From assembly GCF_004135405.1 (NCBI RefSeq), contig NZ_CP035491.1, positions 1,178,001 to 1,242,000 on the forward strand: a stretch of DNA of 64,000 nt, given 5' to 3'. This stretch comes from Agromyces protaetiae. Lineage in GTDB: Bacteria; Actinomycetota; Actinomycetes; Actinomycetales; Microbacteriaceae. Made by a program: the position numbers and the translations under genes. The stretch's first letter is position 1. Each line of letters begins with the position of its first letter. Shown here in pieces: positions 1-64,000 of this stretch. Below the pieces are notes generated by a model that saw only the letters and a list, made by a program, of their open reading frames with translations, was not told the DNA's origin and did no database searches.

Positions 1-2
1 GC

Positions 3-254
3 AACCCGCTCCGAACCCGACCGGCGTCCGCGACCGGAGCCGCGGTCCAGCAGGCGGCGCAGGTGCCGCTGCCCTCGACGGGCGAGTCCGCGACCGTGCT
101 GCGGTCGAGCGACGCGCTCGTGCCGATCGGTGCCGGCGACGGGGCATCCGTCGTCCTGCCCATCGCGGGCGCGACGCTCGCGACCCTCGTGGCGGTGCTG
201 TGCGCCCTGTATCTCGCGGGCGTGCCGATCGTGCCCTGGCGGCGCGCAGGCTGA
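3..254 (+). CDS. C-terminal end of a membrane-anchored protein (partial)
   Basis: Only the last 83 codons are in the window; the 5' part lies to the left. The visible tail has an Ala/Pro-rich stretch containing LPSTGE, then about 28 residues, then one hydrophobic helix (about VVLPIAGATLATLVAVLCAL) and a short basic end WRRAG. This looks like a C-terminal membrane anchor. LPSTG resembles a sortase motif, but the long gap before the helix makes a true sorting signal doubtful. It is followed within 15 bases by an iron box, so it probably belongs to the same heme-uptake neighbourhood, but its function cannot be read from this fragment. Confidence 0.6.
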   Translation, partial: NPLRTRPASATGAAVQQAAQVPLPSTGESATVLRSSDALVPIGAGDGASVVLPIAGATLATLVAVLCALYLAGVPIVPWRRAG

Positions 255-266
255 GTGCCAAGTTAA

Positions 267-285
267 TTAGGCAAGCCTTACCTAA
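267..285 (+). promoter_or_regulatory. DtxR/IdeR-type iron box
   Basis: The 19 bases TTAGGCAAGCCTTACCTAA match the classical DtxR/IdeR consensus TTAGGTTAGCCTAACCTAA at 16 of 19 positions and keep the dyad symmetry. The box lies 42 bases ahead of the GTG start of the HtaA-like gene, where a bound repressor would block transcription under iron-replete conditions. Base composition here is much more A/T-rich than the surroundings. Confidence 0.88.
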
Positions 286-327
286 CTTAGATAGGGTGGC
301 GTCAACCCCACCTGAAAGGAACCACAC

Positions 328-1746
328 GTGGACTCTGCAACATCGACGAAGGCCCCCCGCCTGCGTCGCCTCGCCGCGGTCGCTGCGGTCGCGGCACTCT
401 CGCTCGGCGGCGCGCTCGTCGCGACCGCTCCCGCATCGGCGGCCGCCCAGGAGGGCGAACTCACCGGCGCGCAGCTTCGCTGGGGCTTCGCCAACGAAGC
501 GAGCAGTGGCGCATACGCGGGCGGCTGCAACTTCCTGAGCGCGGGCGCGGCGGGCAACAGCGGCTCCGCGCGCCCCTGGACGCAGGCCGACGGCTTCTAC
601 TCGGCGAGCGAAGGAAACGTCTCGATCGTCAAGCCCGACGCCACGGGCGCCCTCGTCGCACCGACCTGGGCCACCAAGTGCCTCGACGCCAACGGCAAGG
701 CTGTCAACGTCGGCAGCCCCACGTCCAACACCGGCACCGAGGTCGTCATCGACGGCGGCACCGGCACGGTCGACGCCGACGGCAACGTCGAGATCGAGTG
801 GGACGGTTCGTTCACGGTCGTCTTCTACGGCGGCTACACCTACTGGACGGCCACCGACCCCGTGCTCACGCTCGACGCCGAAGGCAACGGGCAGCTCACC
901 GCGACCGCGGGCGGCTACGGCGCGAGCATGGAAGACCTCACCAAGTGGGAGGCGCTCACCCCCACCCAGATCGTCCTCGCCGACATCACAGGCGCGGCTG
1001 TCTCCGACACGGGCTTCACGGTCACGCCGGACTTCCTCGGCGTCTCGGTGAACGTCGTCGGGGGCACCCCGCAGGTCGCGAAGACGACGCAGAACGAGGC
1101 GTTCTGGGGTTCGTTCCCGCAGAGCTTCGTCGACTTCCAGCAGCTCACCGGGCAGTCGAGCTACTGGTACTCGTCGGGCGGCGCGCGCGATGCGGCCAAG
1201 CCCACGCGTCCGATCCACGTCGCCTACACGCTCGAGACCCCTCCGGTCACGCCCGAGAACCCGAACGAGCAGGAGATCGGCGTCGAGGTTCCCGTCGTCG
1301 ACGACCCCGCCACGGGTGAGTTCGGCTGGGCGTTCGCGAGCGCCACTCCCGTGAGCCTCGGCACCGCCGCCCAGCAGGGCGACGTCTTCCGCGCGACGGG
1401 CAAGCTCAACGACATCGTCGTGACCGACACCCGCACGGGCGGCAAGGCCGCGTACACGTGGAGCATCTCCGGCCAGGTCGGCGTCTTCGCCGACGGCGCG
1501 AAGACGTTCAGCGGCGAGTACCTCGGCTGGACGCCGGCCGTCTCGGGCGCCGGTGCCGGCGTGACCGCGGGCACCGTGGTGACCTCGAAGCAGCTCGGCG
1601 GCGCGGGTCTCGCGACCTCGTCGGTGCTCGCGACGAGCACCTCGGCGGGCAACGCGACGATCGGGGCCGACCTCGAGCTCGTCATCCCCAAGACGACCGC
1701 GCCGGGCGCCTACAAGACGAAGCTCACCGTCACGGCGCTGAGCTGA
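328..1746 (+). CDS. Secreted HtaA-like/WxL-like surface protein
   Basis: 472 residues. GTG start chosen because GAAAGGA lies 7 bases upstream. Residues 1-39 are a Sec signal peptide ending ASA-AA. Residues about 45-290 resemble an HtaA domain: an opening LRWGF, a central 'GSFTVVFYGG..' in the place of the usual F.GH.G segment, then a 'TQIVLADI' strand. The HtaA family binds heme at the actinobacterial cell wall, but the usual heme-ligand His is not obvious here. Residues about 330-472 resemble a WxL-type wall-binding domain: YTWSISGQ then EYLGWTP. The next gene encodes a DUF916-type protein, the classical partner of WxL proteins. An iron box upstream implies DtxR control. Likely role: iron-regulated heme-surface component; the domain assignments rest on motif reading only. 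Confidence 0.75.
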   Translation: MDSATSTKAPRLRRLAAVAAVAALSLGGALVATAPASAAAQEGELTGAQLRWGFANEASSGAYAGGCNFLSAGAAGNSGSARPWTQADGFYSASEGNVSIVKPDATGALVAPTWATKCLDANGKAVNVGSPTSNTGTEVVIDGGTGTVDADGNVEIEWDGSFTVVFYGGYTYWTATDPVLTLDAEGNGQLTATAGGYGASMEDLTKWEALTPTQIVLADITGAAVSDTGFTVTPDFLGVSVNVVGGTPQVAKTTQNEAFWGSFPQSFVDFQQLTGQSSYWYSSGGARDAAKPTRPIHVAYTLETPPVTPENPNEQEIGVEVPVVDDPATGEFGWAFASATPVSLGTAAQQGDVFRATGKLNDIVVTDTRTGGKAAYTWSISGQVGVFADGAKTFSGEYLGWTPAVSGAGAGVTAGTVVTSKQLGGAGLATSSVLATSTSAGNATIGADLELVIPKTTAPGAYKTKLTVTALS

Positions 1747-1750
1747 CCCG

Positions 1751-1793
1751 CTGCGCGGGCTCGGCGCATCCCGGATGCGCCGAGCCCGCGCAG
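1751..1793 (+). terminator. Long perfect hairpin between the two surface-protein genes
   Basis: Positions 1751-1771 and 1773-1793 are exact reverse complements (21-base arms, 1-base centre), forming a very stable G/C hairpin 5 bases after the HtaA/WxL stop codon. There is no T-run, so it may act as a Rho-independent-like stop, as a partial terminator that lowers expression of the following gene, or as a 3' mRNA stabiliser. Confidence 0.65.
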
Positions 1794-1823
1794 TTCCTGT
1801 TCCACACTCTCGAAAGCTCCGCA

Positions 1824-2951
1824 ATGCCCCGCCGCTCCTGGTCACGCCCCGTACTCGCCGCAGCCGTCACGCCCGTTGTCGCTGCGGCGCTCGCCGTTTC
1901 CGCGTTCGTCTCCCCGACCGCCGCAGTCGCCGAGTCGGCGGGTGCGCCGGGTGCGTCCGCTGTGCGCTCACCCGTCTCGCCCGTCTCGCACGTGACGACC
2001 GCGGCATCCGCCGAGACCGCCGGGACCGCGACCGGCGACGTCGCCTGGACCGTCCGCACGGTCGACAACGCCAACGGCAGCGGGCGCCCGAACTTCACCT
2101 ACGACGTCGACCCGGGGGCCGTCATCGACGACGCCCTGCTCGTGACCAACACGGGCACCGTGCCGCTGGATCTCGCGGTCTACGCCGCCGACACGTTCAC
2201 GACGCCGACGGGCGACATCGACATCCTGCAGAACGCCGCAGACTCGGTCGACGCCGGAGCGTGGATCGCTCCCGGCTCCGACACCGTCCACCTCGAGCCC
2301 GGCGCCGCCGCCGAGGTGCCGTTCCGCATCGACGTGCCCGCCGACGCCCGTCCGGGCGACCACTCCGCCGGACTCGTGACGGCACTCGCCGAGACGGGCG
2401 CGGGCACCGGCACGATCGCCGTCGAGCGGCGGCTCGGCAGCCGACTGCACCTGCGCGTGTCGGGCGAGCTCGTACCCGCTGCGACCGTGACCGACGTGCG
2501 CACGAGCTTCAACGGCACGTGGAATCCGTTCGGCACGGGCACGCTCGTCGTCGACTACCGGCTCTCGAACACGGGCAACACGCGTGTCACGGCGACCGAG
2601 GCGGCACGCATCGCCGGGCCGTTCGGCATCCTCGCGGTCTCGGCCGCCGACGTGCAGCTGCCCGAGGTGCTGCCCGGATCGACGATCGAGGTGCACCGCG
2701 AGATCACGGGCGTGCCCGTGCTCGGCTGGATCACGGGCGCGCTCACGGTCGCCCCGGAAGGGGTCGGGCTCGGTGCCGGGGCACTCGACGTGTCGACGAT
2801 CGAGGTGGGTCAGGCGGCCGTGCCGTGGACGTTCCTCGCCCTCGCGGTCGTCATCGCGGGACTCGTCGTCGCGATCGTGCTCGTCGTGCGCAAGCGTCGC
2901 GGGGTCGCCCGTGGCGCAGTCGACGGCACCGAAAGCGCGAGCGCCGCGTAG
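1824..2951 (+). CDS. DUF916/WxLIP-like membrane-anchored surface protein
   Basis: 375 residues from ATG 1824; the open frame extends further upstream, but only this start places a signal peptide (about residues 1-38, ending AVAESA) at the N-terminus. The mature part reads as two beta-sandwich domains: 'FTYDVDPGAVIDDALLVTNT' followed by the 'WIAPGSDTV' and 'PADARPGDHSAGLV' segments typical of the WxL-interacting family (DUF916, PF06030), then a second domain with 'VVDYRLSNTGNTRV'. A single C-terminal membrane helix (about residues 333-355) is followed by RKRRG. In Firmicutes this family binds WxL proteins and host ligands. Here it follows a WxL-like protein, so the two probably form one surface complex. 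Confidence 0.75.
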   Translation: MPRRSWSRPVLAAAVTPVVAAALAVSAFVSPTAAVAESAGAPGASAVRSPVSPVSHVTTAASAETAGTATGDVAWTVRTVDNANGSGRPNFTYDVDPGAVIDDALLVTNTGTVPLDLAVYAADTFTTPTGDIDILQNAADSVDAGAWIAPGSDTVHLEPGAAAEVPFRIDVPADARPGDHSAGLVTALAETGAGTGTIAVERRLGSRLHLRVSGELVPAATVTDVRTSFNGTWNPFGTGTLVVDYRLSNTGNTRVTATEAARIAGPFGILAVSAADVQLPEVLPGSTIEVHREITGVPVLGWITGALTVAPEGVGLGAGALDVSTIEVGQAAVPWTFLALAVVIAGLVVAIVLVVRKRRGVARGAVDGTESASAA

Positions 2952-2957
2952 GCCGGG

Positions 2958-4295
2958 TCAGCCCGCGACGCGCGCCGCGATGTCGGTGCGGTACTGCCCG
3001 CCCTCGAGGCGGATGCGCGAGAGCGCGTCGTATGCGCGGGCGCGGGCGCCCGCGAAGTCTTCGCCGGTCGCGACGACGTTGAGCACGCGGCCGCCGGTCG
3101 CGACGAGCGGCGCGTCGGTCGCGTCGGGCCCGGATGCCTCGCCGAGCGCCGTCGCGGCATGTGCGACGTGCACGCCCGCGACCGCCGCGGCGTCGTCGAG
3201 GCCCTCGATGACGCGGCCCGTGACCGGCGCCTCGGGGTAGCCCTCGCTTGCGAGCACGACCGTCACCGCGACATCCGGATTGAACTCGGGCGCGGGGAGC
3301 GGCCCGAGCTCGCCCGTCGACGCCGCCAGCAGCAGCCCCGACAGCGGCGTCGCGAGCCGCGGCAGCACGACCTGCGTCTCGGGGTCGCCGAAGCGTGCGT
3401 TGAACTCGATGACCCGGAGGCCCTTCGACGTGAGGATGAGCCCCGCGTAGAGGAGGCCGATGAACGGCGTCTGCTCTTCGGCGAGCTGCCGCACGGTCGG
3501 CAGCGCGATCGTGCGCGCGACCTCGTCGACGAACGCGGCCTCGGAGCCGAACGTGCCGCCTCGCCCGTCGGCGGCGTCGGCGAGCCACGGCAGCGGCGAG
3601 TACGCGCCCATGCCGCCCGTGTTGGGGCCGGCGTCGCCGTCGAGCAGACGCTTGAAGTCTTGCGCCGGCGAGAGCGGCAGCACGTCGTCGCCGTCGGAGA
3701 GGAAGAAGAGCGAGATCTCTTGTCCGTCGAGGAACTCCTCGATGAGCACAGGGCCCCGGGCGAGGTAGTGCGCCGCGTGCGCGATCGCGGCGTCGCGGTC
3801 GCTCGTGACGAGCACGCCCTTGCCTGCGGCGAGGCCGTCGGCCTTCACGACGTACGGGGCGCCGAACTCGTCGAGCGTGCGCTCGACCTCGGCGATCGTG
3901 TCGGCGAGGGCTGCGCCGCCCGTCGGCACGCCCGCGGCCTGCATGATGCGCTTCGCGAAGGTCTTCGACCCCTCGAGCTGCGCGGCGGCCTTGCCCGGGC
4001 CGAAGACGGGGATGCCGCGGGTGCGCACGGCGTCGGCGACGCCCGCGACGAGCGGCGCCTCGGGGCCGACGACGACGAGGTCGACGTTGTGCTCGATCGC
4101 GTAGCCGGCGACGGCGGCGCCGTCGTTCTGGTCGAGCGCGACGGTCGTCACGCTGCCGCGCTCGGTCGACACGGGGGATGCCGCGATGCCGGCGTTGCCG
4201 GGGGCGGCGACGATCTCGTGGCCGGCCTCTTCGGAGAGGAGGGAGAGGATGATCGCGTGCTCGCGAGCACCGGAACCGAGGACGAGGATGCGCAC
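2958..4295 (-). CDS. purD: Phosphoribosylamine-glycine ligase
   Basis: 445 residues, full family length. PurD is an ATP-grasp enzyme joining glycine to 5-phosphoribosylamine to give GAR, the second step of purine synthesis. Visible hallmarks are the N-terminal MRILVLGSGAREHAI Rossmann start, 'GPEAPLVAGVAD', the ATP-grasp segment 'YVVKADGLAAGKGV', and 'EFNARFGDPETQVVLPR' near the metal site. The GTG start at 4295 is preceded by TACCCT and exactly six bases, suggesting a leaderless transcript. It converges on the DUF916 gene with a 6-base gap. purF and purM lie further right in the window. Confidence 0.97.
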   Translation of the reverse strand: MRILVLGSGAREHAIILSLLSEEAGHEIVAAPGNAGIAASPVSTERGSVTTVALDQNDGAAVAGYAIEHNVDLVVVGPEAPLVAGVADAVRTRGIPVFGPGKAAAQLEGSKTFAKRIMQAAGVPTGGAALADTIAEVERTLDEFGAPYVVKADGLAAGKGVLVTSDRDAAIAHAAHYLARGPVLIEEFLDGQEISLFFLSDGDDVLPLSPAQDFKRLLDGDAGPNTGGMGAYSPLPWLADAADGRGGTFGSEAAFVDEVARTIALPTVRQLAEEQTPFIGLLYAGLILTSKGLRVIEFNARFGDPETQVVLPRLATPLSGLLLAASTGELGPLPAPEFNPDVAVTVVLASEGYPEAPVTGRVIEGLDDAAAVAGVHVAHAATALGEASGPDATDAPLVATGGRVLNVVATGEDFAGARARAYDALSRIRLEGGQYRTDIAARVAG

Positions 4296-4363
4296 CGCTC
4301 AAGGGTACCGGAGGGTGCGTCGCCGCTTCGCCCGGCGTCACAGGGGTGGGAGAGGATGGATGC

Positions 4364-4750
4364 ATGGCACGGGCACGGATCGCGGACGGCGAAGGCGCGG
4401 CCGCGGTCGCCGAGTGGCGGGCGACGGTCGCGGGAGGCGACCACGAGGCATCCGTCGATCGTGCGACCCTCGCGCTCGCCGTGCGCTGGACGCTGCAGCG
4501 CCTCGCCGAACTCGCGCCCGGCGGCACCGTCGAGGTGCGCGTGCCGCCCTTCGGCGCCGTGCAGTGCATCGAGGGTCCCAAGCACACGCGCGGCACGCCG
4601 CCCAACGTCATCGAGACGGATGCCTCGACCTGGCTCGCGCTCGCGACGGGATCCGTGTCGTGGTCGGACGCGAGAGCGAGCGGGCGCGTGCACGCGTCGG
4701 GGCAGCGCGCGAGCCTCGAAGGACTGCTGCCGATCATGCTAAGTTCTTAG
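4364..4750 (+). CDS. Sterol-carrier-family protein
   Basis: 128 residues from ATG 4364. The protein has the conserved actinobacterial 'VEVRVPPFGAVQCIEGP' and 'HTRGTPPNVIETD' segments and a C-terminal 'GRVHASGQRASL' strand found in the SCP2-like family encoded beside purD. It lacks a signal peptide and membrane helices, so it should be cytosolic. The ligand is unknown. Start: GGGAGAGGA lies 7 bases upstream; GAGGAT six bases before the ATG could alternatively be a leaderless -10. Its stop codon lies inside the second iron box. Confidence 0.8.
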   Translation: MARARIADGEGAAAVAEWRATVAGGDHEASVDRATLALAVRWTLQRLAELAPGGTVEVRVPPFGAVQCIEGPKHTRGTPPNVIETDASTWLALATGSVSWSDARASGRVHASGQRASLEGLLPIMLSS

Positions 4751-4765
4751 GCAAGCCTCACCTCA
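4747..4765 (+). promoter_or_regulatory. DtxR/IdeR-type iron box overlapping a stop codon
   Basis: TTAGGCAAGCCTCACCTCA matches the DtxR consensus at 15 of 19 positions and shares its first twelve bases with the box at 267. The TAG stop of the sterol-carrier gene (4748-4750) forms part of the box. It sits 90 bases upstream of the large HtaA gene and should repress that gene when iron is sufficient. Confidence 0.82.
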
Positions 4766-4855
4766 CTACGCGTTCCCGAGCGGTGGTGCGGCTCTCTCAC
4801 CCGTCGCCTGCCGCCGCGATCGCGCCGGCACCCCCATGCCCAGAAGGACCGCGTC

Positions 4856-7800
4856 GTGAAGACTCCGTCGAACCCGCCCTCTCGCCCACTCAGAGCCCTG
4901 CTCGCCGGGCTCGTCACCCTCGCGGTCGCCTTCGGCGGCTCGCTCTCGACGGTCGGGCCCGCGATCGCCGACGAGATCGCGTCGCCCGACGCCGCCGTCG
5001 CATCGGTCGGAGCGCCCGCAGACGCGGCAGGCGCGGAGGAAGCGCCCGCCGACGAAGCGACCGGCGACGAAGCGCCAGGCGACGGAGCGACCCTCGACGA
5101 GACACCCGAAGCGCCCGAAGCGAGCGAGGAAGGCGCGGCGACCGCAGAGGGCGAGCCCGAGGCATCCGGATTCGCGCCGGCCGTGGCCGTCGGCGTGCCG
5201 AGCGTTCCCGGCGTCGCCGCCGAAGCCGCCGAGGCCGAGGCCCCCTCCGCCACCCCGACGATCACGGTCTCGAAGACCTTCGGCCTCGACGCCCACGGCG
5301 AGACCGTCACCGTCACGGGCTCGGGCTTCGTGCCCGGCGCCGACACGACCTCGGCCCGCCCGCCGATCGCGGGCAAGTTCGGCGGCGTCTATGTCGCCTT
5401 CGGCGCGTTCGACGTGAACTGGAAGCCGAGCACGGGTGCGCCGAGCACCGCGCGCCCGACCGTCGACGTCAAGTGGGGCGTGCACGCCGAAGACCTCGCG
5501 AAGATCGGCGGCCCGTCCAAGGGCGGTTTCGTCGTGAACGAGGACGGCACGTTCGAGACCACGCTCACGCTCTCGTACGACGCCGCGAAGGCGCTCGCCG
5601 ACGGTCACTTCGGCATCTACACCTACCCGGGCGGCGGCGCGAAGGCGCCCTCGTTCGAGACGTTCGAGCCCATCGCGTTCGCCCCCGCCGTGTTCGTCGA
5701 CCGCACCGCCGGCCTCGACCCGTTCGACGACACCGTGACCGTCAACGGCGTCGGCTTCACCCCGACCGCCGCGACCATCGGCTCCCGCCCGCCGCTCGCC
5801 GGCAAGTTCAGCGGCGCGTACGTCGCGTTCGGCGCGTTCGCCGAGAACTGGAAGCCGAGCGCCGGCGTCGCCGCGACCGCTCGGCCGACGGGTGACGTCA
5901 AGTGGGGCGTGCACGCGGCCGACATCCCCGCGATCGGCGGCCCGACAGCGGGCGGCATCGCGATCGCCGACAACGGCACCTTCACGACGCAGCTCAAGGT
6001 CGCCGCGACGTACGCCAAGATGCTCGCCGACGGGCGCTACGGCGTCTACACCTACCCGGGGGGCGGCGCCAAGGAGCCGACGTTCGAGACCTACACGCCC
6101 GTCTCGTTCGCGCCCGCCGTGCAGGTCTCGAAGACCACGGGCCTGAACGCCGAGGGCGACACCGTGACCGTGCGCGGCGCCGGCTTCCTCCCGTCGGGCG
6201 CCGACACGAACGGCAAGCGTCCCCCGCTCGCGGGCAAGTTCGGCGGCGCATACGTCGTGTTCGGCTCGTTCGCCGAGAACTGGAAGCCGAGCGCGGGCGC
6301 CCCGTCGGGCAACCGCAAGACCGCGACGCAGAAGTGGGCGTTGAACCCCGCCGACGTCGCGACCGTCGGCGGCGCGGCCGCCGGCGCGATCGAGATCGGC
6401 GCGGGCGGCACGTTCGAGACGACGCTGGATGTCTCGGAGTTCACGGGTGCGCTGAAGGACGGCCGCTACGGCGTCTACACCTACCCGGGCTCGGGCGCGA
6501 CCTACGCCCCGTTCGAGACGGCGACGCTCCTGACGTTCGGCGGCGCGCCGACCGGCCCGACCGGCCCGACCACCCCGCAGAACCCGGCGCCGGCGCCCGC
6601 TCCCATCGCGGGCGGCTCGCTCAGCTGGGCCGTGTCGAACTCGTTCGTCGACTACGTCACGGGTTCGATCGCCAAGGGCCAGGTGAGCGTCTCGGGCGGT
6701 GCGACCCGCTCGGGCGGCGTGTTCCAGTTCGGCCAGTCGGGCGGCTCGTTCGACCAGTCGACCGGCCGCGGCTCCGCCGACTACTCGGGCGCGGTGCGCT
6801 TCACGGGTCACGCGGGCGCGCTCGACCTGACGTTCGCGAACCCGACCCTCCGCGTCGTCTCGGCGACCGAGGGCGTGCTCAACGTGTCGGTCGACGGCAG
6901 CCGCGTCGACCTCGCCCGCGTCGATCTCGGTGCCGCGTCGAAGAGCTCCGTCGGCGGCGCGACCCGGTTCGCGGGCGCCCCCACGACCCTGCTCGCGTCG
7001 GGCGTCTCGGCGTTCGAGGGCTACTACGGTGCGGGCCAGCAGCTCGCACCGGTGACCGCCGTCGTCGGCTCGCCCGCAGCGGCCCCCGCCGGCAGCACGG
7101 GCACCGTCGTCACGGCGTCGGCCTCAGCCGCTCCGCGCGAGGTCCCGGCGACCCCGCCCGCGACGACGGGCGTCGAGCTCGACGCGCCGACGCTCGCCGC
7201 GCTCGCCGCGGGTGAGCAGGTCACCGTCACGGTCGGCGGCTTCGCACCCGGCGAGACGGGGATCCAGGTCGTCGTCTACTCGACGCCCGTCGTGCTCGCC
7301 CGCGACCTCGTCGCCGACGCCTCGGGCGTCGTGAGGTGGACGGGCGCGATCCCCGCGACCCTCGAGGCGGGCGTGCACACGCTCACCTTCCAGGGCTCGG
7401 TCGCGAAGGGCGTGCAGTTCACCGTCGCCGCTGCAGACCGCTGTGCCGTCGACGCCGCAACCCTCTCGTGGGGGTTCAAGAAGTCGTTCCTGACCTACCT
7501 CGAGAGCGGCATCGCGAACGGCACGTGGACGGTGGCCGACGGCGCGACCGACGACGGCACGGTCTTCGCCTTCGCGGCAGGCACGGGGTCGTACGACGCG
7601 AAGACCGGCCGCGGCGCGGTCGTCTTCCCCGGCTCGGTGCACTTCACGGGCCACGACGGCGCGCTCGACACGACGATCGCGAACCCCGGCCTCGACTTCA
7701 CGGGCACGGGCGACGTGTTCCTCACCCTCGACGTGCACGGCACGACGCAGGAGGGTGCGCCGATCGAGGCGAAGGGCGTGCGCTTCGCCGAACTCGACCT

Positions 7801-8140
7801 CTCGAGCGGCTTCGAGTCGGGCGACGACGGCGTGACGGGCACCGCGATCCCTGCCGTGCTCACTGCCGAAGGCGCCGCAGCGTTCGGCACCTATCCCGAG
7901 GGTGAAGCGCTCGACCCGGTGACCTTCTCGCTGCCGCTCGCGGCGGACTGCGCGCTCGTCGTGCCGGCCGCCGACACCGAGACGGTCGAAGCCGCCGATG
8001 ACGACGCCCCGACGGTCGAGCCGATCAGCGCGGCGCCGTCGCTCGCATGGCTCGTCTGGGCCGGCATCGCGCTCCTCGTGATCGTGCTCGCGGCGCTCGC
8101 GTTCGTGCTCGTGCGCCGCGCCCGCAACAAGACCGCGTAA
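4856..8140 (+). CDS. Large HtaA-domain heme-binding cell-surface protein
   Basis: 1094 residues; GTG start with AGAAGGA 9 bases upstream. Order: signal peptide (1-38, ending AIA-DE); acidic Ala/Glu-rich linker (40-130); three homologous repeats of about 143 residues (about 135-277, 278-420, 421-561), each with 'GKF.G.YV.FG.F..NWKPS', a central 'KWG' or 'KWA' segment and 'YG(I/V)YTYPG'; HtaA domain 1 (about 585-740, 'LSWAVSNSFVDYV', 'FTGHAGALDL'); a small beta domain (about 771-860); HtaA domain 2 (about 862-1030, 'LSWGFKKSFLTYL', 'FTGHDGALDT'); C-terminal helix (about 1062-1085) and RRARNK. The Tyr and His of both HtaA domains match the heme-ligand positions known from Corynebacterium HtaA. 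Likely captures heme at the wall and passes it to an ABC importer not seen here. Confidence 0.9.
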   Translation: MKTPSNPPSRPLRALLAGLVTLAVAFGGSLSTVGPAIADEIASPDAAVASVGAPADAAGAEEAPADEATGDEAPGDGATLDETPEAPEASEEGAATAEGEPEASGFAPAVAVGVPSVPGVAAEAAEAEAPSATPTITVSKTFGLDAHGETVTVTGSGFVPGADTTSARPPIAGKFGGVYVAFGAFDVNWKPSTGAPSTARPTVDVKWGVHAEDLAKIGGPSKGGFVVNEDGTFETTLTLSYDAAKALADGHFGIYTYPGGGAKAPSFETFEPIAFAPAVFVDRTAGLDPFDDTVTVNGVGFTPTAATIGSRPPLAGKFSGAYVAFGAFAENWKPSAGVAATARPTGDVKWGVHAADIPAIGGPTAGGIAIADNGTFTTQLKVAATYAKMLADGRYGVYTYPGGGAKEPTFETYTPVSFAPAVQVSKTTGLNAEGDTVTVRGAGFLPSGADTNGKRPPLAGKFGGAYVVFGSFAENWKPSAGAPSGNRKTATQKWALNPADVATVGGAAAGAIEIGAGGTFETTLDVSEFTGALKDGRYGVYTYPGSGATYAPFETATLLTFGGAPTGPTGPTTPQNPAPAPAPIAGGSLSWAVSNSFVDYVTGSIAKGQVSVSGGATRSGGVFQFGQSGGSFDQSTGRGSADYSGAVRFTGHAGALDLTFANPTLRVVSATEGVLNVSVDGSRVDLARVDLGAASKSSVGGATRFAGAPTTLLASGVSAFEGYYGAGQQLAPVTAVVGSPAAAPAGSTGTVVTASASAAPREVPATPPATTGVELDAPTLAALAAGEQVTVTVGGFAPGETGIQVVVYSTPVVLARDLVADASGVVRWTGAIPATLEAGVHTLTFQGSVAKGVQFTVAAADRCAVDAATLSWGFKKSFLTYLESGIANGTWTVADGATDDGTVFAFAAGTGSYDAKTGRGAVVFPGSVHFTGHDGALDTTIANPGLDFTGTGDVFLTLDVHGTTQEGAPIEAKGVRFAELDLSSGFESGDDGVTGTAIPAVLTAEGAAAFGTYPEGEALDPVTFSLPLAADCALVVPAADTETVEAADDDAPTVEPISAAPSLAWLVWAGIALLVIVLAALAFVLVRRARNKTA

Positions 8141-8213
8141 CCCGCGCGGCCTGCTCGGGCCGAGCGTTCCGGTGAGGATGCCTCGGGCTCGAACGGGATG
8201 GGACAATGGAGGG

Positions 8214-8579
8214 GTGAGCACCCCCGAATCGTCCGAACCCGTCGAGCCCGAGGCATCCGCCGTCTCGGCCGAAGCCGCTGCCCCCGAGTTCGCGACCGAC
8301 ACCGTCGACGAGACCGTCGCGGTACGGCGGGCTCCCCGCTACGGCCGGTTCATCCTCCTCGGCGTCGCCCTCGGCGCGGTCATCGCACTCATCCTGACGT
8401 TCGCGTTCCCCGAGAACGCGCAGTTCGACCGCGGACAGGTGTTCGGCTTCCTGCTCCTCGGCCTCGGCACGATCGGAGCCGCGTTCGGCGCGGCCGTCGC
8501 GCTCGTCTTCGACCGCGTGCTCTCACGCCGCGGCGGCCAGGCGATCGTCGCGCACGAGAACACGCACCCGGTCGAGTAG
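8214..8579 (+). CDS. Small two-helix membrane protein
   Basis: 121 residues. An acidic cytoplasmic N-terminus (about 40 residues rich in Glu/Ala) is followed by two membrane helices (FILLGVALGAVIALILTF and VFGFLLLGLGTIGAAFGAAV) and a short tail. The GTG start at 8214 is supported by GACAAT exactly six bases upstream, a leaderless -10 arrangement; a GGAGGG between them is too close to be a normal ribosome site. I have seen similar proteins next to purF in Microbacteriaceae, but no function is established. Confidence 0.72.
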   Translation: MSTPESSEPVEPEASAVSAEAAAPEFATDTVDETVAVRRAPRYGRFILLGVALGAVIALILTFAFPENAQFDRGQVFGFLLLGLGTIGAAFGAAVALVFDRVLSRRGGQAIVAHENTHPVE

Positions 8580-8629
8580 CCGCGCGGCTTGCGGGCGCTC
8601 CCGCGTCCGCCGAGTCGGAACCTCCGGGT

Positions 8630-9406
8630 TCAGAACCCGTGGGCGTGGGCGAACGCCTCGAGGACGCCATCCGTCCCGTCGCCGCCGTAGAACGTCGACG
8701 TCTTCAGCACGAGCGTGTCGGTGAAGCCGCCGTCGCCCGGCACGGTGATCGTGAGCGGGTACGTGCCGCCGAACGCCGGGATCCGGGGCAGGGTGCCGTC
8801 GGGGGCGGCCCAGCCGACCGCCGCCCGGAACACCGCGCTCACGTCATCGTCGTACTCGCCGATCGTGTAGACGGTGTCGGGCGGGAGGAGCTCGGCGCCC
8901 GTGGCGTCGATGCCGAAGGCGTCGGTCGGGATCACGACCGCGTAGTCCACGAGTTGCGTGTTCGCCATCGGCTCGTCGGTGCGGACGAGTTCGATGGGTG
9001 CCGTGACCTCGGTCCCGGCGACCTCGTAGGTCACGGTCGCGGTCGCGCGCGCACCGTCGGAGGTCACCGAGATGTCCTCGACATCGAGGAGCTTCGTGCG
9101 GTCCTCGACGTTGAAGTACCCGTCGTCGGTCAGGAACAGGGCGAGGTCGCTCGCGAGATCGACGTTGAGGTCGGTGCGCTCGAGTGCGGTCTCAGGGCTT
9201 CCGGCGTCGTACAGGAAGGAGAAGAACCTCGAGATCGCCGTTTCGACGCTCAGTTCTGCAGGCTTCGGGTCGAACGTCGGCGCCGAGTCGGACGCCGGGT
9301 CGGTGGCCGGGCTGCACCCGCTCAGCCCGATCGACACCGCGATCGTCGCGGCAGCCGCCAGCAGCGTTCGTGACTTCCGCGGCCGGATGCCGCCCGACAT
9401 GTTCAT
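8630..9406 (-). CDS. Secreted lipoprotein, last gene of the ESX-type cassette
   Basis: 258 residues. The N-terminal RPRKSRTLLAAAATIAV helix ends in a lipobox LSGC (Cys at about residue 31), so it should be a membrane-anchored lipoprotein. The rest is a mixed alpha/beta domain without a recognised family; a segment 'ISRFFSFLYDAGSPETAL' resembles the start of small NTF2-like lipoprotein domains. The ATG at 9406 overlaps the stop of the preceding gene (ATGA), implying translational coupling with the type VII-like protein and a shared function. Confidence 0.78.
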   Translation of the reverse strand: MNMSGGIRPRKSRTLLAAAATIAVSIGLSGCSPATDPASDSAPTFDPKPAELSVETAISRFFSFLYDAGSPETALERTDLNVDLASDLALFLTDDGYFNVEDRTKLLDVEDISVTSDGARATATVTYEVAGTEVTAPIELVRTDEPMANTQLVDYAVVIPTDAFGIDATGAELLPPDTVYTIGEYDDDVSAVFRAAVGWAAPDGTLPRIPAFGGTYPLTITVPGDGGFTDTLVLKTSTFYGGDGTDGVLEAFAHAHGF

Positions 9407-10176
9407 ACGATCTGCGCCGACGGCCAGGAGCCGGTCGGGAATCCGCTCAGGTCCGACATGTCCTGAGTGAGTTGGAGGGACATCCGGTTCGACGACGTGA
9501 AGTTCCCGGCCAGCTGCTCGGTCAGGGAGACGGCGGTCCGCGCCAGATTGGTGCAGAGCTGCACGATCTTCGGAACCGCGTCGAGCCACTCGAGGGGGTC
9601 GGCGGTGATGAACGATGCTCCCGCGTCGATCTGGTCGAGGAAGTACGTGATGAGCGTGGCTCCGAACTCGATCCAGGCGTCGAGGATCTTCGTCCCGTAG
9701 TCGGAGAGGAAGGAGATCATCGAGTCGGTGTAGCCGGCCAGCGTGTCCATCGCCATGCGCTGCCTGCCCGCGAGGTCGGAGTAGCCGTCTCCGGGGTCGC
9801 CCTTCCACGTGTCGTCGGCCCGGAGGTAGTCACTCGTCACGAGCGACTTCGTCGAGGTGATCTTCCGCTTGATCGTCGCCCACTCGTTGCTCTTGGCGAA
9901 CATGGCGAACGGGTTCCCGGGGCTCATGTAGTCGGCGATCGTCTCGCAGAACTCCACGAACTTCGCGATCGCCTTCTCGAGCTCTTGCCCGACCTTCTCC
10001 ATCTGCCGGGCGAACCAGTCGAGGAAGGCGTGCCACCAGTCGATGTGGTCTTTTCTGTTGTTGTAGTCCTTGGCGCACTCGTCGAGCGAGCTCTGCGTTT
10101 CGGCGATGCCGTTGTTGATGTTCGAGATCAGGTCCGCGAACGCGGTCTCATCGGTCGGGTTGACGAAGTCATGCAT
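9403..10176 (-). CDS. WXG-motif helical protein, candidate type VII effector or partner
   Basis: 257 residues with a strong ribosome site (GAGGAG) before ATG 10176. Almost entirely predicted helical, with no signal peptide. An N-terminal helical region (WWHAFLDWFARQMEKVGQEL) is followed by a central WKG within 'DTWKGDPGDGYSDLAGRQR', the turn motif of WXG100-like hairpins, and then amphipathic helices. This organisation suits an LXG/PPE-like secreted partner rather than an enzyme. The DNA is richer in A/T-containing codons than its neighbours (several TTG, AAT and TTT stretches), hinting at transfer. It sits between an EspC-like gene and the coupled lipoprotein gene. Confidence 0.65.
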   Translation of the reverse strand: MHDFVNPTDETAFADLISNINNGIAETQSSLDECAKDYNNRKDHIDWWHAFLDWFARQMEKVGQELEKAIAKFVEFCETIADYMSPGNPFAMFAKSNEWATIKRKITSTKSLVTSDYLRADDTWKGDPGDGYSDLAGRQRMAMDTLAGYTDSMISFLSDYGTKILDAWIEFGATLITYFLDQIDAGASFITADPLEWLDAVPKIVQLCTNLARTAVSLTEQLAGNFTSSNRMSLQLTQDMSDLSGFPTGSWPSAQIV

Positions 10177-10218
10177 GGCGTCTCCTCGTGCTCCGGGTCA
10201 TCGACCTCTGGTTCGCGC

Positions 10219-10530
10219 TCATCCTTGGTCGAGCATCCACTGCGCGTAGCCGTCGGCGTTCTCGTAGGTGCGCTTGGTGTCCCGAAGCTTCTGGGCGATG
10301 GTCGTGAACGTGGCGGGCGCGGCCGCCGCCAGGTCGGAGAAGGTCCTGAGGGCCGAGTTGTAGTTGCCTTCGGCTCCGACCATGTGTCCGACGCCGTCCA
10401 TCTCCCTTCGGGCGAGTCCGCAGCCCTCGAGGATGGTGTTCACGGCCGAGAAGGCCTCCGCGAGGTCGTCCCACGCAACGGCGTCGGCGCTCAGGTCTCT
10501 GAGCGCGGCCTCGTAACTCGCGTAGCTCAT
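10219..10530 (-). CDS. EspC/WXG100-like small type VII secretion target
   Basis: 103 residues, acidic and helical, without Cys-rich or catalytic motifs. The length and the C-terminal pattern (LRDTKRTYENADGYAQWML) resemble the ESX secretion-associated EspC family (PF10824), whose members end in a helix with a YxxxD-type signal: here Y-E-N-A-D. It would be exported as a helical hairpin, possibly paired with another protein of the cassette. The gene lies 51 bases after the YbaB-like gene and 42 bases before the next one. Confidence 0.68.
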   Translation of the reverse strand: MSYASYEAALRDLSADAVAWDDLAEAFSAVNTILEGCGLARREMDGVGHMVGAEGNYNSALRTFSDLAAAAPATFTTIAQKLRDTKRTYENADGYAQWMLDQG

Positions 10531-10581
10531 CTCGTTCCTCCGTGTTCTGGTGGTCGGGAATCGGTGCGGTGCTGTTGTCGG

Positions 10582-11241
10582 TCAGTAGCCGCGGCCGGGG
10601 CCGCGAACCGAACGAACGACGTCGGCGAGGGCGGGCAGTTCATCGAAGACCGCGCGCCGGCGGTCTGCGAACCACCGGTCGGCGCGGTGGAAGAGCTCGA
10701 CGATATCGGCGGCGAGCGCGTGCTCGGAGGTGAACTGCACGTTGTAGGGATCGATCGCGAGTCGACGCGGCCTCCCGCCGATGAGTTCGAGGGTCACGTT
10801 GCCCGAGGGGCTCGTGAGCGTGGCGCTTTCGGTCGCTGCCGCCGTCACCTCACGTCGGTAGCGATCGAGGTCGGCGAATGCCGCCAGCACGTCGTGCATA
10901 CGGCGGGTGAGGTCTGCCGGGTTCTCGGTGCCGGCGTCACGCGGGCGGAAGAGCGCGGGAGGCGCGTCGTCGTCGGGCGCGGCGCCCGCATCGTCTTCGA
11001 GCTCGGAGATCGTGCGGAGGCGGGCGCCGGCGCTCTGCCCGCGCAGACGGAGGATGACCGAGCCGACCTCCTCGGACGGCACGCGGCGCCACCACGACGG
11101 AGTCAGCCGGAGGGTCGCGAGCGTTCCGTCGACGCCGACGGAGACGTGCACCGTCTCGGTCTCGTCGGTCACGAGCCAGGCATCGGGTTCGTTCGAGAGG
11201 AACGCGACCAGCCGCGGGTCGACGGGGTGGTTCTCGGTCAT
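10582..11241 (-). CDS. YbaB/EbfC-like protein in a type VII cassette
   Basis: 219 residues; ATG 11241 overlaps the stop of the WXG100 gene as TGATG, so the two are translationally coupled. The N-terminal half (about 1-90) is an uncharacterised alpha/beta domain. Residues about 120-200 resemble the YbaB/EbfC fold: 'SPSGNVTLELIGGRPRRLAI' then 'LAADIVELFHRA'. YbaB-like proteins are recurrent partners in actinobacterial ESX-type loci. Whether this one binds DNA or acts as a chaperone or adaptor for the adjacent WXG100 protein is not known. Confidence 0.6.
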   Translation of the reverse strand: MTENHPVDPRLVAFLSNEPDAWLVTDETETVHVSVGVDGTLATLRLTPSWWRRVPSEEVGSVILRLRGQSAGARLRTISELEDDAGAAPDDDAPPALFRPRDAGTENPADLTRRMHDVLAAFADLDRYRREVTAAATESATLTSPSGNVTLELIGGRPRRLAIDPYNVQFTSEHALAADIVELFHRADRWFADRRRAVFDELPALADVVRSVRGPGRGY

Positions 11242-11534
11242 CACTCGCTCCAGAGTCGCTGCGTCGCCCGCGCGGCGTCTGCGAAGGCCTCGTTCGAGAG
11301 TTGCGTGTTGTGCCGTGCGCGGTCGAGTTCGTCGTGCAGGTGCTGCATGGACACGCTCCACCGCTCCTGCGCCCGTGCGTACGCGTGCTGCGCTGCGCCG
11401 CTCCACTGGGTCGACAGCTGATCGAGCGAGGTCTGCAGGTCTTCGAGCGTGCGACCCATCTCGCCGTGCGCGCGGGCCAACTCGTCGACGAGTGCCGAAA
11501 TGCCCTCGCCCCCGACCTTGATGTGTTCGGTCAT
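11241..11534 (-). CDS. WXG100-family protein (EsxA/EsxB-like)
   Basis: 97 residues, the standard length. The central W-S-G turn ('STQWSGAAQHAYARAQ') separates two helices, and no signal peptide is present, as expected for type VII substrates. Start at ATG 11534 with GGGGAGG 8 bases upstream. It is the first gene of a five-gene minus-strand cassette: WXG100, YbaB-like, EspC-like, WXG-like helical protein, lipoprotein. No EccC-type ATPase, EccB/D/E or mycosin is visible, so secretion would need machinery encoded elsewhere. Confidence 0.88.
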   Translation of the reverse strand: MTEHIKVGGEGISALVDELARAHGEMGRTLEDLQTSLDQLSTQWSGAAQHAYARAQERWSVSMQHLHDELDRARHNTQLSNEAFADAARATQRLWSE

Positions 11535-11692
11535 GCCGCTGCCTCCCCTGGCCTCCCGCGACGCGCGTCGGACGCTCGGGCCACGGTCTTCCAACCTACC
11601 CAAACTGCCGGATGTCGCTCAGCGGGCTGTGGAGAGCGCCCGTCGGCGGGAGCCGTCGTCGACGGGGCATCCGTTCGCTTCGGTTCGAAGAC

Positions 11693-13147
11693 TCAGCTGA
11701 GCTGCGTCCGCTCCACCCACTCGAGGTACTCCTCGGTGACGGTGCCCGTGACGTATTCGCCCGTGAAGCACGACAGGTCGAGGTCGGTGACCGACGAGCC
11801 TTCGGTGATCGCGGCCTGCAGGTCGGCGACCTCTTGGTAGATCATGTGGTCGGCGCCGAGCTCTGCCGCGACCTCGGGGATCGTGCGGCCGTGCGCGATG
11901 AGCTCTTGGCGGCTCGGCATGTTGATGCCGTATACGTGCGGGAAGCGCACGGGCGGGGCGGCGGAGGTGAACGTCACCTTGTTGGCGCCCGCGTCGCGCG
12001 CCATCTGCACGATCTGCTGCGACGTCGTGCCGCGCACGATCGAGTCGTCGACGATGAGGATGTTCTTGCCCTTGAACTCGGTTCCCATGGCGTTGAGCTT
12101 CTGACGCACCGAGCTCTTGCGCTGCGCCTGGCCGGGCATGATGAAGGTGCGGCCGACGTAGCGGTTCTTGTAGAAGCCCTCGCGGTACTCGATGCCGAGC
12201 TGCTGGGCGACCTGCATGGCAGACGGGCGCGACGAGTCGGGGATCGGCATGACGACGTCGATGTCGCCGAGCGGCACGTGCTTCGCGACGGTCTGCGCGA
12301 GGCGGTCGCCCATGCGCAGCCGCGACTCGTAGACCGAGATGCCGTTCATGATCGAGTCGGGGCGGGCGAGGTAGACGTACTCGAACGAGCACGGCACGAG
12401 GCGCGGGTTGCGCGCGACCTGGCGCGAGACGAGCTCGCCGTCGAGCGTGATGAAGATCGCCTCGCCGGGCTCGACGTCGCGGACGATCTCGTAGTCGCCG
12501 TTCTCGAGCACGAGCGACTCGCTCGCGACCATCCACTCGTCTTTGCCGTTGCGCTCGCGGCGGCCGAGGATGAGCGGGCGGATGCCGAACGGGTCGCGGA
12601 ACGCGAGCAGGCCGTGGCCCGCGATGAGCGCGATGACGGCGTACGAGCCCTCGACGCGCTCGTGCACCTGGGAGACGGCGCGGAACACCTGGTCGGGGTC
12701 GAGCGACAGGCCCTCGATCTGGCCTTGCAGCTCGGTCGCGAGCACGTTCAGAAGCATCTCGGTGTCGCTCGTCGAGTTGACGTGGCGGCGGTCGATGCGG
12801 AAGAGGTCTTCGGAGAGCTCGCGTGTGTTCGTGAGGTTGCCGTTGTGGACGAGGATGATGCCGTACGGCGCGTTCACGTAGAACGGCTGCGCCTCTTCTT
12901 CGCGCTCCGCGGCGCCCTTGGTCGTGTACCGCACGTGCCCGAGGCCGATGTTGCCGAGCAGCGATCGCATGTCGCGCGTGCGGAACGCCTCGCGGACCTG
13001 CCCGCGCGCCTTCGCCATGTGGAAGACGGGGCCGGCGGCCGTCGCGATGCCCGTCGAATCCTGCCCGCGGTGCTGCAGGAGGAGCAGGCTGTCGTAGATC
13101 TGCTGGTTGACGGGCTCAGTTGAGACGATGCCGACGATGCCGCACAT
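11693..13147 (-). CDS. purF: Amidophosphoribosyltransferase
   Basis: 484 residues from ATG 13147. The start is fixed by the catalytic Cys that must follow Met (MCGIVGIVS): the N-terminal nucleophile of the glutaminase domain, exposed after Met removal. 'LLLLQHRGQDSTG' and 'HVRYTTKG' belong to the glutaminase half; 'ILIVDDSIVRGTTS' is the PRPP-binding loop of the phosphoribosyltransferase half. PurF makes phosphoribosylamine from PRPP and glutamine, the committed step of purine synthesis, and feeds PurD. Upstream frame extension to 13270 is rejected for the reason above. Palindromes lie in the upstream region. Confidence 0.97.
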   Translation of the reverse strand: MCGIVGIVSTEPVNQQIYDSLLLLQHRGQDSTGIATAAGPVFHMAKARGQVREAFRTRDMRSLLGNIGLGHVRYTTKGAAEREEEAQPFYVNAPYGIILVHNGNLTNTRELSEDLFRIDRRHVNSTSDTEMLLNVLATELQGQIEGLSLDPDQVFRAVSQVHERVEGSYAVIALIAGHGLLAFRDPFGIRPLILGRRERNGKDEWMVASESLVLENGDYEIVRDVEPGEAIFITLDGELVSRQVARNPRLVPCSFEYVYLARPDSIMNGISVYESRLRMGDRLAQTVAKHVPLGDIDVVMPIPDSSRPSAMQVAQQLGIEYREGFYKNRYVGRTFIMPGQAQRKSSVRQKLNAMGTEFKGKNILIVDDSIVRGTTSQQIVQMARDAGANKVTFTSAAPPVRFPHVYGINMPSRQELIAHGRTIPEVAAELGADHMIYQEVADLQAAITEGSSVTDLDLSCFTGEYVTGTVTEEYLEWVERTQLS

Positions 13148-13179
13148 GCGAGCGATGGCTCCTCGTGGGTGTGGGTGCT

Positions 13180-13223
13180 CGGCCCGATCGGGCCGCGTCG
13201 ATTCTCCCACACGCGCACGTGTG
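13180..13223. promoter_or_regulatory. Two palindromes upstream of purF
   Basis: CGGCCCGATCGGGCCG (13180-13195) is a perfect 16-base palindrome. CACACG-CGCA-CGTGTG (13208-13223) is a second dyad 12 bases away. Both lie 33-76 bases upstream of the purF start and downstream of the AhpD stop. The first could form a compact hairpin ending the AhpD transcript; the second looks more like a protein-binding site. No actinobacterial purine operator that I know matches. Confidence 0.4.
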
Positions 13224-13291
13224 AGCCGGCTGGGTGCCGACGGGCGCTCAGGTGAGCGGCCCGCCGGCACCTGGCCGGCTCATCAGGCGGG

Positions 13292-13803
13292 TCAGGCCTG
13301 GAGCTTGGGTCGCCAGCCGCGGGTCGAGACGGCCAGTTCGTTCCAGGCGTTGATCGAGACGAGGAGGGCGAGGAGGGCGGCCAGCTCGTCGTCGGTGAAG
13401 TGAGCGGATGCCTCGTGCCAGACCTCGTCGGGCACGTGCGTCTCGGAGAGCCGCGTGACGGCGTCGGTGAGGGCGAACGCCGCGCGCTCGCGCGGGGTGA
13501 AGAAGTTCGACTCGCGCCACACGGCGACGGCGAAGAGGCGCTGGTCGTGCTCGCCGGCGGCGAGCGCGTCGCGCGAGTGCTGGTCGACGCAGTACGAGCA
13601 GCCGTTGAGCTGCGAGGCGCGCAGGCGCACGAGTTCGCGGAGGAGCGGTTCGATGCCGACCCGGTCGGCTTCGGCGATCGCGGCGTCGTCGAGGGCGGTC
13701 ACGGCGCGGACGAACGCGGGGCGACGCCGTCGATGTCGAGGCGGCGGGCGGGTGCGACGGGGATCTCGGGGGCGGCCTGGAGGGGATTCTCGGTGATGGT
13801 CAT
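13292..13803 (-). pseudogene. AhpD-like carboxymuconolactone decarboxylase, one frameshift
   Basis: Restored reading is about 170 residues from ATG 13803 (TACCGT six bases upstream, leaderless type). The first 29 codons run in one frame up to 'DGVAP'; the remaining 'FVRAVTALDD...' continues in another. A G run at 13718-13721 is one base short: with five G the protein reads 'GVAPAFVRAV', as in relatives. The core 'NGCSYCVDQHS' carries the CxxC plus His of the AhpD/CMD redox family. Taken alone, the downstream piece would start at GTG 13702 (136 residues). Divergent from a MocR regulator, a recurrent pairing that suggests the regulator controls it. Probably a functional gene in the organism; see the homopolymer finding. 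Confidence 0.8.
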
Positions 13804-13849
13804 GGCTCCACGGTAGGAACGGGGCGCGGCGCTGGTAGCGTCCAATGGC

Positions 13850-15261
13850 ATGGCGGATGTCTGGGCCAATTCTGGATTGGATCTTCTCGTCGACCTCGAT
13901 CCGCGACGGAAGGCCGCGTCGCTCGAGGAGACCCTGCGTGCGGCGGTCGATGACGGCCGGCTCCCCGCAGGACTGCGGTTGCCGCCGAGCCGTACGCTCG
14001 CGAACGACCTCGGCGTCGCACGCAACACGGTCGCCGAGGTCTACGGTCGCCTCGTCGCCGAGGGCCGCCTCGACGCGCGCGTCGGCGCGGGCACGTGGGT
14101 GCGGGAGCGGCCGTCGCCGCGAACGTCAACGCCGGCGGATCGGTCGACGCGGTTCGACCTCGACCTCCGCGGCGGCATTCCCGACGGCTCGACGTTCCCG
14201 CGATCGGCCTGGGCTGAGGCCGTGCGGCGGGCACTCGCCCGGCCGCCGTCGGACGTCCTGGGATATGGAGCCCCCGAGGGCGTCCACGAACTCCGCGAGC
14301 GGCTCGCCGAGTACCTCGCGCGCACGCGCGGCGTGGACGCGGGCGCGGCCGACGTCGTCGTGACCCGAGGATTCGGCGACCTGCTCGCCCTCGTGGGCCG
14401 GGCGCTCGTCGACCTCGGCTCGCACCGCATCGCGGTCGAGGCGTACGGGCACGCGTCGCACCGGGACATCCTGAAGGCTGCCGGACTCGAGCTCGTCAGC
14501 CTGCCGCTCGACGCCGACGGCGCCCGCGTCGACCTGCTCGACGCCAGGACGCCGCCCGTCGACGCGGTGCTCCTCACGCCCGCGCACCAGTTCCCGACCG
14601 GGGTCCCCCTGTCGCGGCCGCGCCGCGCCGCGCTCGCCGACTGGGCGCACCGCACGGGCGGCTTCATCGTCGAGGACGACTACGACGGCGAGTTCCGCTT
14701 CGACGGCCGCAGCATCGGCGCGTTCCAACCGCACGCGCCCGAGCACACCGTCTACGGCGGCACGGCGAGCAAGGCGCTCTCACCCGCGCTGGGCCTCGCG
14801 TGGGGGTTCTACCCGACGCGCTCCGCGCCCCCGTGCTCGCGGCACGGCGGCGCCTCGGCGCCTCGACCGACGCGCTCTCGCAGCTCGCGCTCGCCGAATT
14901 CCTCGCGTCGGGCGCGTACGACCGCAGCGTGCGAGGCCTTCGCGCCCGATACCGCGCCCGCCGCGAACGATTCGAGGCGGTCGTCGCGGAGCGGCTGCCG
15001 GACGCTCGCGTGTCGGGGCTCGCCGCGGGCATCCAGTGTCTGCTCGAACTCCCGCGCGGGGTCTCCGAAGCACGGGTCGTCGCCGAGGCGTCCGCGCGAG
15101 GCGTTCGCACGCTGGGACTCGCCGACTACGCCGCCGACGGGAGCGTCGGAGCCGCCGCGCCCGCGATCGTCGTGGGGATCGGAGCGCCGCGCGAGCACCG
15201 CTTCGAGGCCGCGATCGGTGCGCTGGCCGACGCGGTCGACGCGGTCGCGTCTCAGTACTGA
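13850..15261 (+). pseudogene. MocR/PdxR-type GntR regulator, one frameshift
   Basis: Restored reading is about 470 residues. Residues 1-85 form a GntR winged helix ('GLRLPPSRTLANDLGVARNTV'); the rest is a fold-type I aminotransferase domain with 'LLTPAHQFPTGVPLS' and the PLP lysine in 'GTASKALSP'. The frame breaks at a G run (14802-14806, five G): one additional G gives 'GLAWGVLPDALRAPVLAARR', and the domain then continues in the other frame to 15261 with 'DQLALAEFLASGAYDR'-like helices. MocR proteins usually regulate B6, GABA or amino-acid genes. The divergent AhpD-like gene is the likely target. The tail overlaps the convergent thioesterase gene by 10 bases. Confidence 0.82.
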
Positions 15262-15686
15262 GAGGGCTTCGCGAGGATCGCCATCGTGCAGCGCGACACG
15301 CACACGAGACGCCCCTGGTCGTCGGTGATGCGGATGTCCCACACCTGCGTCGTGCGGCCGCGGCTGAGCGGCGTCGCGGTGCCCGTGACCCAGCCGTCGG
15401 CGACGGGTCGCACGTGGTTGGCGTTGATCTCCATGCCGACGCAGTAGAACTTCTCGGGATCGACCGTGAAGCTCGCGCCCCAGCTCGCGAGGGTTTCGGC
15501 GAGGACGACGGATGCTCCGCCGTGCAGCACGCCGCCCGGCTGGCGCGTGCGCCCGTCGACGGGCATGCGTCCGAAGAGGGAGTCGTCGGTCGACCCGGTG
15601 ATCTCGATGCCGAGCGCGCGCACGGCGGTCTCGGTGTTGCGGGAGGCCGCGTACTCGACGTCGGGCTCGACGAACCAGATGCTCAT
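15252..15686 (-). CDS. Hotdog-fold thioesterase (PaaI/MenI-like)
   Basis: 144 residues from ATG 15686. Carries the hotdog core 'GGVLHGGASVVLAETLASWGA', with HGG and a downstream acidic residue, typical of PaaI and of the 1,4-dihydroxy-2-naphthoyl-CoA thioesterase MenI. It hydrolyses an acyl- or aryl-CoA thioester in the cytosol; substrate not predictable. CACACT seven bases before the ATG may be a leaderless -10. Converges on and overlaps the MocR gene by 10 bases. Confidence 0.87.
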   Translation of the reverse strand: MSIWFVEPDVEYAASRNTETAVRALGIEITGSTDDSLFGRMPVDGRTRQPGGVLHGGASVVLAETLASWGASFTVDPEKFYCVGMEINANHVRPVADGWVTGTATPLSRGRTTQVWDIRITDDQGRLVCVSRCTMAILAKPSQY

Positions 15687-15732
15687 GCGTTCGAGTGTGC
15701 CACGAGGCATCCGCCCCTGGGTTGCCGACCGC

Positions 15733-16341
15733 CTACGCGAGCTCCGCGATGATCGGGTGGATCGCCTCGTCGAACGCCGCGGCGTCGGCCCGGAGGGAGT
15801 CGGTGACGGCGACCGTCATGCTGCCGATCCACCAGACGCCGGGCTCGACGAGCGGCACGACCTCGACGTTGAGCTCGAATGAGTGCGCGCGGCGCCCGAC
15901 CTCGCGTTCGTGCTCGGCGATCGTGCCCGCGTAGGCGCGGTACGAGTCGCCGCGACGGGTCGCCGACACGGTGCGGTAGGTGTCGTGGGCCCATTGGGCC
16001 CAGGCTCTGGATGCCTCGGCGTGCGGGCCGAGGGCCGCCGCGAGCTCTTCGGCACCCGACGTGGGGAGCGCGATCTCGGTGCCGTACGCGTCGAGCAGCT
16101 CGAGCGGCACGGGCGACGGATGCGCCTCGGGTTCGACCGTCATCGCCCACCACGCGCGCCATTGCCGTTCGATGGCGTCTTGCAGATCGGTCGACCGCGG
16201 CGGGCCGACGGGCCCGATGTCGCGCAGATGCGGCAGATCGACCGGTGAGGCGATGCCGAGCGCCTCACGCAGATACAGGGCGAGCAGCACCGGCTGACTC
16301 GCGTTCTCTCGAATCACCCACGACGGCGTCCCCCCGGACAT
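15733..16341 (-). CDS. Conserved hypothetical protein near purM
   Basis: 202 residues, soluble, Trp-rich at about residues 60-70 ('ERQWRAWWAMTVEPEAHP'), acidic overall. No recognised domain; no signal peptide or membrane helix. ATG 16341 is well placed: TAGAAT followed by exactly six bases, a leaderless promoter. It is transcribed divergently from purM (71 bases apart), which preserves its regulatory region as a shared one. I have seen similar genes beside purM in Microbacteriaceae; function unknown. Confidence 0.75.
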   Translation of the reverse strand: MSGGTPSWVIRENASQPVLLALYLREALGIASPVDLPHLRDIGPVGPPRSTDLQDAIERQWRAWWAMTVEPEAHPSPVPLELLDAYGTEIALPTSGAEELAAALGPHAEASRAWAQWAHDTYRTVSATRRGDSYRAYAGTIAEHEREVGRRAHSFELNVEVVPLVEPGVWWIGSMTVAVTDSLRADAAAFDEAIHPIIAELA

Positions 16342-16412
16342 GCTCGGATTCTACGCCGGAGCGCACGCTTCGCCCGGAGGAACGCGGACGTTTCGCCGGG
16401 TACCCTTGACGG

Positions 16413-17534
16413 GTGAGCGCCAACTCGTCCTATGCCGCGGCCGGAGTCGACACCGCCGCCGGCGACCTCGCCGTCGAACTCATGAAAGAGGCGGTCGCCG
16501 CGACCCACGGGCCGAGCGTGCTCGGCGGGGTCGGCGGCTTCGCGGGCCTCTTCGACGTCTCGGCCCTGAAGGGCTACGAGCGTCCGCTGCTTGCGACCTC
16601 GACCGACGGCGTCGGCACGAAGATCGCGATCGCGCAGGCGCTCGACATCCACGACACAATCGGCCAAGACCTCGTCGGCATGGTCGTCGACGACATCGTC
16701 GTGGTCGGGGCGAAGCCGCTCTTCATGACCGACTACATCGCGTGCGGCAAGGTCGTGCCCGACCGCATCGCGGCGATCGTCACGGGCATCGCGCGCGCGT
16801 GCGCCGAGACGGGCACGGCGCTCGTCGGCGGCGAGACGGCCGAGCACCCGGGCCTCATGGGCGCCGACGACTACGACGTCGCGGGTGCGGCGACGGGCGT
16901 CGTCGAGGCGAGCCGTGTGCTCGGCGCCGAGAAGGTCGAAGACGGCGATGCGATCCTCGCGATCGAGTCGTCGGGACTGCACTCGAACGGCTATTCGCTC
17001 GTCCGGCACATCCTGTCGCAGAAGGGCATTCGATACACGGATGTCTCGGCAGACCTCGGCACGTCGTGGGGCCAGGCGCTCCTCGAGCCGACGCGGCTCT
17101 ACACGGGGCCCCTCGTGAAGCTCCTCGAGACCGAGGGCGTCGGCACGTCGGTGCACGCGCTCTCGCACGTGACGGGCGGCGGCCTCGCGGCGAACCTCGC
17201 TCGCGTCCTGCCGCGCGGCTCGTGGGCCGAGGTCGACCGCTCGACGTGGTCGCCCGCGCCCGTGTTCCGCGTGCTCAACGACCTCGCGGGCACGACCCTC
17301 GAATCGACCGAGGGCACGTGGAACCTCGGCGTCGGCTTCTTCGCCGTCGTCTCGGCATCCGCCGCGACCGCCGCGATCGCTGCGCTCGCCGGGCTCGGCC
17401 TGCCCGCGTGGCAGGTCGGCACGGTGTCGACATCGGCGCTTCCTTCGTCGGGCTCAGGGCGCGAGGCGTTCGAGCAGGGCGCCAAGGGCGTCGACGGCGG
17501 AGCCGTGCGGCTCGTCGGATCGTACGCGGGCTGA
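16413..17534 (+). CDS. purM: Phosphoribosylformylglycinamidine cyclo-ligase (AIR synthase)
   Basis: 373 residues, full length. Closes FGAM to AIR using ATP, the fifth step of purine synthesis. Hallmarks: 'LATSTDGVGTKIAIAQ', 'GMVVDDIVVVGAKPLF' (metal/ATP Asp pair), 'GGETAEHPGLM' and 'SSGLHSNGYSLVR'. The GTG start follows TACCCT and six bases with no ribosome site, so the transcript is probably leaderless. The LLM enzyme gene follows 33 bases later on the same strand and the DUF3073 gene lies just beyond, an arrangement typical of actinobacteria. Confidence 0.97.
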   Translation: MSANSSYAAAGVDTAAGDLAVELMKEAVAATHGPSVLGGVGGFAGLFDVSALKGYERPLLATSTDGVGTKIAIAQALDIHDTIGQDLVGMVVDDIVVVGAKPLFMTDYIACGKVVPDRIAAIVTGIARACAETGTALVGGETAEHPGLMGADDYDVAGAATGVVEASRVLGAEKVEDGDAILAIESSGLHSNGYSLVRHILSQKGIRYTDVSADLGTSWGQALLEPTRLYTGPLVKLLETEGVGTSVHALSHVTGGGLAANLARVLPRGSWAEVDRSTWSPAPVFRVLNDLAGTTLESTEGTWNLGVGFFAVVSASAATAAIAALAGLGLPAWQVGTVSTSALPSSGSGREAFEQGAKGVDGGAVRLVGSYAG

Positions 17535-17567
17535 GCCGCACCGGGCGACGAGGGCGAGCGTGACGCG

Positions 17568-18368
17568 ATGATCGCCGGAGCCGCGCCCGTCTCGATCGGG
17601 CTGAACGCGAAGACGCCCGTCGACGACGTGCGGGCGCTCGCGCCGCGTGTCGAACGGCTCGGGTTCCGCACCCTGTGGGTCAACGACCTCCCGGGCACCG
17701 ACTCGCTCTCGGCGCTCCGCGCCGCGGCCGCCGCGACCACGACCCTCGAGGTCGCGACGGGCGTCATCCCGCTCGACCGGCGCCCGGCCGACACGCTCGA
17801 CCTCGACGGCATCCCCGCCGAACGGCTGACCCTCGGGATCGGCTCGGGGTCGGCGCCGACCGGACAACTGGCGCTCGTGCGCTCCGGCATCGGGGCGCTC
17901 CGCGCCCGCACCGACGCACGCATCGTCGTGGGCGCCCTCGGGCCGAAGATGCGGCGGCTGTCGGCGATCGACGCCGACGGGGTGCTGCTCAACTGGCTGA
18001 CGCCCGCGACCGCGGCCGGCGCCGTCGCCGAACTCCACCGCGATGCGCTCGAAGCACGGCTCGAGTCGGGAGAGAGCGATGACGAAGAGCGTGCCGTCCG
18101 AGGCATCCTCTACGTGCGCACGATCGTCGACGAGACCGCGCGACCGGCGCTCGAAGCCGAGGCGGCCGGATACGAGCGCGTGCCCGCGTACGCCGCGAAC
18201 TTCGAGCGGCTCGGCATCAGGGCGATCGACGCGACGATCTCCGAGGCATCCGCCCTCGACGCCTACCGTGACACGGTCGACGAAGTCGTGCTGCGCGCGA
18301 TCACGCCGGGCGGCACGCTCGCCGAGCTCGAGGACTTCGTCGAGCGCGCGGCGGAATGGCTCGCCTGA
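17568..18368 (+). CDS. Luciferase-like (LLM class) flavin-dependent oxidoreductase
   Basis: 266 residues. The N-terminal 'PRVERLGFRTLWVNDLPG', 'LEVATGVIPLDRRPADTL' and 'ERLTLGIGSGSAP' follow the pattern of the F420/FMN-dependent luciferase-like family, a TIM barrel using a deazaflavin or flavin cofactor. It is shorter than the usual 300 or more residues, which suggests a compact member. Substrate unknown. Probably co-transcribed with purM, 33 bases upstream. Confidence 0.85.
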   Translation: MIAGAAPVSIGLNAKTPVDDVRALAPRVERLGFRTLWVNDLPGTDSLSALRAAAAATTTLEVATGVIPLDRRPADTLDLDGIPAERLTLGIGSGSAPTGQLALVRSGIGALRARTDARIVVGALGPKMRRLSAIDADGVLLNWLTPATAAGAVAELHRDALEARLESGESDDEERAVRGILYVRTIVDETARPALEAEAAGYERVPAYAANFERLGIRAIDATISEASALDAYRDTVDEVVLRAITPGGTLAELEDFVERAAEWLA

Positions 18369-18385
18369 CGTGTCGCGCACACGTC
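18367..18385. terminator. Short hairpin between convergent genes
   Basis: GACGTGT-CGCGC-ACACGTC is a perfect 7-base stem with a 5-base loop that starts within the stop codon of the LLM gene. It lies between this gene and the convergent DUF3073 gene and could end transcripts from both sides. No T-run. Confidence 0.45.
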
Positions 18386-18426
18386 CCGCACCGGGCCGGC
18401 TCGCGCCGACCGCGGAGGGAGCAAGG

Positions 18427-18627
18427 TCAGCGCTGGGTGCCGTCGCCGGGGACGTAGGTGTCGTCGTCGGCGGTGTACTCCGCCCACTTCGACAGCTCGT
18501 CTTCGAGATGATCGTGCTGCGAACCCGTGAGTTCGCGCTCAAGCGCGTTGTAGTCGGTCTCAGGGCTGAAGTACTTCAGCTCACGAGCGACCTTCGTGTG
18601 CTTGGCTTTCTGACGGCCGCGCCCCAT
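18427..18627 (-). CDS. DUF3073 small basic/acidic protein
   Basis: 66 residues, short but full length for DUF3073. The N-terminus MGRGRQKAKHTKVARELKYF is basic and near-invariant in actinobacteria; the C-terminus is acidic ('EYTADDDTYVPGD'). ATG 18627 has AAGGGGG 8 bases upstream. Location beside purM is conserved in many actinobacteria. No molecular function is known; the charge split suggests nucleic-acid or ribosome contact. Confidence 0.93.
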   Translation of the reverse strand: MGRGRQKAKHTKVARELKYFSPETDYNALERELTGSQHDHLEDELSKWAEYTADDDTYVPGDGTQR

Positions 18628-18775
18628 GCGTGACCCCCTTACGACTTCTGGCCGGGTGGAAAGACTCCTCACCCGGCTCGTTCTGATAAATGACAATCCC
18701 TGGCTGGGAGTTTAGCACCGCCGGAAGCCCCGACAGTCGGGGGTCCTCACAGCCCGGAGGTGATGAGATAGACGC

Positions 18776-19945
18776 GTGACGAACGTACCCGAGCGTGTGA
18801 AGGTGACGGTGGTCGGCGCCGGCCAGGCCGGACTGTCGGTCGCCTTCTATCTGCGACGGTTCGAACTGGTCGCCGACGAGGACTTCGTGATCCTCGACCG
18901 CGCGCCCGGCCCCGGCGGCGCCTGGCAGCACCGCTGGTCGTCGCTGCGGCTCGGCACCGCGCACCGCGTCAACGATCTGCCGGGAATGGCCGAACTCGGG
19001 CTCAGCTTCGACACCGCCGACCGCGAACTTCCCGCGAAAGAGGTCGTCGCCGACTACTATGCGCGCTTCGAGGAGCACTTCGATCTGCGCGTGCACCGGC
19101 CGATGCAGGTGCGCAGGGTGCAGAACGACGGCGCCGACCTCCGCATCGACTACGAAGACCTGTCGCCGAGGCCGATCGAAGAGCAGAAGACGCGCGGGTT
19201 CTTCGGCCGTCGCCGCCGCACGTTCTCCGAGGTCGCGCCGCCCGCCGTGCCGCAGCACACCCTGCACACGCACTTCCTCGTCAATGCGACGGGCACGTGG
19301 GGGTCGCCGTTCGTGCCGTTCTACCCGGGCATGAGCGAGTTCCAGGGCCGACACCTGCACACGAGCGACTTCGTCGACGCCGAGGACTTCCGCGACCAGC
19401 ACGTCGTCGTCGTGGGCGGCGGCACCTCGGCGATCGGCTTCATGCTCGAGCTCGAAGACGTCGCGGCCGGGCTCACATGGGTGTCCCGCCGCCCGATCGA
19501 CTGGCTCGACCGGCAGGAGCTCGACCTCGAGGGCGCGTCGGCCGCGGTCGCGAAGCAAGACGAGGCCGCCCGATCGGGGCGTGCCCTGCCGTCGGTCGTG
19601 AGCGGCACGGGCGTGCCGAAGAACCGCCGCATCGCCGCGGGCATCGAGCGTGGCCTGCTCGTCGCGCGCCCCATGTTCGAGCGCATCGAGGGCGACCACG
19701 TCGTCTTCGACGACGGTTCGACGGTCAAGGCCGACGCGATCATCTGGGCGACGGGCTTCCGCCCCGAGCTGCGTCACCTCTCGCCGCTCAAGCTCCGCGA
19801 GAAGGCGGGCGGCGTGACCGTCGGCCAGGGCGCGGTGTGGAGCGACCCGCGCGTCTTCCTCGCGGGCTACGGTCCGCAGGCGTCGACGATCGGCGCGAAC
19901 CGCGCGGGGCGCATGATCGCCCGCCAGATCATGGCGATGCTGTAG
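18776..19945 (+). CDS. Flavin-containing NAD(P)/FAD monooxygenase-like protein
   Basis: 389 residues. Residues 8-40 are an FAD Rossmann motif ('VTVVGAGQAGLSVAFYLRR'); 'GGAWQHRWSSLRLGT' follows the usual G-G-x-W element; a second nucleotide-binding motif 'VVVVGGGTSAIGFMLEL' near residue 205 binds NADPH; 'IIWATGFRP' is the late ATG motif. Looks like a class B or YpdA-like flavoprotein acting on a small substrate. GTG start is preceded by GGAGGTGAT about 12 bases away. The 3' end overlaps the convergent exporter gene by 17 bases. Confidence 0.87.
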   Translation: MTNVPERVKVTVVGAGQAGLSVAFYLRRFELVADEDFVILDRAPGPGGAWQHRWSSLRLGTAHRVNDLPGMAELGLSFDTADRELPAKEVVADYYARFEEHFDLRVHRPMQVRRVQNDGADLRIDYEDLSPRPIEEQKTRGFFGRRRRTFSEVAPPAVPQHTLHTHFLVNATGTWGSPFVPFYPGMSEFQGRHLHTSDFVDAEDFRDQHVVVVGGGTSAIGFMLELEDVAAGLTWVSRRPIDWLDRQELDLEGASAAVAKQDEAARSGRALPSVVSGTGVPKNRRIAAGIERGLLVARPMFERIEGDHVVFDDGSTVKADAIIWATGFRPELRHLSPLKLREKAGGVTVGQGAVWSDPRVFLAGYGPQASTIGANRAGRMIARQIMAML

Positions 19946-20822
19946 AGGATGCCTCGGGGCGCGCGCCTCTCGTGCGCACGGCGCCGATCGACGCGGCCAC
20001 GACGAGTGCGACGGCGATCGCGCCGACCCACGTGAACCCCTGCCCGAGCAGGACGAGCCCCGCGATCGCGGCCATCGCGGGCGCGAGGCTCATGAGCACG
20101 GCGAACGTGCCGGCCGGCAGGCGCCGGAGCGCGATCAGTTCGAGCGCATAGGGGATCGTCGACGACAGGAGCGCGACGGCGGCGCCGAGGGCGAGCACGT
20201 CGGGGCGCACGAGGGTCGCGCCGGTCGCGGCGATGCCGAACGGGAGGATCGCGAGCGCGCCGATCGTCATGGCGATCGCGAGTCCGTCGAGTCCGGGGAA
20301 GCTCCTGCCGGTGCGGGCCGACAAGAGGATGTACCCCGCCCACGTCGCTCCGGCGCCCCCGGCGAGGGCGACGCCGAGCGGGTCGAGGTGGCCGAAGCTG
20401 CCCTGGCCGAGGAGCGCGACGCCCGCCGCGGCGAGGGCGGCCCAGAGCCACGCCGAGGCCCGTCGGCTCGCGACGACCGACAGCGCGAGCGGCCCGAGCA
20501 CTTCGATCGTGACGGCGGCGCCCAGCGGGATGCGCTCGATCGAGAGGTAGAAGAGCGCGTTCATGAGCGCGAGGACGAGCCCGAAGCCGGCGACGGTGAG
20601 CCAGGCGCGGGCAGGATGTCCCGTGAGCCGCGGCCGTGCGATGGCGAGGAGCACGATCGCCGAGAAGGCGAGTCGGAGGGTGACCATGCCGAGCGGGCCC
20701 GCGGTCGGGAAGAGGATGACGGCGATCGACGCGCCGACCTCCTGGCACGCGAGGCCGATGACGACGAGCGCCGTCGCTCCAACCGGTCCGCCGAAGGCGG
20801 CGGCGAGGCGGGAGCGGGTCAC
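19929..20822 (-). CDS. EamA/DMT-family exporter
   Basis: 297 residues with about ten hydrophobic segments and two EamA repeats, typical of drug/metabolite transporters such as RhtA-like amino-acid exporters. An alternative start 63 bases upstream is less likely because GTG 20822 sits exactly six bases after TACCGT, a leaderless pattern. Substrate unknown. Convergent overlap of 17 bases with the monooxygenase gene. Confidence 0.86.
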   Translation of the reverse strand: MTRSRLAAAFGGPVGATALVVIGLACQEVGASIAVILFPTAGPLGMVTLRLAFSAIVLLAIARPRLTGHPARAWLTVAGFGLVLALMNALFYLSIERIPLGAAVTIEVLGPLALSVVASRRASAWLWAALAAAGVALLGQGSFGHLDPLGVALAGGAGATWAGYILLSARTGRSFPGLDGLAIAMTIGALAILPFGIAATGATLVRPDVLALGAAVALLSSTIPYALELIALRRLPAGTFAVLMSLAPAMAAIAGLVLLGQGFTWVGAIAVALVVAASIGAVRTRGARPEASSTASP

Positions 20823-21040
20823 TCCTCGACGGTACTCGCATCTCGTGGAGTCACCGTTCGAGTCGCCGGCATGATCGGAACGCACGGCGCTTCCGGCATC
20901 CTCGAATCATGCCCCGACCGATAGGTTGAACTCGGATACCGGTTCCGAAGGAATGCTCGACTCGCCCCCGCCCGTCGCCCCCGACTTCGCGGCGCCGATG
21001 CGGTCGCGCCCGTCCTCGCGGAGCCCGAGAAGGGGACCCC

Positions 21041-21733
21041 TTGGCTATGAAGTCGGACAGACCCGAGCAGCGGAGCCTGCGCGCGCAGGTCGAGCAGGCG
21101 CTCTCACGGGCGATCATCACGGGCGAGCTCGCCCCTGGCGCGCTCCTGACCGTGCCGACGCTCGCGCAGCAATTCGCCGTCTCGGCGACGCCCGTGCGCG
21201 AGGCGATGCTCGAGCTGGAGAGCCGCGGGTTCGTCGCACCCGTGCGCAACAAGGGGTTCCGCGTCACCGAAGTGAGCGACGAGGTGCTCCGCGAACTCGT
21301 CGAGGTGCGGCGCCTCCTCGAGCCGCCCGCCATGCGTCGCCTCGCCCAGCAGTTCCCGCAGGAGCGGCTCGCCGACCTCAGGCACGTCGCAGAGCAGATC
21401 GTCGCGGGCGCCGAGAGCGGCGACCTGCGCGCGTTCCTCAACGCCGACGTCGAGTTCCACCTGACGCTCACGCGCATGGTCGGGAACGAGCTCCTCACGG
21501 ACCTCGTCGAAGACCTGCGCTCGCGCACCCGACTCGTCGGCCTCGCGGCCATGCACGAGTCGAACCGCCTCGGAGAGTGGGCGGTCGAGCACCTGGAGCT
21601 CCTCGACCTCCTCGCCGGGGGCGACGCCGACGGCGCCTACGGCCTCATGCACCGCCACATCCACCACACCCTGGGGTGGTGGGAGGGCGATCCCGGACCC
21701 CAGTTCCAACCCGAGATCCTCGGGTACGACTGA
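21041..21733 (+). CDS. GntR-family regulator with FCD domain
   Basis: 230 residues if TTG 21041 is the start, 228 from ATG 21047; GAAGGGGA upstream fits the TTG better. Residues 10-75 form the winged helix ('TVPTLAQQFAVSATPVREAMLELE'), followed by an all-helical FCD ligand domain with His-rich 'MHRHIHHTLGWW' near the C-terminus, where FCD proteins coordinate a metal and an organic acid. Target genes are not obvious; the nearest downstream gene is copC, 66 bases away. Confidence 0.88.
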   Translation: MAMKSDRPEQRSLRAQVEQALSRAIITGELAPGALLTVPTLAQQFAVSATPVREAMLELESRGFVAPVRNKGFRVTEVSDEVLRELVEVRRLLEPPAMRRLAQQFPQERLADLRHVAEQIVAGAESGDLRAFLNADVEFHLTLTRMVGNELLTDLVEDLRSRTRLVGLAAMHESNRLGEWAVEHLELLDLLAGGDADGAYGLMHRHIHHTLGWWEGDPGPQFQPEILGYD

Positions 21734-21799
21734 ACGGCCGGATTGCCGGTCGTGAGCACTCCCAGCGGCGGAGCAGACGCGATTGCTAGTGTTTCGCGG

Positions 21800-22497
21800 G
21801 TGACCGCCTCCGTTCGAACGATGCCCGCCCGTCGCCCGTACGTGCTCCTTGCGTTCTTCGGACTCGTCGTGACCGCGTTCCTCGCGCTCACGGGCGCGCA
21901 GCCCGCGAGCGCGCACGACTCGCTCCTCGCGTCGACGCCCGCGGACGGCGAGGTGTTCGACGCCGCGCCCGCCGCGATCGAGCTCACCTTCTCCGACGAC
22001 GTCATCGAGGTCGGCAGCGTCATCGAGCTCGTCGACCACCACGGCGAACAAGTCGAGATCGGCGAGACCGTGGTGCTCGGCCCGAGGTCTCGGCGACGCT
22101 GCCCGCAGACCTGTCGGGCGACTACCAGGCGAGGTGGAAGGTCGTCTCGAGCGACGGCCACCCCGTCGAGGGCACGATCGACTTCGGCGTCGGCCCCGAC
22201 GCGACCGGCGTGTGGACCGAGCAGCCCGCGCACGACGACGCAGACGCCGGCGACGAGGCATCCGATGCGACCGGCGACGCGCCCGTCGTGGGCGACGAGT
22301 CCGACGACGTGAGCGTCGCGCCCATCTCCGCGCAGGGCGTCGGCCAGTGGGCTGTGCCGCTCTTCATCGTCGCAGGGGTCGTGATCGTCGGGCTCATCGT
22401 CACGGTCATCGTGCTCGCCCGCAGGCGTCCTCCGGGGACGAGGCCCGACACGGGCTCGGACGCCGGCACGGACTCCGGCTTCGACCCGAGCGCATGA
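21800..22497 (+). pseudogene. copC: CopC-domain copper-binding membrane protein, one frameshift
   Basis: Restored reading is about 232 residues. GTG 21800 lies seven bases after TAGTGT (leaderless type). Signal peptide to 'QPASA-HDSLLASTPADG': the His directly after the cleavage site is the N-terminal copper ligand of the CopC/YobA family. A C run at 22081-22083 is one base short; with four C the frame continues 'LGPEVSATLPADLSGDYQARW', then 'VSSDGHPVEGTIDF' with the second conserved His. An acidic linker, one membrane helix (VPLFIVAGVVIVGLIVTVI) and RRR follow. Likely binds Cu(II) outside the membrane. The stop overlaps the next start as ATGA. Confidence 0.85.
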
Positions 22498-22853
22498 CCG
22501 TCGGCCGCTCGGCCGACGGCTGGATCGCCGTCCGACGCGACGACGGCGAGACCGTCGGCTACCTCGAAGCGCTCACCGAGGACTGGTCGTCGGTGCAGCC
22601 GCGCAACCGGCTCGGGCACCCCGTCGGCGCACCGACCGAGTACATCGCCGCCGAAGACCTGCTGATCGAGCGCGGCATCGCCGAACTCGCCGAGCCGTGG
22701 CGGCTCGACGGCGGCGACACCGCGCTCTCGATCGCGCAGCTCTCGCCCGGCGGCATCGTGCTGCGCAACGCGCTCTTCGCGAAGGCCCTCATCCCGACCG
22801 ACGACATCGTCGTGCCGTGGCCCGACGTCGACGGGCGGCTCGAGCGCGCCTGA
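22494..22853 (+). CDS. Conserved hypothetical protein coupled to copC
   Basis: 119 residues, soluble. Reads as a small beta-rich domain: 'DGWIAVRRDDGETVGYLEAL', 'WSSVQPRNRLG', 'VLRNALFAKALIPTDDI'. No family recognised. ATG overlaps the copC stop (ATGA), so it is co-translated; this may be incidental. Converges on the acetyltransferase gene with an 11-base gap. Confidence 0.72.
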   Translation: MTVGRSADGWIAVRRDDGETVGYLEALTEDWSSVQPRNRLGHPVGAPTEYIAAEDLLIERGIAELAEPWRLDGGDTALSIAQLSPGGIVLRNALFAKALIPTDDIVVPWPDVDGRLERA

Positions 22854-22864
22854 ACGCGAGCGGT

Positions 22865-23365
22865 TCACCGCACGGGTCGGAAGACCCACACGTTCGAACG
22901 CTCGAAGTGCCCCTTCGGATACTCGAACTCCTCCTGACCGGCGAGGACGAATCCCGCTTTGCGGCAGATGGCGTTGGACGCCTCGTTGGCGACCCGCGGG
23001 TAGGCGCGCACCTCGGCGTCTCCGCGAACGGCCCGCACATCGGCGAGCATCGCCAGCACCGCGGCCGTCGCGGCGCCCCGACCCTGGTGGGCCGACTCGA
23101 TCGACCAGCCCGTCTCGACGGCCCCCGGGTGGTGGGCGTCGTCCCAGTAACCGATCGTGCCGATCCCTTCAGGATGCTCGAACGTCGCGACCCGGAACAT
23201 CCGCGCCGTGCCCTCGGCCTGCATGCGGAGATAGCGGGCGTGCCGCGCCGCCAACTGATCGTCGCTCTCGGGACCGCCGAGGAAGGCCGTGAGTTCGGGC
23301 GTGTTGCCACGTCGGAGCGTCGCGAGATCGTCGTCGGACCACGGAACGAGCGTCACGTCTGTCAT
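22865..23365 (-). CDS. GNAT N-acetyltransferase
   Basis: 166 residues from ATG 23365. 'TGWSIESAHQGRGAATAAVLAML' contains the acetyl-CoA pyrophosphate loop (Q-G-R-G-A), followed by 'NEASNAICRKAGFVLAG' typical of RimJ/RimL-like members. Substrate unknown. Confidence 0.87.
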   Translation of the reverse strand: MTDVTLVPWSDDDLATLRRGNTPELTAFLGGPESDDQLAARHARYLRMQAEGTARMFRVATFEHPEGIGTIGYWDDAHHPGAVETGWSIESAHQGRGAATAAVLAMLADVRAVRGDAEVRAYPRVANEASNAICRKAGFVLAGQEEFEYPKGHFERSNVWVFRPVR

Positions 23366-23411
23366 GGATGCAGCACACCAGTACCCGCCGACATGGCGGC
23401 TCGACGGCGGC

Positions 23412-24167
23412 TCAGCGGTCGAGGTCGGCGAGGACGGTTGAACGCACCTCGGCGAGACGCGCCCGGAGCAGCTCGACCGTCGCAGCCGACACCCGGTCGC
23501 GGCGCGCACGAGCGCGGAGGTCGGTGCGGAGCTCGCGGCGGAACTCGTTCAGCACGAGGTCGAGCTCCTGCGCGGCGCGGTGCGCCTCGGCGTGGTGGTC
23601 GACGGTCGCCCCGACGAACGTCGTCGAACCCGAGGCGCCGGTCGCGAAGGTCGTGGTCGAGCCGTCGGCAGGCGCGGGGCCCGAGGCATCCGGAGCACTC
23701 GCGGTCGTTCCGCCCGGGGCGCCGGCCGCGGCATCCGCGGCAGCGCTCGCGGCGGCGAACCCCGCCTTCGCGGCACGCTTGGCCTCGGCCGCGGCGCTCG
23801 CGAGCTCGGCCCGCAGCGTGCGCATCGCGTCGTTGACCTCGGCGCGTACACCGTCGGCGAGACGACGAACCGAGTCGGTCACCTCGTCTTCGATCGCGTC
23901 GAGCTCGTGGCGGCGCGCCTCGAGTTCGGCGCGGCCCGCGTCGGTGATCTCGTAGACGGTCTTGCGGCCGTCGGCGATCTTCGTGACGAGGCCCTCTTCT
24001 TCGAGCTTCGCGAGGCGCGGGTAGATCGTGCCGGCGCTCGGCGAGTACGTGCCGCCGAAGCGCTCGGACAGCGCCTGGATGAGCTCGTATCCGTGGCGCG
24101 GGCGCTCTTCCAGGAGCGCGAGCAGGTAGAGCCGAAGGCTCCCGTGGGCGAAGACGGGGGGAGTCAT
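23412..24167 (-). CDS. PadR-family transcriptional repressor
   Basis: 251 residues. Residues 8-85 are the PadR winged helix ('GSLRLYLLALLEERPRHGYE', 'TYSPSAGTIYPRLAKLEEEG'). A long Ala/Thr-rich linker (about 120-190) separates it from a C-terminal helical dimerisation region. ATG 24167 overlaps the stop of the DUF4097 gene (ATGA), so the repressor is co-expressed with its probable target. Two 18-base direct repeats containing CGATATATCG upstream of the operon are the likely binding sites. Confidence 0.9.
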   Translation of the reverse strand: MTPPVFAHGSLRLYLLALLEERPRHGYELIQALSERFGGTYSPSAGTIYPRLAKLEEEGLVTKIADGRKTVYEITDAGRAELEARRHELDAIEDEVTDSVRRLADGVRAEVNDAMRTLRAELASAAAEAKRAAKAGFAAASAAADAAAGAPGGTTASAPDASGPAPADGSTTTFATGASGSTTFVGATVDHHAEAHRAAQELDLVLNEFRRELRTDLRARARRDRVSAATVELLRARLAEVRSTVLADLDR

Positions 24168-25066
24168 GCGGATGCCTCGGAGCCGGTCGCATCGGCGTCG
24201 GGCGTCTCGTCGGCGGGCGAGCCCGAGGCATCCGAAGCGCTCGACTGCGCCGTCGCGCCCGCGGGAACCCGCTGCATGATCGAGATCGCGCCCGAGACGC
24301 TGTTCGCGCCGAGGTCTAGCCACGTGCCCGCGAGCTCGCCGACCGTGCGCTCGAAGCCCTTGCCGAGGAGTCCCGCGTACGACACGTCGTCGATGAGGAG
24401 GGTGCCGCCGACCGTGTTGACGCGGTAGCGGGCGCCGGCGCCCGGCGCGTAGCGCACGGTGAGGGCACCCGACACGGTGTTGGTGTCGATGCGCGAGGGG
24501 GTCGTCGTCGAGTCGACGATCATGTCGCCCGAGACGGTGTCGGCGTTGAAGCCCACGATCGCGCCCGAGACGACGATGTCGCCCGAGACGCTGTGCGCCT
24601 TGACGCGGCCGAGGTGGTTGCCGACGGCGATCTCGCCCGACACGCTCGCGAGCTCGATGTCGCCGTCGTGGTCGTCGACGACGAGCTCGCCCGAGACGGT
24701 GTTGAGCTTGGCATCGCCGTCGAAGCCCGAGACGAGGGCGTCGCTCGTGACGACGCCGAGCTTCAAGGCGACGTGGCGGGGCGCGAGGATCGATACGTCG
24801 GCGCGCGCCTTGTCGCGGAAGCCCTTGAAGACGTCGAGGAAGTTGTCCCACCGCAGTTGCGGGTGGTCGATCTCGAGGCGGTCGCCGTCGATCGAGACGG
24901 CGAGGTCTTTGCCCGTGACGCCCGTGATCTCGACGCGTGCGCCGGGCTCGTCGTGGGCGATGACGTCGACCTTGCCGCCGAGCAGGCTGACCTTGAGGTG
25001 ACGGACGAGTTCGAGGTCGATGATGCGGCTCTCGCCCGGGGCGATCACCCACTTTTCGATGGACAT
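24164..25066 (-). CDS. DUF4097-family beta-solenoid protein
   Basis: 300 residues with AGGAGGA before ATG 25066. No signal peptide. After an N-terminal capping domain, about six short repeats of the form 'VSG.(I/L).V' recur ('NTVSGELVVDDHDGDIELAS', 'SVSGEIAVGN', 'SVSGDIVVSG', 'TVSGDMIVDS', 'TVSGALTV'), each one turn of a right-handed beta helix, the DUF4097 signature. In other bacteria such proteins sit in envelope-stress (Lia/Psp-like) loci. The coupled PadR gene suggests autoregulation. Confidence 0.88.
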   Translation of the reverse strand: MSIEKWVIAPGESRIIDLELVRHLKVSLLGGKVDVIAHDEPGARVEITGVTGKDLAVSIDGDRLEIDHPQLRWDNFLDVFKGFRDKARADVSILAPRHVALKLGVVTSDALVSGFDGDAKLNTVSGELVVDDHDGDIELASVSGEIAVGNHLGRVKAHSVSGDIVVSGAIVGFNADTVSGDMIVDSTTTPSRIDTNTVSGALTVRYAPGAGARYRVNTVGGTLLIDDVSYAGLLGKGFERTVGELAGTWLDLGANSVSGAISIMQRVPAGATAQSSASDASGSPADETPDADATGSEASA

Positions 25067-25103
25067 GGTGCGGTTCCTCCTGTGTGCGGACCTGTTCCGC
25101 AAA

Positions 25104-25147
25104 TCACGATATATCGCGTTTCTGAGAGGTCACGATATATCGCGTTT
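25104..25147 (-). promoter_or_regulatory. Tandem PadR operator
   Basis: The 18-base sequence TCACGATATATCGCGTTT occurs twice, at 25104-25121 and 25130-25147, 26 bases apart start to start. Each copy holds the perfect palindrome CGATATATCG. They lie 38-81 bases upstream of the DUF4097-PadR operon, as expected for an autoregulatory PadR site bound by two dimers. Confidence 0.85.
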
Positions 25148-25191
25148 GCGCGGGCCGCAAGCGAATCGAGCGATTCCGGATGTTTCGGAGC

Positions 25192-25222
25192 TTGACCTTG
25201 ACGCAACGTCAACCTTTACCGT
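25192..25222 (+). promoter_or_regulatory. MerR-type promoter with 19-bp spacer
   Basis: TTGACC (25192-25197) and TACCGT (25217-25222) form -35 and -10 elements separated by 19 bases, the long spacer that MerR-family activators need. The dyad TTGACG-CAA-CGTCAA (25198-25212) fills the spacer. The -10 is six bases before the GTG of the MerR gene, so the transcript is leaderless and the gene is probably autoregulated. Confidence 0.85.
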
Positions 25223-25228
25223 GGTGGT

Positions 25229-25990
25229 GTGACAGACCACTCGATTCAGGAGATCGCGAAGCTCGCGGGCACGACGAGCCGCACCCTCCGCCACTACGAC
25301 GACCTCGGGCTCCTGAAGCCGAGCCGCGTCGGCGCGAACGGATACCGCTACTACGACGCCGCCGCACTCGTGCGACTGCAGCGCATCCTGCTGCTCCGTG
25401 ACCTCGGGCTCGGGCTCCCCGCGATCGCCGACGTGCTCGCCGGCGAGCAGCCCGAGACGGCGGCGCTCGCCGGGCACCTCGCGTGGCTCCGGCAGGAGCG
25501 CGAGCGGCTCGCGCGGCAGATCGCCTCGGTCGAGAGGACCATGCACGCACTCGACGAAGGGAGGCCGATCATGGCCGAGGAGATGTTCGACGGATTCGAC
25601 CACACGCAGTACCGAGAGGAGGTCGAAGAGCGCTGGGGGGCCGACGCGTACGCGCGGAGCGACCGCTGGTGGCGCGGCATGAGCGCCGACGAGCAGACTT
25701 CGTGGAAGGCGCGGAGCGCCGAGCTCGGGCGGGACTGGATCGCCGCCGCAGAGGCGGGGCTCGCACCCGACAGCGCGGACGCGCAGGCGCTCGCCGCACG
25801 GCACGTCGCGTGGCTGCGCGGCATCCCCGGCACGCCCGCCGCGGCGCCCGGCGGCGACGTGCGCGGATACGTGCTCGGCCTCGGCGAGAGGTACGTCGCC
25901 GACCCGCGGTTCGCAGCGAACTACGGCGGCCGGGCGGGCGCCGAGCTCGTGCGCGACGCGCTGCGCGTCTACGCCGAGGCGAACCTGTAG
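25229..25990 (+). CDS. MerR-family regulator with TipAS domain
   Basis: 253 residues. N-terminal MerR DNA-binding domain ('IQEIAKLAGTTSRTLRHYDDLGLL', 'GYRYYDAAALVRLQRILLLR'), a coiled-coil dimerisation helix (about 80-110), then a helical TipAS domain ('GWGADAYARSDRWW'-like region near 135 and 'ERYVADPRFAANYGG' near 215). TipA-type proteins recognise thiopeptides and other hydrophobic drugs. Bound to the 19-bp-spacer promoter directly upstream. Confidence 0.92.
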   Translation: MTDHSIQEIAKLAGTTSRTLRHYDDLGLLKPSRVGANGYRYYDAAALVRLQRILLLRDLGLGLPAIADVLAGEQPETAALAGHLAWLRQERERLARQIASVERTMHALDEGRPIMAEEMFDGFDHTQYREEVEERWGADAYARSDRWWRGMSADEQTSWKARSAELGRDWIAAAEAGLAPDSADAQALAARHVAWLRGIPGTPAAAPGGDVRGYVLGLGERYVADPRFAANYGGRAGAELVRDALRVYAEANL

Positions 25991-25996
25991 GAAGGT

Positions 25997-26036
25997 GCCG
26001 CGGCCCTCCGGGGGTCCCGGTCCCGGGGGCCGCGGC
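25997..26036. terminator. Bidirectional hairpin terminator
   Basis: GCCGCGGCCC (25997-26006) and GGGCCGCGGC (26027-26036) are perfect arms around a 20-base G/C loop that can pair further. It fills the 49-base gap between the MerR gene and the convergent YczE-like gene and can serve both. Confidence 0.65.
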
Positions 26037-26039
26037 GGC

Positions 26040-26729
26040 TCAGGTCGCGGGTGCCGCGGGCGCCGCGGGGGCTGCGTCCGTGCGGCGCGCGGGCGAGGCA
26101 TCCGGAACGCCGGATCGCTTGATCGCGAAGAGCGGGATGGTCCATCCGCACAGCGGGCCGACCGCGACGGCGAAGAGCACGGTGCCGAGGCCGACGTTGC
26201 CGCCGAGGAGCCAGCCGGTGCCGAGGACGACGAGTTCGATGCCCGTGCGGACGATCCAGATCTTGAGGCCGGTGCGGGCGTGCAGGCCCGTCATGAGGCC
26301 GTCGCGCGGGCCCGGGCCGAAGCCGGCGCCGATGTAGAGGCCCGTCGCGATCGCGAGCACGACGATGCCCGCGGGCAGCATGACGATGCGCGCCCACAGG
26401 TCGAGCCCCTCGGGGATGAGCCACAGGCCGAGGTCGGCGGCGGGGCCGACGAGGAGCACGTTCATGATCGTGCCGAACCCGAAGCGCTGGCGGAGCGGCA
26501 GCCAGAGCAGCAGCACGATGGCACCGACGACGACCGTGATGGTGCCGAAGCCGAGGCCGGTCTGCTTCGCGATGCCCTGCGTCAGCACGTCCCACGGGGC
26601 GACGCCGAGGGCGGCGCGGACGATGAGGGCGATGCCGATGCCGTAGAGGAGCAGCCCGACGAAGAGCTGCACGAGGCGGCGGGCGAGGATCGGCGCGGGA
26701 TCCTGGAAGGAGGCGAGTCGGCGAAGCAT
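26040..26729 (-). CDS. YczE/YitT-family membrane protein
   Basis: 229 residues with five hydrophobic helices. Family motifs: 'GIGIALIVRAALGVAPWDVL', 'GAGFGPGPRDGLMTGL' and 'GTVLFAVAVGPLCGW'. YczE-type proteins are integral membrane proteins, in Bacillus linked to surfactin production, with unknown transport role. Short Ala/Pro-rich tail. Divergent from a MocR regulator whose family (YczR) is known to sit beside and control yczE genes. Confidence 0.88.
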   Translation of the reverse strand: MLRRLASFQDPAPILARRLVQLFVGLLLYGIGIALIVRAALGVAPWDVLTQGIAKQTGLGFGTITVVVGAIVLLLWLPLRQRFGFGTIMNVLLVGPAADLGLWLIPEGLDLWARIVMLPAGIVVLAIATGLYIGAGFGPGPRDGLMTGLHARTGLKIWIVRTGIELVVLGTGWLLGGNVGLGTVLFAVAVGPLCGWTIPLFAIKRSGVPDASPARRTDAAPAAPAAPAT

Positions 26730-26737
26730 GGGCACAA

Positions 26738-26775
26738 TCCAATCCCAAGATTGGACTGTCTCCAAATAGCCAATC
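26738..26775. promoter_or_regulatory. YczR-type operator between divergent genes
   Basis: TCCAATC-CCAA-GATTGGA (26738-26755) is a perfect 7-base-arm dyad, and a third CCAATC copy lies at 26770-26775. The 63-base gap between the yczE-like and yczR-like starts is A/T-richer than the genes. MocR regulators often bind such combined direct and inverted half-sites. Confidence 0.75.
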
Positions 26776-26792
26776 GTCGTAGAGTGGCTTGC

Positions 26793-28268
26793 ATGACGGA
26801 TGCCACGCTGAGCGCCCGCGCGTTCGAAACCCTCCTTGGCGAGTGGAGGGGAACCGAGCCCGTCTACCGTGCCCTCGCCGAACGCACCCGACTCCTCATC
26901 CTCGACGGCCGCGTGCCCGTCGGCACGCGCCTGCCCGCCGAGCGCGACCTCGCCGAACGGCTGGCCCTCAGCCGCACGACCGTCACGGCCGCCTACCGCC
27001 ACCTGCGCGAGCAGGGGCTGCTCACGAGCGTGCGCGGATCGGGGTCGGTCGCGCGTCTTCCCGGCGCGCCCGCCGTACTGCCGGCTCCGCCGTCGGCCGA
27101 CTACGTCGACTTCTCGAAGGCAGCCCCGACGGCACTGCCGTGGCTCGCCGACGTCGCGCGCGAAGCCGTCGACGACCTGCCACGCCACTTGCCCGATGCG
27201 GGTTTCGACCCCATCGGCATCCCCGAGCTGCGCGAGGCGATCGCCGCCCGCTACGCCGCCCGAGGCCTTCCGACCGCGCCCGACCAGATCATGGTCACGA
27301 TCGGCGCGCAGCACGCGATCGCGCTCCTCTCGCGCGTGCTCATCGGCCGCGGCGACCGCGCCGTCATCGAGGCTCCGACCTACCCGCACGCCTACGAGGC
27401 GCTCCGGGTCGCGGGCGCGCGGCTCGTGCCCGTCGCAGTGTCGCCGCACGACGCCGGGGCCGGCGGCTCCGGCTCTGCCGGGTCTGCCGCCGCCGGGTTC
27501 GGCGACCTTGACGAGGGCGAGGCGCTCGCGCAGGCGTTCCGGCACGCGAACCCGACGATGGCGTACCTCATGCCCGACTTCCAGAACCCGACCGGGCGGT
27601 CGATGAGCGAGCAGACGCGCGAGCGCGTGCTCGACGCGGCCGCGCGCCAGGGCACGGTCGTCGTCGCCGACGAGACGACCGCCGAGCTCTCGATCGACCG
27701 CGCCTTCTCGCCGCTGCCGTTCGCGGCCTACGGCGACGCCGTGCTCATCGGCTCGGTCGGCAAGACGGTCTGGGGCGGGGTGCGCGTCGGCTGGATCCGC
27801 GCCGAACGCCCGCTCATCCGGCGGCTCCTCGCAGTGCGTTCGCCGGGCGATCTCGGCACGCCCATCCTCGAGCAGCTGGTCGTCGCGCGGCTCATGGGCC
27901 GCATGGACGACATCCTCGCCCTCCGCCGCGAACAGCTGCGAGCGGGCCGCGACCGGCTCGAGGCGCTCCTCGCCGACGCGTTCCCCGAGTGGCACGTGCC
28001 GCACGTCGACGGCGGCATCGTCACGTGGGTCGGCCTCGGCGCGCCCGTCAGTTCGCAGCTCGCGCTCGCGGCGCGGGCGCACGGCCTCATCATCGCGGCG
28101 GGGCCGCGCTTCGGCATCGACGGTGCGTTCGAGCGGTTCCTGCGGCTCCCGATCTGCTATCCCGAAGACGTGACGGGTGCCGCGGTGCGGGCGCTCTCGC
28201 TCGCGTGGCGGTCGCTCGCGGGCGCCCCCGTCGCGCCCGAGCCGGGGCTCCTCGCCGAGGTCGTGTAG
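26793..28268 (+). CDS. MocR-family (YczR-like) GntR/aminotransferase regulator
   Basis: 491 residues from ATG 26793. Winged helix at about 25-95 ('RLPAERDLAERLALSRTTVTAAY'), then an aminotransferase-like domain with 'TIGAQHAIALLSRVLIGRGD', 'YLMPDFQNPTGRSMS' and the PLP lysine in 'IGSVGKTVWGGVRVG'. It is intact, unlike the other MocR gene in the window. Divergent partner and predicted target is the YczE-like gene; operator half-sites lie in the gap. Confidence 0.92.
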   Translation: MTDATLSARAFETLLGEWRGTEPVYRALAERTRLLILDGRVPVGTRLPAERDLAERLALSRTTVTAAYRHLREQGLLTSVRGSGSVARLPGAPAVLPAPPSADYVDFSKAAPTALPWLADVAREAVDDLPRHLPDAGFDPIGIPELREAIAARYAARGLPTAPDQIMVTIGAQHAIALLSRVLIGRGDRAVIEAPTYPHAYEALRVAGARLVPVAVSPHDAGAGGSGSAGSAAAGFGDLDEGEALAQAFRHANPTMAYLMPDFQNPTGRSMSEQTRERVLDAAARQGTVVVADETTAELSIDRAFSPLPFAAYGDAVLIGSVGKTVWGGVRVGWIRAERPLIRRLLAVRSPGDLGTPILEQLVVARLMGRMDDILALRREQLRAGRDRLEALLADAFPEWHVPHVDGGIVTWVGLGAPVSSQLALAARAHGLIIAAGPRFGIDGAFERFLRLPICYPEDVTGAAVRALSLAWRSLAGAPVAPEPGLLAEVV

Positions 28269-28541
28269 CCGCACCTGGGCTCGGCCGCGCGCCGCCCGGC
28301 AGCCCGATGCGCCCGCCGGGCGGACTCCGTCCGACCGCCGCGCCAAAGGCTTCCTTCCGGCGACGAGCGGCACTTCGGCACCGCCTGTCGAAGGTCGTTC
28401 GGAATCCTTCGGTCACTGTGCAGACCCTGCGGGTGCCCCGGCACTTCGGCAACTGATGGCGGGCAGCAAGGCTTCCTTGCGCGAGCGTCGGCGTCGGCGT
28501 CGGGTCGAGGCGGTGTGCGTGTGAGTGTGGGCGTGGACGAA
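28269..28541. repeat. Intergenic stretch with repeated CGGCACTTCGGCA words
   Basis: No gene fits here. The stretch carries GCGGCACTTCGGCAC at 28367-28381 and CGGCACTTCGGCA at 28439-28451, the first preceded by CTTCCGGCGACG (28354-28365). The same words recur in the intergenic region 39967-40292, so they belong to a small dispersed repeat. 'GGCTTCCTT' occurs twice here as a looser partner element. Confidence 0.55.
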
Positions 28542-28575
28542 GCGGCGGTCCGGACCTTTCGGCCCGGACCGCCGC
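28542..28575. terminator. Strong hairpin terminator
   Basis: GCGGCGGTCCGG and CCGGACCGCCGC form a perfect 12-base stem around a 10-base loop. It lies between the yczR-like gene and the convergent chaplin-like gene. Confidence 0.7.
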
Positions 28576-28640
28576 GGTGGTGCGGTTTCCCCAGTATCGG
28601 ATCCCCTTGTTCCCTTGTTCGTTCCCCCGGATGATGGAGC

Positions 28641-28677
28641 ACCGGGGCGGCGGTCGGGGGACCACCGCCGCCCCGGT
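28641..28677. terminator. Second strong hairpin terminator
   Basis: ACCGGGGCGGCGGT and ACCGCCGCCCCGGT form a perfect 14-base stem with a 9-base loop. Together with the hairpin at 28542 it insulates the convergent genes. The remaining 28678-28804 holds no gene that I can see. Confidence 0.7.
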
Positions 28678-28804
28678 CGCCGGCGCCGCCCTGCGATCGC
28701 GCCGGCTCGACCGCACGCACTAGGGACGTGCGGAGCCGTGCCACGTCGCGGTGGCCGGGATCGTCGTCCCCCGACGACCCTGAGCCGCCGTCACTCGCGA
28801 CCCG

Positions 28805-29852
28805 TCACCGACGCAGCGCGTTCCGGCGAGCTCCGAGGAGGAGCAGCCCGGCGACGAGCAGGAGCCCCGCAAGCGGCGCAGCGCTCACGTCCGGCCCCGT
28901 CGAGGCGAGCGTCCCCGCGCTCGCGGCCCCTCCGATCGCGAGCGCCCCGCGACCGAGACCGTCGTCGACCCGCCGTCGCCCGGGTTCGACGGACTGCTCG
29001 GGTCGGTGGGGTCGGTCGGGTCGGTGGGGTCGGTCGGCCCGGTGGGGTCGGTCGGCGTGGTCGGCCCCGTCGGGTCGACGACGTTCGACGGGCTCTCCGT
29101 CGTGCTGTCGCCGACGACCGAGATCGCATTGCCCCGACCGTGACGGGCACGGAGAGTGCGGGTGCGAGCTGCGTGCCGCCGAGGATGCCGTCGAGGAGTC
29201 CCGGCCCGCTGTCGCCCGAGGTCGACGGGCCGCTGCCTCCCGTACCGCCGCCGGAACCGCCGCCGGCCGCGTTCGACGCGCCCGTCGACGACGAGTCGCC
29301 GAGCACGCTGATCGCGTTCCCGCCGACCGTCACCGGGATGTCGACGTTCGGCACGATCTGCGTGCCGCCGAGGATGCCGTCGTCGCCCGACGTCGAGGCG
29401 CTGCCCTCGTCGCCCGAGTCGGCACCGGCCCCCGGTTCGGCTCCCGAGTCGCCGACCGCGTTCGACGCGCCCGTGGACGAGGAGTCGCCCAGGACGCTCA
29501 CCGCGTTCCCGCCTACCGTGACCGGCACCGACAGATCGACGAGCGCCTGCGTGCCCGATGCGATCCCGTCGCTGCCGCTCGTCGTCGCGCCCGAACCGGG
29601 CGCGCTCGCCGCCGCAGGCGTCGAGGCCGTGGAGGTCGTCGAACCGGTCGACGACGAGTCGCCGAGCACCGAGATGCCGTTGCCCGAGATCGTGATCGGC
29701 AGGTCGATCGAGAGGAGGGCCTGGGTGCCCGAGAGGAGGCCGTCCTGGCCGCTCGTGTCCGCGGCGTGGGCGGCACCCGCGCCGAGGAGGGTGAGCCCTC
29801 CCGTGAAGAGGGTCGCGTAGAGCGCCCTCAGCGCGATTCGTTTGAGGTTCAT
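28805..29852 (-). pseudogene. Chaplin-like repeat protein with LAXTG sorting signal, two frameshifts
   Basis: Restored reading is about 349 residues. AGGAGA precedes ATG 29852; signal peptide to about residue 30 (AHAA). Four repeats follow, each close to G(I/L)L(S/G)GTQ....(V/L)P(V/I)T(V/I).GN.(I/V)SV.GDS(S/T), resembling chaplin units but without cysteines. Then a Pro/Thr/Asp linker (repeated PTDPT) and a C-terminus with LASTG, a hydrophobic helix and RRNALRR: a class E sortase (LAXTG) signal. Two runs of C on the plus strand are one base short: 29132-29135 (restores 'VTVGGNAISVVG' in repeat 4) and 28945-28948 (restores the entry to the sorting signal). Probably a wall-anchored amyloid-like surface protein. 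Confidence 0.8.
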
Positions 29853-29993
29853 GATGCGTTTCTCCTGACTGGTTTGAACGGAGCTCCTGGGCGCGCGGCA
29901 CGCGAAGCGTGCAGAGCGCGGCGAGGAGCGGTGACCGTGTCCGCCGTCATCCGGGCGCGCGGAACGCGCGGCCCGTCGGGCGGGTGTGGCCGC

Positions 29994-30989
29994 TCAGTCG
30001 GGAGTGGTGTCCGTGTCGAAGATCGGCGACGACGGCAGGGAGTCGTCGACCGAGGAGAGCGCGAGCGACGCCTGCGCGTCGAGTCTGAGGGACGCCAGGA
30101 CGGCGTCGGAGCCCTGAGCCGCGGCACCGCCCGAGGCGCCGGCGCCTGAACCCGAGCCCGAGCCGCCTGAACCGGGCGCGGTCGCGGGCGCAGCGGTGCC
30201 GGGCGGCGCAGCCGCGCGCGGTTCGGAGGCGGGCGCGAGCGAGCCCGCGGCGTTGCCGGGAGGTGCGGATGTCTCGGCGCCCCGCGAAGAGCCCGACAGA
30301 CCGGATGCCCCGTGGCCGGCGCCTGCCGGAGAGCGGGACGGCGCGGCAGGGCCGGAGCCCACGACGCCGGGCGTCGTCGGGTCGGACGGGGTGTCGGAGC
30401 CGGGCGAACCGGGGTTCGGAGTGCCGGGGTCGCCGGGCGTCGACGGGTCGAGTCCGGGCCCGAGCGGGACGTCGGGGAGCGAGGGAAGCACGCGGACGGG
30501 CAAGGGTCCGACGGTGCCCACGATCGGCCCGAGAACCGAACCGACGGGCGTCGACCCTGCGACATCCGTCACGCCGTTCGCAACGACGCCCACGATGCCG
30601 ACCGCCGCCTCGTCGACCGTGCCGACGACCGCGTTCGCGGTGCCGACGGCGCCCGAGACGACCTCGGGAACGGCCGCGACCACGGGATCGACGACGGGGG
30701 CGACGGGTGCCGGCACCGCCGCGACGACCGGTGCGAGCACGGCGTTCACGGGCGCGACGACCTCGTCGACGACCCCGTCGAGGGTGTCGCCGAGTGCGCC
30801 CGTCGTGTTCGAGACGCCGCCGAGCACGGAGCCGACGGCGCCGAGGAGTCCAGAGCCGTCGTGGTGGTCGTCGGCCGAGGCGCTCTGCGCGCCCGACGCG
30901 AGACTCAGCGCGAGCCAGACGGCCGATGCCCCGGCTGCGAGCAGGGCGGCACGGAGGAATCCCGTGCGTCGCGTCGTCGCCGCAGGCAT
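29994..30989 (-). CDS. Secreted Ala/Val/Pro-rich protein beside the chaplin-like gene
   Basis: 331 residues; GGGGGTGA before ATG 30989. Signal peptide (about 1-40, ending ASADD). Residues 45-170 are low-complexity hydrophobic: 'VVAPVNAVLAPVVAAVPAPV', 'GTANAVVGTVDEAAVGIVGV'. The second half is Gly/Ser/Pro/Ala-rich and disordered. No family recognised, no sorting signal. Same strand as the chaplin-like gene, 141 bases upstream, so they may form one surface module. Confidence 0.72.
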   Translation of the reverse strand: MPAATTRRTGFLRAALLAAGASAVWLALSLASGAQSASADDHHDGSGLLGAVGSVLGGVSNTTGALGDTLDGVVDEVVAPVNAVLAPVVAAVPAPVAPVVDPVVAAVPEVVSGAVGTANAVVGTVDEAAVGIVGVVANGVTDVAGSTPVGSVLGPIVGTVGPLPVRVLPSLPDVPLGPGLDPSTPGDPGTPNPGSPGSDTPSDPTTPGVVGSGPAAPSRSPAGAGHGASGLSGSSRGAETSAPPGNAAGSLAPASEPRAAAPPGTAAPATAPGSGGSGSGSGAGASGGAAAQGSDAVLASLRLDAQASLALSSVDDSLPSSPIFDTDTTPD

Positions 30990-31179
30990 CGAATCACCCC
31001 CATCCGTGTTCGCACCATATCGCGTCGACGCAGGAAATCGCCACCACGGGGTGGAGCGGCGCAGCATCTGCGCGCGATGCGGGTGCGGACAGGTCGTCCG
31101 GCCCGCGTCCGCCCGAACTCCGCTCGGCATTCAGCTATCCGTGACCTCTCCGATACACGCGCCCTGCGAGAATCGACCC

Positions 31180-34100
31180 ATGTCGCTGCTCGCGAAACTC
31201 AGCATGAAGAACCGCGCCCTCATCGCGCTCGTCACGATCGTGGTCGCGATCTTCGGCGGTCTCGCGCTCACGAGCCTGAAGCAGGAGCTGGCGCCCTCGA
31301 TCGCGTTCCCGCAGCTCTCGGTCGTCACGAGCTACCCGGGCGCGTCGCCCGACATCGTCAACACGGATGTCTCGACGCCCATCGAGACCGCGATCCAGGG
31401 CATCACGGGCCTCGAGTCGACGTCGACGACGAGCTCGACGGGCGTCTCGCGCGTGACCGCCAGCTTCACCTACGGCACCGACCTCGCGTTCGCCGAGCAG
31501 AAGCTGCTGTCGGCGGTCAACCGCATCCAGGGCCAGCTGCCCGACGACGTCGACCCGCAGGTCATCGCGCTCTCGCTCGACGACTTCCCCGTGATCGCCG
31601 TCGCCGTCACGGGCGCCGACGACGTGAGCGCCCTCTCCGACGAGATCACGCGCACGACCCTCGGCGAGATCAACGACCTCGACGGCGTGCGCGAGGCGAG
31701 CCTCGTCGGCGACGTCGGCCAGCGCGTGACGATCACGCCTGACCCGGCGAATTTCGCCGCCGCGGGGCTCTCGCAGTCGGCCATCCGCGACGCGCTGCAG
31801 CAGAACGGCGTGCTCGTGCCCGCGGGCACGATCGTCGACGGCGACTCGACGTTCGCGGTGCAGACGGGGTCCCGGCTCGGCAGCGTCGAAGACATTGCGG
31901 CGCTTCCGCTCATCGGCTCCGGGTCGGCGGGTGCCGCGTCGGCGGGCCCAGGGGGGCTCCCCGGCGCATCCGCCCCGACCGAGCCCCCGACGATCGCCGA
32001 CGTCGCGACCGTCGAACTCGTCGACAACCCGATCACGAGCATCTCGCGCGTGAACGGCGACCCGGCCCTGACGATCTCGGTCACGAAGCTCCCGGCGGCG
32101 AACACCGTCGAAGTGTCGAACGCCGTGAAAGACCTGCTGCCCGACCTCGAAGCGTCGCTCGACACGACGAACCCCGGTGCGACCTTCACTCCCGTGTTCG
32201 ACCAAGCGCCGTACATCGAGCAGTCGATCGAGTCGCTCGCGACCGAGGGTCTGCTGGGTCTGGCGTTCGCCGTCATCGTCATCCTGATCTTCCTGCTGTC
32301 GGTGCGCGCGACGCTTGTGACGGCGATCTCCATCCCGACATCCGTGCTCATCACGTTCATCGGGCTGCAGGCCGCCGACTACACGCTCAACGTCCTGACC
32401 CTCGGCGCGCTCACGATCGCGATCGGGCGCGTCGTCGACGACTCGATCGTCGTCATCGAGAACATCAAGCGGCACCTCGTCGCGGGCGTCGACAAGGCCG
32501 ACACGATCGTGCGTGCCGTCAAGGAGGTCGCGGGCGCCATCACGGCCTCGACGATCACGACGGTCGCCGTGTTCTTGCCGGTCGCGTTCGTCGAGGGGGT
32601 CACGGGCGAGCTGTTCCGCCCGTTCTCGCTCACGGTCACGATCGCGCTCCTCGCGTCGCTCCTCGTCGCGCTCACGATCGTGCCCGTGCTCGCCTACTGG
32701 TTCTTGAAGCCCGCGAAGGTCCACAAGCACGATGAGCAAGCGGATGCCGCGTCCGCCGCGTTCGTCGACGAGACGACGCCGACCGGGGCGACGGCCGCTT
32801 CGACGGGCTCAGCGAACGTCGCCGATGAGCTCGAGCACCCGTCGCGGCTGCAGAAGGGGTACCTGCCGATCATCGAGTGGACGCTCAAGCACGGCGTCGT
32901 GACGCTGCTTCTCGCGGTGCTCGTGCTCGGCGGCACGATCGCGCTCACGCCGTTCATGAAGACGAACTTCCTGGGCTCGTCGGGGCAGAACACGTTCCAG
33001 GTCACGCAGGAGCTTCCGGTGGGTTCGAGCCTCGACGCCCTCGACGAGGCATCCGAGCCAGTCGAACGCGTGCTCCTCGACACCGACGGCATCGAGACCG
33101 TGCAGGTCTCGATCGGGTCGGGCGGACGCGGACTCGCGGCCGCGCTCGGCGGGGGCGGCGGGTCGACGATCACCTACTCGGTCACGACCGAGGAGGGCGC
33201 CGACCAGGAGGCGCTCCAGGCCGAGGTGCGCGACGAACTCGACGGCCTGGAGGACGTCGGCGAGGTGACCCTCGCGGCGTCGAGCGGCTTCGGCGCATCG
33301 AACGACATCGAGGTCGACATCACGGCGTCGAACGCCGAAGACCTCCAGGCCGCGACCGACGCGGTGGTCTCGTCGCTCCGCGATCTCGACTCGCTCACAC
33401 AGGTCACGTCGAACCTCGCCGAGGGGCGCCCATACATCGCGGTCGTCGCGAACCGCGAGGAGGCCGCGGCCGCGGGCTTCTCCGAGGTCGCCCTCGGCAG
33501 CTTCGTGGCGCAGGCGATGCAGCCGCAGCCGGCGGGCTCGGTCGTCATCGACGAGAAGACCCTCACGGTGTACCTCGCGACCGAGAACCCGCCGACGACC
33601 GTCGACGAGCTCAGCGCGCTCGAGGTGCCGACGCGATCGGGCCCCGTGCGCCTCGACACGCTCGCGACGGTCGAGCAGGTGGACGGGCCCGCGACCGTGA
33701 CGACCGTGCGCGGCCTTCGGAGCGCGACCGTGACGGCGACCCCGTCGGGCGACGACCTCGGCACCGCGAGCGCCGCCGTTTCGACCGCGGTCGACGAGGT
33801 CGACCTGCCCGCTGGGACGACCGCCGCGATCGGCGGCGTCACGGCCGACCAGACCGAGTCGTTCTCGCAGCTCGGACTCGCGCTCCTCGCGGCGATCCTC
33901 ATCGTCTACATCGTCATGGTCGCGACGTTCCGTTCGCTCCTGCAGCCGCTCCTCCTGCTCGTGTCGGTGCCGTTCGCAGCGACGGGCGCGATCGCCCTGC
34001 AGGTGATCACGGGGATCCCGCTCGGCGTCGCGTCGCTCGTCGGCGTGCTCATGCTCGTCGGCATCGTCGTGACGAACGCGATCGTGCTCGTCGACCTCGT

Positions 34101-34455
34101 GAACCAATACCGCGACCGAGGCATGTCGGTGCGCGACGCGCTCGTGCACGGCGCATCCAGGCGTCTCCGCCCGATCCTCATGACGGCGCTCGCGACGATC
34201 TTCGCGCTCCTGCCGATGGCGCTCGGCATCACGGGCCACGGCGGCTTCATCTCGCAGCCGCTCGCGCTCGTCGTGATCGGCGGCCTGCTGTCGTCGACCC
34301 TGCTGACGCTCATCGTGCTGCCCGTGCTCTACGACCTCGTCGAGGGCGGTCGCGAGCGGCGCAAGGCGAAGCGTGCGGGTGCCGCTCCCTCGGGCGGCGA
34401 CACGGCGGCGGATGTCTCGGGCGGCGCGCCCGCCGCCGACGCCACGGTCGAGTAG
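31180..34455 (+). CDS. RND-family efflux transporter (AcrB/SwrC-like)
   Basis: 1091 residues from ATG 31180; the open frame runs upstream but only this start gives the canonical N-terminus 'MSLLAKLSMKNRALIAL' followed by the first helix. GAGAAT six bases before it fits a leaderless start. Twelve helices and two large extracellular loops are present; the proton-relay Asp pair is in 'GRVVDDSIVVIENIKRHL' (about residue 417), and 'GIVVTNAIVLVDLVNQ' is the matching C-terminal element. No adaptor or outer-membrane partner, as usual in Gram-positives, where SwrC-type pumps export surfactants, fatty acids or drugs. Confidence 0.93.
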   Translation: MSLLAKLSMKNRALIALVTIVVAIFGGLALTSLKQELAPSIAFPQLSVVTSYPGASPDIVNTDVSTPIETAIQGITGLESTSTTSSTGVSRVTASFTYGTDLAFAEQKLLSAVNRIQGQLPDDVDPQVIALSLDDFPVIAVAVTGADDVSALSDEITRTTLGEINDLDGVREASLVGDVGQRVTITPDPANFAAAGLSQSAIRDALQQNGVLVPAGTIVDGDSTFAVQTGSRLGSVEDIAALPLIGSGSAGAASAGPGGLPGASAPTEPPTIADVATVELVDNPITSISRVNGDPALTISVTKLPAANTVEVSNAVKDLLPDLEASLDTTNPGATFTPVFDQAPYIEQSIESLATEGLLGLAFAVIVILIFLLSVRATLVTAISIPTSVLITFIGLQAADYTLNVLTLGALTIAIGRVVDDSIVVIENIKRHLVAGVDKADTIVRAVKEVAGAITASTITTVAVFLPVAFVEGVTGELFRPFSLTVTIALLASLLVALTIVPVLAYWFLKPAKVHKHDEQADAASAAFVDETTPTGATAASTGSANVADELEHPSRLQKGYLPIIEWTLKHGVVTLLLAVLVLGGTIALTPFMKTNFLGSSGQNTFQVTQELPVGSSLDALDEASEPVERVLLDTDGIETVQVSIGSGGRGLAAALGGGGGSTITYSVTTEEGADQEALQAEVRDELDGLEDVGEVTLAASSGFGASNDIEVDITASNAEDLQAATDAVVSSLRDLDSLTQVTSNLAEGRPYIAVVANREEAAAAGFSEVALGSFVAQAMQPQPAGSVVIDEKTLTVYLATENPPTTVDELSALEVPTRSGPVRLDTLATVEQVDGPATVTTVRGLRSATVTATPSGDDLGTASAAVSTAVDEVDLPAGTTAAIGGVTADQTESFSQLGLALLAAILIVYIVMVATFRSLLQPLLLLVSVPFAATGAIALQVITGIPLGVASLVGVLMLVGIVVTNAIVLVDLVNQYRDRGMSVRDALVHGASRRLRPILMTALATIFALLPMALGITGHGGFISQPLALVVIGGLLSSTLLTLIVLPVLYDLVEGGRERRKAKRAGAAPSGGDTAADVSGGAPAADATVE

Positions 34456-34493
34456 TCACCTCTCCTGAAACGAGAACAGGCCGCGTGGACTAG

Positions 34494-34508
34494 TACCCCA
34501 CTGGGGTA
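34494..34508 (+). promoter_or_regulatory. CsoR-type copper operator, copper chaperone gene
   Basis: TACCCC-ACT-GGGGTA is a perfect 6-base-arm dyad matching the CsoR/RicR family operator (TACCCC-N-GGGGTA type). It overlaps TATGGT (34507-34512), which is seven bases ahead of ATG 34520 and is probably the -10 of a leaderless transcript. A bound repressor would block it until copper releases it. Confidence 0.85.
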
Positions 34509-34519
34509 TGGTGGAGGGC

Positions 34520-34897
34520 ATGACGCAGTCGATCAGCATCGGACCCGCCCCGACGAAACTCCTCCCGCTCGCGGACGCGAGCGCGCGCGGGGGCGACGCC
34601 GAGGCATCCTGCGCCTGCTGCGCGCCGGTCGTCTCGGCGACCGAACAGGGCGCCGCCGAGGCATCCGCCGCTCGCGACCTCGTCGTCGCCGAGTACGCCG
34701 TCGTGGGCATGACGTGCGGCAACTGCGTCAAGCACGTGACGGCCGACGTGTCGGGCGTCACGGGCGTCGAGCGCGTCGAGGTCGACCTCGTCGCGGGCGG
34801 CGTCTCGACGGTGCGCGTGCTGAGCGCACTGCACGTCGACCCGGCGCTCGTCGCCGAGGCCGTCGAGGAGGCGGGCTACGAGGTCGTCGCCGGCTGA
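34520..34897 (+). CDS. copZ: Copper chaperone with heavy-metal-associated domain
   Basis: 125 residues. The C-terminal 70 residues form an HMA domain with the copper site MTCGNC (about residue 63). The N-terminal extension is unusual: about 55 residues with a CACC cysteine cluster near residue 34, which could be an extra metal site. ATG 34520 chosen over ATG 34508, which lies within the operator. Probably delivers Cu(I) to the ATPase at 36712-38841, which shares the operator type. Confidence 0.88.
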   Translation: MTQSISIGPAPTKLLPLADASARGGDAEASCACCAPVVSATEQGAAEASAARDLVVAEYAVVGMTCGNCVKHVTADVSGVTGVERVEVDLVAGGVSTVRVLSALHVDPALVAEAVEEAGYEVVAG

Positions 34898-34927
34898 CGC
34901 GTCCGCTCGCTAGGCTTCCGATCGGGG

Positions 34928-35365
34928 GTGGCAGTGGAACGCACCGGGATCGACGTCGACGCGTGGCTCGCGTCCGTCGGCGGCGCGACCGGTGAGGCGC
35001 TCCGAGCACTCGACGCGCTCATCGCGCCCGAGTTCGCGGGACTCGAGCGCGCACTCTGGCGCGGCGTGTTCTGGGGCGGCACCGATCAAGACATCGTCGG
35101 CTACGGCGCCATTCGCCAAGAGCGCCCGCGCGGGGCATCCGTCGACTGGTTCCTCGTCGGGCTCGCGGCGCAGGCCAAGCACTTCAGCGTCTATGTCAAC
35201 GCCGTCGACGACGGCGAGTACCTCGTGCGCCGGCTCGCGCCGACCCTCGGACGCGTGAAGGTCGGGGCGGCCGCCGTCACCTTCGCCTCGCCCGATCGGC
35301 TCGACCGCGACGGGTTCGTCGCGATGCTGCGGCAGACCCGCGCGCTCGCGACCGATGTGCGCTGA
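34928..35365 (+). CDS. DUF1801-domain protein
   Basis: 145 residues; GTG 34928 (GTG 34934 is an alternative). The conserved 'ALDALIAPEFAGLERALWRG' and 'WFLVGLAAQAKHFSVYVNAV' segments fit the DUF1801 (YdhG-like) family, compact cytosolic proteins of unknown role. Follows the copper chaperone by 30 bases and could be in the same transcript. Confidence 0.82.
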   Translation: MAVERTGIDVDAWLASVGGATGEALRALDALIAPEFAGLERALWRGVFWGGTDQDIVGYGAIRQERPRGASVDWFLVGLAAQAKHFSVYVNAVDDGEYLVRRLAPTLGRVKVGAAAVTFASPDRLDRDGFVAMLRQTRALATDVR

Positions 35366-35508
35366 GCGCGCTCTCCTCTCGCATCGGGTCGCTGAGAACG
35401 TGACCTCGGCGAATCGTGACGAGGATGCCCCGTCCGTTCATCGACCGTTCACCGAACCGTCTCCCGGGCTCCCCCGAACCCTTCGCCCCCGATTCGTAGG
35501 GTCATCGC

Positions 35509-36258
35509 ATGGCCTTGACGACCGCCCCCGTGGCGCAGCGTGTGCGCGCAGTGCTGCGCGACCGCATCGAACGCGGCGAATGGCCCGCGGGCATGGCGCT
35601 GCCGAGCGAGGCGGCGCTGTGCCGTGAGTTCGGCACCTCGCGCGGTCCGGTGCGTCGCGCGCTGTCGGGGCTTCGGGCCGACGGCTACGTCGTCGGCGGG
35701 CGCGGTCGGCCCCCCGTCGTGGGGCGGGTCGTGCCGTCGCAATCGCTCGCCGAATTCCGCTCGTTCACCGAGTGGGCGCGTGCCGAGGGCAAGACACCCG
35801 GCACTCGCACTCTCGTGCTCGAGCGGCGTGCGGCCGCGTCATCCGTCGCGGGACTCCTCGAACTCGACGAGGGCGCGGTCGTCGTCGACCTCGTGCGGGT
35901 GCGGCTCCTCGATGACGTGCCGATCATGATCGAGCGCGCGTCGTTCGTGCCCGACGTCGGCCGCTACCTCTTCGGCATCGACACCGACACGTGCTCGGTG
36001 TCGGCCGAGCTCGCCCGGCACGGCGTGCCGCTCGTGAGCGCACGGCACACGATCGACGCCGTGTCGGCGAACCGGCTCGACGCCGAAGCGCTCGGCATCG
36101 CGGCGGGCGCGCCGCTGCTCCGCGAGCGGCGGCTGTCGAAGGATGCCTCGGGGCGGCCCCTCGAGCACGCCGAAGCGCGCTACCGCTCGGAGTTCGCCGC
36201 GTTCCGCGTCGACAACCGGGTGCCGGGGGCGAGCCCCATCGAGGTGCGCGCGAGCTGA
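35509..36258 (+). CDS. GntR/HutC-family regulator (UTRA domain)
   Basis: 249 residues. Winged helix at about 10-75 ('ALPSEAALCREFGTSRGPVRRAL'), then a UTRA ligand domain ('RVRLLDDVPIMIERASFVP', 'LRERRLSKDASGRPLEHAEA'). HutC-type proteins bind small metabolites such as urocanate or sugars; a link to the hut genes 4 kb away cannot be shown. Leaderless start: TAGGGT then six bases. A small hairpin follows the stop. Confidence 0.9.
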   Translation: MALTTAPVAQRVRAVLRDRIERGEWPAGMALPSEAALCREFGTSRGPVRRALSGLRADGYVVGGRGRPPVVGRVVPSQSLAEFRSFTEWARAEGKTPGTRTLVLERRAAASSVAGLLELDEGAVVVDLVRVRLLDDVPIMIERASFVPDVGRYLFGIDTDTCSVSAELARHGVPLVSARHTIDAVSANRLDAEALGIAAGAPLLRERRLSKDASGRPLEHAEARYRSEFAAFRVDNRVPGASPIEVRAS

Positions 36259-36272
36259 GGCTCGTCCGAGCC
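36259..36272. terminator. Small hairpin after the GntR gene
   Basis: GGCTCG-TC-CGAGCC starts directly after the stop codon and lies between convergent genes. The stem is perfect but short and has no T-run. Confidence 0.35.
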
Positions 36273-36296
36273 GTGCGTTCGCGTGCCGAGCTGCCG

Positions 36297-36668
36297 TCAG
36301 CCGACGAACGGCCCGAGCGGCGTGCCCTGGTGGAACAGCATGCGCGGGCGTCCGCCCGCGACCTTCCACAGCGAGCTGCGGCGGCTGCGCGCGCCGTCGG
36401 CGTCGAGCGTGTACGTCAAGAGCACGACGTCGGGGGCGATGAGCTCGGCGTGCTCGCCAGTGACGACGGCCGACTGCACGTCGACCGAGTCGGCGCCCGT
36501 CATGACGTCGACGAGTTCGGTGCGGGTCCAGAGCCGCCCGCTCTTGCCGATCTCGCGGAAGCTCTCGTCGAGGAGGTCTTCGAGGGCCTCGGGATCGCGC
36601 CGCACCTCGGGTTCGAGCAGTCGCCGCTCGGCACCGGTGACGAGCACGGCGATCGTTTCATCCACCAT
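36297..36668 (-). CDS. DUF4440/NTF2-like protein
   Basis: 123 residues. 'LEPEVRRDPEALEDLLDESFREIGKSG' followed by 'ELVDVM' and a C-terminal 'SLWKVAGGRPRMLFHQGTPL' follow the SnoaL/DUF4440 cone-like fold. Role unknown. Leaderless start: TAGGCT then six bases before ATG 36668. Confidence 0.85.
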   Translation of the reverse strand: MVDETIAVLVTGAERRLLEPEVRRDPEALEDLLDESFREIGKSGRLWTRTELVDVMTGADSVDVQSAVVTGEHAELIAPDVVLLTYTLDADGARSRRSSLWKVAGGRPRMLFHQGTPLGPFVG

Positions 36669-36711
36669 GGGCTGAGCCTAGTGCGCGGACTCGGCCCATG
36701 GTCGGAGGCGG

Positions 36712-38841
36712 TCAGCGCGTGCGCGCGAGCGCACGGCGGGCGGATGCCTCGGGGCGGAGGTCGAGGCGACGCAGGAGTTGCGCGTTGAGCGCCACGACGA
36801 CCGTCGAGAGGCTCATGAGGATCGCGCCGACCGACATCGGCAGGACGAACCCGATCGGAGCGAGCACGCCCGCCGCGAGCGGCACGGACAGCAGGTTGTA
36901 GCCCGCCGCCCACCAGAGGTTCTGCGTCATCTTGCGGTAGGTGGCCTTCGAGAGCTCGATGACCGAGAGCACCGACCGCGGGTCGCTCGAGGCGAGCACG
37001 ACGCCCGCGGAGGCGATCGCGACATCCGTGCCGGCGCCGATCGCGATGCCGACGTCCGCCTGCGCGAGCGCGGGGGCGTCGTTCACGCCGTCGCCGACCA
37101 TCGCGACCGTCCGGCCTTCGGCCTGCAGCTCGGCGACCTTGGCGGACTTGTCTTCGGAACGGACGCCCGCGAACACGCGCTCGATGCCGAGCGACGCTGC
37201 GACCGCGCGGGCGACGGGTTCGGCGTCGCCCGTGATCATGACGACCTCGACGCCTTCGGCGCGGAGCGCGTCGACGGCTTCGCGTGACTCGGGGCGGATC
37301 TCGTCGGCGAGGGCGAGTGCGCCGGCGACCTGTCCGTCGACGAGCACGTGGAGCACGGTCTCGCCGCGGGCGTGCCATCCGTCGGACGCCTCGATTCGCG
37401 TCGCGCCCTCCTGGGCGAGGAGGCCGGGGCCGCCGACCTGGACGACGCGACCGTCGACGACGGCACGCACGCCGAGCGCGGGCGACGCCGTGAAGCCGGT
37501 CGCGGGAGCGACGGTCAGCTGACGACGTGCGGCGTCGGCGACGATGGCCTTCGCGAGCGGATGCTCCGAGTCGGTCTCTGCGGCGGCGGCGAGCGCGATC
37601 ACCCGGTCGGGGTCGAAGCCCGGCGCGGCGACGGCGTCGGTCACGACGGGCTCGCCCTTCGTGAGGGTGCCGGTCTTGTCGAAGAGCACGGCGTCGACGG
37701 TGCGCATGGTCTCGAGCGCGAGCCGGTCGGTGACGAGCACGCCGCCCTTCGCGGCGCGTTCGGTCGCGATCTGGACGACGAGCGGGATGGCGAGACCGAG
37801 GGCGTGGGGGCACGCGATGACGAGCACGGTGATCGTGCGGATCACGGCGTCGTCGGGGCTGCCGAGCAGGGTCCAGGCGATCGCCGTGACGAGGGCCGCG
37901 GCGAGCGCGAACCAGAACAGCCAGCCCGCGGCGCGGTCGGCGAGGCGTTGTGCCCGAGACGTCGAGGCCTGCGCTTGGGCGACGAGCCGCTGGATGCCCG
38001 CGAGCGCCGTGTCGTCGCCGACGGCCGAGACCCGCACGCGGATCGCCGTGTCGGTCGCGACGGTGCCCGCGACGACCTGGGCGCCGGGGCCGCGCGTGAC
38101 CGGGCGGGACTCGCCCGTGATCATCGACTCGTCGACCGCCGCGGTGCCCTCGACGACCTCGCCGTCGGCGGGGACGCGACCGCCGGGGCGCACGACGACG
38201 ACGTCGCCGAGGCGGAGGTCGGCGGGCGCGACGAGCTCGGTGGAGTCGCCGACCACGCGCTCGGCCTCGTCGGGCAGGAGCGCCGCGAGGGCGTCGAGCG
38301 CCGACGACGCCTGCGCGATCGACTTCATCTCGATCCAGTGGCCGAGCAGCATGATCACGATGAGGAGCGCGAGCTCCCACCAGAAGTCAAGGTGGTGCGG
38401 GAGGAGCCCGAGGCTCGCGCCGAGCGACGCGAAGTACGCGACGGTGATGGCGAGGCCGATGAGGAGCATCATGCCGGGCTTGCGGGCCTTGAGTTCGCTC
38501 CATGCTCCGCGGAGGAACGGCGAGCCGCCCCAGACGTACATGACCGTGCCGAGCACGGGGGAGATCCACGCGATGAGGGCGTTGTCGGGGAGCGGGTAGC
38601 CGAAAATGCTCGCGAACATCGTGCTGAACGCGACGGTCGGCACCGCGAAGACGAGCATGATCCAGAACAGGCGGCGGAACTGGCCGACGTGCGCGGAGTG
38701 ATCGTGCGCGCTGTGGTCCTGCATGCCCGCGCTCAGGCCGTGACCGGTGTGGGCCGAATGCATGTCGTGTCCGGCGTGCATGTCGTGGCCGGCGTGCATG
38801 TCGTGGTCCACGTGTTCCTCCACGCCTGTGTCCTTCCCCAT
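36712..38841 (-). CDS. copB: CPH-type copper-translocating P-type ATPase (CopB-like)
   Basis: 709 residues from ATG 38841 (GAAGGGGAG upstream). The N-terminus is His/Met-rich (repeated HAGHDMH), not an HMA domain. Eight helices surround the catalytic loops: 'DESMITGESRPV' actuator, 'IACPHALGLAIP' with CPH instead of CPC (P1B-3/CopB class, linked to Cu(II) or Ag export), 'DKTGTLTKGEP' with the phosphorylated Asp (about residue 389), and 'VGDGVNDAPALAQADVG'. Exports copper across the membrane. Gene controlled by the CsoR-type box 19 bases upstream, shared in type with the copper chaperone gene. Confidence 0.95.
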   Translation of the reverse strand: MGKDTGVEEHVDHDMHAGHDMHAGHDMHSAHTGHGLSAGMQDHSAHDHSAHVGQFRRLFWIMLVFAVPTVAFSTMFASIFGYPLPDNALIAWISPVLGTVMYVWGGSPFLRGAWSELKARKPGMMLLIGLAITVAYFASLGASLGLLPHHLDFWWELALLIVIMLLGHWIEMKSIAQASSALDALAALLPDEAERVVGDSTELVAPADLRLGDVVVVRPGGRVPADGEVVEGTAAVDESMITGESRPVTRGPGAQVVAGTVATDTAIRVRVSAVGDDTALAGIQRLVAQAQASTSRAQRLADRAAGWLFWFALAAALVTAIAWTLLGSPDDAVIRTITVLVIACPHALGLAIPLVVQIATERAAKGGVLVTDRLALETMRTVDAVLFDKTGTLTKGEPVVTDAVAAPGFDPDRVIALAAAAETDSEHPLAKAIVADAARRQLTVAPATGFTASPALGVRAVVDGRVVQVGGPGLLAQEGATRIEASDGWHARGETVLHVLVDGQVAGALALADEIRPESREAVDALRAEGVEVVMITGDAEPVARAVAASLGIERVFAGVRSEDKSAKVAELQAEGRTVAMVGDGVNDAPALAQADVGIAIGAGTDVAIASAGVVLASSDPRSVLSVIELSKATYRKMTQNLWWAAGYNLLSVPLAAGVLAPIGFVLPMSVGAILMSLSTVVVALNAQLLRRLDLRPEASARRALARTR

Positions 38842-38859
38842 CGTCTCCCCTTCCGCGAA

Positions 38860-38878
38860 GATACCCCTAGGGGGTATC
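38860..38878 (-). promoter_or_regulatory. CsoR-type copper operator upstream of the CopB-like ATPase
   Basis: GATACCCC-TAG-GGGGTATC is a perfect 8-base-arm dyad with the same 3-base centre spacing as the box at 34494. It lies 19 bases before the ATPase start, next to its ribosome site. The shared core TACCCC-N3-GGGGTA argues for one copper-sensing regulator acting on both genes. Confidence 0.9.
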
Positions 38879-39018
38879 GCTACGTCCAGCACAACGGGAC
38901 GTTCGGCACCGGCATTCCCGATTCGTCGCGATCGATGCGCACGCATCGTCCGGGATCGCAGACGCTTCGCAGTCCGGATGCCTCGGTGCGCGGCATCCTC
39001 GCTCGCTAGCGTGGCTTC

Positions 39019-39966
39019 ATGGCCGACGCCGCCCTCTCGCACGACCCGCTCTGGCCCCGAGCGGGCGCGTGGCCCGCACTCGCCGACCTCGCACCGGGAG
39101 AACGTGCCGCACTCGCCCTCCTCGGGGTCCCGGCCCACCGCACCTCGCTCTCCCCGACGAACGCGCACGAGACGCCCGCCGCGCTCCGCGTGGCCCTTCG
39201 CCGGTACAGCCCGGCACTCGTTCCCGATCGTTCGGGCGCCCGCGGCGAGGCATCCGGCCCGATCGATCTCGCCGCGCTCGTGCCGATCGTCGATGCCGGA
39301 GACATCCACGAGCCCGACGGTGACGCGGGCGAAGCGCGCACGCGCGCCGCCGTCGCGGCCGCCCTCGTGCGCGCCGATTCCCTCATCGCGCTCGGCGGCG
39401 ACAACTCCGTCACGGTCGCGACGGCGCTCGGGGCTTGGGGAGACGACCTCGGCACTGCCGGACTCGTGACGATCGACGCCCACTACGACCTGCGCGACGG
39501 CGTCTCGAACGGGTCGCCCGTGAGACGGCTCATCGAAGCCGGGCTCGACCCGGCCCGCATCGTGCAGATCGGGATCGCCGACTTCGCGAACTCGGCCGCG
39601 TACGCGAGGCGCGCAGCAGACCTCGGGATCACCGTCGTCCACCGCGACGAACTGCACGGGCGAGCGCCCGCCGACGTCATGGCCGAGGCGCTCGCCGTCG
39701 CCGGTGCCGCGGGCGGACCCGTACACCTCGACGTCGACGTCGACGCGTGCGACCGCGCTGTCGCGCCCGCCTGCCCGGCGTCCGTGCCAGGGGGGCTGGC
39801 CGCATGGGAACTCCGCGCCCTCGTGCGCGCTGCCGCGCGCGACCCGCGCGTGCGAAGCGCCGACCTCGTCGAGATCGACGCGACGGCCGACGCCCCCGAC
39901 GGCCGCACCGTGCGCCTCGCCGCCCTGTGCGTGCTCGAGTTCGCCGCGGGCCTCGCGCTCCGCTGA
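39019..39966 (+). CDS. hutG: Arginase-family ureohydrolase, probable formimidoylglutamase
   Basis: 315 residues. Manganese-site motifs of the arginase/agmatinase family: 'ALGGDNSVTVATALG', 'TIDAHYDLRDG' and 'LDVDVDACDRAVAPACP'. The first motif has Asn where arginases have His (GGDHS), a substitution I believe also occurs in formimidoylglutamases. Next to hutI/hutU, it would convert formiminoglutamate to glutamate and formamide, the last step of histidine breakdown. Leaderless start: TAGCGT then six bases. Followed by a non-coding stretch with a hairpin at 39974-39987. Confidence 0.78.
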   Translation: MADAALSHDPLWPRAGAWPALADLAPGERAALALLGVPAHRTSLSPTNAHETPAALRVALRRYSPALVPDRSGARGEASGPIDLAALVPIVDAGDIHEPDGDAGEARTRAAVAAALVRADSLIALGGDNSVTVATALGAWGDDLGTAGLVTIDAHYDLRDGVSNGSPVRRLIEAGLDPARIVQIGIADFANSAAYARRAADLGITVVHRDELHGRAPADVMAEALAVAGAAGGPVHLDVDVDACDRAVAPACPASVPGGLAAWELRALVRAAARDPRVRSADLVEIDATADAPDGRTVRLAALCVLEFAAGLALR

Positions 39967-39973
39967 CCCTGCC

Positions 39974-39987
39974 GGGCGAGTTCGCCC
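39974..39987 (+). terminator. Hairpin after hutG-like gene
   Basis: GGGCGA-GT-TCGCCC is a perfect 6-base stem starting 8 bases after the stop codon. Confidence 0.45.
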
Positions 39988-40010
39988 TGGGCGCGGCCGA
40001 CGCGGACCGA

Positions 40011-40164
40011 CTTCCGGCGACGGGTCTTCCCACCGACGACGGTGCTTCCCATCGACGAGGGTGCTTCCCACCGAGACGCGCGGCACTTCGGCACTGCGCC
40101 TTGGAGGTGCTGCGACGGGACAGTCCGTGATCGAAGCTTCCTCGAGCGCGCGGCACTCCGGCAC
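40011..40164. repeat. Intergenic repeat module with 3 x 19-bp tandem units
   Basis: The 326-base gap 39967-40292 has no gene. It carries CTTCCGGCGACG (40011-40022), three consecutive 19-base units at 40022-40040, 40041-40059 and 40060-40078 that share the core CTTCCCA(C/T)CGA, then GCGGCACTTCGGCAC (40080-40094) and the variant GCGGCACTCCGGCAC (40150-40164). The same words occur around 28354-28451. A small dispersed intergenic repeat; role unknown. Confidence 0.65.
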
Positions 40165-40292
40165 CGAGCCGCGGCGGTGAAGAGTTCGGCCCAGAGCGGG
40201 CGAGCGCGAGGCCCGCGGCGCGCGGCGGATCGGCGCGCCGCGCCGCTGATGGGCTCGTTGCCCTGTGCACACGCGCGTGACAGGCTGGCGAG

Positions 40293-40829
40293 ATGAAGAC
40301 GCTGTTCCTCGTGCGGCACGCCAAGAGCGATTGGGGCGATCCGGCGCTCGCCGACCACGCCCGTCCGCTCAACGCGCGCGGCCTGCGCGACGCGCCCGCG
40401 ATGGGTCGGCGGCTCGTCGACCGGGGTGTCGTGCCGGGGCTCATCCTCTCGAGCACGGCGCTTCGCGCCCGCACCACCGCCGAGGCGTTCGCCGCCGCGT
40501 TCGAGCTCGAGCCCGGAGCATCCGTCGTCCTCGACCCGACGCTCTACGCGACGACGACCTCGCACCTGCTCGAGACCGTGCAGGGCATCGACGACGCCGT
40601 CGAGACGGCGATGCTCGTCGGGCACAACCCTGAGTTCAGCGGGTTCGTCGCGCGCCTCACGGGTGAGCACGTCGAACTCGTGACGTGCGCGGTCGCCGAA
40701 TGCCGCATCGACGTCGACCACTGGGCGGACGTCGCCATCATCGGCTGGAGCGCTCGCCGCAGGGTGCCCGAGGGCGAAGACCGGGCGCGGCCCGCCGAAC
40801 TCGTGCGGGTCGACGTTCCGGTGCGCTAA
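40293..40829 (+). CDS. SixA-type histidine phosphatase
   Basis: 178 residues. N-terminal '[13 protein letters not shown]' gives the RHxK/RHG catalytic motif with the phospho-acceptor His at about residue 9; a second His lies in '[12 protein letters not shown]'. SixA-like members dephosphorylate small substrates or phospho-His proteins. Likely leaderless: CAGGCT six bases before ATG. The stop overlaps the hutI stop by a few bases (convergent). Confidence 0.92.
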
Positions 40830-42040
40830 ACGGCGGCGCCGTCCTTCCACACGCGCTCGACGAGCGGCACACCGGGCCGGTAGGCCAGGTGCACGTACGA
40901 GGGCGCGTCGAGCAGCACGAGATCGGCGCGCGCGCCCGGGCGCAGCACGCCGACGTCGCCGCGTCGGAGGGCTGCGGCGCCGCCGGCCGTCGCCGCCCAG
41001 ACGGCCTCGGCGGGAGTCATCCCCATGTCGCGCACGGCGACCGCGATGCAGAACGGCAGCGAACTCGTGAAGCTCGACCCGGGGTTGCAGTCGCTCGCGA
41101 GGGCGACCGTCGCGCCGGCGTCGAGGAGGCGTCGCGCGTCGGGGTAGGGCTGGCGGGTCGAGAACTCGACGCCCGGCAGGAGCGTCGCGACGGTGCGAGA
41201 AGCGGCGAGCGCCGAGACATCCGCGTCGCTCAGGTACGTGCAGTGATCGACGGATGCCGCGTCGAGCTCGACTGCGAGCGCAACGCCTTCGCCGGGGCCG
41301 AGCTGGTTGCCGTGCACGCGAACGCCGAGGCCCGCCGCGATGCCCGCCTCGAGAACGCGGCGCGACTGCGCGGGCGTGAACGCGCCGCGCTCGCAGAAGG
41401 CGTCGATCCAGCGCGCGTACGGCTCGCACGCGTCGAGCATGTCGCCCACGACGAGGTCGACGTAGGCATCGGGGCCGGCCTCGCCGAGCGGGCCGCCTTG
41501 CGCGTACTCAGTGGGCACGACGTGGGCCCCGAGGAAGGTGACCTCGTCGGTGACCTCGCGCGCGAGCCGCGCGAGCCGGGCTTCGTCGGCGACGGTGAGA
41601 CCGTACCCCGTCTTGATCTCGAACGTCGTCGTGCCCTGGGCGTACAGCTCTGCGACGAAGTTGGCGAGTCGTGTGCGCAGCTCGTCGTCGGACGCGGCCC
41701 GCGTCGCCGCGACGGTCGAGCGGATGCCTCCTGCCGTATATGCCGTTCCCGACATGCGGGCCTCGAACTCCGCGGAGCGGTCGCCGCCGAAGACGAGGTG
41801 CGTGTGCGAGTCGACGAACCCGGGGATCACGGCGTGCCCGCCGGCGTCGACCACGTCGATCTCGTCTTCGCCATCACTTGCCGAATCACCGGCATCGTCG
41901 ACCCACGCGATGCGTCCGTCCACGACGAGCACCGAGGCATCCTTCACGATCCCGAGCGGGCCACCCGCGCGGCCTGGCTGCGGGTCGTTCGTGACGAGTT
42001 CGCCGATGCCCCTGACGAGCAGGCGAGACATCCGCGTCAT
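40826..42040 (-). CDS. hutI: Imidazolonepropionase
   Basis: 404 residues. Amidohydrolase with metal motif '[14 protein letters not shown]' (HxH), '[10 protein letters not shown]', and later metal ligands in 'RVHGNQLG' and '[11 protein letters not shown]'. Opens imidazolone-5-propionate to formiminoglutamate, third step of histidine breakdown. ATG 42040 overlaps the hutU stop (ATGA), so hutU and hutI are translated together. Confidence 0.96.
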
Positions 42041-43716
42041 TCCTCCTCGCCGAGCATCGGCACGCGCAACCCGCGCTCGCGCGCGACCTCTTTCGCCCGC
42101 TCGTAGCCCGCGTCGACGTGCCGCATGACGCCCGTGCCGGGGTCGTTCACGAGCACGCGCGCGATCTTCTCGGCTGCGAGGTCGGTGCCGTCGGCGACGA
42201 GCACCTGGCCCGCGTGGATCGACCGTCCGATGCCGACGCCGCCGCCGTGGTGGATCGACACCCACGTCGCACCCGACGCCGTATTGAGCAGGGCGTTGAG
42301 CAGCGGCCAGTCGGCGATCGCGTCGGAGCCGTCCGCCATCGCCTCGGTCTCGCGGTAGGGCGAGGCGACCGATCCCGAGTCGAGGTGGTCGCGGCCGATC
42401 ACGATGGGCGCGGACAGCTCGCCCGACGCGACCATCTCGTTGAACTTCAGCCCCGCGAGGTGGCGCTCTTTGTACCCGAGCCAGCAGATGCGCGCGGGGA
42501 GTCCCTCGAAGTGCACCTTCTCGGACGCCTGCTCGATCCAGCGCTTCAAGTGCGCATCTTCGGGGAAGAGTTCGACGATCGCACGGTCGGTCGCCGCGAT
42601 GTCGGCCGGGTCGCCCGACAGCGCCGCCCACCGGAACGGCCCCTTGCCCTCGGCGAAGAGCGGACGGATGTATGCGGGCACGAAGCCCGGGAAGTCGAAC
42701 GCGTGCTCGAACCCGCCGAGCTTCGCCTCGGCGCGCAGCGAGTTGCCGTAGTCGAAGACCTCGGCGCCGCGCGCCTGGAACCCCACCATCGCCTCGACGT
42801 GCTTCGCGATCGACGCGCGCGCGAGGCGCGTGAACTCGACGGCGTCGAGCGCCGCGAGATCCTGCCATTCGCCCATCGCGACGCCCTCGGGCAGATAGGC
42901 GAGCGGGTCGTGCGCGCTCGTCTGGTCGGTCACGATGTCGATCGGCACTTCGCGCTCGAGGAGCTCCGCGAAGACCGTCGCGGCATTGCCGACGACGCCG
43001 ACGGAGAGTGCGACCTTCGAAGTCTTCGCGGCGAGCACTCGCTCGAGCGCGTCGTCGAGCGTCGGGGCGATCTCGTCGAGGTAGCCGTGGTCGACGCGGC
43101 GCTGGAGGCGGGACTCGTCGACGTCGACGATGAGCACCGCACCGCCGTGCATCGTCACGGCGAGCGGCTGGGCGCCGCCCATGCCGCCGCAGCCGGCGGT
43201 GAGGGTCAGCGTCCCCGCGAGGCTGCCGTCGGCGCGCCCGAGCTTGCGCCCGACCGCGCCGAACGTCTCGTACGTGCCCTGCAGGATGCCCTGCGTGCCG
43301 ATGTAGATCCACGAGCCGGCCGTCATCTGGCCGTACATGATGAGCCCTTCGGCCTCGAGCTTGCGGAACTCGGGCCACGTCGCCCAATCGCCCACGAGGT
43401 TCGAGTTCGCGATAAGCACGCGCGGGGCCCACTCGTGCGTGCGGAAGACGCCGACGGGCTTGCCCGACTGCACGAGCAGCGTCTCGTCGGCCTCGAGGTC
43501 TTCGAGGGTGCGGACGATCGCGTCGTACGCGTCCCAGTTGCGGGCGGCCTTGCCGGTGCCGCCGTAGACGACGAGGTCTTCGGGCCGCTCGGCGACCTCG
43601 GGGTCGAGGTTGTTCATGAGCATGCGCAGCGGCGCCTCGGTCTGCCAGCTCTTGGCGGTGAGCTTGGAGCCGCGGGCGGCTCGAACGGTGCGCGCGGCGG
43701 TGGGTGCATCGGTCAT
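42037..43716 (-). CDS. hutU: Urocanate hydratase
   Basis: 559 residues from ATG 43716; a longer frame upstream would overlap the operator. Hallmarks: '[26 protein letters not shown]', here cited as its segment [12 protein letters not shown], '[18 protein letters not shown]' with the NAD-binding loop, and '[19 protein letters not shown]'. Adds water to urocanate using tightly bound NAD. First gene of hutU-hutI. GACCAT six bases before the ATG may be a leaderless -10; the palindrome at 43771 is the probable operator. Confidence 0.95.
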
Positions 43717-43770
43717 GTTCCGATGGTCGCGCAGCGGCGAAGGGGCGGCAACGGATGTCTCGGGCCGGGC

Positions 43771-43786
43771 GTCCGGAATTCCGGAC
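43771..43786 (-). promoter_or_regulatory. Palindromic operator of hutUI
   Basis: GTCCGGAATTCCGGAC is a perfect 16-base palindrome centred about 62 bases upstream of hutU. It differs by one base from the site at 47027-47042 in front of the IclR gene, so both are probably bound by that regulator. Confidence 0.85.
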
Positions 43787-43825
43787 ATGCCGAACGTGGC
43801 TCGACCCGATTCGACTCGACGCGAC

Positions 43826-45298
43826 TCAGCCGACGGCGACGCCGCGCGCTGCGAGGAACGGCAACGAGTCGACCGCGGTGCCGCCGAGCCGCACCTCGAA
43901 GTGCAGATGGCATCCCGTCGACTGTCCGGTCGAACCGACCGCGCCGATCACCTGCCCGGCCTCGACGTGTTCACCGACCGAGACGAGGATGCCGCCGTTC
44001 GCGAGGTGCGCGTAGCCGGTCTGCACGCCCGACCCGTGGTCGAGGAGGATCCAGTTGCCGTACCCGCCGTCGGGGCCCGCTTGCAGAACCGTGCCCGCGG
44101 TCGCCGCGAACACGGCGGACGTGCACGGCGCGGCGATGTCGGTGCCGCGGTGGAACTCGTTGACCGACGCGAGCGGCTTGTTCGGCCGCGGGCCGAAGCC
44201 GTCGGTGACGCGGCCGCGCACGGGTGCCGACCAGCCCTGCTCGGACAGCTGCCCGTTGTCGAGCGGCAGCGAGTCGACGAATGCGACGTTCGCCTTCTGC
44301 ACCTTCTCCTGCAGGCCCTTGAGGTCGGCTTCGGCGCTCGCGAGCGTCGTCTCGGTGTCGGAGACATCCTTCTGCTTCTCGCCGACGGGGATCTTGTCGA
44401 CCTCCGCCCAGGCGTCGGCGGCCCTCGCCTCGGCCTCGTCGGCGAGCGCGTCGAGTTCGCCCGCGATCTCGAGGAGCCGCTCGCTGTCTCCGCTGAGCTG
44501 CGCGACTCGCTGCACCCCGGCGAGGCCCGCGAGCAGGTCTTTGCCGGCACCGAACGCGGCGCCGATCGAGTTCATGGCGGCGTCGCTCGTGCGCGCGGAC
44601 GCCATCGATGCGCGGGTCGCCTCGCCGGCCTTGAGCCGGGCGGTGTAGGCGACGCTGCCGAGCCGCTCGGCGGTCGTGCGGGCGCTTCCCTGCTGCGCGC
44701 GGACGTCCTTCAGATCCGCTTGCGCGTCGCGCAGTTCGCTTTCGATCGCGTCGACCGTGGCACGGGCGGTGAGGAGGGCCGACACGTCGGGGCTGATCTG
44801 CGTGCCGATCTGCAGGAACGGTCCGCTGCCCGTGAGGACGAGGCGCGTGCTGCCGGTCGCGACGGGGGCCGGGGTCGTGGGCCTCGGAGGCTGGGTGGTC
44901 GTCAGTGTCGTCGTGGGCGGAGTCGTCGTGGCCGGCGGCGTGGTCGCGGGCGGGGTCGTGGCCGGAGGGTCGGTCGGCGGGTCCACCGGCGGGTCGACGG
45001 GAGGGTCTGTCGGCGGGTCCACCGGCGGGTCGGTCGGCGGGTCGACGGGCGGGTCGGTCGGCGGATCGACCGGTGGGTCGGTCGGCGGGTCGACAGGCGG
45101 GTCGATCGGTGGATCGGGCGGCGGCGGGTCGGTCGGCTGCTCGGCGGTCGGCGTCGGCTCCGTCTCGCCGGCCTGCGCGGGCGCGATCCCGCCGAACACG
45201 AGCGCGAGCGCTCCGAGGCCTGCGGCAACGCTGATCATCACGCGCCGAGCGCGTACGGCTCGGAACCGGGAGAAACGTGCTTCGTCGATCGCTGCCAT
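43826..45298 (-). CDS. Secreted M23-family peptidoglycan peptidase
   Basis: 490 residues; GAAGGAA before ATG 45298. Signal peptide to about residue 43. A Pro/Asp/Thr repeat region (about 53-111, units DPPV/DPPT) is encoded by tandem 12-base DNA units and probably spans the wall. A long coiled coil (about 165-345) follows, then the M23 domain: '[17 protein letters not shown]', zinc motif 'FHRGTDIA' (about 382) and '[10 protein letters not shown]' (about 464). Cuts peptidoglycan cross-links or activates another hydrolase; coiled coil plus M23 resembles EnvC/RipA-type division factors. Unrelated to the hut genes around it. Confidence 0.92.
44964..45138 (-). repeat. Tandem 12-bp repeats inside the M23 gene
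   Basis: About fourteen near-identical 12-base units (GGCGGGTCGACG-like on the plus strand) encode the DPPV/DPPT repeat. Unit number is likely variable between strains because in-frame slippage changes only the linker length. Confidence 0.8.
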
Positions 45299-45372
45299 TG
45301 CGAGGTTCCTTCGTCGACGTCGGGTTCAGTCGACCTCCCACAGTCTGGCACCGGCCGGGGAGCGGACACAAC

Positions 45373-45405
45373 CGCCCCCGGGGGCTTCACCCCAGTTCGG
45401 GGGCG
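45373..45405 (-). terminator. Hairpin downstream of hutH
   Basis: CGCCCCC (45373-45379) pairs with GGGGGCG (45399-45405) around a 19-base loop that can pair further. It lies 20 bases past the hutH stop codon on the minus strand, ahead of the M23 gene. Confidence 0.5.
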
Positions 45406-45424
45406 CCTCGTTTCGCGGCCTCGA

Positions 45425-46972
45425 TCACGGCCCGGAGCGCACGATTGCGGTGACGGCTTCGATCTCGGGCGACACGTATCGGTCGGGCCCGGGGCCGCCC
45501 GAGACATCCGTCACCGCGGCGACGACCGCGCCCGTCGCGACCCCGGGAACGAGGGGAGCGCGGAGCGCGAGCCCGCGCGCGGCGGTCAGAAGCTCGATGG
45601 CGATGACACGCTCGAGCCCGTCGATCGCGCGGCGGAGTTTGCGTGCGGCGGCCCAGCCCATCGAGACGTGGTCCTCCTGCATGGCCGACGAGGGGATCGA
45701 GTCGACCGACGCGGGCACGGCGAGGCGCTTGAGCTCAGACACGATGCCGGCGGCCGTGTACTGGGCGATCATGAGCCCCGAGTCGACTCCGACCTCGTGC
45801 GCGAGGAACGGCGGAAGCCCCTGGTTGCGCGCCTTGTCGAGGAACCGGTCGGTGCGGCGTTCGCTCATGGATGCCACGTCGGCGACGGCGATCGCGAGGA
45901 AGTCGAGCACGTACCCGACGGGAGCCCCGTGGAAGTTGCCGTTCGATTCGACGCGTCCGTCGAGGGTGAGCACGGGGTTGTCGATCGCGCTCGCGAGCTC
46001 GGCGTCGGCGACGGATGCCGCGTGGTCGATCGTGTCGCGCGCGGCGCCGTGCACCTGGGGGGCGCAGCGCAGCGAGTACGCGTCCTGCACGCGCGTGCAC
46101 TCGGGGCCCTTGTGGCTCGCGACGATGGGCGATCCGGCGAGCATCGCGCGGAGGTTCGCGGCCGACCGTGCTTGGCCGCGTTGCGGGCGGAGCGCGTGGA
46201 GGTCTTCGGCGAACACGGCGTCGGTGCCGATGAGCCCTTCGACGCTCATCGCCGCGGCGACGTCGGCGGTCGTCAGCAGGCGCCGCAGATCGTGGAGCGC
46301 GAGGGCGAGCATGCCGAGCATGCCGTCGGTGCCGTTGATGAGGGCGAGGCCTTCCTTCTCGCCGAGGCGGAGCGGCGCGATGCCGGCTGCGGCGAGGGCG
46401 GCCGAGGCATCCGTCACCTCGCTCGTCGAGCCGGCCGTGAGCATCCGCACCTCGCCCTCGCCCATCGCCGCGAGCGCGCAGTGCGCGAGCGGGGCGAGGT
46501 CGCCCGAGCAGCCGAGCGACCCGTACTCGCGCACGATCGGCGCGATCCCGGCGTTCAGCATCGCGGCGTAGGTCTCGGCGACGATGGGCCGCACGCCCGT
46601 CCGCCCCGTCATGAGGGTCGAGAGGCGCAGGAGCATGAGCGCGCGCACGACCTCGGTCTCGACCTCGGTGCCCGACCCCGCGGCGTGCGAGCGCACGAGG
46701 CTCGCCTGGAGCTGCGCGCGGCGGTCTTCGGCGATGAAGGTCGTCGCGAGCGCGCCGAACCCCGTCGAGATGCCGTAGTGCGGTTCGGGGTCGGCGGCGA
46801 GGCCCTCGATGATCGCGCGGCCTTCGGCGACGGAGGCGAGCGCGGTCGGATCGAGGGCGACGGATGCCCCGTGGCGGGCCACGGCGACGACGTCGTCGAC
46901 CGCGAGGGGGCCGGTGCCGACGGTGACGGTGCCCAGCGTTTCGGGACGTGCGGATGCCTCGGTGATGCTCAT
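45425..46972 (-). CDS. hutH: Histidine ammonia-lyase
   Basis: 515 residues, full length. Deaminates histidine to urocanate, first step of the pathway. The self-made MIO cofactor comes from three residues in 'GSLGCSGDLAPLAHCAL' (about residue 153): here Cys-Ser-Gly rather than the more common Ala-Ser-Gly, a variant accepted in the family pattern. 'HYGISTGFGAL' supplies the catalytic Tyr. Transcribed divergently from the IclR regulator; the palindrome at 47027 lies between them, 55 bases from the ATG. Confidence 0.96.
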   Translation of the reverse strand: MSITEASARPETLGTVTVGTGPLAVDDVVAVARHGASVALDPTALASVAEGRAIIEGLAADPEPHYGISTGFGALATTFIAEDRRAQLQASLVRSHAAGSGTEVETEVVRALMLLRLSTLMTGRTGVRPIVAETYAAMLNAGIAPIVREYGSLGCSGDLAPLAHCALAAMGEGEVRMLTAGSTSEVTDASAALAAAGIAPLRLGEKEGLALINGTDGMLGMLALALHDLRRLLTTADVAAAMSVEGLIGTDAVFAEDLHALRPQRGQARSAANLRAMLAGSPIVASHKGPECTRVQDAYSLRCAPQVHGAARDTIDHAASVADAELASAIDNPVLTLDGRVESNGNFHGAPVGYVLDFLAIAVADVASMSERRTDRFLDKARNQGLPPFLAHEVGVDSGLMIAQYTAAGIVSELKRLAVPASVDSIPSSAMQEDHVSMGWAAARKLRRAIDGLERVIAIELLTAARGLALRAPLVPGVATGAVVAAVTDVSGGPGPDRYVSPEIEAVTAIVRSGP

Positions 46973-47026
46973 CCTTCAATTGCAGCCGCCGCCGGTGCAC
47001 ACGGAAACGCCGATCGCCGCGTCGCC

Positions 47027-47042
47027 GTCCGGAATACCGGAC
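47027..47042. promoter_or_regulatory. Operator between hutH and the IclR gene
   Basis: GTCCGGAATACCGGAC has perfect 6-base arms and one mismatch to the palindrome in front of hutU. Placed 55 bases upstream of hutH and 119 upstream of the regulator gene, it fits control of hutH and autoregulation. Confidence 0.83.
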
Positions 47043-47073
47043 ACGCCGTATGCTGTGCTCAGAATCTCCGCGA

Positions 47074-47129
47074 GAGGGGTCGCTCTGGCACGGCTGAGCG
47101 ATGGCGCAACCGTGCCAGAGCGACCCCTC
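47074..47129 (+). repeat. Perfect 20-bp inverted repeat ahead of the IclR gene
   Basis: GAGGGGTCGCTCTGGCACGG (47074-47093) is followed after 16 bases by its exact reverse complement (47110-47129). In RNA it forms a very stable hairpin ending 32 bases before the GTG of the regulator gene. It could be a transcription attenuator, an mRNA stabiliser, a terminator of a short upstream transcript or a degenerate mobile-element end. Confidence 0.8.
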
Positions 47130-47160
47130 ACGGGAGGTGGATGCGCGAGGGGAGGCTCGG

Positions 47161-47940
47161 GTGACGACGAAGTCGAAGGTGCCCGCCGCCGACCAGACGC
47201 TCGCGATCCTCGCCCACCTCGCCTCGCAACGCGGACCGGTGCCCGCCGCGACGATCGCGAACGCCCTGCACTTGCCGCGCTCCACCGTGTACCACCTGCT
47301 CCAGGTCATGCGGGAGCGCGGGTTCGTCGTGCACCTGCCCGAAGAACGCCGCTACGGGCTCGGCGTCGCCGCGTTCGAACTCAGCTCGGGGTTCAGCCGC
47401 CAGCAACCGCTCGCGCGCCTCGGGCGCCCCCTCGTCGCGACCCTCGTCGACCGCCTCGGCGAGAGCGGCCACCTCGCGGTGCTCCACGGCCGCGACGTCG
47501 TCTACCTCGTCGAGGAGCGCGCTCCGCGCCGCCCGTCGCTCGTCACCGACATCGGCGTGCGCCTGCCCGCCCACCTCACGGCGACGGGGCGTGCGATGCT
47601 CGCCGAGCTTCCGCCCGCGCAGCTCCGGGCGCTCTACCCCGACGCGTCGGCCTTCGCGGCACGCGCGGGCGAGGCATCCGAACCCTGGACCTACCGGCGA
47701 CTGAAGTCGGTGCTCGAACGCGTGCGCCTCGACGGCTGGGCCGCCGAGGACGGCGAGATCACGCAGGGCCTCGCGTCGGTCGGGGCGGTCGTCGTCGACC
47801 ACGTCGGCTGGCCGGCCGCGGCGGTCGCCGTGACGTATCCGGATGACTCGGAGCGCGACATCCTCGGCGAGGTGGTGCCGACCGTGCGCGACGCCGCCGC
47901 GACGCTCTCGCGCAGGATCGGCGGAGGGGAGCCGCGATGA
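47161..47940 (+). CDS. IclR-family regulator, probable hut regulator
   Basis: 259 residues from GTG 47161, which has GAGGGGAGG 6 bases upstream; a longer frame from 47101 would place 20 residues of the inverted repeat in the protein. N-terminal winged helix ('ILAHLASQRGPVPAATIANA', 'LPRSTVYHLLQVMRERGFV'), then the IclR ligand domain ('LHGRDVVYLVEERAPRRPS', 'HLTATGRAMLAEL', and 'DGEITQGLASVGAVV'). Located divergently from hutH and sharing palindromes with hutU, it is the likely repressor of histidine use; the inducer is probably urocanate or a later intermediate. Overlaps the DedA gene (ATGA). Confidence 0.9.
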   Translation: MTTKSKVPAADQTLAILAHLASQRGPVPAATIANALHLPRSTVYHLLQVMRERGFVVHLPEERRYGLGVAAFELSSGFSRQQPLARLGRPLVATLVDRLGESGHLAVLHGRDVVYLVEERAPRRPSLVTDIGVRLPAHLTATGRAMLAELPPAQLRALYPDASAFAARAGEASEPWTYRRLKSVLERVRLDGWAAEDGEITQGLASVGAVVVDHVGWPAAAVAVTYPDDSERDILGEVVPTVRDAAATLSRRIGGGEPR

Positions 47941-48611
47941 TCGCGCACGCCGTCGCCGAAGCCGCCGCCGACCCGTCGGGGCCCGTGTCGGATCACGGTT
48001 TCACGGGGCTCACGGGCTTCGCGGCCGATGTGCTCACGGCGCTCGGCGACGTCGGGGTGGGTGTGCTCGTCTTCGTCGAGGTGCTCATCCCGCCCATCCC
48101 GAGCGAGGTCATCCTGCCGTTCGCGGGCTACCTCACCCAGTCGGGCGACCTCAGTCTCGTGCCGCTCATCCTGTGGTCGACGCTCGCGTCGGTCGTCGGC
48201 GCGCTCCTCTGGTACGGGCTCGGGCGGTGGATCGGCCTCGAACGCGCCGTGCGGTTCGTCGAGTGGACGCGGCTCGTGAGCCGCGCCGACCTCGATCGTG
48301 GCGTCGCGTGGTTCCACAAGTACGAGACGTGGTCGGTGCTCATCGGCCGGCTCATCCCGGGCGTTCGCAGCCTCATCTCGATCCCGGCCGGCGCCGACCG
48401 CATGCCGCTCTGGTCGTTCATCGGGCTCACGGCGATCGGCTCGGGCGTCTGGAACGCGCTCCTCATCGGCCTCGGCGCGCTGCTCGGGCGACAGCACGAC
48501 GTGCTCGAGCAATGGCTCGGCTACCTCGACCTCGTCGTCTACGCCGCGCTCGCCGCGTTCGTGATCTGGCTCATCGTGCGCCGGGTGCGCGCGGGGCGAG
48601 CCACCTCCTGA
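47937..48611 (+). CDS. DedA/SNARE-associated family membrane protein
   Basis: 224 residues with about five helices. DedA hallmarks: 'EVLIPPIPSEVILPFAGYL', 'GALLWYGLGRWIG', and 'FHKYETWSVLIGRLIPGVRSLISIPAG' shortened here to its RLIPGVRSLISIPAG core. DedA proteins flip phospholipids (undecaprenyl-phosphate or phosphatidylethanolamine classes). Start overlaps the IclR stop; the 3' end overlaps the convergent gene by 41 bases. Confidence 0.92.
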   Translation: MIAHAVAEAAADPSGPVSDHGFTGLTGFAADVLTALGDVGVGVLVFVEVLIPPIPSEVILPFAGYLTQSGDLSLVPLILWSTLASVVGALLWYGLGRWIGLERAVRFVEWTRLVSRADLDRGVAWFHKYETWSVLIGRLIPGVRSLISIPAGADRMPLWSFIGLTAIGSGVWNALLIGLGALLGRQHDVLEQWLGYLDLVVYAALAAFVIWLIVRRVRAGRATS

Positions 48612-49176
48612 GCGAGCGGGTCACGAACGGCAGCACCCAGAACGTCATGATGGGCGTCAGCACGAGCGTCGTCACGAGCACGCGCACGACGATCGGCAGC
48701 AGATCCCACCCGGGCACGGGCGAGATCAGGTACGAGAACACGAGGTTGACCGGGAAGAAGCCGAGCCAGATCGTCACCGCCTGCTTCCACCTGGGCGGGG
48801 CGGGCGGCGGCGCCGTCTCGTCGAGGGCCGCGCCCGAGGCATCCACCACCGGGATCGAACCCGTCGGCGGCTCGTCGAACCATCCCTCGATGCCGGTCCT
48901 GCGACGGCTCCGCTCGCTCTGCACGAACGCCTGACCCGTCGAGAGCCACCACGTGCGCTCGGGGGACTGCTCCCACGCCTCGAGGGTCTCCTCGTTCGCG
49001 AACCGGTAGAGCATGTGCCACACGTGCGACTGCTCGCCCGCTCGCACCCACCCCGACCCGAGGAAGCCCGGGTACTTGTTCGCGAGGTTCACGCCCGTCT
49101 GCACCCACGCGGTCGCCTCCGAGATGCGCGCGGGGTCGACCTCGCGGCGGATCGAGACGGTGATCGGTTCGCTCAT
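48571..49176 (-). CDS. ABM-domain protein fused to a two-helix membrane anchor
   Basis: 201 residues from ATG 49176. Residues 1-95 read as an antibiotic-biosynthesis-monooxygenase fold ('ITVSIRREVDPARISEATAW', 'YPGFLGSGWVR', 'HVWHMLYRFANEETLEAWEQS'). Residues about 135-195 hold two membrane helices ('WLGFFPVNLVFSYLI', 'VLVTTLVLTPIMTFWVLPFV') and a basic tail. This ABM plus two-helix fusion is a recurring but uncharacterised architecture. TGCAAT six bases before the ATG may be a leaderless -10. Confidence 0.83.
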   Translation of the reverse strand: MSEPITVSIRREVDPARISEATAWVQTGVNLANKYPGFLGSGWVRAGEQSHVWHMLYRFANEETLEAWEQSPERTWWLSTGQAFVQSERSRRRTGIEGWFDEPPTGSIPVVDASGAALDETAPPPAPPRWKQAVTIWLGFFPVNLVFSYLISPVPGWDLLPIVVRVLVTTLVLTPIMTFWVLPFVTRSLRRWLAPRAPGAR

Positions 49177-49274
49177 GCCTCTATTGCACCGCATCGGCGT
49201 GACGAGCGCGTTTCGGATGCCCCGTGGCGCGCGTCGGCCCGGTGCCCTCGTGCCGACCGTCCGACGAGTGACCT

Positions 49275-49781
49275 TCAGAGTGCGCGCGTGAACGCGACGC
49301 GGTGCTCGCCGGGACCGTCGTAGTCGGCCCATGCGACGACGCCGTCGAACTCCGCGTCACCCGTGAGGGTGAAGCCCATCGCCCGGTGGAACGCCTGCGA
49401 GCGGCGGTTGCCGGGGCCCGTGATCGCTTCGACGCGCGTCGACCCGGCCGCGCGCGCCTCGGCGAAGAACTCCGTGTAGAGCGTGCGCGCGAGACCCGTC
49501 TCGCGGAGATCGGGCCGCACTCCCACGAAGTGGATGTACGACACCGCCGGGTCGGACTGCGAGCGGAAGCCGATGAGGAACGCGGCGAGCGCGTCGTCTT
49601 CCACGATGAAGGAGGTATCGGCGAAATGCTGGAAGAACAGTCGCGGGAGCACGAGCGGCAGCCGCGAGTCGGCGGGCAGGCCCCACCAGTCGGGGATGAC
49701 CGTGACGACCGCTCGGTGGTCGGTGGGCATCGGCCGCCGAACGGTGAGGCCCGACGGGAGCGCGAGGGCGGCGATGGGCAT
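49275..49781 (-). CDS. GNAT N-acetyltransferase
   Basis: 168 residues from ATG 49781. 'IHFVGVRPDLRETGLARTLYTEFF' holds the acetyl-CoA loop (R-E-T-G-L-A); 'GPGNRRSQAFHRAMGFTLTG' is the late GNAT motif. Substrate unknown. GAGGAT six bases before the ATG. Confidence 0.87.
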   Translation of the reverse strand: MPIAALALPSGLTVRRPMPTDHRAVVTVIPDWWGLPADSRLPLVLPRLFFQHFADTSFIVEDDALAAFLIGFRSQSDPAVSYIHFVGVRPDLRETGLARTLYTEFFAEARAAGSTRVEAITGPGNRRSQAFHRAMGFTLTGDAEFDGVVAWADYDGPGEHRVAFTRAL

Positions 49782-49908
49782 GGTGTGATCCTCGCAGGGT
49801 CGACGCCCGGTGTCGACGGCCCGGCATGCTTCTCGATGTCGGACGGAACGGATACAGTCGTGCCGATCGAAGGCGGGCGACCTCCGCTGCCAAACGCGAA
49901 GGAGCCGT

Positions 49909-51120
49909 GTGTCCGACGACCGCCAGCCCGCGCCGACGCTCGACCCGACCCGTGAACCTCCGACGACGATGCCGACCCCGCCGACCGTGCGTCGCCGTTC
50001 GCCCTGGCTCGTCATCGGCATCGTCGCCGCCGCGATCGTCGGCCCGGCCGCGTGGTACCTCGGCGCCGGCTACGGATTCCACGTCATCCGGCAGGAGGCG
50101 ATCGCGAACGCCGTGCCGACGATCGACGCCGCCGATGCGGCATCCGATGCGCTGCGCAGCGAGGCGGCGCGCGCCCGCGGCGAATCCGCAGCCGCCGACG
50201 AGCTCGAGGGCTCGGTGCTCCCCGGTCTCGGCGACGGCGAGCCGCTCGACCGTGTGAAGGCCGGCACCGACGCCGTCGACGCGCTCGCGGCCGACGCCGA
50301 CTTCGACCTCCCCGACCCCATCGCCTACGACGAGAGCGCGCTCCGCCCGTTCTGGGTGAGCCTCGCCGAGATCTTCGAGACCGCTGAACTCCGCGAGACC
50401 CTCGTCGCCGACACCGATCGCATGTCCGACGAGGCCGACGAACTCGCCGACGCACGCGCGGAGGTCGAAGACGCCCGCACCGACCTGCTCGACGCCGCGC
50501 TCGCCGCGGCCGACGCCAGGCTCGCAGCCCTGCCGTACGCGACGAGCGAATCGCGGTTCGGGCTCGACGAAGCCGAAGCGCTCGTCGAGAATGCGAAGAC
50601 CCAGGCGCCCGCCTCGCGGGACTCCTACATCGCGCTCGCCGAAGCGCTCGCGGGCGTCGAGGCCGCCCACAACGCCGAGAGCGTCCGACGGGCGGCGCCC
50701 GAGTACGCCGAGCGAGGCCCCGTCGAAGACTTCGCCCGCTCGATCGCGCACGACGTGCCGCTCGACTTCGTGTGGGAAGACGTCGTCAACGGCAGAGCGA
50801 GCGCCGAGTGGTACTCGGGCCTCACGACGTTCTGGCCGGGCGGCGGCCGGTGGGCGAAGGTCGAGCTCACGTACAGTGTCGCCGAATCGTTCGCCGACGA
50901 CATCAACGCGAAGGCGCTCGTCGCGCACGAGGTCGGCCACGCGCAGGGCTCGCGCACGGAGTGCAACGAGATCGTCGAAGGCCCCGCCTTCGGCGGCGAC
51001 CACGAGAAGTGGGCGACGGCGTGGGCGATCGCGATGGGCTACGACGTCCCGGGTTCGGGCATCGAGCCGTACGGCCGCCCGTCGGATGAGCAGATCGCGC
51101 AAGCACGCACGTGCGTGTGA
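49909..51120 (+). CDS. Membrane-anchored putative zinc metallopeptidase
   Basis: 403 residues; GTG 49909 with AAGGAGCC upstream. A Pro-rich cytoplasmic start, one N-terminal membrane helix ('WLVIGIVAAAIVGPAAWYL', about 29-50), then a long acidic helical region (50-260) rich in Ala/Asp/Glu and a C-terminal domain with 'VAHEVGHAQG' (HExxH, about residue 340) and a possible third ligand in 'GGDHEKWATAWA'. The pattern suggests an extracytoplasmic zincin. No named family recognised. Function inferred from the motif only. Confidence 0.65.
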   Translation: MSDDRQPAPTLDPTREPPTTMPTPPTVRRRSPWLVIGIVAAAIVGPAAWYLGAGYGFHVIRQEAIANAVPTIDAADAASDALRSEAARARGESAAADELEGSVLPGLGDGEPLDRVKAGTDAVDALAADADFDLPDPIAYDESALRPFWVSLAEIFETAELRETLVADTDRMSDEADELADARAEVEDARTDLLDAALAAADARLAALPYATSESRFGLDEAEALVENAKTQAPASRDSYIALAEALAGVEAAHNAESVRRAAPEYAERGPVEDFARSIAHDVPLDFVWEDVVNGRASAEWYSGLTTFWPGGGRWAKVELTYSVAESFADDINAKALVAHEVGHAQGSRTECNEIVEGPAFGGDHEKWATAWAIAMGYDVPGSGIEPYGRPSDEQIAQARTCV

Positions 51121-51145
51121 CCCCGCGCCCCGCTTGCCGCGCGCC

Positions 51146-52162
51146 TCAGCCCAGGTGTTTGTGCAAGAACGCGGCGACCCGGGCGCGGAGCGCCTCGTCG
51201 AGGATGCCGATCGAGTGTTCGTCGCCCGGCACGACGGCGAGTTCCACGGGTACGCCCGCGGCCTCGAGCGCGTTCGCGTAGCCGAGGGACTGCGCGAGCG
51301 GGATGATCTCGGATTCGGCGTGCCCGATGAAGACGGGCGGGTCGCTCGCATCGAGGAAGGTCGTGGCCGAGGCATCCGCCGCTCGCTCGCATCCGCCGTC
51401 GGAGACGTTGGCGACCTCGTCGACTCCGCACCCGAGGTAGGCCGCACTGATGCCCCGCAACCACTCGCTCGCCCCCGCGAGCGAATCGAGCATGACCGGA
51501 CCCGAGAGCTCGGCGACGGCCGCGACCCGCGCCCCCGTGTCGGTCGCGCCCTCCCCGCGTGCGCCGAGCAGCGCCGCGAGGTTGCCGCCCGCCGAGCCGC
51601 CGAACACGCCGATGCGGGCTGGGTCGATGCCGAACCGCTCGGCCTGCGCGGGCTCGCGGAGCCATTCGACCGCGAGCGACACGTCGTCGATCTGCGCCGG
51701 GAACGTCGCGTCGGGCACGAGTCGGTAGTTCACGGATGCCGCGATGAAACCCTCGCTCGCGAGCCACAGGCAGACCTTCCGCCAGTCGGCGTTCGCCTTG
51801 TCGCCGCGCGCCCAGCTGCCGCCGTGCACCGACACGACCGCGGGAAGCGGCACCCCGAGGGCGGCTCCGGGCGGGCTGCACACGTCGAGCGTCAGAAGCG
51901 TGCCGTCGTCGCGCACCCCGTATTCGAGATCGGGCTCGACGCCGACGCCCGCGGGCGCCTCGAACGTGCGGATGCCGATGATCTCGGGCCCAGCGACCTC
52001 GCTCGCCGCCTTCGCGGGGCCGGGGTCGATCTCGCTGAGCGGCAGGTGGAAGCCCGACAGCGCCGCCGTCGCCCCGAGCGCGCCCGCGATCGCGGCTGCG
52101 GCGAGGAGCGTCCGGCTGCGGCGCCGGCCTCCGCGTCCGCCGGAGGGACGGGTTCGGGTCAC
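51146..52162 (-). CDS. Secreted alpha/beta-hydrolase (esterase-like)
   Basis: 338 residues from GTG 52162. N-terminal RGGRRRSRTLLAAAAIAGAL is a signal or anchor helix. Hydrolase core: oxyanion 'VVSVHGGSWARGD', nucleophile 'GVFGGSAGGNLAALLG' (Ser in GxSAG), then 'DPPVFIGHAESEIIPLAQS' and catalytic His in 'GDEHSIG'. Belongs to the hormone-sensitive-lipase/carboxylesterase type (BD-FAE-like). Substrate unknown. Confidence 0.9.
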   Translation of the reverse strand: MTRTRPSGGRGGRRRSRTLLAAAAIAGALGATAALSGFHLPLSEIDPGPAKAASEVAGPEIIGIRTFEAPAGVGVEPDLEYGVRDDGTLLTLDVCSPPGAALGVPLPAVVSVHGGSWARGDKANADWRKVCLWLASEGFIAASVNYRLVPDATFPAQIDDVSLAVEWLREPAQAERFGIDPARIGVFGGSAGGNLAALLGARGEGATDTGARVAAVAELSGPVMLDSLAGASEWLRGISAAYLGCGVDEVANVSDGGCERAADASATTFLDASDPPVFIGHAESEIIPLAQSLGYANALEAAGVPVELAVVPGDEHSIGILDEALRARVAAFLHKHLG

Positions 52163-52193
52163 TGGTGCTCCGGGGCTTCGAGGTGGAGCGATG

Positions 52194-52670
52194 CTACCCC
52201 AGATTCTTCGCCATGCAGACGCTGAACTCCTCGCCCACGTACTGGCCGAAGAGCGGCACGACCTCGTACCCCGCCTTCGCGTACATCGCCTGGGCGGCGT
52301 CGTGGCGGGTGCCCGTCTCGAGCACGATGCGGCGGATGCCGCGCGCCGAGGCATCCTGTTCGATGCGCTCGATGATCGACGTGCCCACGCGACGCCCTCT
52401 CGCCGACTCGTGCACGAACATGCGCTTGAGCTCGGCCGTGCCGTCGACGCCGTCGACGAGCGCACCCATGCCGAGCGCCTCGCCGACGTCGCCGCGCGCG
52501 ACGTAGAACGCGACGCCCGGCCGTTCGAGCGACTCGACATCGAGGAGGAAGCACGCCTCGGGCGGGTAGAGGGAATAGGAATAGGCCTCGCTCCCGCGCA
52601 GCATTTCGTCGACCTCGGGCTGGCGGGGCGATTCGAGGGCGACGGTGACGGATGCCTCGGCTGCACGCAT
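52194..52670 (-). CDS. GNAT N-acetyltransferase
   Basis: 158 residues from ATG 52670, which follows TACGCT by six bases (leaderless). 'LKRMFVHESARGRRVGTSIIERIEQDA' shows the R-G-R-R-V-G acetyl-CoA loop (cited as RGRRVGTS); 'HDAAQAMYAKAGYEVVPLF' is the C-terminal motif. Substrate unknown. Confidence 0.88.
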   Translation of the reverse strand: MRAAEASVTVALESPRQPEVDEMLRGSEAYSYSLYPPEACFLLDVESLERPGVAFYVARGDVGEALGMGALVDGVDGTAELKRMFVHESARGRRVGTSIIERIEQDASARGIRRIVLETGTRHDAAQAMYAKAGYEVVPLFGQYVGEEFSVCMAKNLG

Positions 52671-52925
52671 GCCGCGAGCGTACGCGTGCGGTGTTACGAG
52701 GCGGTTTCTCAGGGGCATCCGCTATCGTTGACGGGTCGGTTCTGGACACCGCGAGGTTTCGCGGATGGGTTTGTGAGTCCATCGGGCCGGTTTCGAGGCG
52801 AATGGGCCTCGGATAGTCACACCGTATGTGAACGGCCCCGGCTCTACGTCAGCTCCGGGTTCTCAGGTGCCGCGCGCGAGCGCGGTCGTACTGCCATGTA
52901 CTCGGAACAACCCAGAAAGCTCAGC
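52671..52925 (+). promoter_or_regulatory. Long leader of the DEAD-box helicase gene
   Basis: About 190-200 bases separate a promoter-like region near 52720-52735 (CTATCGTTGACGG) from the helicase start. No ORF with a ribosome site fills it. Long structured leaders are common in front of cold-inducible DEAD-box genes, so it may mediate temperature or autogenous control, but nothing specific can be proved here. Confidence 0.35.
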
Positions 52926-54900
52926 ATGCCCAAGAACACGAACTTCGATCCCAATCGGGCCAAGGGCCGCAAGCCCTACCGTCCCGGCGGCGCGCCCGCG
53001 CGCGGCGGGCAGTCGGCCCAGAAGCCCGGCTCGCGCAGCGCCGGCCACCGGGGCTACCGCCCCGAAGAGGCGGATGCCTCGAAGAAGGCACCCCGTTGGT
53101 CGCGCGAGCAGCGCGAAGCGACCGGGCGTACGCCGCACCGCGCCGACCGTCCGGGTCGTGATGACCGTGCGCCTCGCTCGTTCGAACGTGACGACCGCGC
53201 TCCCCGACGCGACTTCGACCGCGACCGTGCGTCGCGTTCGTTCGATCGTGACGACCGTTCGTCGGGGCGGCGTTACGACCGCGACGACCGCGCTCCGCGC
53301 CGTGACTTCGATCGTGACCGTGCACCGCGTTCGTTCGATCGGAACGACCGCGACCGTGCGCCGCGCCGCGACTTCGACCGCGATCGCGACCGTGCGCCCC
53401 GTTCGTTCGATCGTGATGACCGTGCGCCGCGTCGCTACGACCGTGACGACCGTGCTCCGCGTTCGTTCGATCGCGACGACCGCGCCCCCCGTCGCTTCGA
53501 GCGTGACGACCGCGCCCCCGCCGCGACTTCGACCGCCCGGGCTTCCGCGACAGCGAGCGCCGCCCGTCGTCGTTCTACCCCGCCAAGGACGAGCGCCCCC
53601 GCTTCACCCCGAAGACGACGTCGTGCTCGAGCGCCTCGAGGCCGAGGCCATCCAGGCCGACGCCGTCGAGGGCATCGGCTTCGGCGACCTCGGGCTCGGC
53701 GGCAACATCGTGCGTGCGCTGAAGGAGCTGGGTGCCGAGTCGCCGTTCCCGATCCAGGCTGCGACGATTCCGCAGGTGCTCGAGGGCCGCGACGTCCTCG
53801 GCCGCGGCCGCACGGGCTCAGGCAAGACCATCGCGTTCGGCGCGCCGACCGTCGAGCGGCTCATGCAGCTCTGGTCGGCCTCGGACAAGGCCGGCGGCAA
53901 GCGGGTCATGGGCCGCGCTCCGCGCGCGCTCGTCCTCGCGCCGACCCGCGAGCTCGCCCTCCAGATCGACCGTACGGTGCAGCCCATCGCGCAGTCGGTC
54001 GGCCTCTTCACGACCCAGGTCTACGGCGGCGTCCCCCAGGCCCGCCAGGTCGGTGCGCTGCGACGCGGCGTCGACATCGTGATCGGCACCCCGGGCCGCA
54101 TCGAAGACCTCGTGCGCCAGGGCCACCTCGACCTCTCCGAGATCGAGATCACCGTCCTCGACGAGGCCGACCACATGTGCGACCTCGGGTTCCTCGAGCC
54201 CGTGCAGCGCATCCTCCGCGAGACGAAGGAGGGCGGCCAGAAGCTCCTCTTCTCGGCGACCCTCGACTCGGGCGTCGCGATGCTCGTCGACGAGTTCCTC
54301 GTGAACCCCGCCGTTCACGAGGTCGCCGGTGAAGACCAGGCGTCGGGCACGATCGAGCACCGCGTGTTCGTCATCGACAACCGCGACAAGCGCGACATCG
54401 TCGCGATGCTCGCCGACCGCGACGGCAAGACCCTCGTCTTCAGCCGCACGCGCGCGTTCGCCGAAGACCTCACCGAGCACCTCGAAGACGCCGGCATCCG
54501 TGCCGTCGCCCTCCACGGCGACCTCAACCAGTCGCGTCGCACGCGGAACCTGCACCAGCTCACGAGCGGGCGGGTCGACGTGCTCGTCGCGACGGATGTC
54601 GCGGCACGAGGCATCCACGTCGACGACATCGACCTCGTGATCCAGGCCGACGCGCCCGACGAGTACAAGACGTACCTGCACCGCTCGGGCCGCACGGGCC
54701 GTGCGGGCGCCGCGGGACGCGTCGTGACGCTCATCCCGCGCAACCGCCAGCGCCGGATGGCCGAGCTCCTCGACCGCGCCGAGATCGACGTCGACTTCGA
54801 AGACGTGCAGATCGGCGATGCCGTGCTCTACGATCTCGGTCCGATCGACGTCGAGGCGCCGGTCGCAGCCGCCGACGCCGACGAGTCGACCGAGGCCTGA
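52926..54900 (+). pseudogene. DEAD-box RNA helicase with charged repeat domain, two frameshifts
   Basis: Restored reading is about 658 residues; ATG 52926 preferred (AGAAAG upstream), ATG 52896 is in frame. N-terminal 75 residues basic; residues about 75-200 are Arg/Asp-rich repeats (DRDDRAPR, SFDRDDR) like RNA-binding, phase-separating tails. Two C runs are one base short: 53515-53519 (five C; an identical unit 30 bases upstream has six) and 53607-53610. With both restored the protein continues into the helicase core: Walker A 'GRTGSGKT', 'APTRELALQID', 'LDEADHM', 'LFSATLD', 'VATDVAARGIHVDDID', 'HRSGRTGRAG'. Unwinds RNA in ribosome assembly or decay. Confidence 0.9.
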
Positions 54901-54916
54901 CCCGAACCCTGCGTTC

Positions 54917-54973
54917 CGAGAGGACGCGGACGCTCGCTCGCGCATCGCGCGGCGAGGCGCCCGCGTCCTCTCG
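54917..54973. terminator. Hairpin between helicase and lipoprotein genes
   Basis: CGAGAGGACGCGG (54917-54929) pairs perfectly with CCGCGTCCTCTCG (54961-54973) around a 31-base G/C-rich loop. Lies between convergent genes and can end both transcripts. Confidence 0.65.
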
Positions 54974-55009
54974 TCGTCTGCGCCACGCGGATCGCCGGCG
55001 GATCGCCGC

Positions 55010-56167
55010 CTACCAGCGGGCGTCGACGATGCCGTCGGCGATCGCGCTCGAGCGGTCGCTCCAGATCTCGTAGAGGTCGCCCCCCGCGGCGAGGTAGACC
55101 GGGGTGCGGCCGCCGTTCGGCATCGCCGGGCCGATGAAGGCGCGTGCGTCGCCGCCCGGCGGGAGCGCGAGCGGGTCGAGTGCGACGTCGCCGTCGGGTG
55201 CATCCAGGACGCCCGATTCGGGGGCGAACCCGCGTGCGACCGCGATCTCGCTCACGCCGTGGCCGCCGGCGAGGAGCACGCAGGTGAACACCCGCGCGTC
55301 GGCGCGGATCGCGTCGTCGAGCGACGCGGCCACTGCGTCGGGGGTGCGGGCCCGGTAGCTCACCGCCGTGTCCGCCGGATAGCCGAGGTACACGAGGAGC
55401 AGCGCCACGTCGAGATCGCCCGTGCACGTCGGCTCGACGGGCGCGAGCTCGAGACGTGGCCACGCGGCCTGCTCGGGCGTCGCCGATTCGAGCGCCGCGA
55501 ACACGGGTTCGGCGACGGCGGCGAGCCGGTCGAGCATCGTGCCGTCGGAGATTCCCGCGTACTTCGAACCCGTGCCGGTGAGCCCGGCCGCGGTGATCTC
55601 GAACTGCACCCACGCGCCGGCCACGGGAGCCGACAGGCGCCAGCCCGTTTCGCCCGCCGCCGTCGAGGCTTCCACGCCGCCGATGTCGCGCACGTCTTCG
55701 GACGGCGCGTCCCCCGCCCACACCGGCACCCACCGATCGGCCGCACCCGGAAGCACCCGCAGCGAGAGGTACGACCAGTCGCCGAGACCGCTGCCGATCG
55801 CGGCCTGCGGGTCGCCGAGCCGCCACGAGCAGTCGAGCCCGCCGAGCCCCTCGAGCACGGCGGCGTCGAAGAGCGCGTTCGGCTGGACTGCGGGCTGCGG
55901 CGTGGAGTCGCTCTCGGCGGCCGCCGCCGGCGTGCCGCTTGCGGGTGCGAGAGCGGATGCCACGAGCGACTCGGGGACGAGGTCGGCGCACGTGAGCGGC
56001 ACCGCCGGATCGGGTGCCGGAGCGGCCGTCGCCGTCGAGCCGGCCGCCCGAGTCGACGCAGCGGCCTGACCCGCCGCGATGCTCGCGCACCCCGTGAGCG
56101 TTCCGCCCGCGAGGGCCCCGAGCGCGAGCGCAGCGAGCAGCACGGGACCAGGGCGGAGGGGGCGCAT
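55010..56167 (-). CDS. Putative lipoprotein of unknown function
   Basis: 385 residues from ATG 56167, seven bases after TATGCT (leaderless). Signal helix 'PVLLAALALGALAGGTLTGC' ends in a lipobox Cys at about residue 26. The mature part is Ala-rich at first, then two similar halves of about 150 residues; five or so Cys could form disulphides ('LTCADLVPE', 'LDCSWRLGD', 'PTCTGDLD', 'VFTCVLL'). No family recognised. Surface-exposed protein anchored in the membrane. Confidence 0.75.
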   Translation of the reverse strand: MRPLRPGPVLLAALALGALAGGTLTGCASIAAGQAAASTRAAGSTATAAPAPDPAVPLTCADLVPESLVASALAPASGTPAAAAESDSTPQPAVQPNALFDAAVLEGLGGLDCSWRLGDPQAAIGSGLGDWSYLSLRVLPGAADRWVPVWAGDAPSEDVRDIGGVEASTAAGETGWRLSAPVAGAWVQFEITAAGLTGTGSKYAGISDGTMLDRLAAVAEPVFAALESATPEQAAWPRLELAPVEPTCTGDLDVALLLVYLGYPADTAVSYRARTPDAVAASLDDAIRADARVFTCVLLAGGHGVSEIAVARGFAPESGVLDAPDGDVALDPLALPPGGDARAFIGPAMPNGGRTPVYLAAGGDLYEIWSDRSSAIADGIVDARW

Positions 56168-56225
56168 GGCCGCGAGCATAGCGGCGGGCGGTGCGCACGT
56201 CACGCGATCCGGGAAAGTCGGCTGA

Positions 56226-57170
56226 TCAGGAGATGCCGATGCCTCCATCGCTCGTGAGCACCTGGCCCACGACCCACGATCCCGCGTCGGTGCAGAGCCA
56301 CGCGATGAGCTCGGCGGTGTCCTCGGGCCTGCCCCAGCGGCCGAACGGCGTCGTCGCGATCCACTCGGTCGCCGCATCGAGCGGCCGGTCGGTCGTCTCG
56401 GGGTCGAGGTAGCCCGTGTTCACCGGCCCCGGGTTCACGGTGTTCAGCCGGATCCCGATCTCGAGGAGCTCCGCAGCGACCGTCGAGGTGACCCCCGCGA
56501 GCGCCGCCTTGCTCGTCGCGTAGGGCACCTCGCCGCGCATGGGACCGTGGATCTGCCCCGACGTCATCCAGACGACGTGACCGGTCGGCGCTGCGAAGGG
56601 GCGGTCGGTGGATGTCGCGGCGCTCGCGCCGTGTTCGCCGCGCTCGCCGGGGCGGCGCGGTGCCGCGTCGACGCTCGGCGTCGGCACGCCGGCGATCCTG
56701 CGGGCGAATGCGGCGGTGAGCAGGAGGGTCGAGCGCGTGTTGACGTCCCAGTGCGCGTCGAGGAGCGCGCCCGTCAGGTCGAGGATGCCCCCGCTGTCGC
56801 CGCTTCGCGCGTGGATGCAGAGCAGCAGGTCGAGGTGCCCGGTGAGCGCGGCCGCCGCCTCGATGAGGCGTTCGGCGGGCTCGGATCTCTCGGATGCCTC
56901 GGACTCGCGCGCTGTCGCCCCGAGGTCGATCCCGAGGTCGCCGAATCGCGCTCCGGGCGCGAGCGCGTCGCGGATGCCCGCGCGCACGGCGTCGAGGTCG
57001 TCGCCGCCCCACGGCTGATCGAGGTCGTGCGGCCGGTGGTGCTGGATGAACACGTTCGCGCCGAGCGAGGCGAGCTTGCGGGCGACGGCGTAGGCGATGC
57101 CGCGGCGACGGGAGACGCCCGTGACGAGGGCGGTGCGTCCGAGCAGGGGGAGTTCAGAGTGTTCGTGCAT
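56226..57170 (-). CDS. SDR-family oxidoreductase
   Basis: 314 residues. Cofactor motif 'ALVTGVSRRRGIAYAVARKLA'-type TGxxxxxGI (cited as TGVSRRRGIAYA) resembles enoyl-ACP reductase-like SDRs (T-G-x-S-x-R-x-G-I). Catalytic region 'WMTSGQIHGPMRGEVPYATSK' gives S...Y..xK (cited as PYATSK). An insertion of about 30 residues after 'ARRIAGVPTPS' is unusual. Substrate unknown. Confidence 0.87.
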   Translation of the reverse strand: MHEHSELPLLGRTALVTGVSRRRGIAYAVARKLASLGANVFIQHHRPHDLDQPWGGDDLDAVRAGIRDALAPGARFGDLGIDLGATARESEASERSEPAERLIEAAAALTGHLDLLLCIHARSGDSGGILDLTGALLDAHWDVNTRSTLLLTAAFARRIAGVPTPSVDAAPRRPGERGEHGASAATSTDRPFAAPTGHVVWMTSGQIHGPMRGEVPYATSKAALAGVTSTVAAELLEIGIRLNTVNPGPVNTGYLDPETTDRPLDAATEWIATTPFGRWGRPEDTAELIAWLCTDAGSWVVGQVLTSDGGIGIS

Positions 57171-57272
57171 GGGTGTGAGCGCTTTCGTTCGACCGCGCGA
57201 GGGCGCGGGAGCGTGAATGGGGGTCGGAAGCGCGTCACCGGCATTGCATGAGGGCGAGCCTAGCGTGCGCGG

Positions 57273-58442
57273 CTATCCGGTTCCGAACGGATCGCTGAAG
57301 TCCTTCGGGGCGCGAGTTCGGCGAGCGTGGTCGGCGATCGAACGGAGCGTGTCCCCCGCGATATAGGTTCGGCCCCGTTTGTCGCCCTGAGGGAGCAGGA
57401 GTCCCGCGTCCGCGAGCGCGGCGAGGTCACGGGTCGCGGTCTGTTCGCTGACCGCTTCGTCGGCTTCCGCGAGCGCCGCCATGTATGTCGCGCGGCGCAC
57501 ACGGTACCCGAGCGTCGCATCGACGAGTACGTAGATCGTGCGTTCGGCGAGCTTCTCGTCGCGCGTGAGCCGTTCGAGTTCGACCCAGACGCGCTCGATC
57601 GCCTGGATGCGGCGTTGGATGGTCTGAGCCTGCCGCAAGTGGGCGGTGAGCGTGAACCGAATCCACGGCCGGGCGTCCCGATCTGGTTGCCACGATCCAC
57701 CGCCGACCTGGCCGAGGACGTCGTAGTAGGTCTGGGTGTTGCGGCCGAGGTGCTCTTCGATGCTCAGGAAGACGGGAGAGAGGCTGCCGCCGTCGGACGC
57801 CAGGACGAGGCTTTGGAGGCAACGCGCCATGCGTCCGTTGCCGTCGCGGAAGGGGTGGATCATGACGAGGTTGAGGTGGGCCATGGCGGCTCGAATGAGC
57901 GCAGGTCCGTCGTCCTCGCCGAGCTGGGCGACGAGCGCCGACATGAGTTTCGGCACTTGTGACAGGTCGGCGCCTTCGTGCACGATCTCGCCTGTGTACT
58001 CGCGTTGCACGTAGATCGGACCGGCCCGCCAGCGCCCTGGTCGCACACTGAGGTCGTAGCTCGTCATCATGAAGTGCAGGCTCTTGATCAGGTCGGCGGA
58101 TACGGTGAGGTCGTCGTCCTGGGCGAGTTGGAGAACGTAGGTCATCGCGGTGCGGTACCCCTCGAGGGCGAGCCGAGTCTCGGTGTCTGCGTCGAGCGGA
58201 TCCTCGCCGAGAACGACCGCGTCTGCGTCATCGAGTGGCGCGTCGTACCCTTCGATGCTGTTGGAACCTTGGATGTTCCTGGCGAGCGTGGTTCGTCTCA
58301 GCGAACCGTTCCACCTTCGGGACTCACCGAGTTTGAAGCGGAGCGCCTGGCGCATCCCGTCGATCTCGGCGAGCACGGCGAGTTCTCGCTCGTCGAGCGG
58401 AGGCGTTTCGAAGAGTGGGGGTGCCGGTCTGCTCGTGGTCAT
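57273..58442 (-). CDS. Fic-domain protein with winged helix
   Basis: 389 residues from ATG 58442 (TAATCA seven bases upstream, TTTACA 16 further; GTG 58463 and ATG 58460 are alternatives). Active motif 'HPFRDGNGRMAR' (about residue 197) is complete, so AMP or a related group can be transferred to protein Ser/Thr/Tyr. 'GSNSIEGYD' near residue 60 matches the class II inhibitory motif (S-x-x-x-E-G) that blocks the active site from within. C-terminal winged helix (about 310-380). A dyad overlaps the -35, suggesting autoregulation. No Phd/FicA-like antitoxin gene is adjacent. Confidence 0.92.
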   Translation of the reverse strand: MTTSRPAPPLFETPPLDERELAVLAEIDGMRQALRFKLGESRRWNGSLRRTTLARNIQGSNSIEGYDAPLDDADAVVLGEDPLDADTETRLALEGYRTAMTYVLQLAQDDDLTVSADLIKSLHFMMTSYDLSVRPGRWRAGPIYVQREYTGEIVHEGADLSQVPKLMSALVAQLGEDDGPALIRAAMAHLNLVMIHPFRDGNGRMARCLQSLVLASDGGSLSPVFLSIEEHLGRNTQTYYDVLGQVGGGSWQPDRDARPWIRFTLTAHLRQAQTIQRRIQAIERVWVELERLTRDEKLAERTIYVLVDATLGYRVRRATYMAALAEADEAVSEQTATRDLAALADAGLLLPQGDKRGRTYIAGDTLRSIADHARRTRAPKDFSDPFGTG

Positions 58443-58449
58443 TTGACTA

Positions 58450-58480
58450 TGATTAAACATCACCCGACTGTTGTAAACAG
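58450..58480 (-). promoter_or_regulatory. Fic gene promoter with dyad operator
   Basis: On the minus strand TTTACA (58477-58472) and TAATCA (58455-58450) form -35 and -10 with a 16-base spacer; the ATG follows seven bases later. CTGTT-GTA-AACAG (58468-58480) is a perfect dyad over the -35. The region is strikingly A/T-rich compared with its surroundings. Confidence 0.75.
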
Positions 58481-58568
58481 CTTAACCCTCAGTCGCGCGC
58501 ACCGTGCCCCCGATTGGTGCGCGGATCGGGCCGAAGACTGGCGCTCGAGGCATCCGTTTGCCATACTT

Positions 58569-58590
58569 ACTATCTGAACGTTCGGTCGGT
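58569..58590 (+). promoter_or_regulatory. PaaR-like TetR operator of the paa operon
   Basis: The 22 bases contain AACGTTCGGTCGGT preceded by ACTATCTG. As I recall the Corynebacterium PaaR site (ACTNACCG-NN-CG-NN-CGGTNAGT), the match is imperfect in the left arm and nearly complete in the right. It lies 72 bases before the thiolase start, so a TetR-type repressor released by phenylacetyl-CoA is plausible. Confidence 0.6.
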
Positions 58591-58661
58591 AATTAAGTCG
58601 GGCCGGCTCGGACGATCGCACAGACCTACCGCAACGCATGACAGAGCAGTCAGGAGACGGC

Positions 58662-59861
<1,200 letters not shown>

Positions 59862-59863
59862 CG

Positions 59864-60643
59864 ATGACGGATGTCTCGGCCGAGCGCCGTTCCGACGACG
59901 ACACCGCCGCGCCGATCCTCGTCGAGCGCGCGGCGGATCGCGTCGTCGTGACGCTCAACCGGCCCGAGAAGCGCAACGCGATCGACCAGGCGATGGTCGA
60001 CGCCCTCCACGAGGTGTGCGCCGAACTCGAGGTCGAGCCGCGCACGCTCATCATCACGGGCGCGGGGTCGACGTTCGCGGCGGGCGCCGACATCGCGCAA
60101 CTGCGCGAGCGGCGTGCGGCCGACGCGCTCGCGGGCATCAACGCCAACTGCTTCATCCGGATCAACGAGCTGCCGATGCCCGTCATCGCGGCGATCGACG
60201 GCTACGCGCTCGGCGGCGGCGCCGAACTCACCTACGCGGCCGACCTGCGACTCGCGACGCCCGCGCTCAAGATCGGCAACCCAGAGACGGGCCTCGGCAT
60301 CATCGCGGCGGCCGGCGCGAGCTGGCGACTGAAGGAGATCGTCGGCGAGGCGCTCGCGCTCGAACTGCTGCTGACCGGGCGCGTGCTGAACGCCGACGAA
60401 GCGCTCGCGGCCCGGCTCGTGAACGCCGTGCATGCTGCCAAAGACCTGCTCGCCGAAGCGCACGCGCTCGCCGACCGCATCGCCGCGAACGACCGCGACG
60501 CGACGATCGCGATGAAGCGCGTCGTGCGCGCCCCGCGCGCCGAGCACCCGCGCGTCGACCTCGAGGCGCAGGCCGAACTGTTCGAGTCGCCCGAGAAGGT
60601 GCGGCGCATGACCGAATTCCTGGAGCGGAGATCCAAGCGATGA
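59864..60643 (+). CDS. Enoyl-CoA hydratase/isomerase (PaaF/PaaG type)
   Basis: 259 residues from ATG 59864 (GTG 59858 overlapping the thiolase stop is an alternative). Crotonase fold: 'VVVTLNRPEKRNAIDQAMVD', 'TFAAGADIAQLRE' oxyanion, 'ALGGGAELTYAADLRLA', 'NPETGLGIIAAAGAS'. In the phenylacetate pathway such enzymes isomerise or hydrate ring-opened CoA esters; whether F or G cannot be read from sequence. Stop overlaps the next start (ATGA). Confidence 0.87.
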   Translation: MTDVSAERRSDDDTAAPILVERAADRVVVTLNRPEKRNAIDQAMVDALHEVCAELEVEPRTLIITGAGSTFAAGADIAQLRERRAADALAGINANCFIRINELPMPVIAAIDGYALGGGAELTYAADLRLATPALKIGNPETGLGIIAAAGASWRLKEIVGEALALELLLTGRVLNADEALAARLVNAVHAAKDLLAEAHALADRIAANDRDATIAMKRVVRAPRAEHPRVDLEAQAELFESPEKVRRMTEFLERRSKR

Positions 60644-61563
60644 GCGAAGCGGTTTCAGGTCTCGATACGCGGCCGACTGCGTCGGGCGCTACTCGACCGG
60701 CGGGATCCCCTCCCGTCCCGGCCCGCGTGGGCGTGCTCGGCGGCGGACGCATGGGCGCGGGCATCGCGCACGCGTTCCTCGTCGCGGGCGCACACGTCAC
60801 GGTCGTCGAGCGCGATGCGGATGCCGCGGCCGCGGCCCGTACGCGTGTGACCGATGCCGTCGCGACATCCGTCGCCCGCGGCACGACGCACGAGGCATCC
60901 GACGTCATCGAGGCGCGCCTCGAAAGCGTGACGGAGGTCTCGGCCTTCGCCGATGCCGGGCTCGTGATCGAGGCCGTGCCCGAGGAGCTCGCGCTCAAGA
61001 TCGACGCGCTGACCCGCGTCGAGGCGGTGCTCGGCGAAGACGCCGTGCTCGCGTCGAACACGTCGTCGATCTCGATCGACGAGCTCGCGACCGTGCTGGC
61101 TCGGCCGTCGCGGTTCCTCGGCATGCACTACTTCAACCCCGTGCCGGCGTCGACGCTCGTCGAGCTCGTGCGCGGCACCGCGACCGACCCGGTCCTCGTC
61201 GACGACGCGCGTCTGTGGGTCGAGGGCATCGGCAAGACCCCGATCGTGGTGACGGACGCCCCGGGGTTCGCGTCGTCGCGGCTCGGCGTCGCGATCGGAC
61301 TCGAGGCGATCCGCATGCTCGAGGAGGGCGTCGCGTCGGCGGAAGACATCGACACCGCGATGGTGCTCGGCTACAAGCATCCCGTCGGGCCGCTCAAGAC
61401 CACCGACCTCGTCGGACTCGACGTGCGCCTCGGCATTGCCGAGTACCTCGCGAGCCAGCTCGGCCCGCGCTTCGAACCGCCCGCCCTGCTGCGACGACTC
61501 GTCGCCGAGGGCAAGCTCGGCCGCAAGACGGGCGAGGGCTTCTACGACTGGACTGCGCAGTGA
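60640..61563 (+). CDS. paaH: 3-Hydroxyacyl-CoA dehydrogenase
   Basis: 307 residues. NAD Rossmann motif 'VGVLGGGRMGAGIAHAFLVA' (about 31-50), 'SNTSSISIDELA' and 'GMHYFNPVPASTLVELVRG' with the catalytic His; C-terminal helical domain has 'GYKHPVGPLKTTDLVGLDV'. Oxidises 3-hydroxyadipyl-CoA. The N-terminal 25 residues before the NAD motif are an extension. Start overlaps the hydratase stop. Confidence 0.92.
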   Translation: MSEAVSGLDTRPTASGATRPAGSPPVPARVGVLGGGRMGAGIAHAFLVAGAHVTVVERDADAAAAARTRVTDAVATSVARGTTHEASDVIEARLESVTEVSAFADAGLVIEAVPEELALKIDALTRVEAVLGEDAVLASNTSSISIDELATVLARPSRFLGMHYFNPVPASTLVELVRGTATDPVLVDDARLWVEGIGKTPIVVTDAPGFASSRLGVAIGLEAIRMLEEGVASAEDIDTAMVLGYKHPVGPLKTTDLVGLDVRLGIAEYLASQLGPRFEPPALLRRLVAEGKLGRKTGEGFYDWTAQ

Positions 61564-61583
61564 CGCGCGAAGGGACACATGCC

Positions 61584-63689
61584 ATGACCGGAATTCTTCC
61601 CAGCTACCTGCAGGGCGAGTGGTGGACGCCGGATGCCTCGGCGGAGGGGTCGGTGCTCGAGAACGCCGCCGACGTGCGCGACGCGTCGACGGGCGAACTC
61701 GTCACGCGCGTGTCGACCGACGGCATCGACCTCGCGGGAGCGATCGACTACGCCCGCACGGTCGGCCAGGCCTCGCTCGGCAAGCTCACGTTCCATCAGC
61801 GCGCCGTGCTGCTCAAGCAGATGGCCGTCGTGCTCACCGAGCGGAAGGCCGAGCTCTACGCGATCTCGGCTCGCACGGGGGCGACGGAGCGCGACTCGTG
61901 GGTCGACGTCGACGGCGGCATCGGCGTGCTCTTCACGTACTCGTCGAAGGGCCGCCGCGAACTGCCCAACGGCCAGGTGCTCGTCGACGGCCCCGCCGAG
62001 GTGCTCTCGAAAGACGGTTCATTCCTCGGGCAGCATATCTACACGCGCCTGCCCGGCGTCGCCGTGCAGATCAACGCCTTCAACTTCCCGGTGTGGGGTT
62101 CGCTCGAGAAGTTCGCGCCCGCGTTCCTTGCGGGGGTGCCGAGCATCGTCAAGCCCGCGACCCCGACGGGGTACCTCGCCGAGGCGTTCGTGCGCATCCT
62201 CGTCGAGTCGGGCCTCCTGCCCGACGGATCGCTCCAGCTCGTCTCGGGATCGCTCCCCGGCCTCTTCGACCACCTGCGGCTCGGCGACCTCGTCGCCTTC
62301 ACGGGTTCGGCGTCGACCGCCGAACGCCTCCGCTCGCACGACGCCGTGCAGACGGGCGGCGTGCGCTTCACGAGCGAGACCGATTCGATCAACGCGTCGA
62401 TCCTCGGCCCCGACGCGACGCCCGACACTCCCGAGTTCGACGCCTACGTCAAGCAGCTCGTCGTCGAGATGACCGCCAAGGCGGGGCAGAAGTGCACGGC
62501 CATCCGCCGCGTGATCGTGCCCGAGGCATCCGCCGACGCCGTCGTCGACGCCGTGCGCGCGCGCCTCGCCGAACGCGTCGTCGTCGGCGACCCGCGCGCC
62601 GAAGGCGTCACGATGGGCCCGCTCGCGTCGGTCGCGCAGCGCGACGACGTGCTCGCCCAGGTGCGGAAGCTCGAGGCCGCGGGCGGCGCCCTCGTCATCG
62701 GCTCGACCGACCTTCCTGCCGTGCGCCTCGCCGACGGCAGCGAAGGCCAAGCCGCTGACGGCGCGTTCCTCACGCCCATGCTCCTTCGATTCGCGGATGC
62801 CTCGGCCGACGCCGTCCACGAGGTCGAAGCGTTCGGCCCCGTGGCATCCGTGCTCTCGTACTCGACGCTCGCCGAGGCATCCGACCTCGTCGCCCGTGGC
62901 GGCGGCTCGCTCGTGACATCCGTCGCGACGCACGACCCCGCCGTCGCGATCGAACTCGCCTCGCGCATCGCGGCGTACAACGGACGCGTGCTCTTCCTCG
63001 ACCGCGACGACGCCCGCACCTCGACCGGCCACGGCTCGCCCGTGCCGCACCTCGTGCACGGCGGCCCCGGCCGCGCGGGCGGCGGCGAAGAGCTCGGCGG
63101 CATCCGCGCCGTCAAGCACTTCATGCAGCGCACGGCCGTGCAGGGCTCGCCCGAACTGCTCACCGCCCTCACGGGCGTGTGGCACACCGGGGCATCCGCC
63201 CGACCGTACGACCTGTCGGGCGACGTGCATCCCTTCCGTAAGTCGCTCGCAGAACTCCGTGTCGGCGACCAGGTCGCCTCGCCGTCGCGCACCGTCACCC
63301 TCGACGACATCGAGACGTTCGCGAACTTCACGGGCGACACCTTCTACGCGCACATGGACGAAGAGGCCGCGACCGCGAACCCCTTCTTCCCCGGACGCGT
63401 CGCACACGGCTACCTGCTCGTGTCGTGGGCCGCAGGCCTCTTCGTCGACGCGGCGCCCGGCCCCGTGCTCGCCAACTCGGGCCTCGAGAACCTCAAGTTC
63501 GTGACGCCCGTCTCGCCCGGCGACTCGATCCGCGTCGAGCTCACGGCCAAGCAGATCACTCCGCGCGAGACCGACGAGTACGGCGAAGTGCGGTGGGACG
63601 CCGTGCTGAAGAACCAGCACGACGAACTCGTCGCTTCGTACGATGTCTTGACGCTCGTCGCGAAGGAGCGCGTGCCGGCGGCGGTGTGA
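61584..63689 (+). CDS. paaZ: Bifunctional PaaZ (oxepin-CoA hydrolase / semialdehyde dehydrogenase)
   Basis: 701 residues from ATG 61584 (AAGGGACA upstream). Residues 1-530: aldehyde dehydrogenase domain with 'INAFNFPVWGSLEKFAPAF', 'AFTGSASTAERLR' and catalytic Cys in 'TAKAGQKCTAIRRV' (about 303). Residues about 545-690: MaoC-like R-hydratase domain with 'FTGDTFYAHMDEEAA' and 'FFPGRVAHGYLLVS'. This fusion opens the oxepin-CoA ring and oxidises the resulting semialdehyde. paaABCDE and paaK are not in the window, so the upper pathway is elsewhere or absent. Confidence 0.95.
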   Translation: MTGILPSYLQGEWWTPDASAEGSVLENAADVRDASTGELVTRVSTDGIDLAGAIDYARTVGQASLGKLTFHQRAVLLKQMAVVLTERKAELYAISARTGATERDSWVDVDGGIGVLFTYSSKGRRELPNGQVLVDGPAEVLSKDGSFLGQHIYTRLPGVAVQINAFNFPVWGSLEKFAPAFLAGVPSIVKPATPTGYLAEAFVRILVESGLLPDGSLQLVSGSLPGLFDHLRLGDLVAFTGSASTAERLRSHDAVQTGGVRFTSETDSINASILGPDATPDTPEFDAYVKQLVVEMTAKAGQKCTAIRRVIVPEASADAVVDAVRARLAERVVVGDPRAEGVTMGPLASVAQRDDVLAQVRKLEAAGGALVIGSTDLPAVRLADGSEGQAADGAFLTPMLLRFADASADAVHEVEAFGPVASVLSYSTLAEASDLVARGGGSLVTSVATHDPAVAIELASRIAAYNGRVLFLDRDDARTSTGHGSPVPHLVHGGPGRAGGGEELGGIRAVKHFMQRTAVQGSPELLTALTGVWHTGASARPYDLSGDVHPFRKSLAELRVGDQVASPSRTVTLDDIETFANFTGDTFYAHMDEEAATANPFFPGRVAHGYLLVSWAAGLFVDAAPGPVLANSGLENLKFVTPVSPGDSIRVELTAKQITPRETDEYGEVRWDAVLKNQHDELVASYDVLTLVAKERVPAAV

Positions 63690-63761
63690 ACGCGTAGCAG
63701 TCGCCGCCGTGCCTGTGGAGAGCGGAGCGTCCGAATCCGTCCCATTGCTTATGCTCGCGGC

Positions 63762-64000
63762 GTGACGATGCAGACACCGCCGCAACAACCGCAGCCACAA
63801 CCGGTGCCGCCCCAGCCCGTGCCGCCCCAGCCTCAGCCTCAGCCTGTGCAGCACCGGCCGTCGCAGACGCGCCCGCATCCCCGGCTCGCAGGGTGGGCGA
63901 TCGCGCTCGTCGGTGTCGCAGGCTTCCCGGTGCTCCTCGCGATCCTCGGGTTCGCCGGTCTCGTGTTCGTCCAGACGTTCCTCGAGTTCCCGAACGACAC
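63762..64000 (+). CDS. N-terminal part of a membrane protein (runs off the edge)
   Basis: 79 codons visible. GTG 63762 follows TATGCT by exactly six bases (leaderless). Pro/Gln-rich start (MTMQTPPQQPQPQP then VPPQ repeats) followed by one membrane helix ('WAIALVGVAGFPVLLAILGF'). Typical of secreted or membrane proteins with a disordered cytoplasmic head. Function not determinable from the fragment. Confidence 0.7.
   Translation, partial: MTMQTPPQQPQPQPVPPQPVPPQPQPQPVQHRPSQTRPHPRLAGWAIALVGVAGFPVLLAILGFAGLVFVQTFLEFPND

Follow-up and report, generated by a model that had tools for sequence, protein, structure and literature searches.

Frame breaks near short G/C runs in the Agromyces protaetiae genome sequence: very probably assembly errors rather than broken genes

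In a 64,000-base stretch of the Agromyces protaetiae genome (hereafter the window, positions 1178001-1242000; the genome is a single contig of 3,683,091 bases with a GC content of 71-72%), five genes coding for an AhpD-like protein, a MocR-like regulator, CopC, a chaplin-like surface protein and a DEAD-box helicase change reading frame at seven places, and every such step equals the absence of one base that intact relatives have. The seven breaks are, with very high probability, consensus errors of the assembly, which lost one base at a time within or next to short G/C homopolymers; we infer that the five genes are intact in the organism. Indeed, such losses all go in the same direction, are linked to G/C runs, are spread over the sampled genome, contrast with what is found in congeners and also hit the prs gene. 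The original prediction had listed frame breaks at these seven places, in four to five genes and always by deletion: all seven are present, five genes are affected, and the steps are all −1 in the window, as are 21 out of 21 in a sample taken outside it.

Sites were compared at the nucleotide level with distinct aligned relative sequences reaching 30 bases beyond the site on either side; where there are repeats, one relative may contribute more than one aligned sequence to the counts. The two sites located in repetitive proteins (53515-53519 and 28945-28948) were judged by reading frames and not by comparison of base lengths. The AhpD-like gene, of the carboxymuconolactone decarboxylase family (13292-13803, minus strand, with a start at 13803 assigned by eye), breaks at about 13718-13721; the Pfam family CMD is found in its longer piece, and of 16 aligned relatives, 13 have exactly one extra base at the site, the other three showing a net difference of −7 that does not fit. 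The MocR-like regulator (13850-15261, plus strand), made of GntR and aminotransferase domains, breaks at about 14802-14815. Its first piece carries the Pfam families GntR and Aminotran_1_2; a Pfam search with the second piece returned no family. The break was marked as −1 by the decoder described below, and all six tblastn references give a −1 step at 14803-14815. Among 16 aligned relatives, 15 are compatible with a one-base difference modulo 3 (13 of them exactly one base), with a single misfit.

The case of the CopC gene (21800-22497, plus strand, GTG start assigned by eye) is similar: the Pfam CopC domain is divided between two frames, with a break at about 22075-22087 that the decoder marked as −1, and for which all four tblastn references indicate −1 and all 15 aligned relatives are exactly one base longer. 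The deletion had been placed in the CCC at 22081-22083; the loss of one base stands, but its position within the stretch is not fixed, as relatives L126 and L246 put the missing base in the GG that precedes 22081 and not in the CCC, and others put it after. More generally, adding a G or a C to the named run had been said to restore the protein at every site. The one-base deficit relative to other genomes agrees with this, but the exact lost base is not resolvable because relatives vary within and beside the G/C runs. The comparison with orthologues, which had been put forward as a check, found most relatives one base longer at the AhpD-like, MocR-like and CopC sites and at the second helicase site.

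In the chaplin-like surface protein (28805-29852, minus strand), two breaks at about 29132-29135 and 28945-28948 leave the repeats, the spacer and the LAxTG-type tail each in a different frame, three frames in all; the repeat part belongs to Pfam ChpA-C, and beyond 28945-28948 the tail sits in the third frame. At 29132-29135, 18 of 31 aligned sequences fit (16 with exactly one base), the 13 misfits arising because the repeats misalign, and one tblastn reference gives −1 at 29133. The tail lies in the repeat frame in 12 of 14 loci from relatives, and the two others end without it. The region 28805-29852 brings together ChpA-C repeats, a proline-rich spacer and an LAxTG-type tail in one protein, the repeat part of which is matched in 42 of the 60 genomes of the genus set. 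Loci L144 (G013) and L147 (G054) hold chaplin-like repeats without an in-frame spacer and tail, a situation that could be either a variant or a break.

The DEAD-box helicase (52926-54900, plus strand) has an R/D-rich repeat region and contains the Pfam families DEAD and Helicase_C; among named records, its core is closest to those of Agromyces mediolanus and A. soli (90% identity). With breaks at about 53515-53519 and 53593-53611, its N-terminus, junction and core occupy frames 3, 2 and 1, respectively, which form a single frame in congeners. At 53607-53610, 54 of 56 relatives fit (42 with exactly one base) and two do not; start and core share one frame in 25 of 30 distinct congener loci, while among the remaining five, four are truncated where their contig ends and one (L023) opens near its contig start. 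An intact copy with six C (53485-53490) does stand 30 bases upstream of the five-C copy (53515-53519), as had been described. The long R/D-rich repeat (53100-53520) precedes the helicase core, and in four of the 30 distinct loci (L015, L021, L052 and L173) the contig ends before the helicase start; such a repeat may break assemblies.

One could imagine that some sites, chiefly those in the helicase and chaplin-like repeats, are phase-variable switches or programmed frameshifts, since repeats occur in two of the five genes, decoder marks also fell in the helicase repeats of two congeners (L244 and L247), and, for the helicase taken alone, one +1 step could give the net shift. We grant this next to no probability. 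A single programmed +1 shift was rejected: the stretch between the two helicase sites is sensible only in the intermediate frame, and two −1 steps are therefore needed. In the two congeners, helicase start and core are in one frame (loci L174 and L166), so the decoder marks there are false, being repeat artefacts; the 25 intact loci, with five unreadable to the start, speak against recurrence in relatives, as do the 12 of 14 chaplin-like tails in frame, even with two absent. Moreover, the same type of break is found in unrelated genes elsewhere in the genome.

These other breaks come from a survey of codon phase by a seven-state Viterbi decoder (non-coding plus the six coding frames), trained on 333 long ORFs from four genomes, including the genome under study, a break being counted when the old frame stays open for at least 45 bases past the switch. 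In the window, the decoder marked two of the seven sites (MocR-like and CopC), both as −1; on 20 spread stretches outside it (400 kb), it found 21 breaks, each of them −1. A control on three congeners (800 kb) yielded one mark, in G004 (400 kb), and none in G058 and G048 (200 kb each), and 20 further congeners, sampled as two 20-kb stretches each (800 kb), yielded six: three in G006, two in G054 and one in G062, four being −1 and two +1. Pooled, the congener controls total 7 marks over 1.6 Mb, as compared with 21 over 0.4 Mb of the studied genome, a factor of 12, which becomes 42 against the three congeners alone and 7 against the 20-congener panel alone. Counted by stretch, 12 of 20 are marked in the studied genome against 3 of 40 in the panel, and the three congeners show one mark in 40 stretches. 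In the 387 kb of congener sequence corresponding to the surroundings of the window, there were four marks, two of which proved false. Within the panel, the three marks of G006 (L303, G006:C1:1700001-1720000, at about 3183, 5896 and 8113) are all −1 and lie beside C/G runs within 20 kb, and the assembly of this one-contig congener may suffer from a similar fault; the two marks of G054, also a one-contig genome (L312, G054:C1:1700001-1720000, at about 2993 and 5998), are of the +1 type.

The sensitivity of the decoder was estimated by simulation. Of 120 single-base deletions in G/C runs of at least 4, 63 were found (62 called −1 and one +1), and of 120 single-base duplications at random coding positions, 71 were found and all were called +1; the −1 bias is therefore not created by the decoder. 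Taken with this sensitivity, 21 marks in 400 kb lead to an estimate of about 100 breaks per Mb, which, read as errors, agrees with seven in 64 kb. Since homology reached only 92,334 of the 464,000 bases of sample and window, the genome-wide count relies on the decoder. In the sample, the homology scan further pointed to gaps other than −1, at 12783 and 16459 in L198 and at 5834 in L199. Two homology marks in the window, 13168-13216 and 15687-15692, were excluded from the break count. The former lies upstream of the start codon (13147) of a gene that we take to be purF-like; from 13147 to 13216, two relatives match a frame shifted against this gene, and the stretch is probably non-coding. The latter, given by a single reference with a net +1, falls between two decoded genes.

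The link with G/C runs was examined on 23 marks, namely the 21 from the sample and the two in the window. A G/C run of at least 4 lies within 15 nt of 18 of them, against 17% of 20,000 coding positions drawn at random, and the mean run length observed at the marks was reached by none of 5000 random samples. In the run-length spectrum, long G/C runs were not clearly depleted relative to three congeners, a null result that gives no support either way because errors in few runs would stay invisible.

Among the marked genes outside the window is prs, a housekeeping gene coding for PRPP synthetase (ribose-phosphate diphosphokinase), an enzyme expected to be required for growth without rich supplements. 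It has a single match in the genome and holds one decoder break, at about base 1865345 of the chromosome, where each of the 20 sequences from congeners has one more base and on either side of which the two parts match the two halves of the enzyme. Further marks fall in a RibD gene and in O-acetylhomoserine sulfhydrylase, all three references for the latter giving −1. Another mark, L191 15632, has a piece of NadA on one side and an almost complete NadB on the other, and could reflect overlapping genes rather than an error.

Had the genes been broken for long, one might look for decay in their remaining parts. The decay test took in six pieces (AhpD-like, two of MocR-like, two of CopC and the helicase core), the chaplin-like gene being outside it, and none contains an internal stop. 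Their pN/pS values are 0.18 for AhpD-like, 0.31 and 0.57 for MocR-like, 0.95 and 0.68 for CopC and 0.18 for the helicase core, as compared with 0.23-0.89 across the 31 intact window genes that have a reference (six others have none): two pieces are below this range, three are inside it, and one, the CopC N-terminal piece, short and uninformative, is just above. Most of the six pieces give no sign of the decay elsewhere in the same genes that had been named as refuting the assembly-error reading, though a very recent break would leave no trace.

The breaks would be real mutations if frameshifts had recently accumulated in a burst, or genes had decayed, in this strain, favoured by NucS, the actinobacterial mismatch repair enzyme, ignoring small indels. 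According to a section of PMC11551767, NucS of Mycobacterium smegmatis indeed leaves indels of 1-2 bp unrepaired, which is the strongest argument for this view, the reliance of Agromyces on NucS being an assumption, and phase variation at homopolymeric tracts is mentioned in the same source. We regard such an origin as very unlikely: about 100 breaks per Mb, one sign in all 21 sampled cases and a hit in prs, which has a single match, are hard to square with a growing culture; congeners, presumably with the same repair, show only 7 marks in 1.6 Mb; and most of the tested pieces are without sign of decay. It is highly improbable that the short runs are real and that, despite hundreds of recent −1 frameshifts, including that of prs, the proteins are still made because RNA polymerase or the ribosome slips at G/C runs. 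The initial interpretation, homopolymer errors in an assembly and not independent decay, is supported by the −1 marks over the sampled genome, the congener contrast and prs, and reaches beyond the window across that sample.

Assembly errors of this kind would arise if, in a long-read assembly of a GC-rich actinobacterium made without polishing by accurate short reads, the consensus step drops single bases in or beside short G/C homopolymers; that sequencing or assembly is the cause, and that the platform is of this type, we likewise infer. There are precedents. In the portion of PMC4849082 concerned with such errors, PacBio assemblies of actinobacteria are described as tending to miss a G or a C in homopolymers, which shifts frames, and the errors were located by GC frame plot; an extract of PMC4832174 reports 205 indels, nearly all in G/C homopolymers, corrected with Illumina data in a 7.17-Mb Streptomyces genome with 73% GC. 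Judging from these extracts, our case is alike in the G/C homopolymer loss and in the shifted frames of GC-rich genes, and its estimated density of about 100 per Mb is above that of 205 in 7.17 Mb. For nanopore assemblies, parts of PMC12007338 and PMC8011154 describe mainly false deletions, mostly after runs of four to five, and false pseudogenes produced by such homopolymer deletions; in the part of PMC12007338 concerned, A/T runs are more affected than G/C runs (59% GC), whereas the breaks here lie near G/C runs, in a genome (71% GC) where A/T runs of at least 4 are rare.

We are thus almost certainly dealing with an ordinary assembly artefact and not with real gene loss. The combination of codon phase and congener controls can flag a faulty GC-rich assembly without reads. 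Should the estimate be right, several hundred genes in the annotation of this genome are falsely broken or split, and any claim of gene loss or missing function in it is unsafe until the assembly has been polished.
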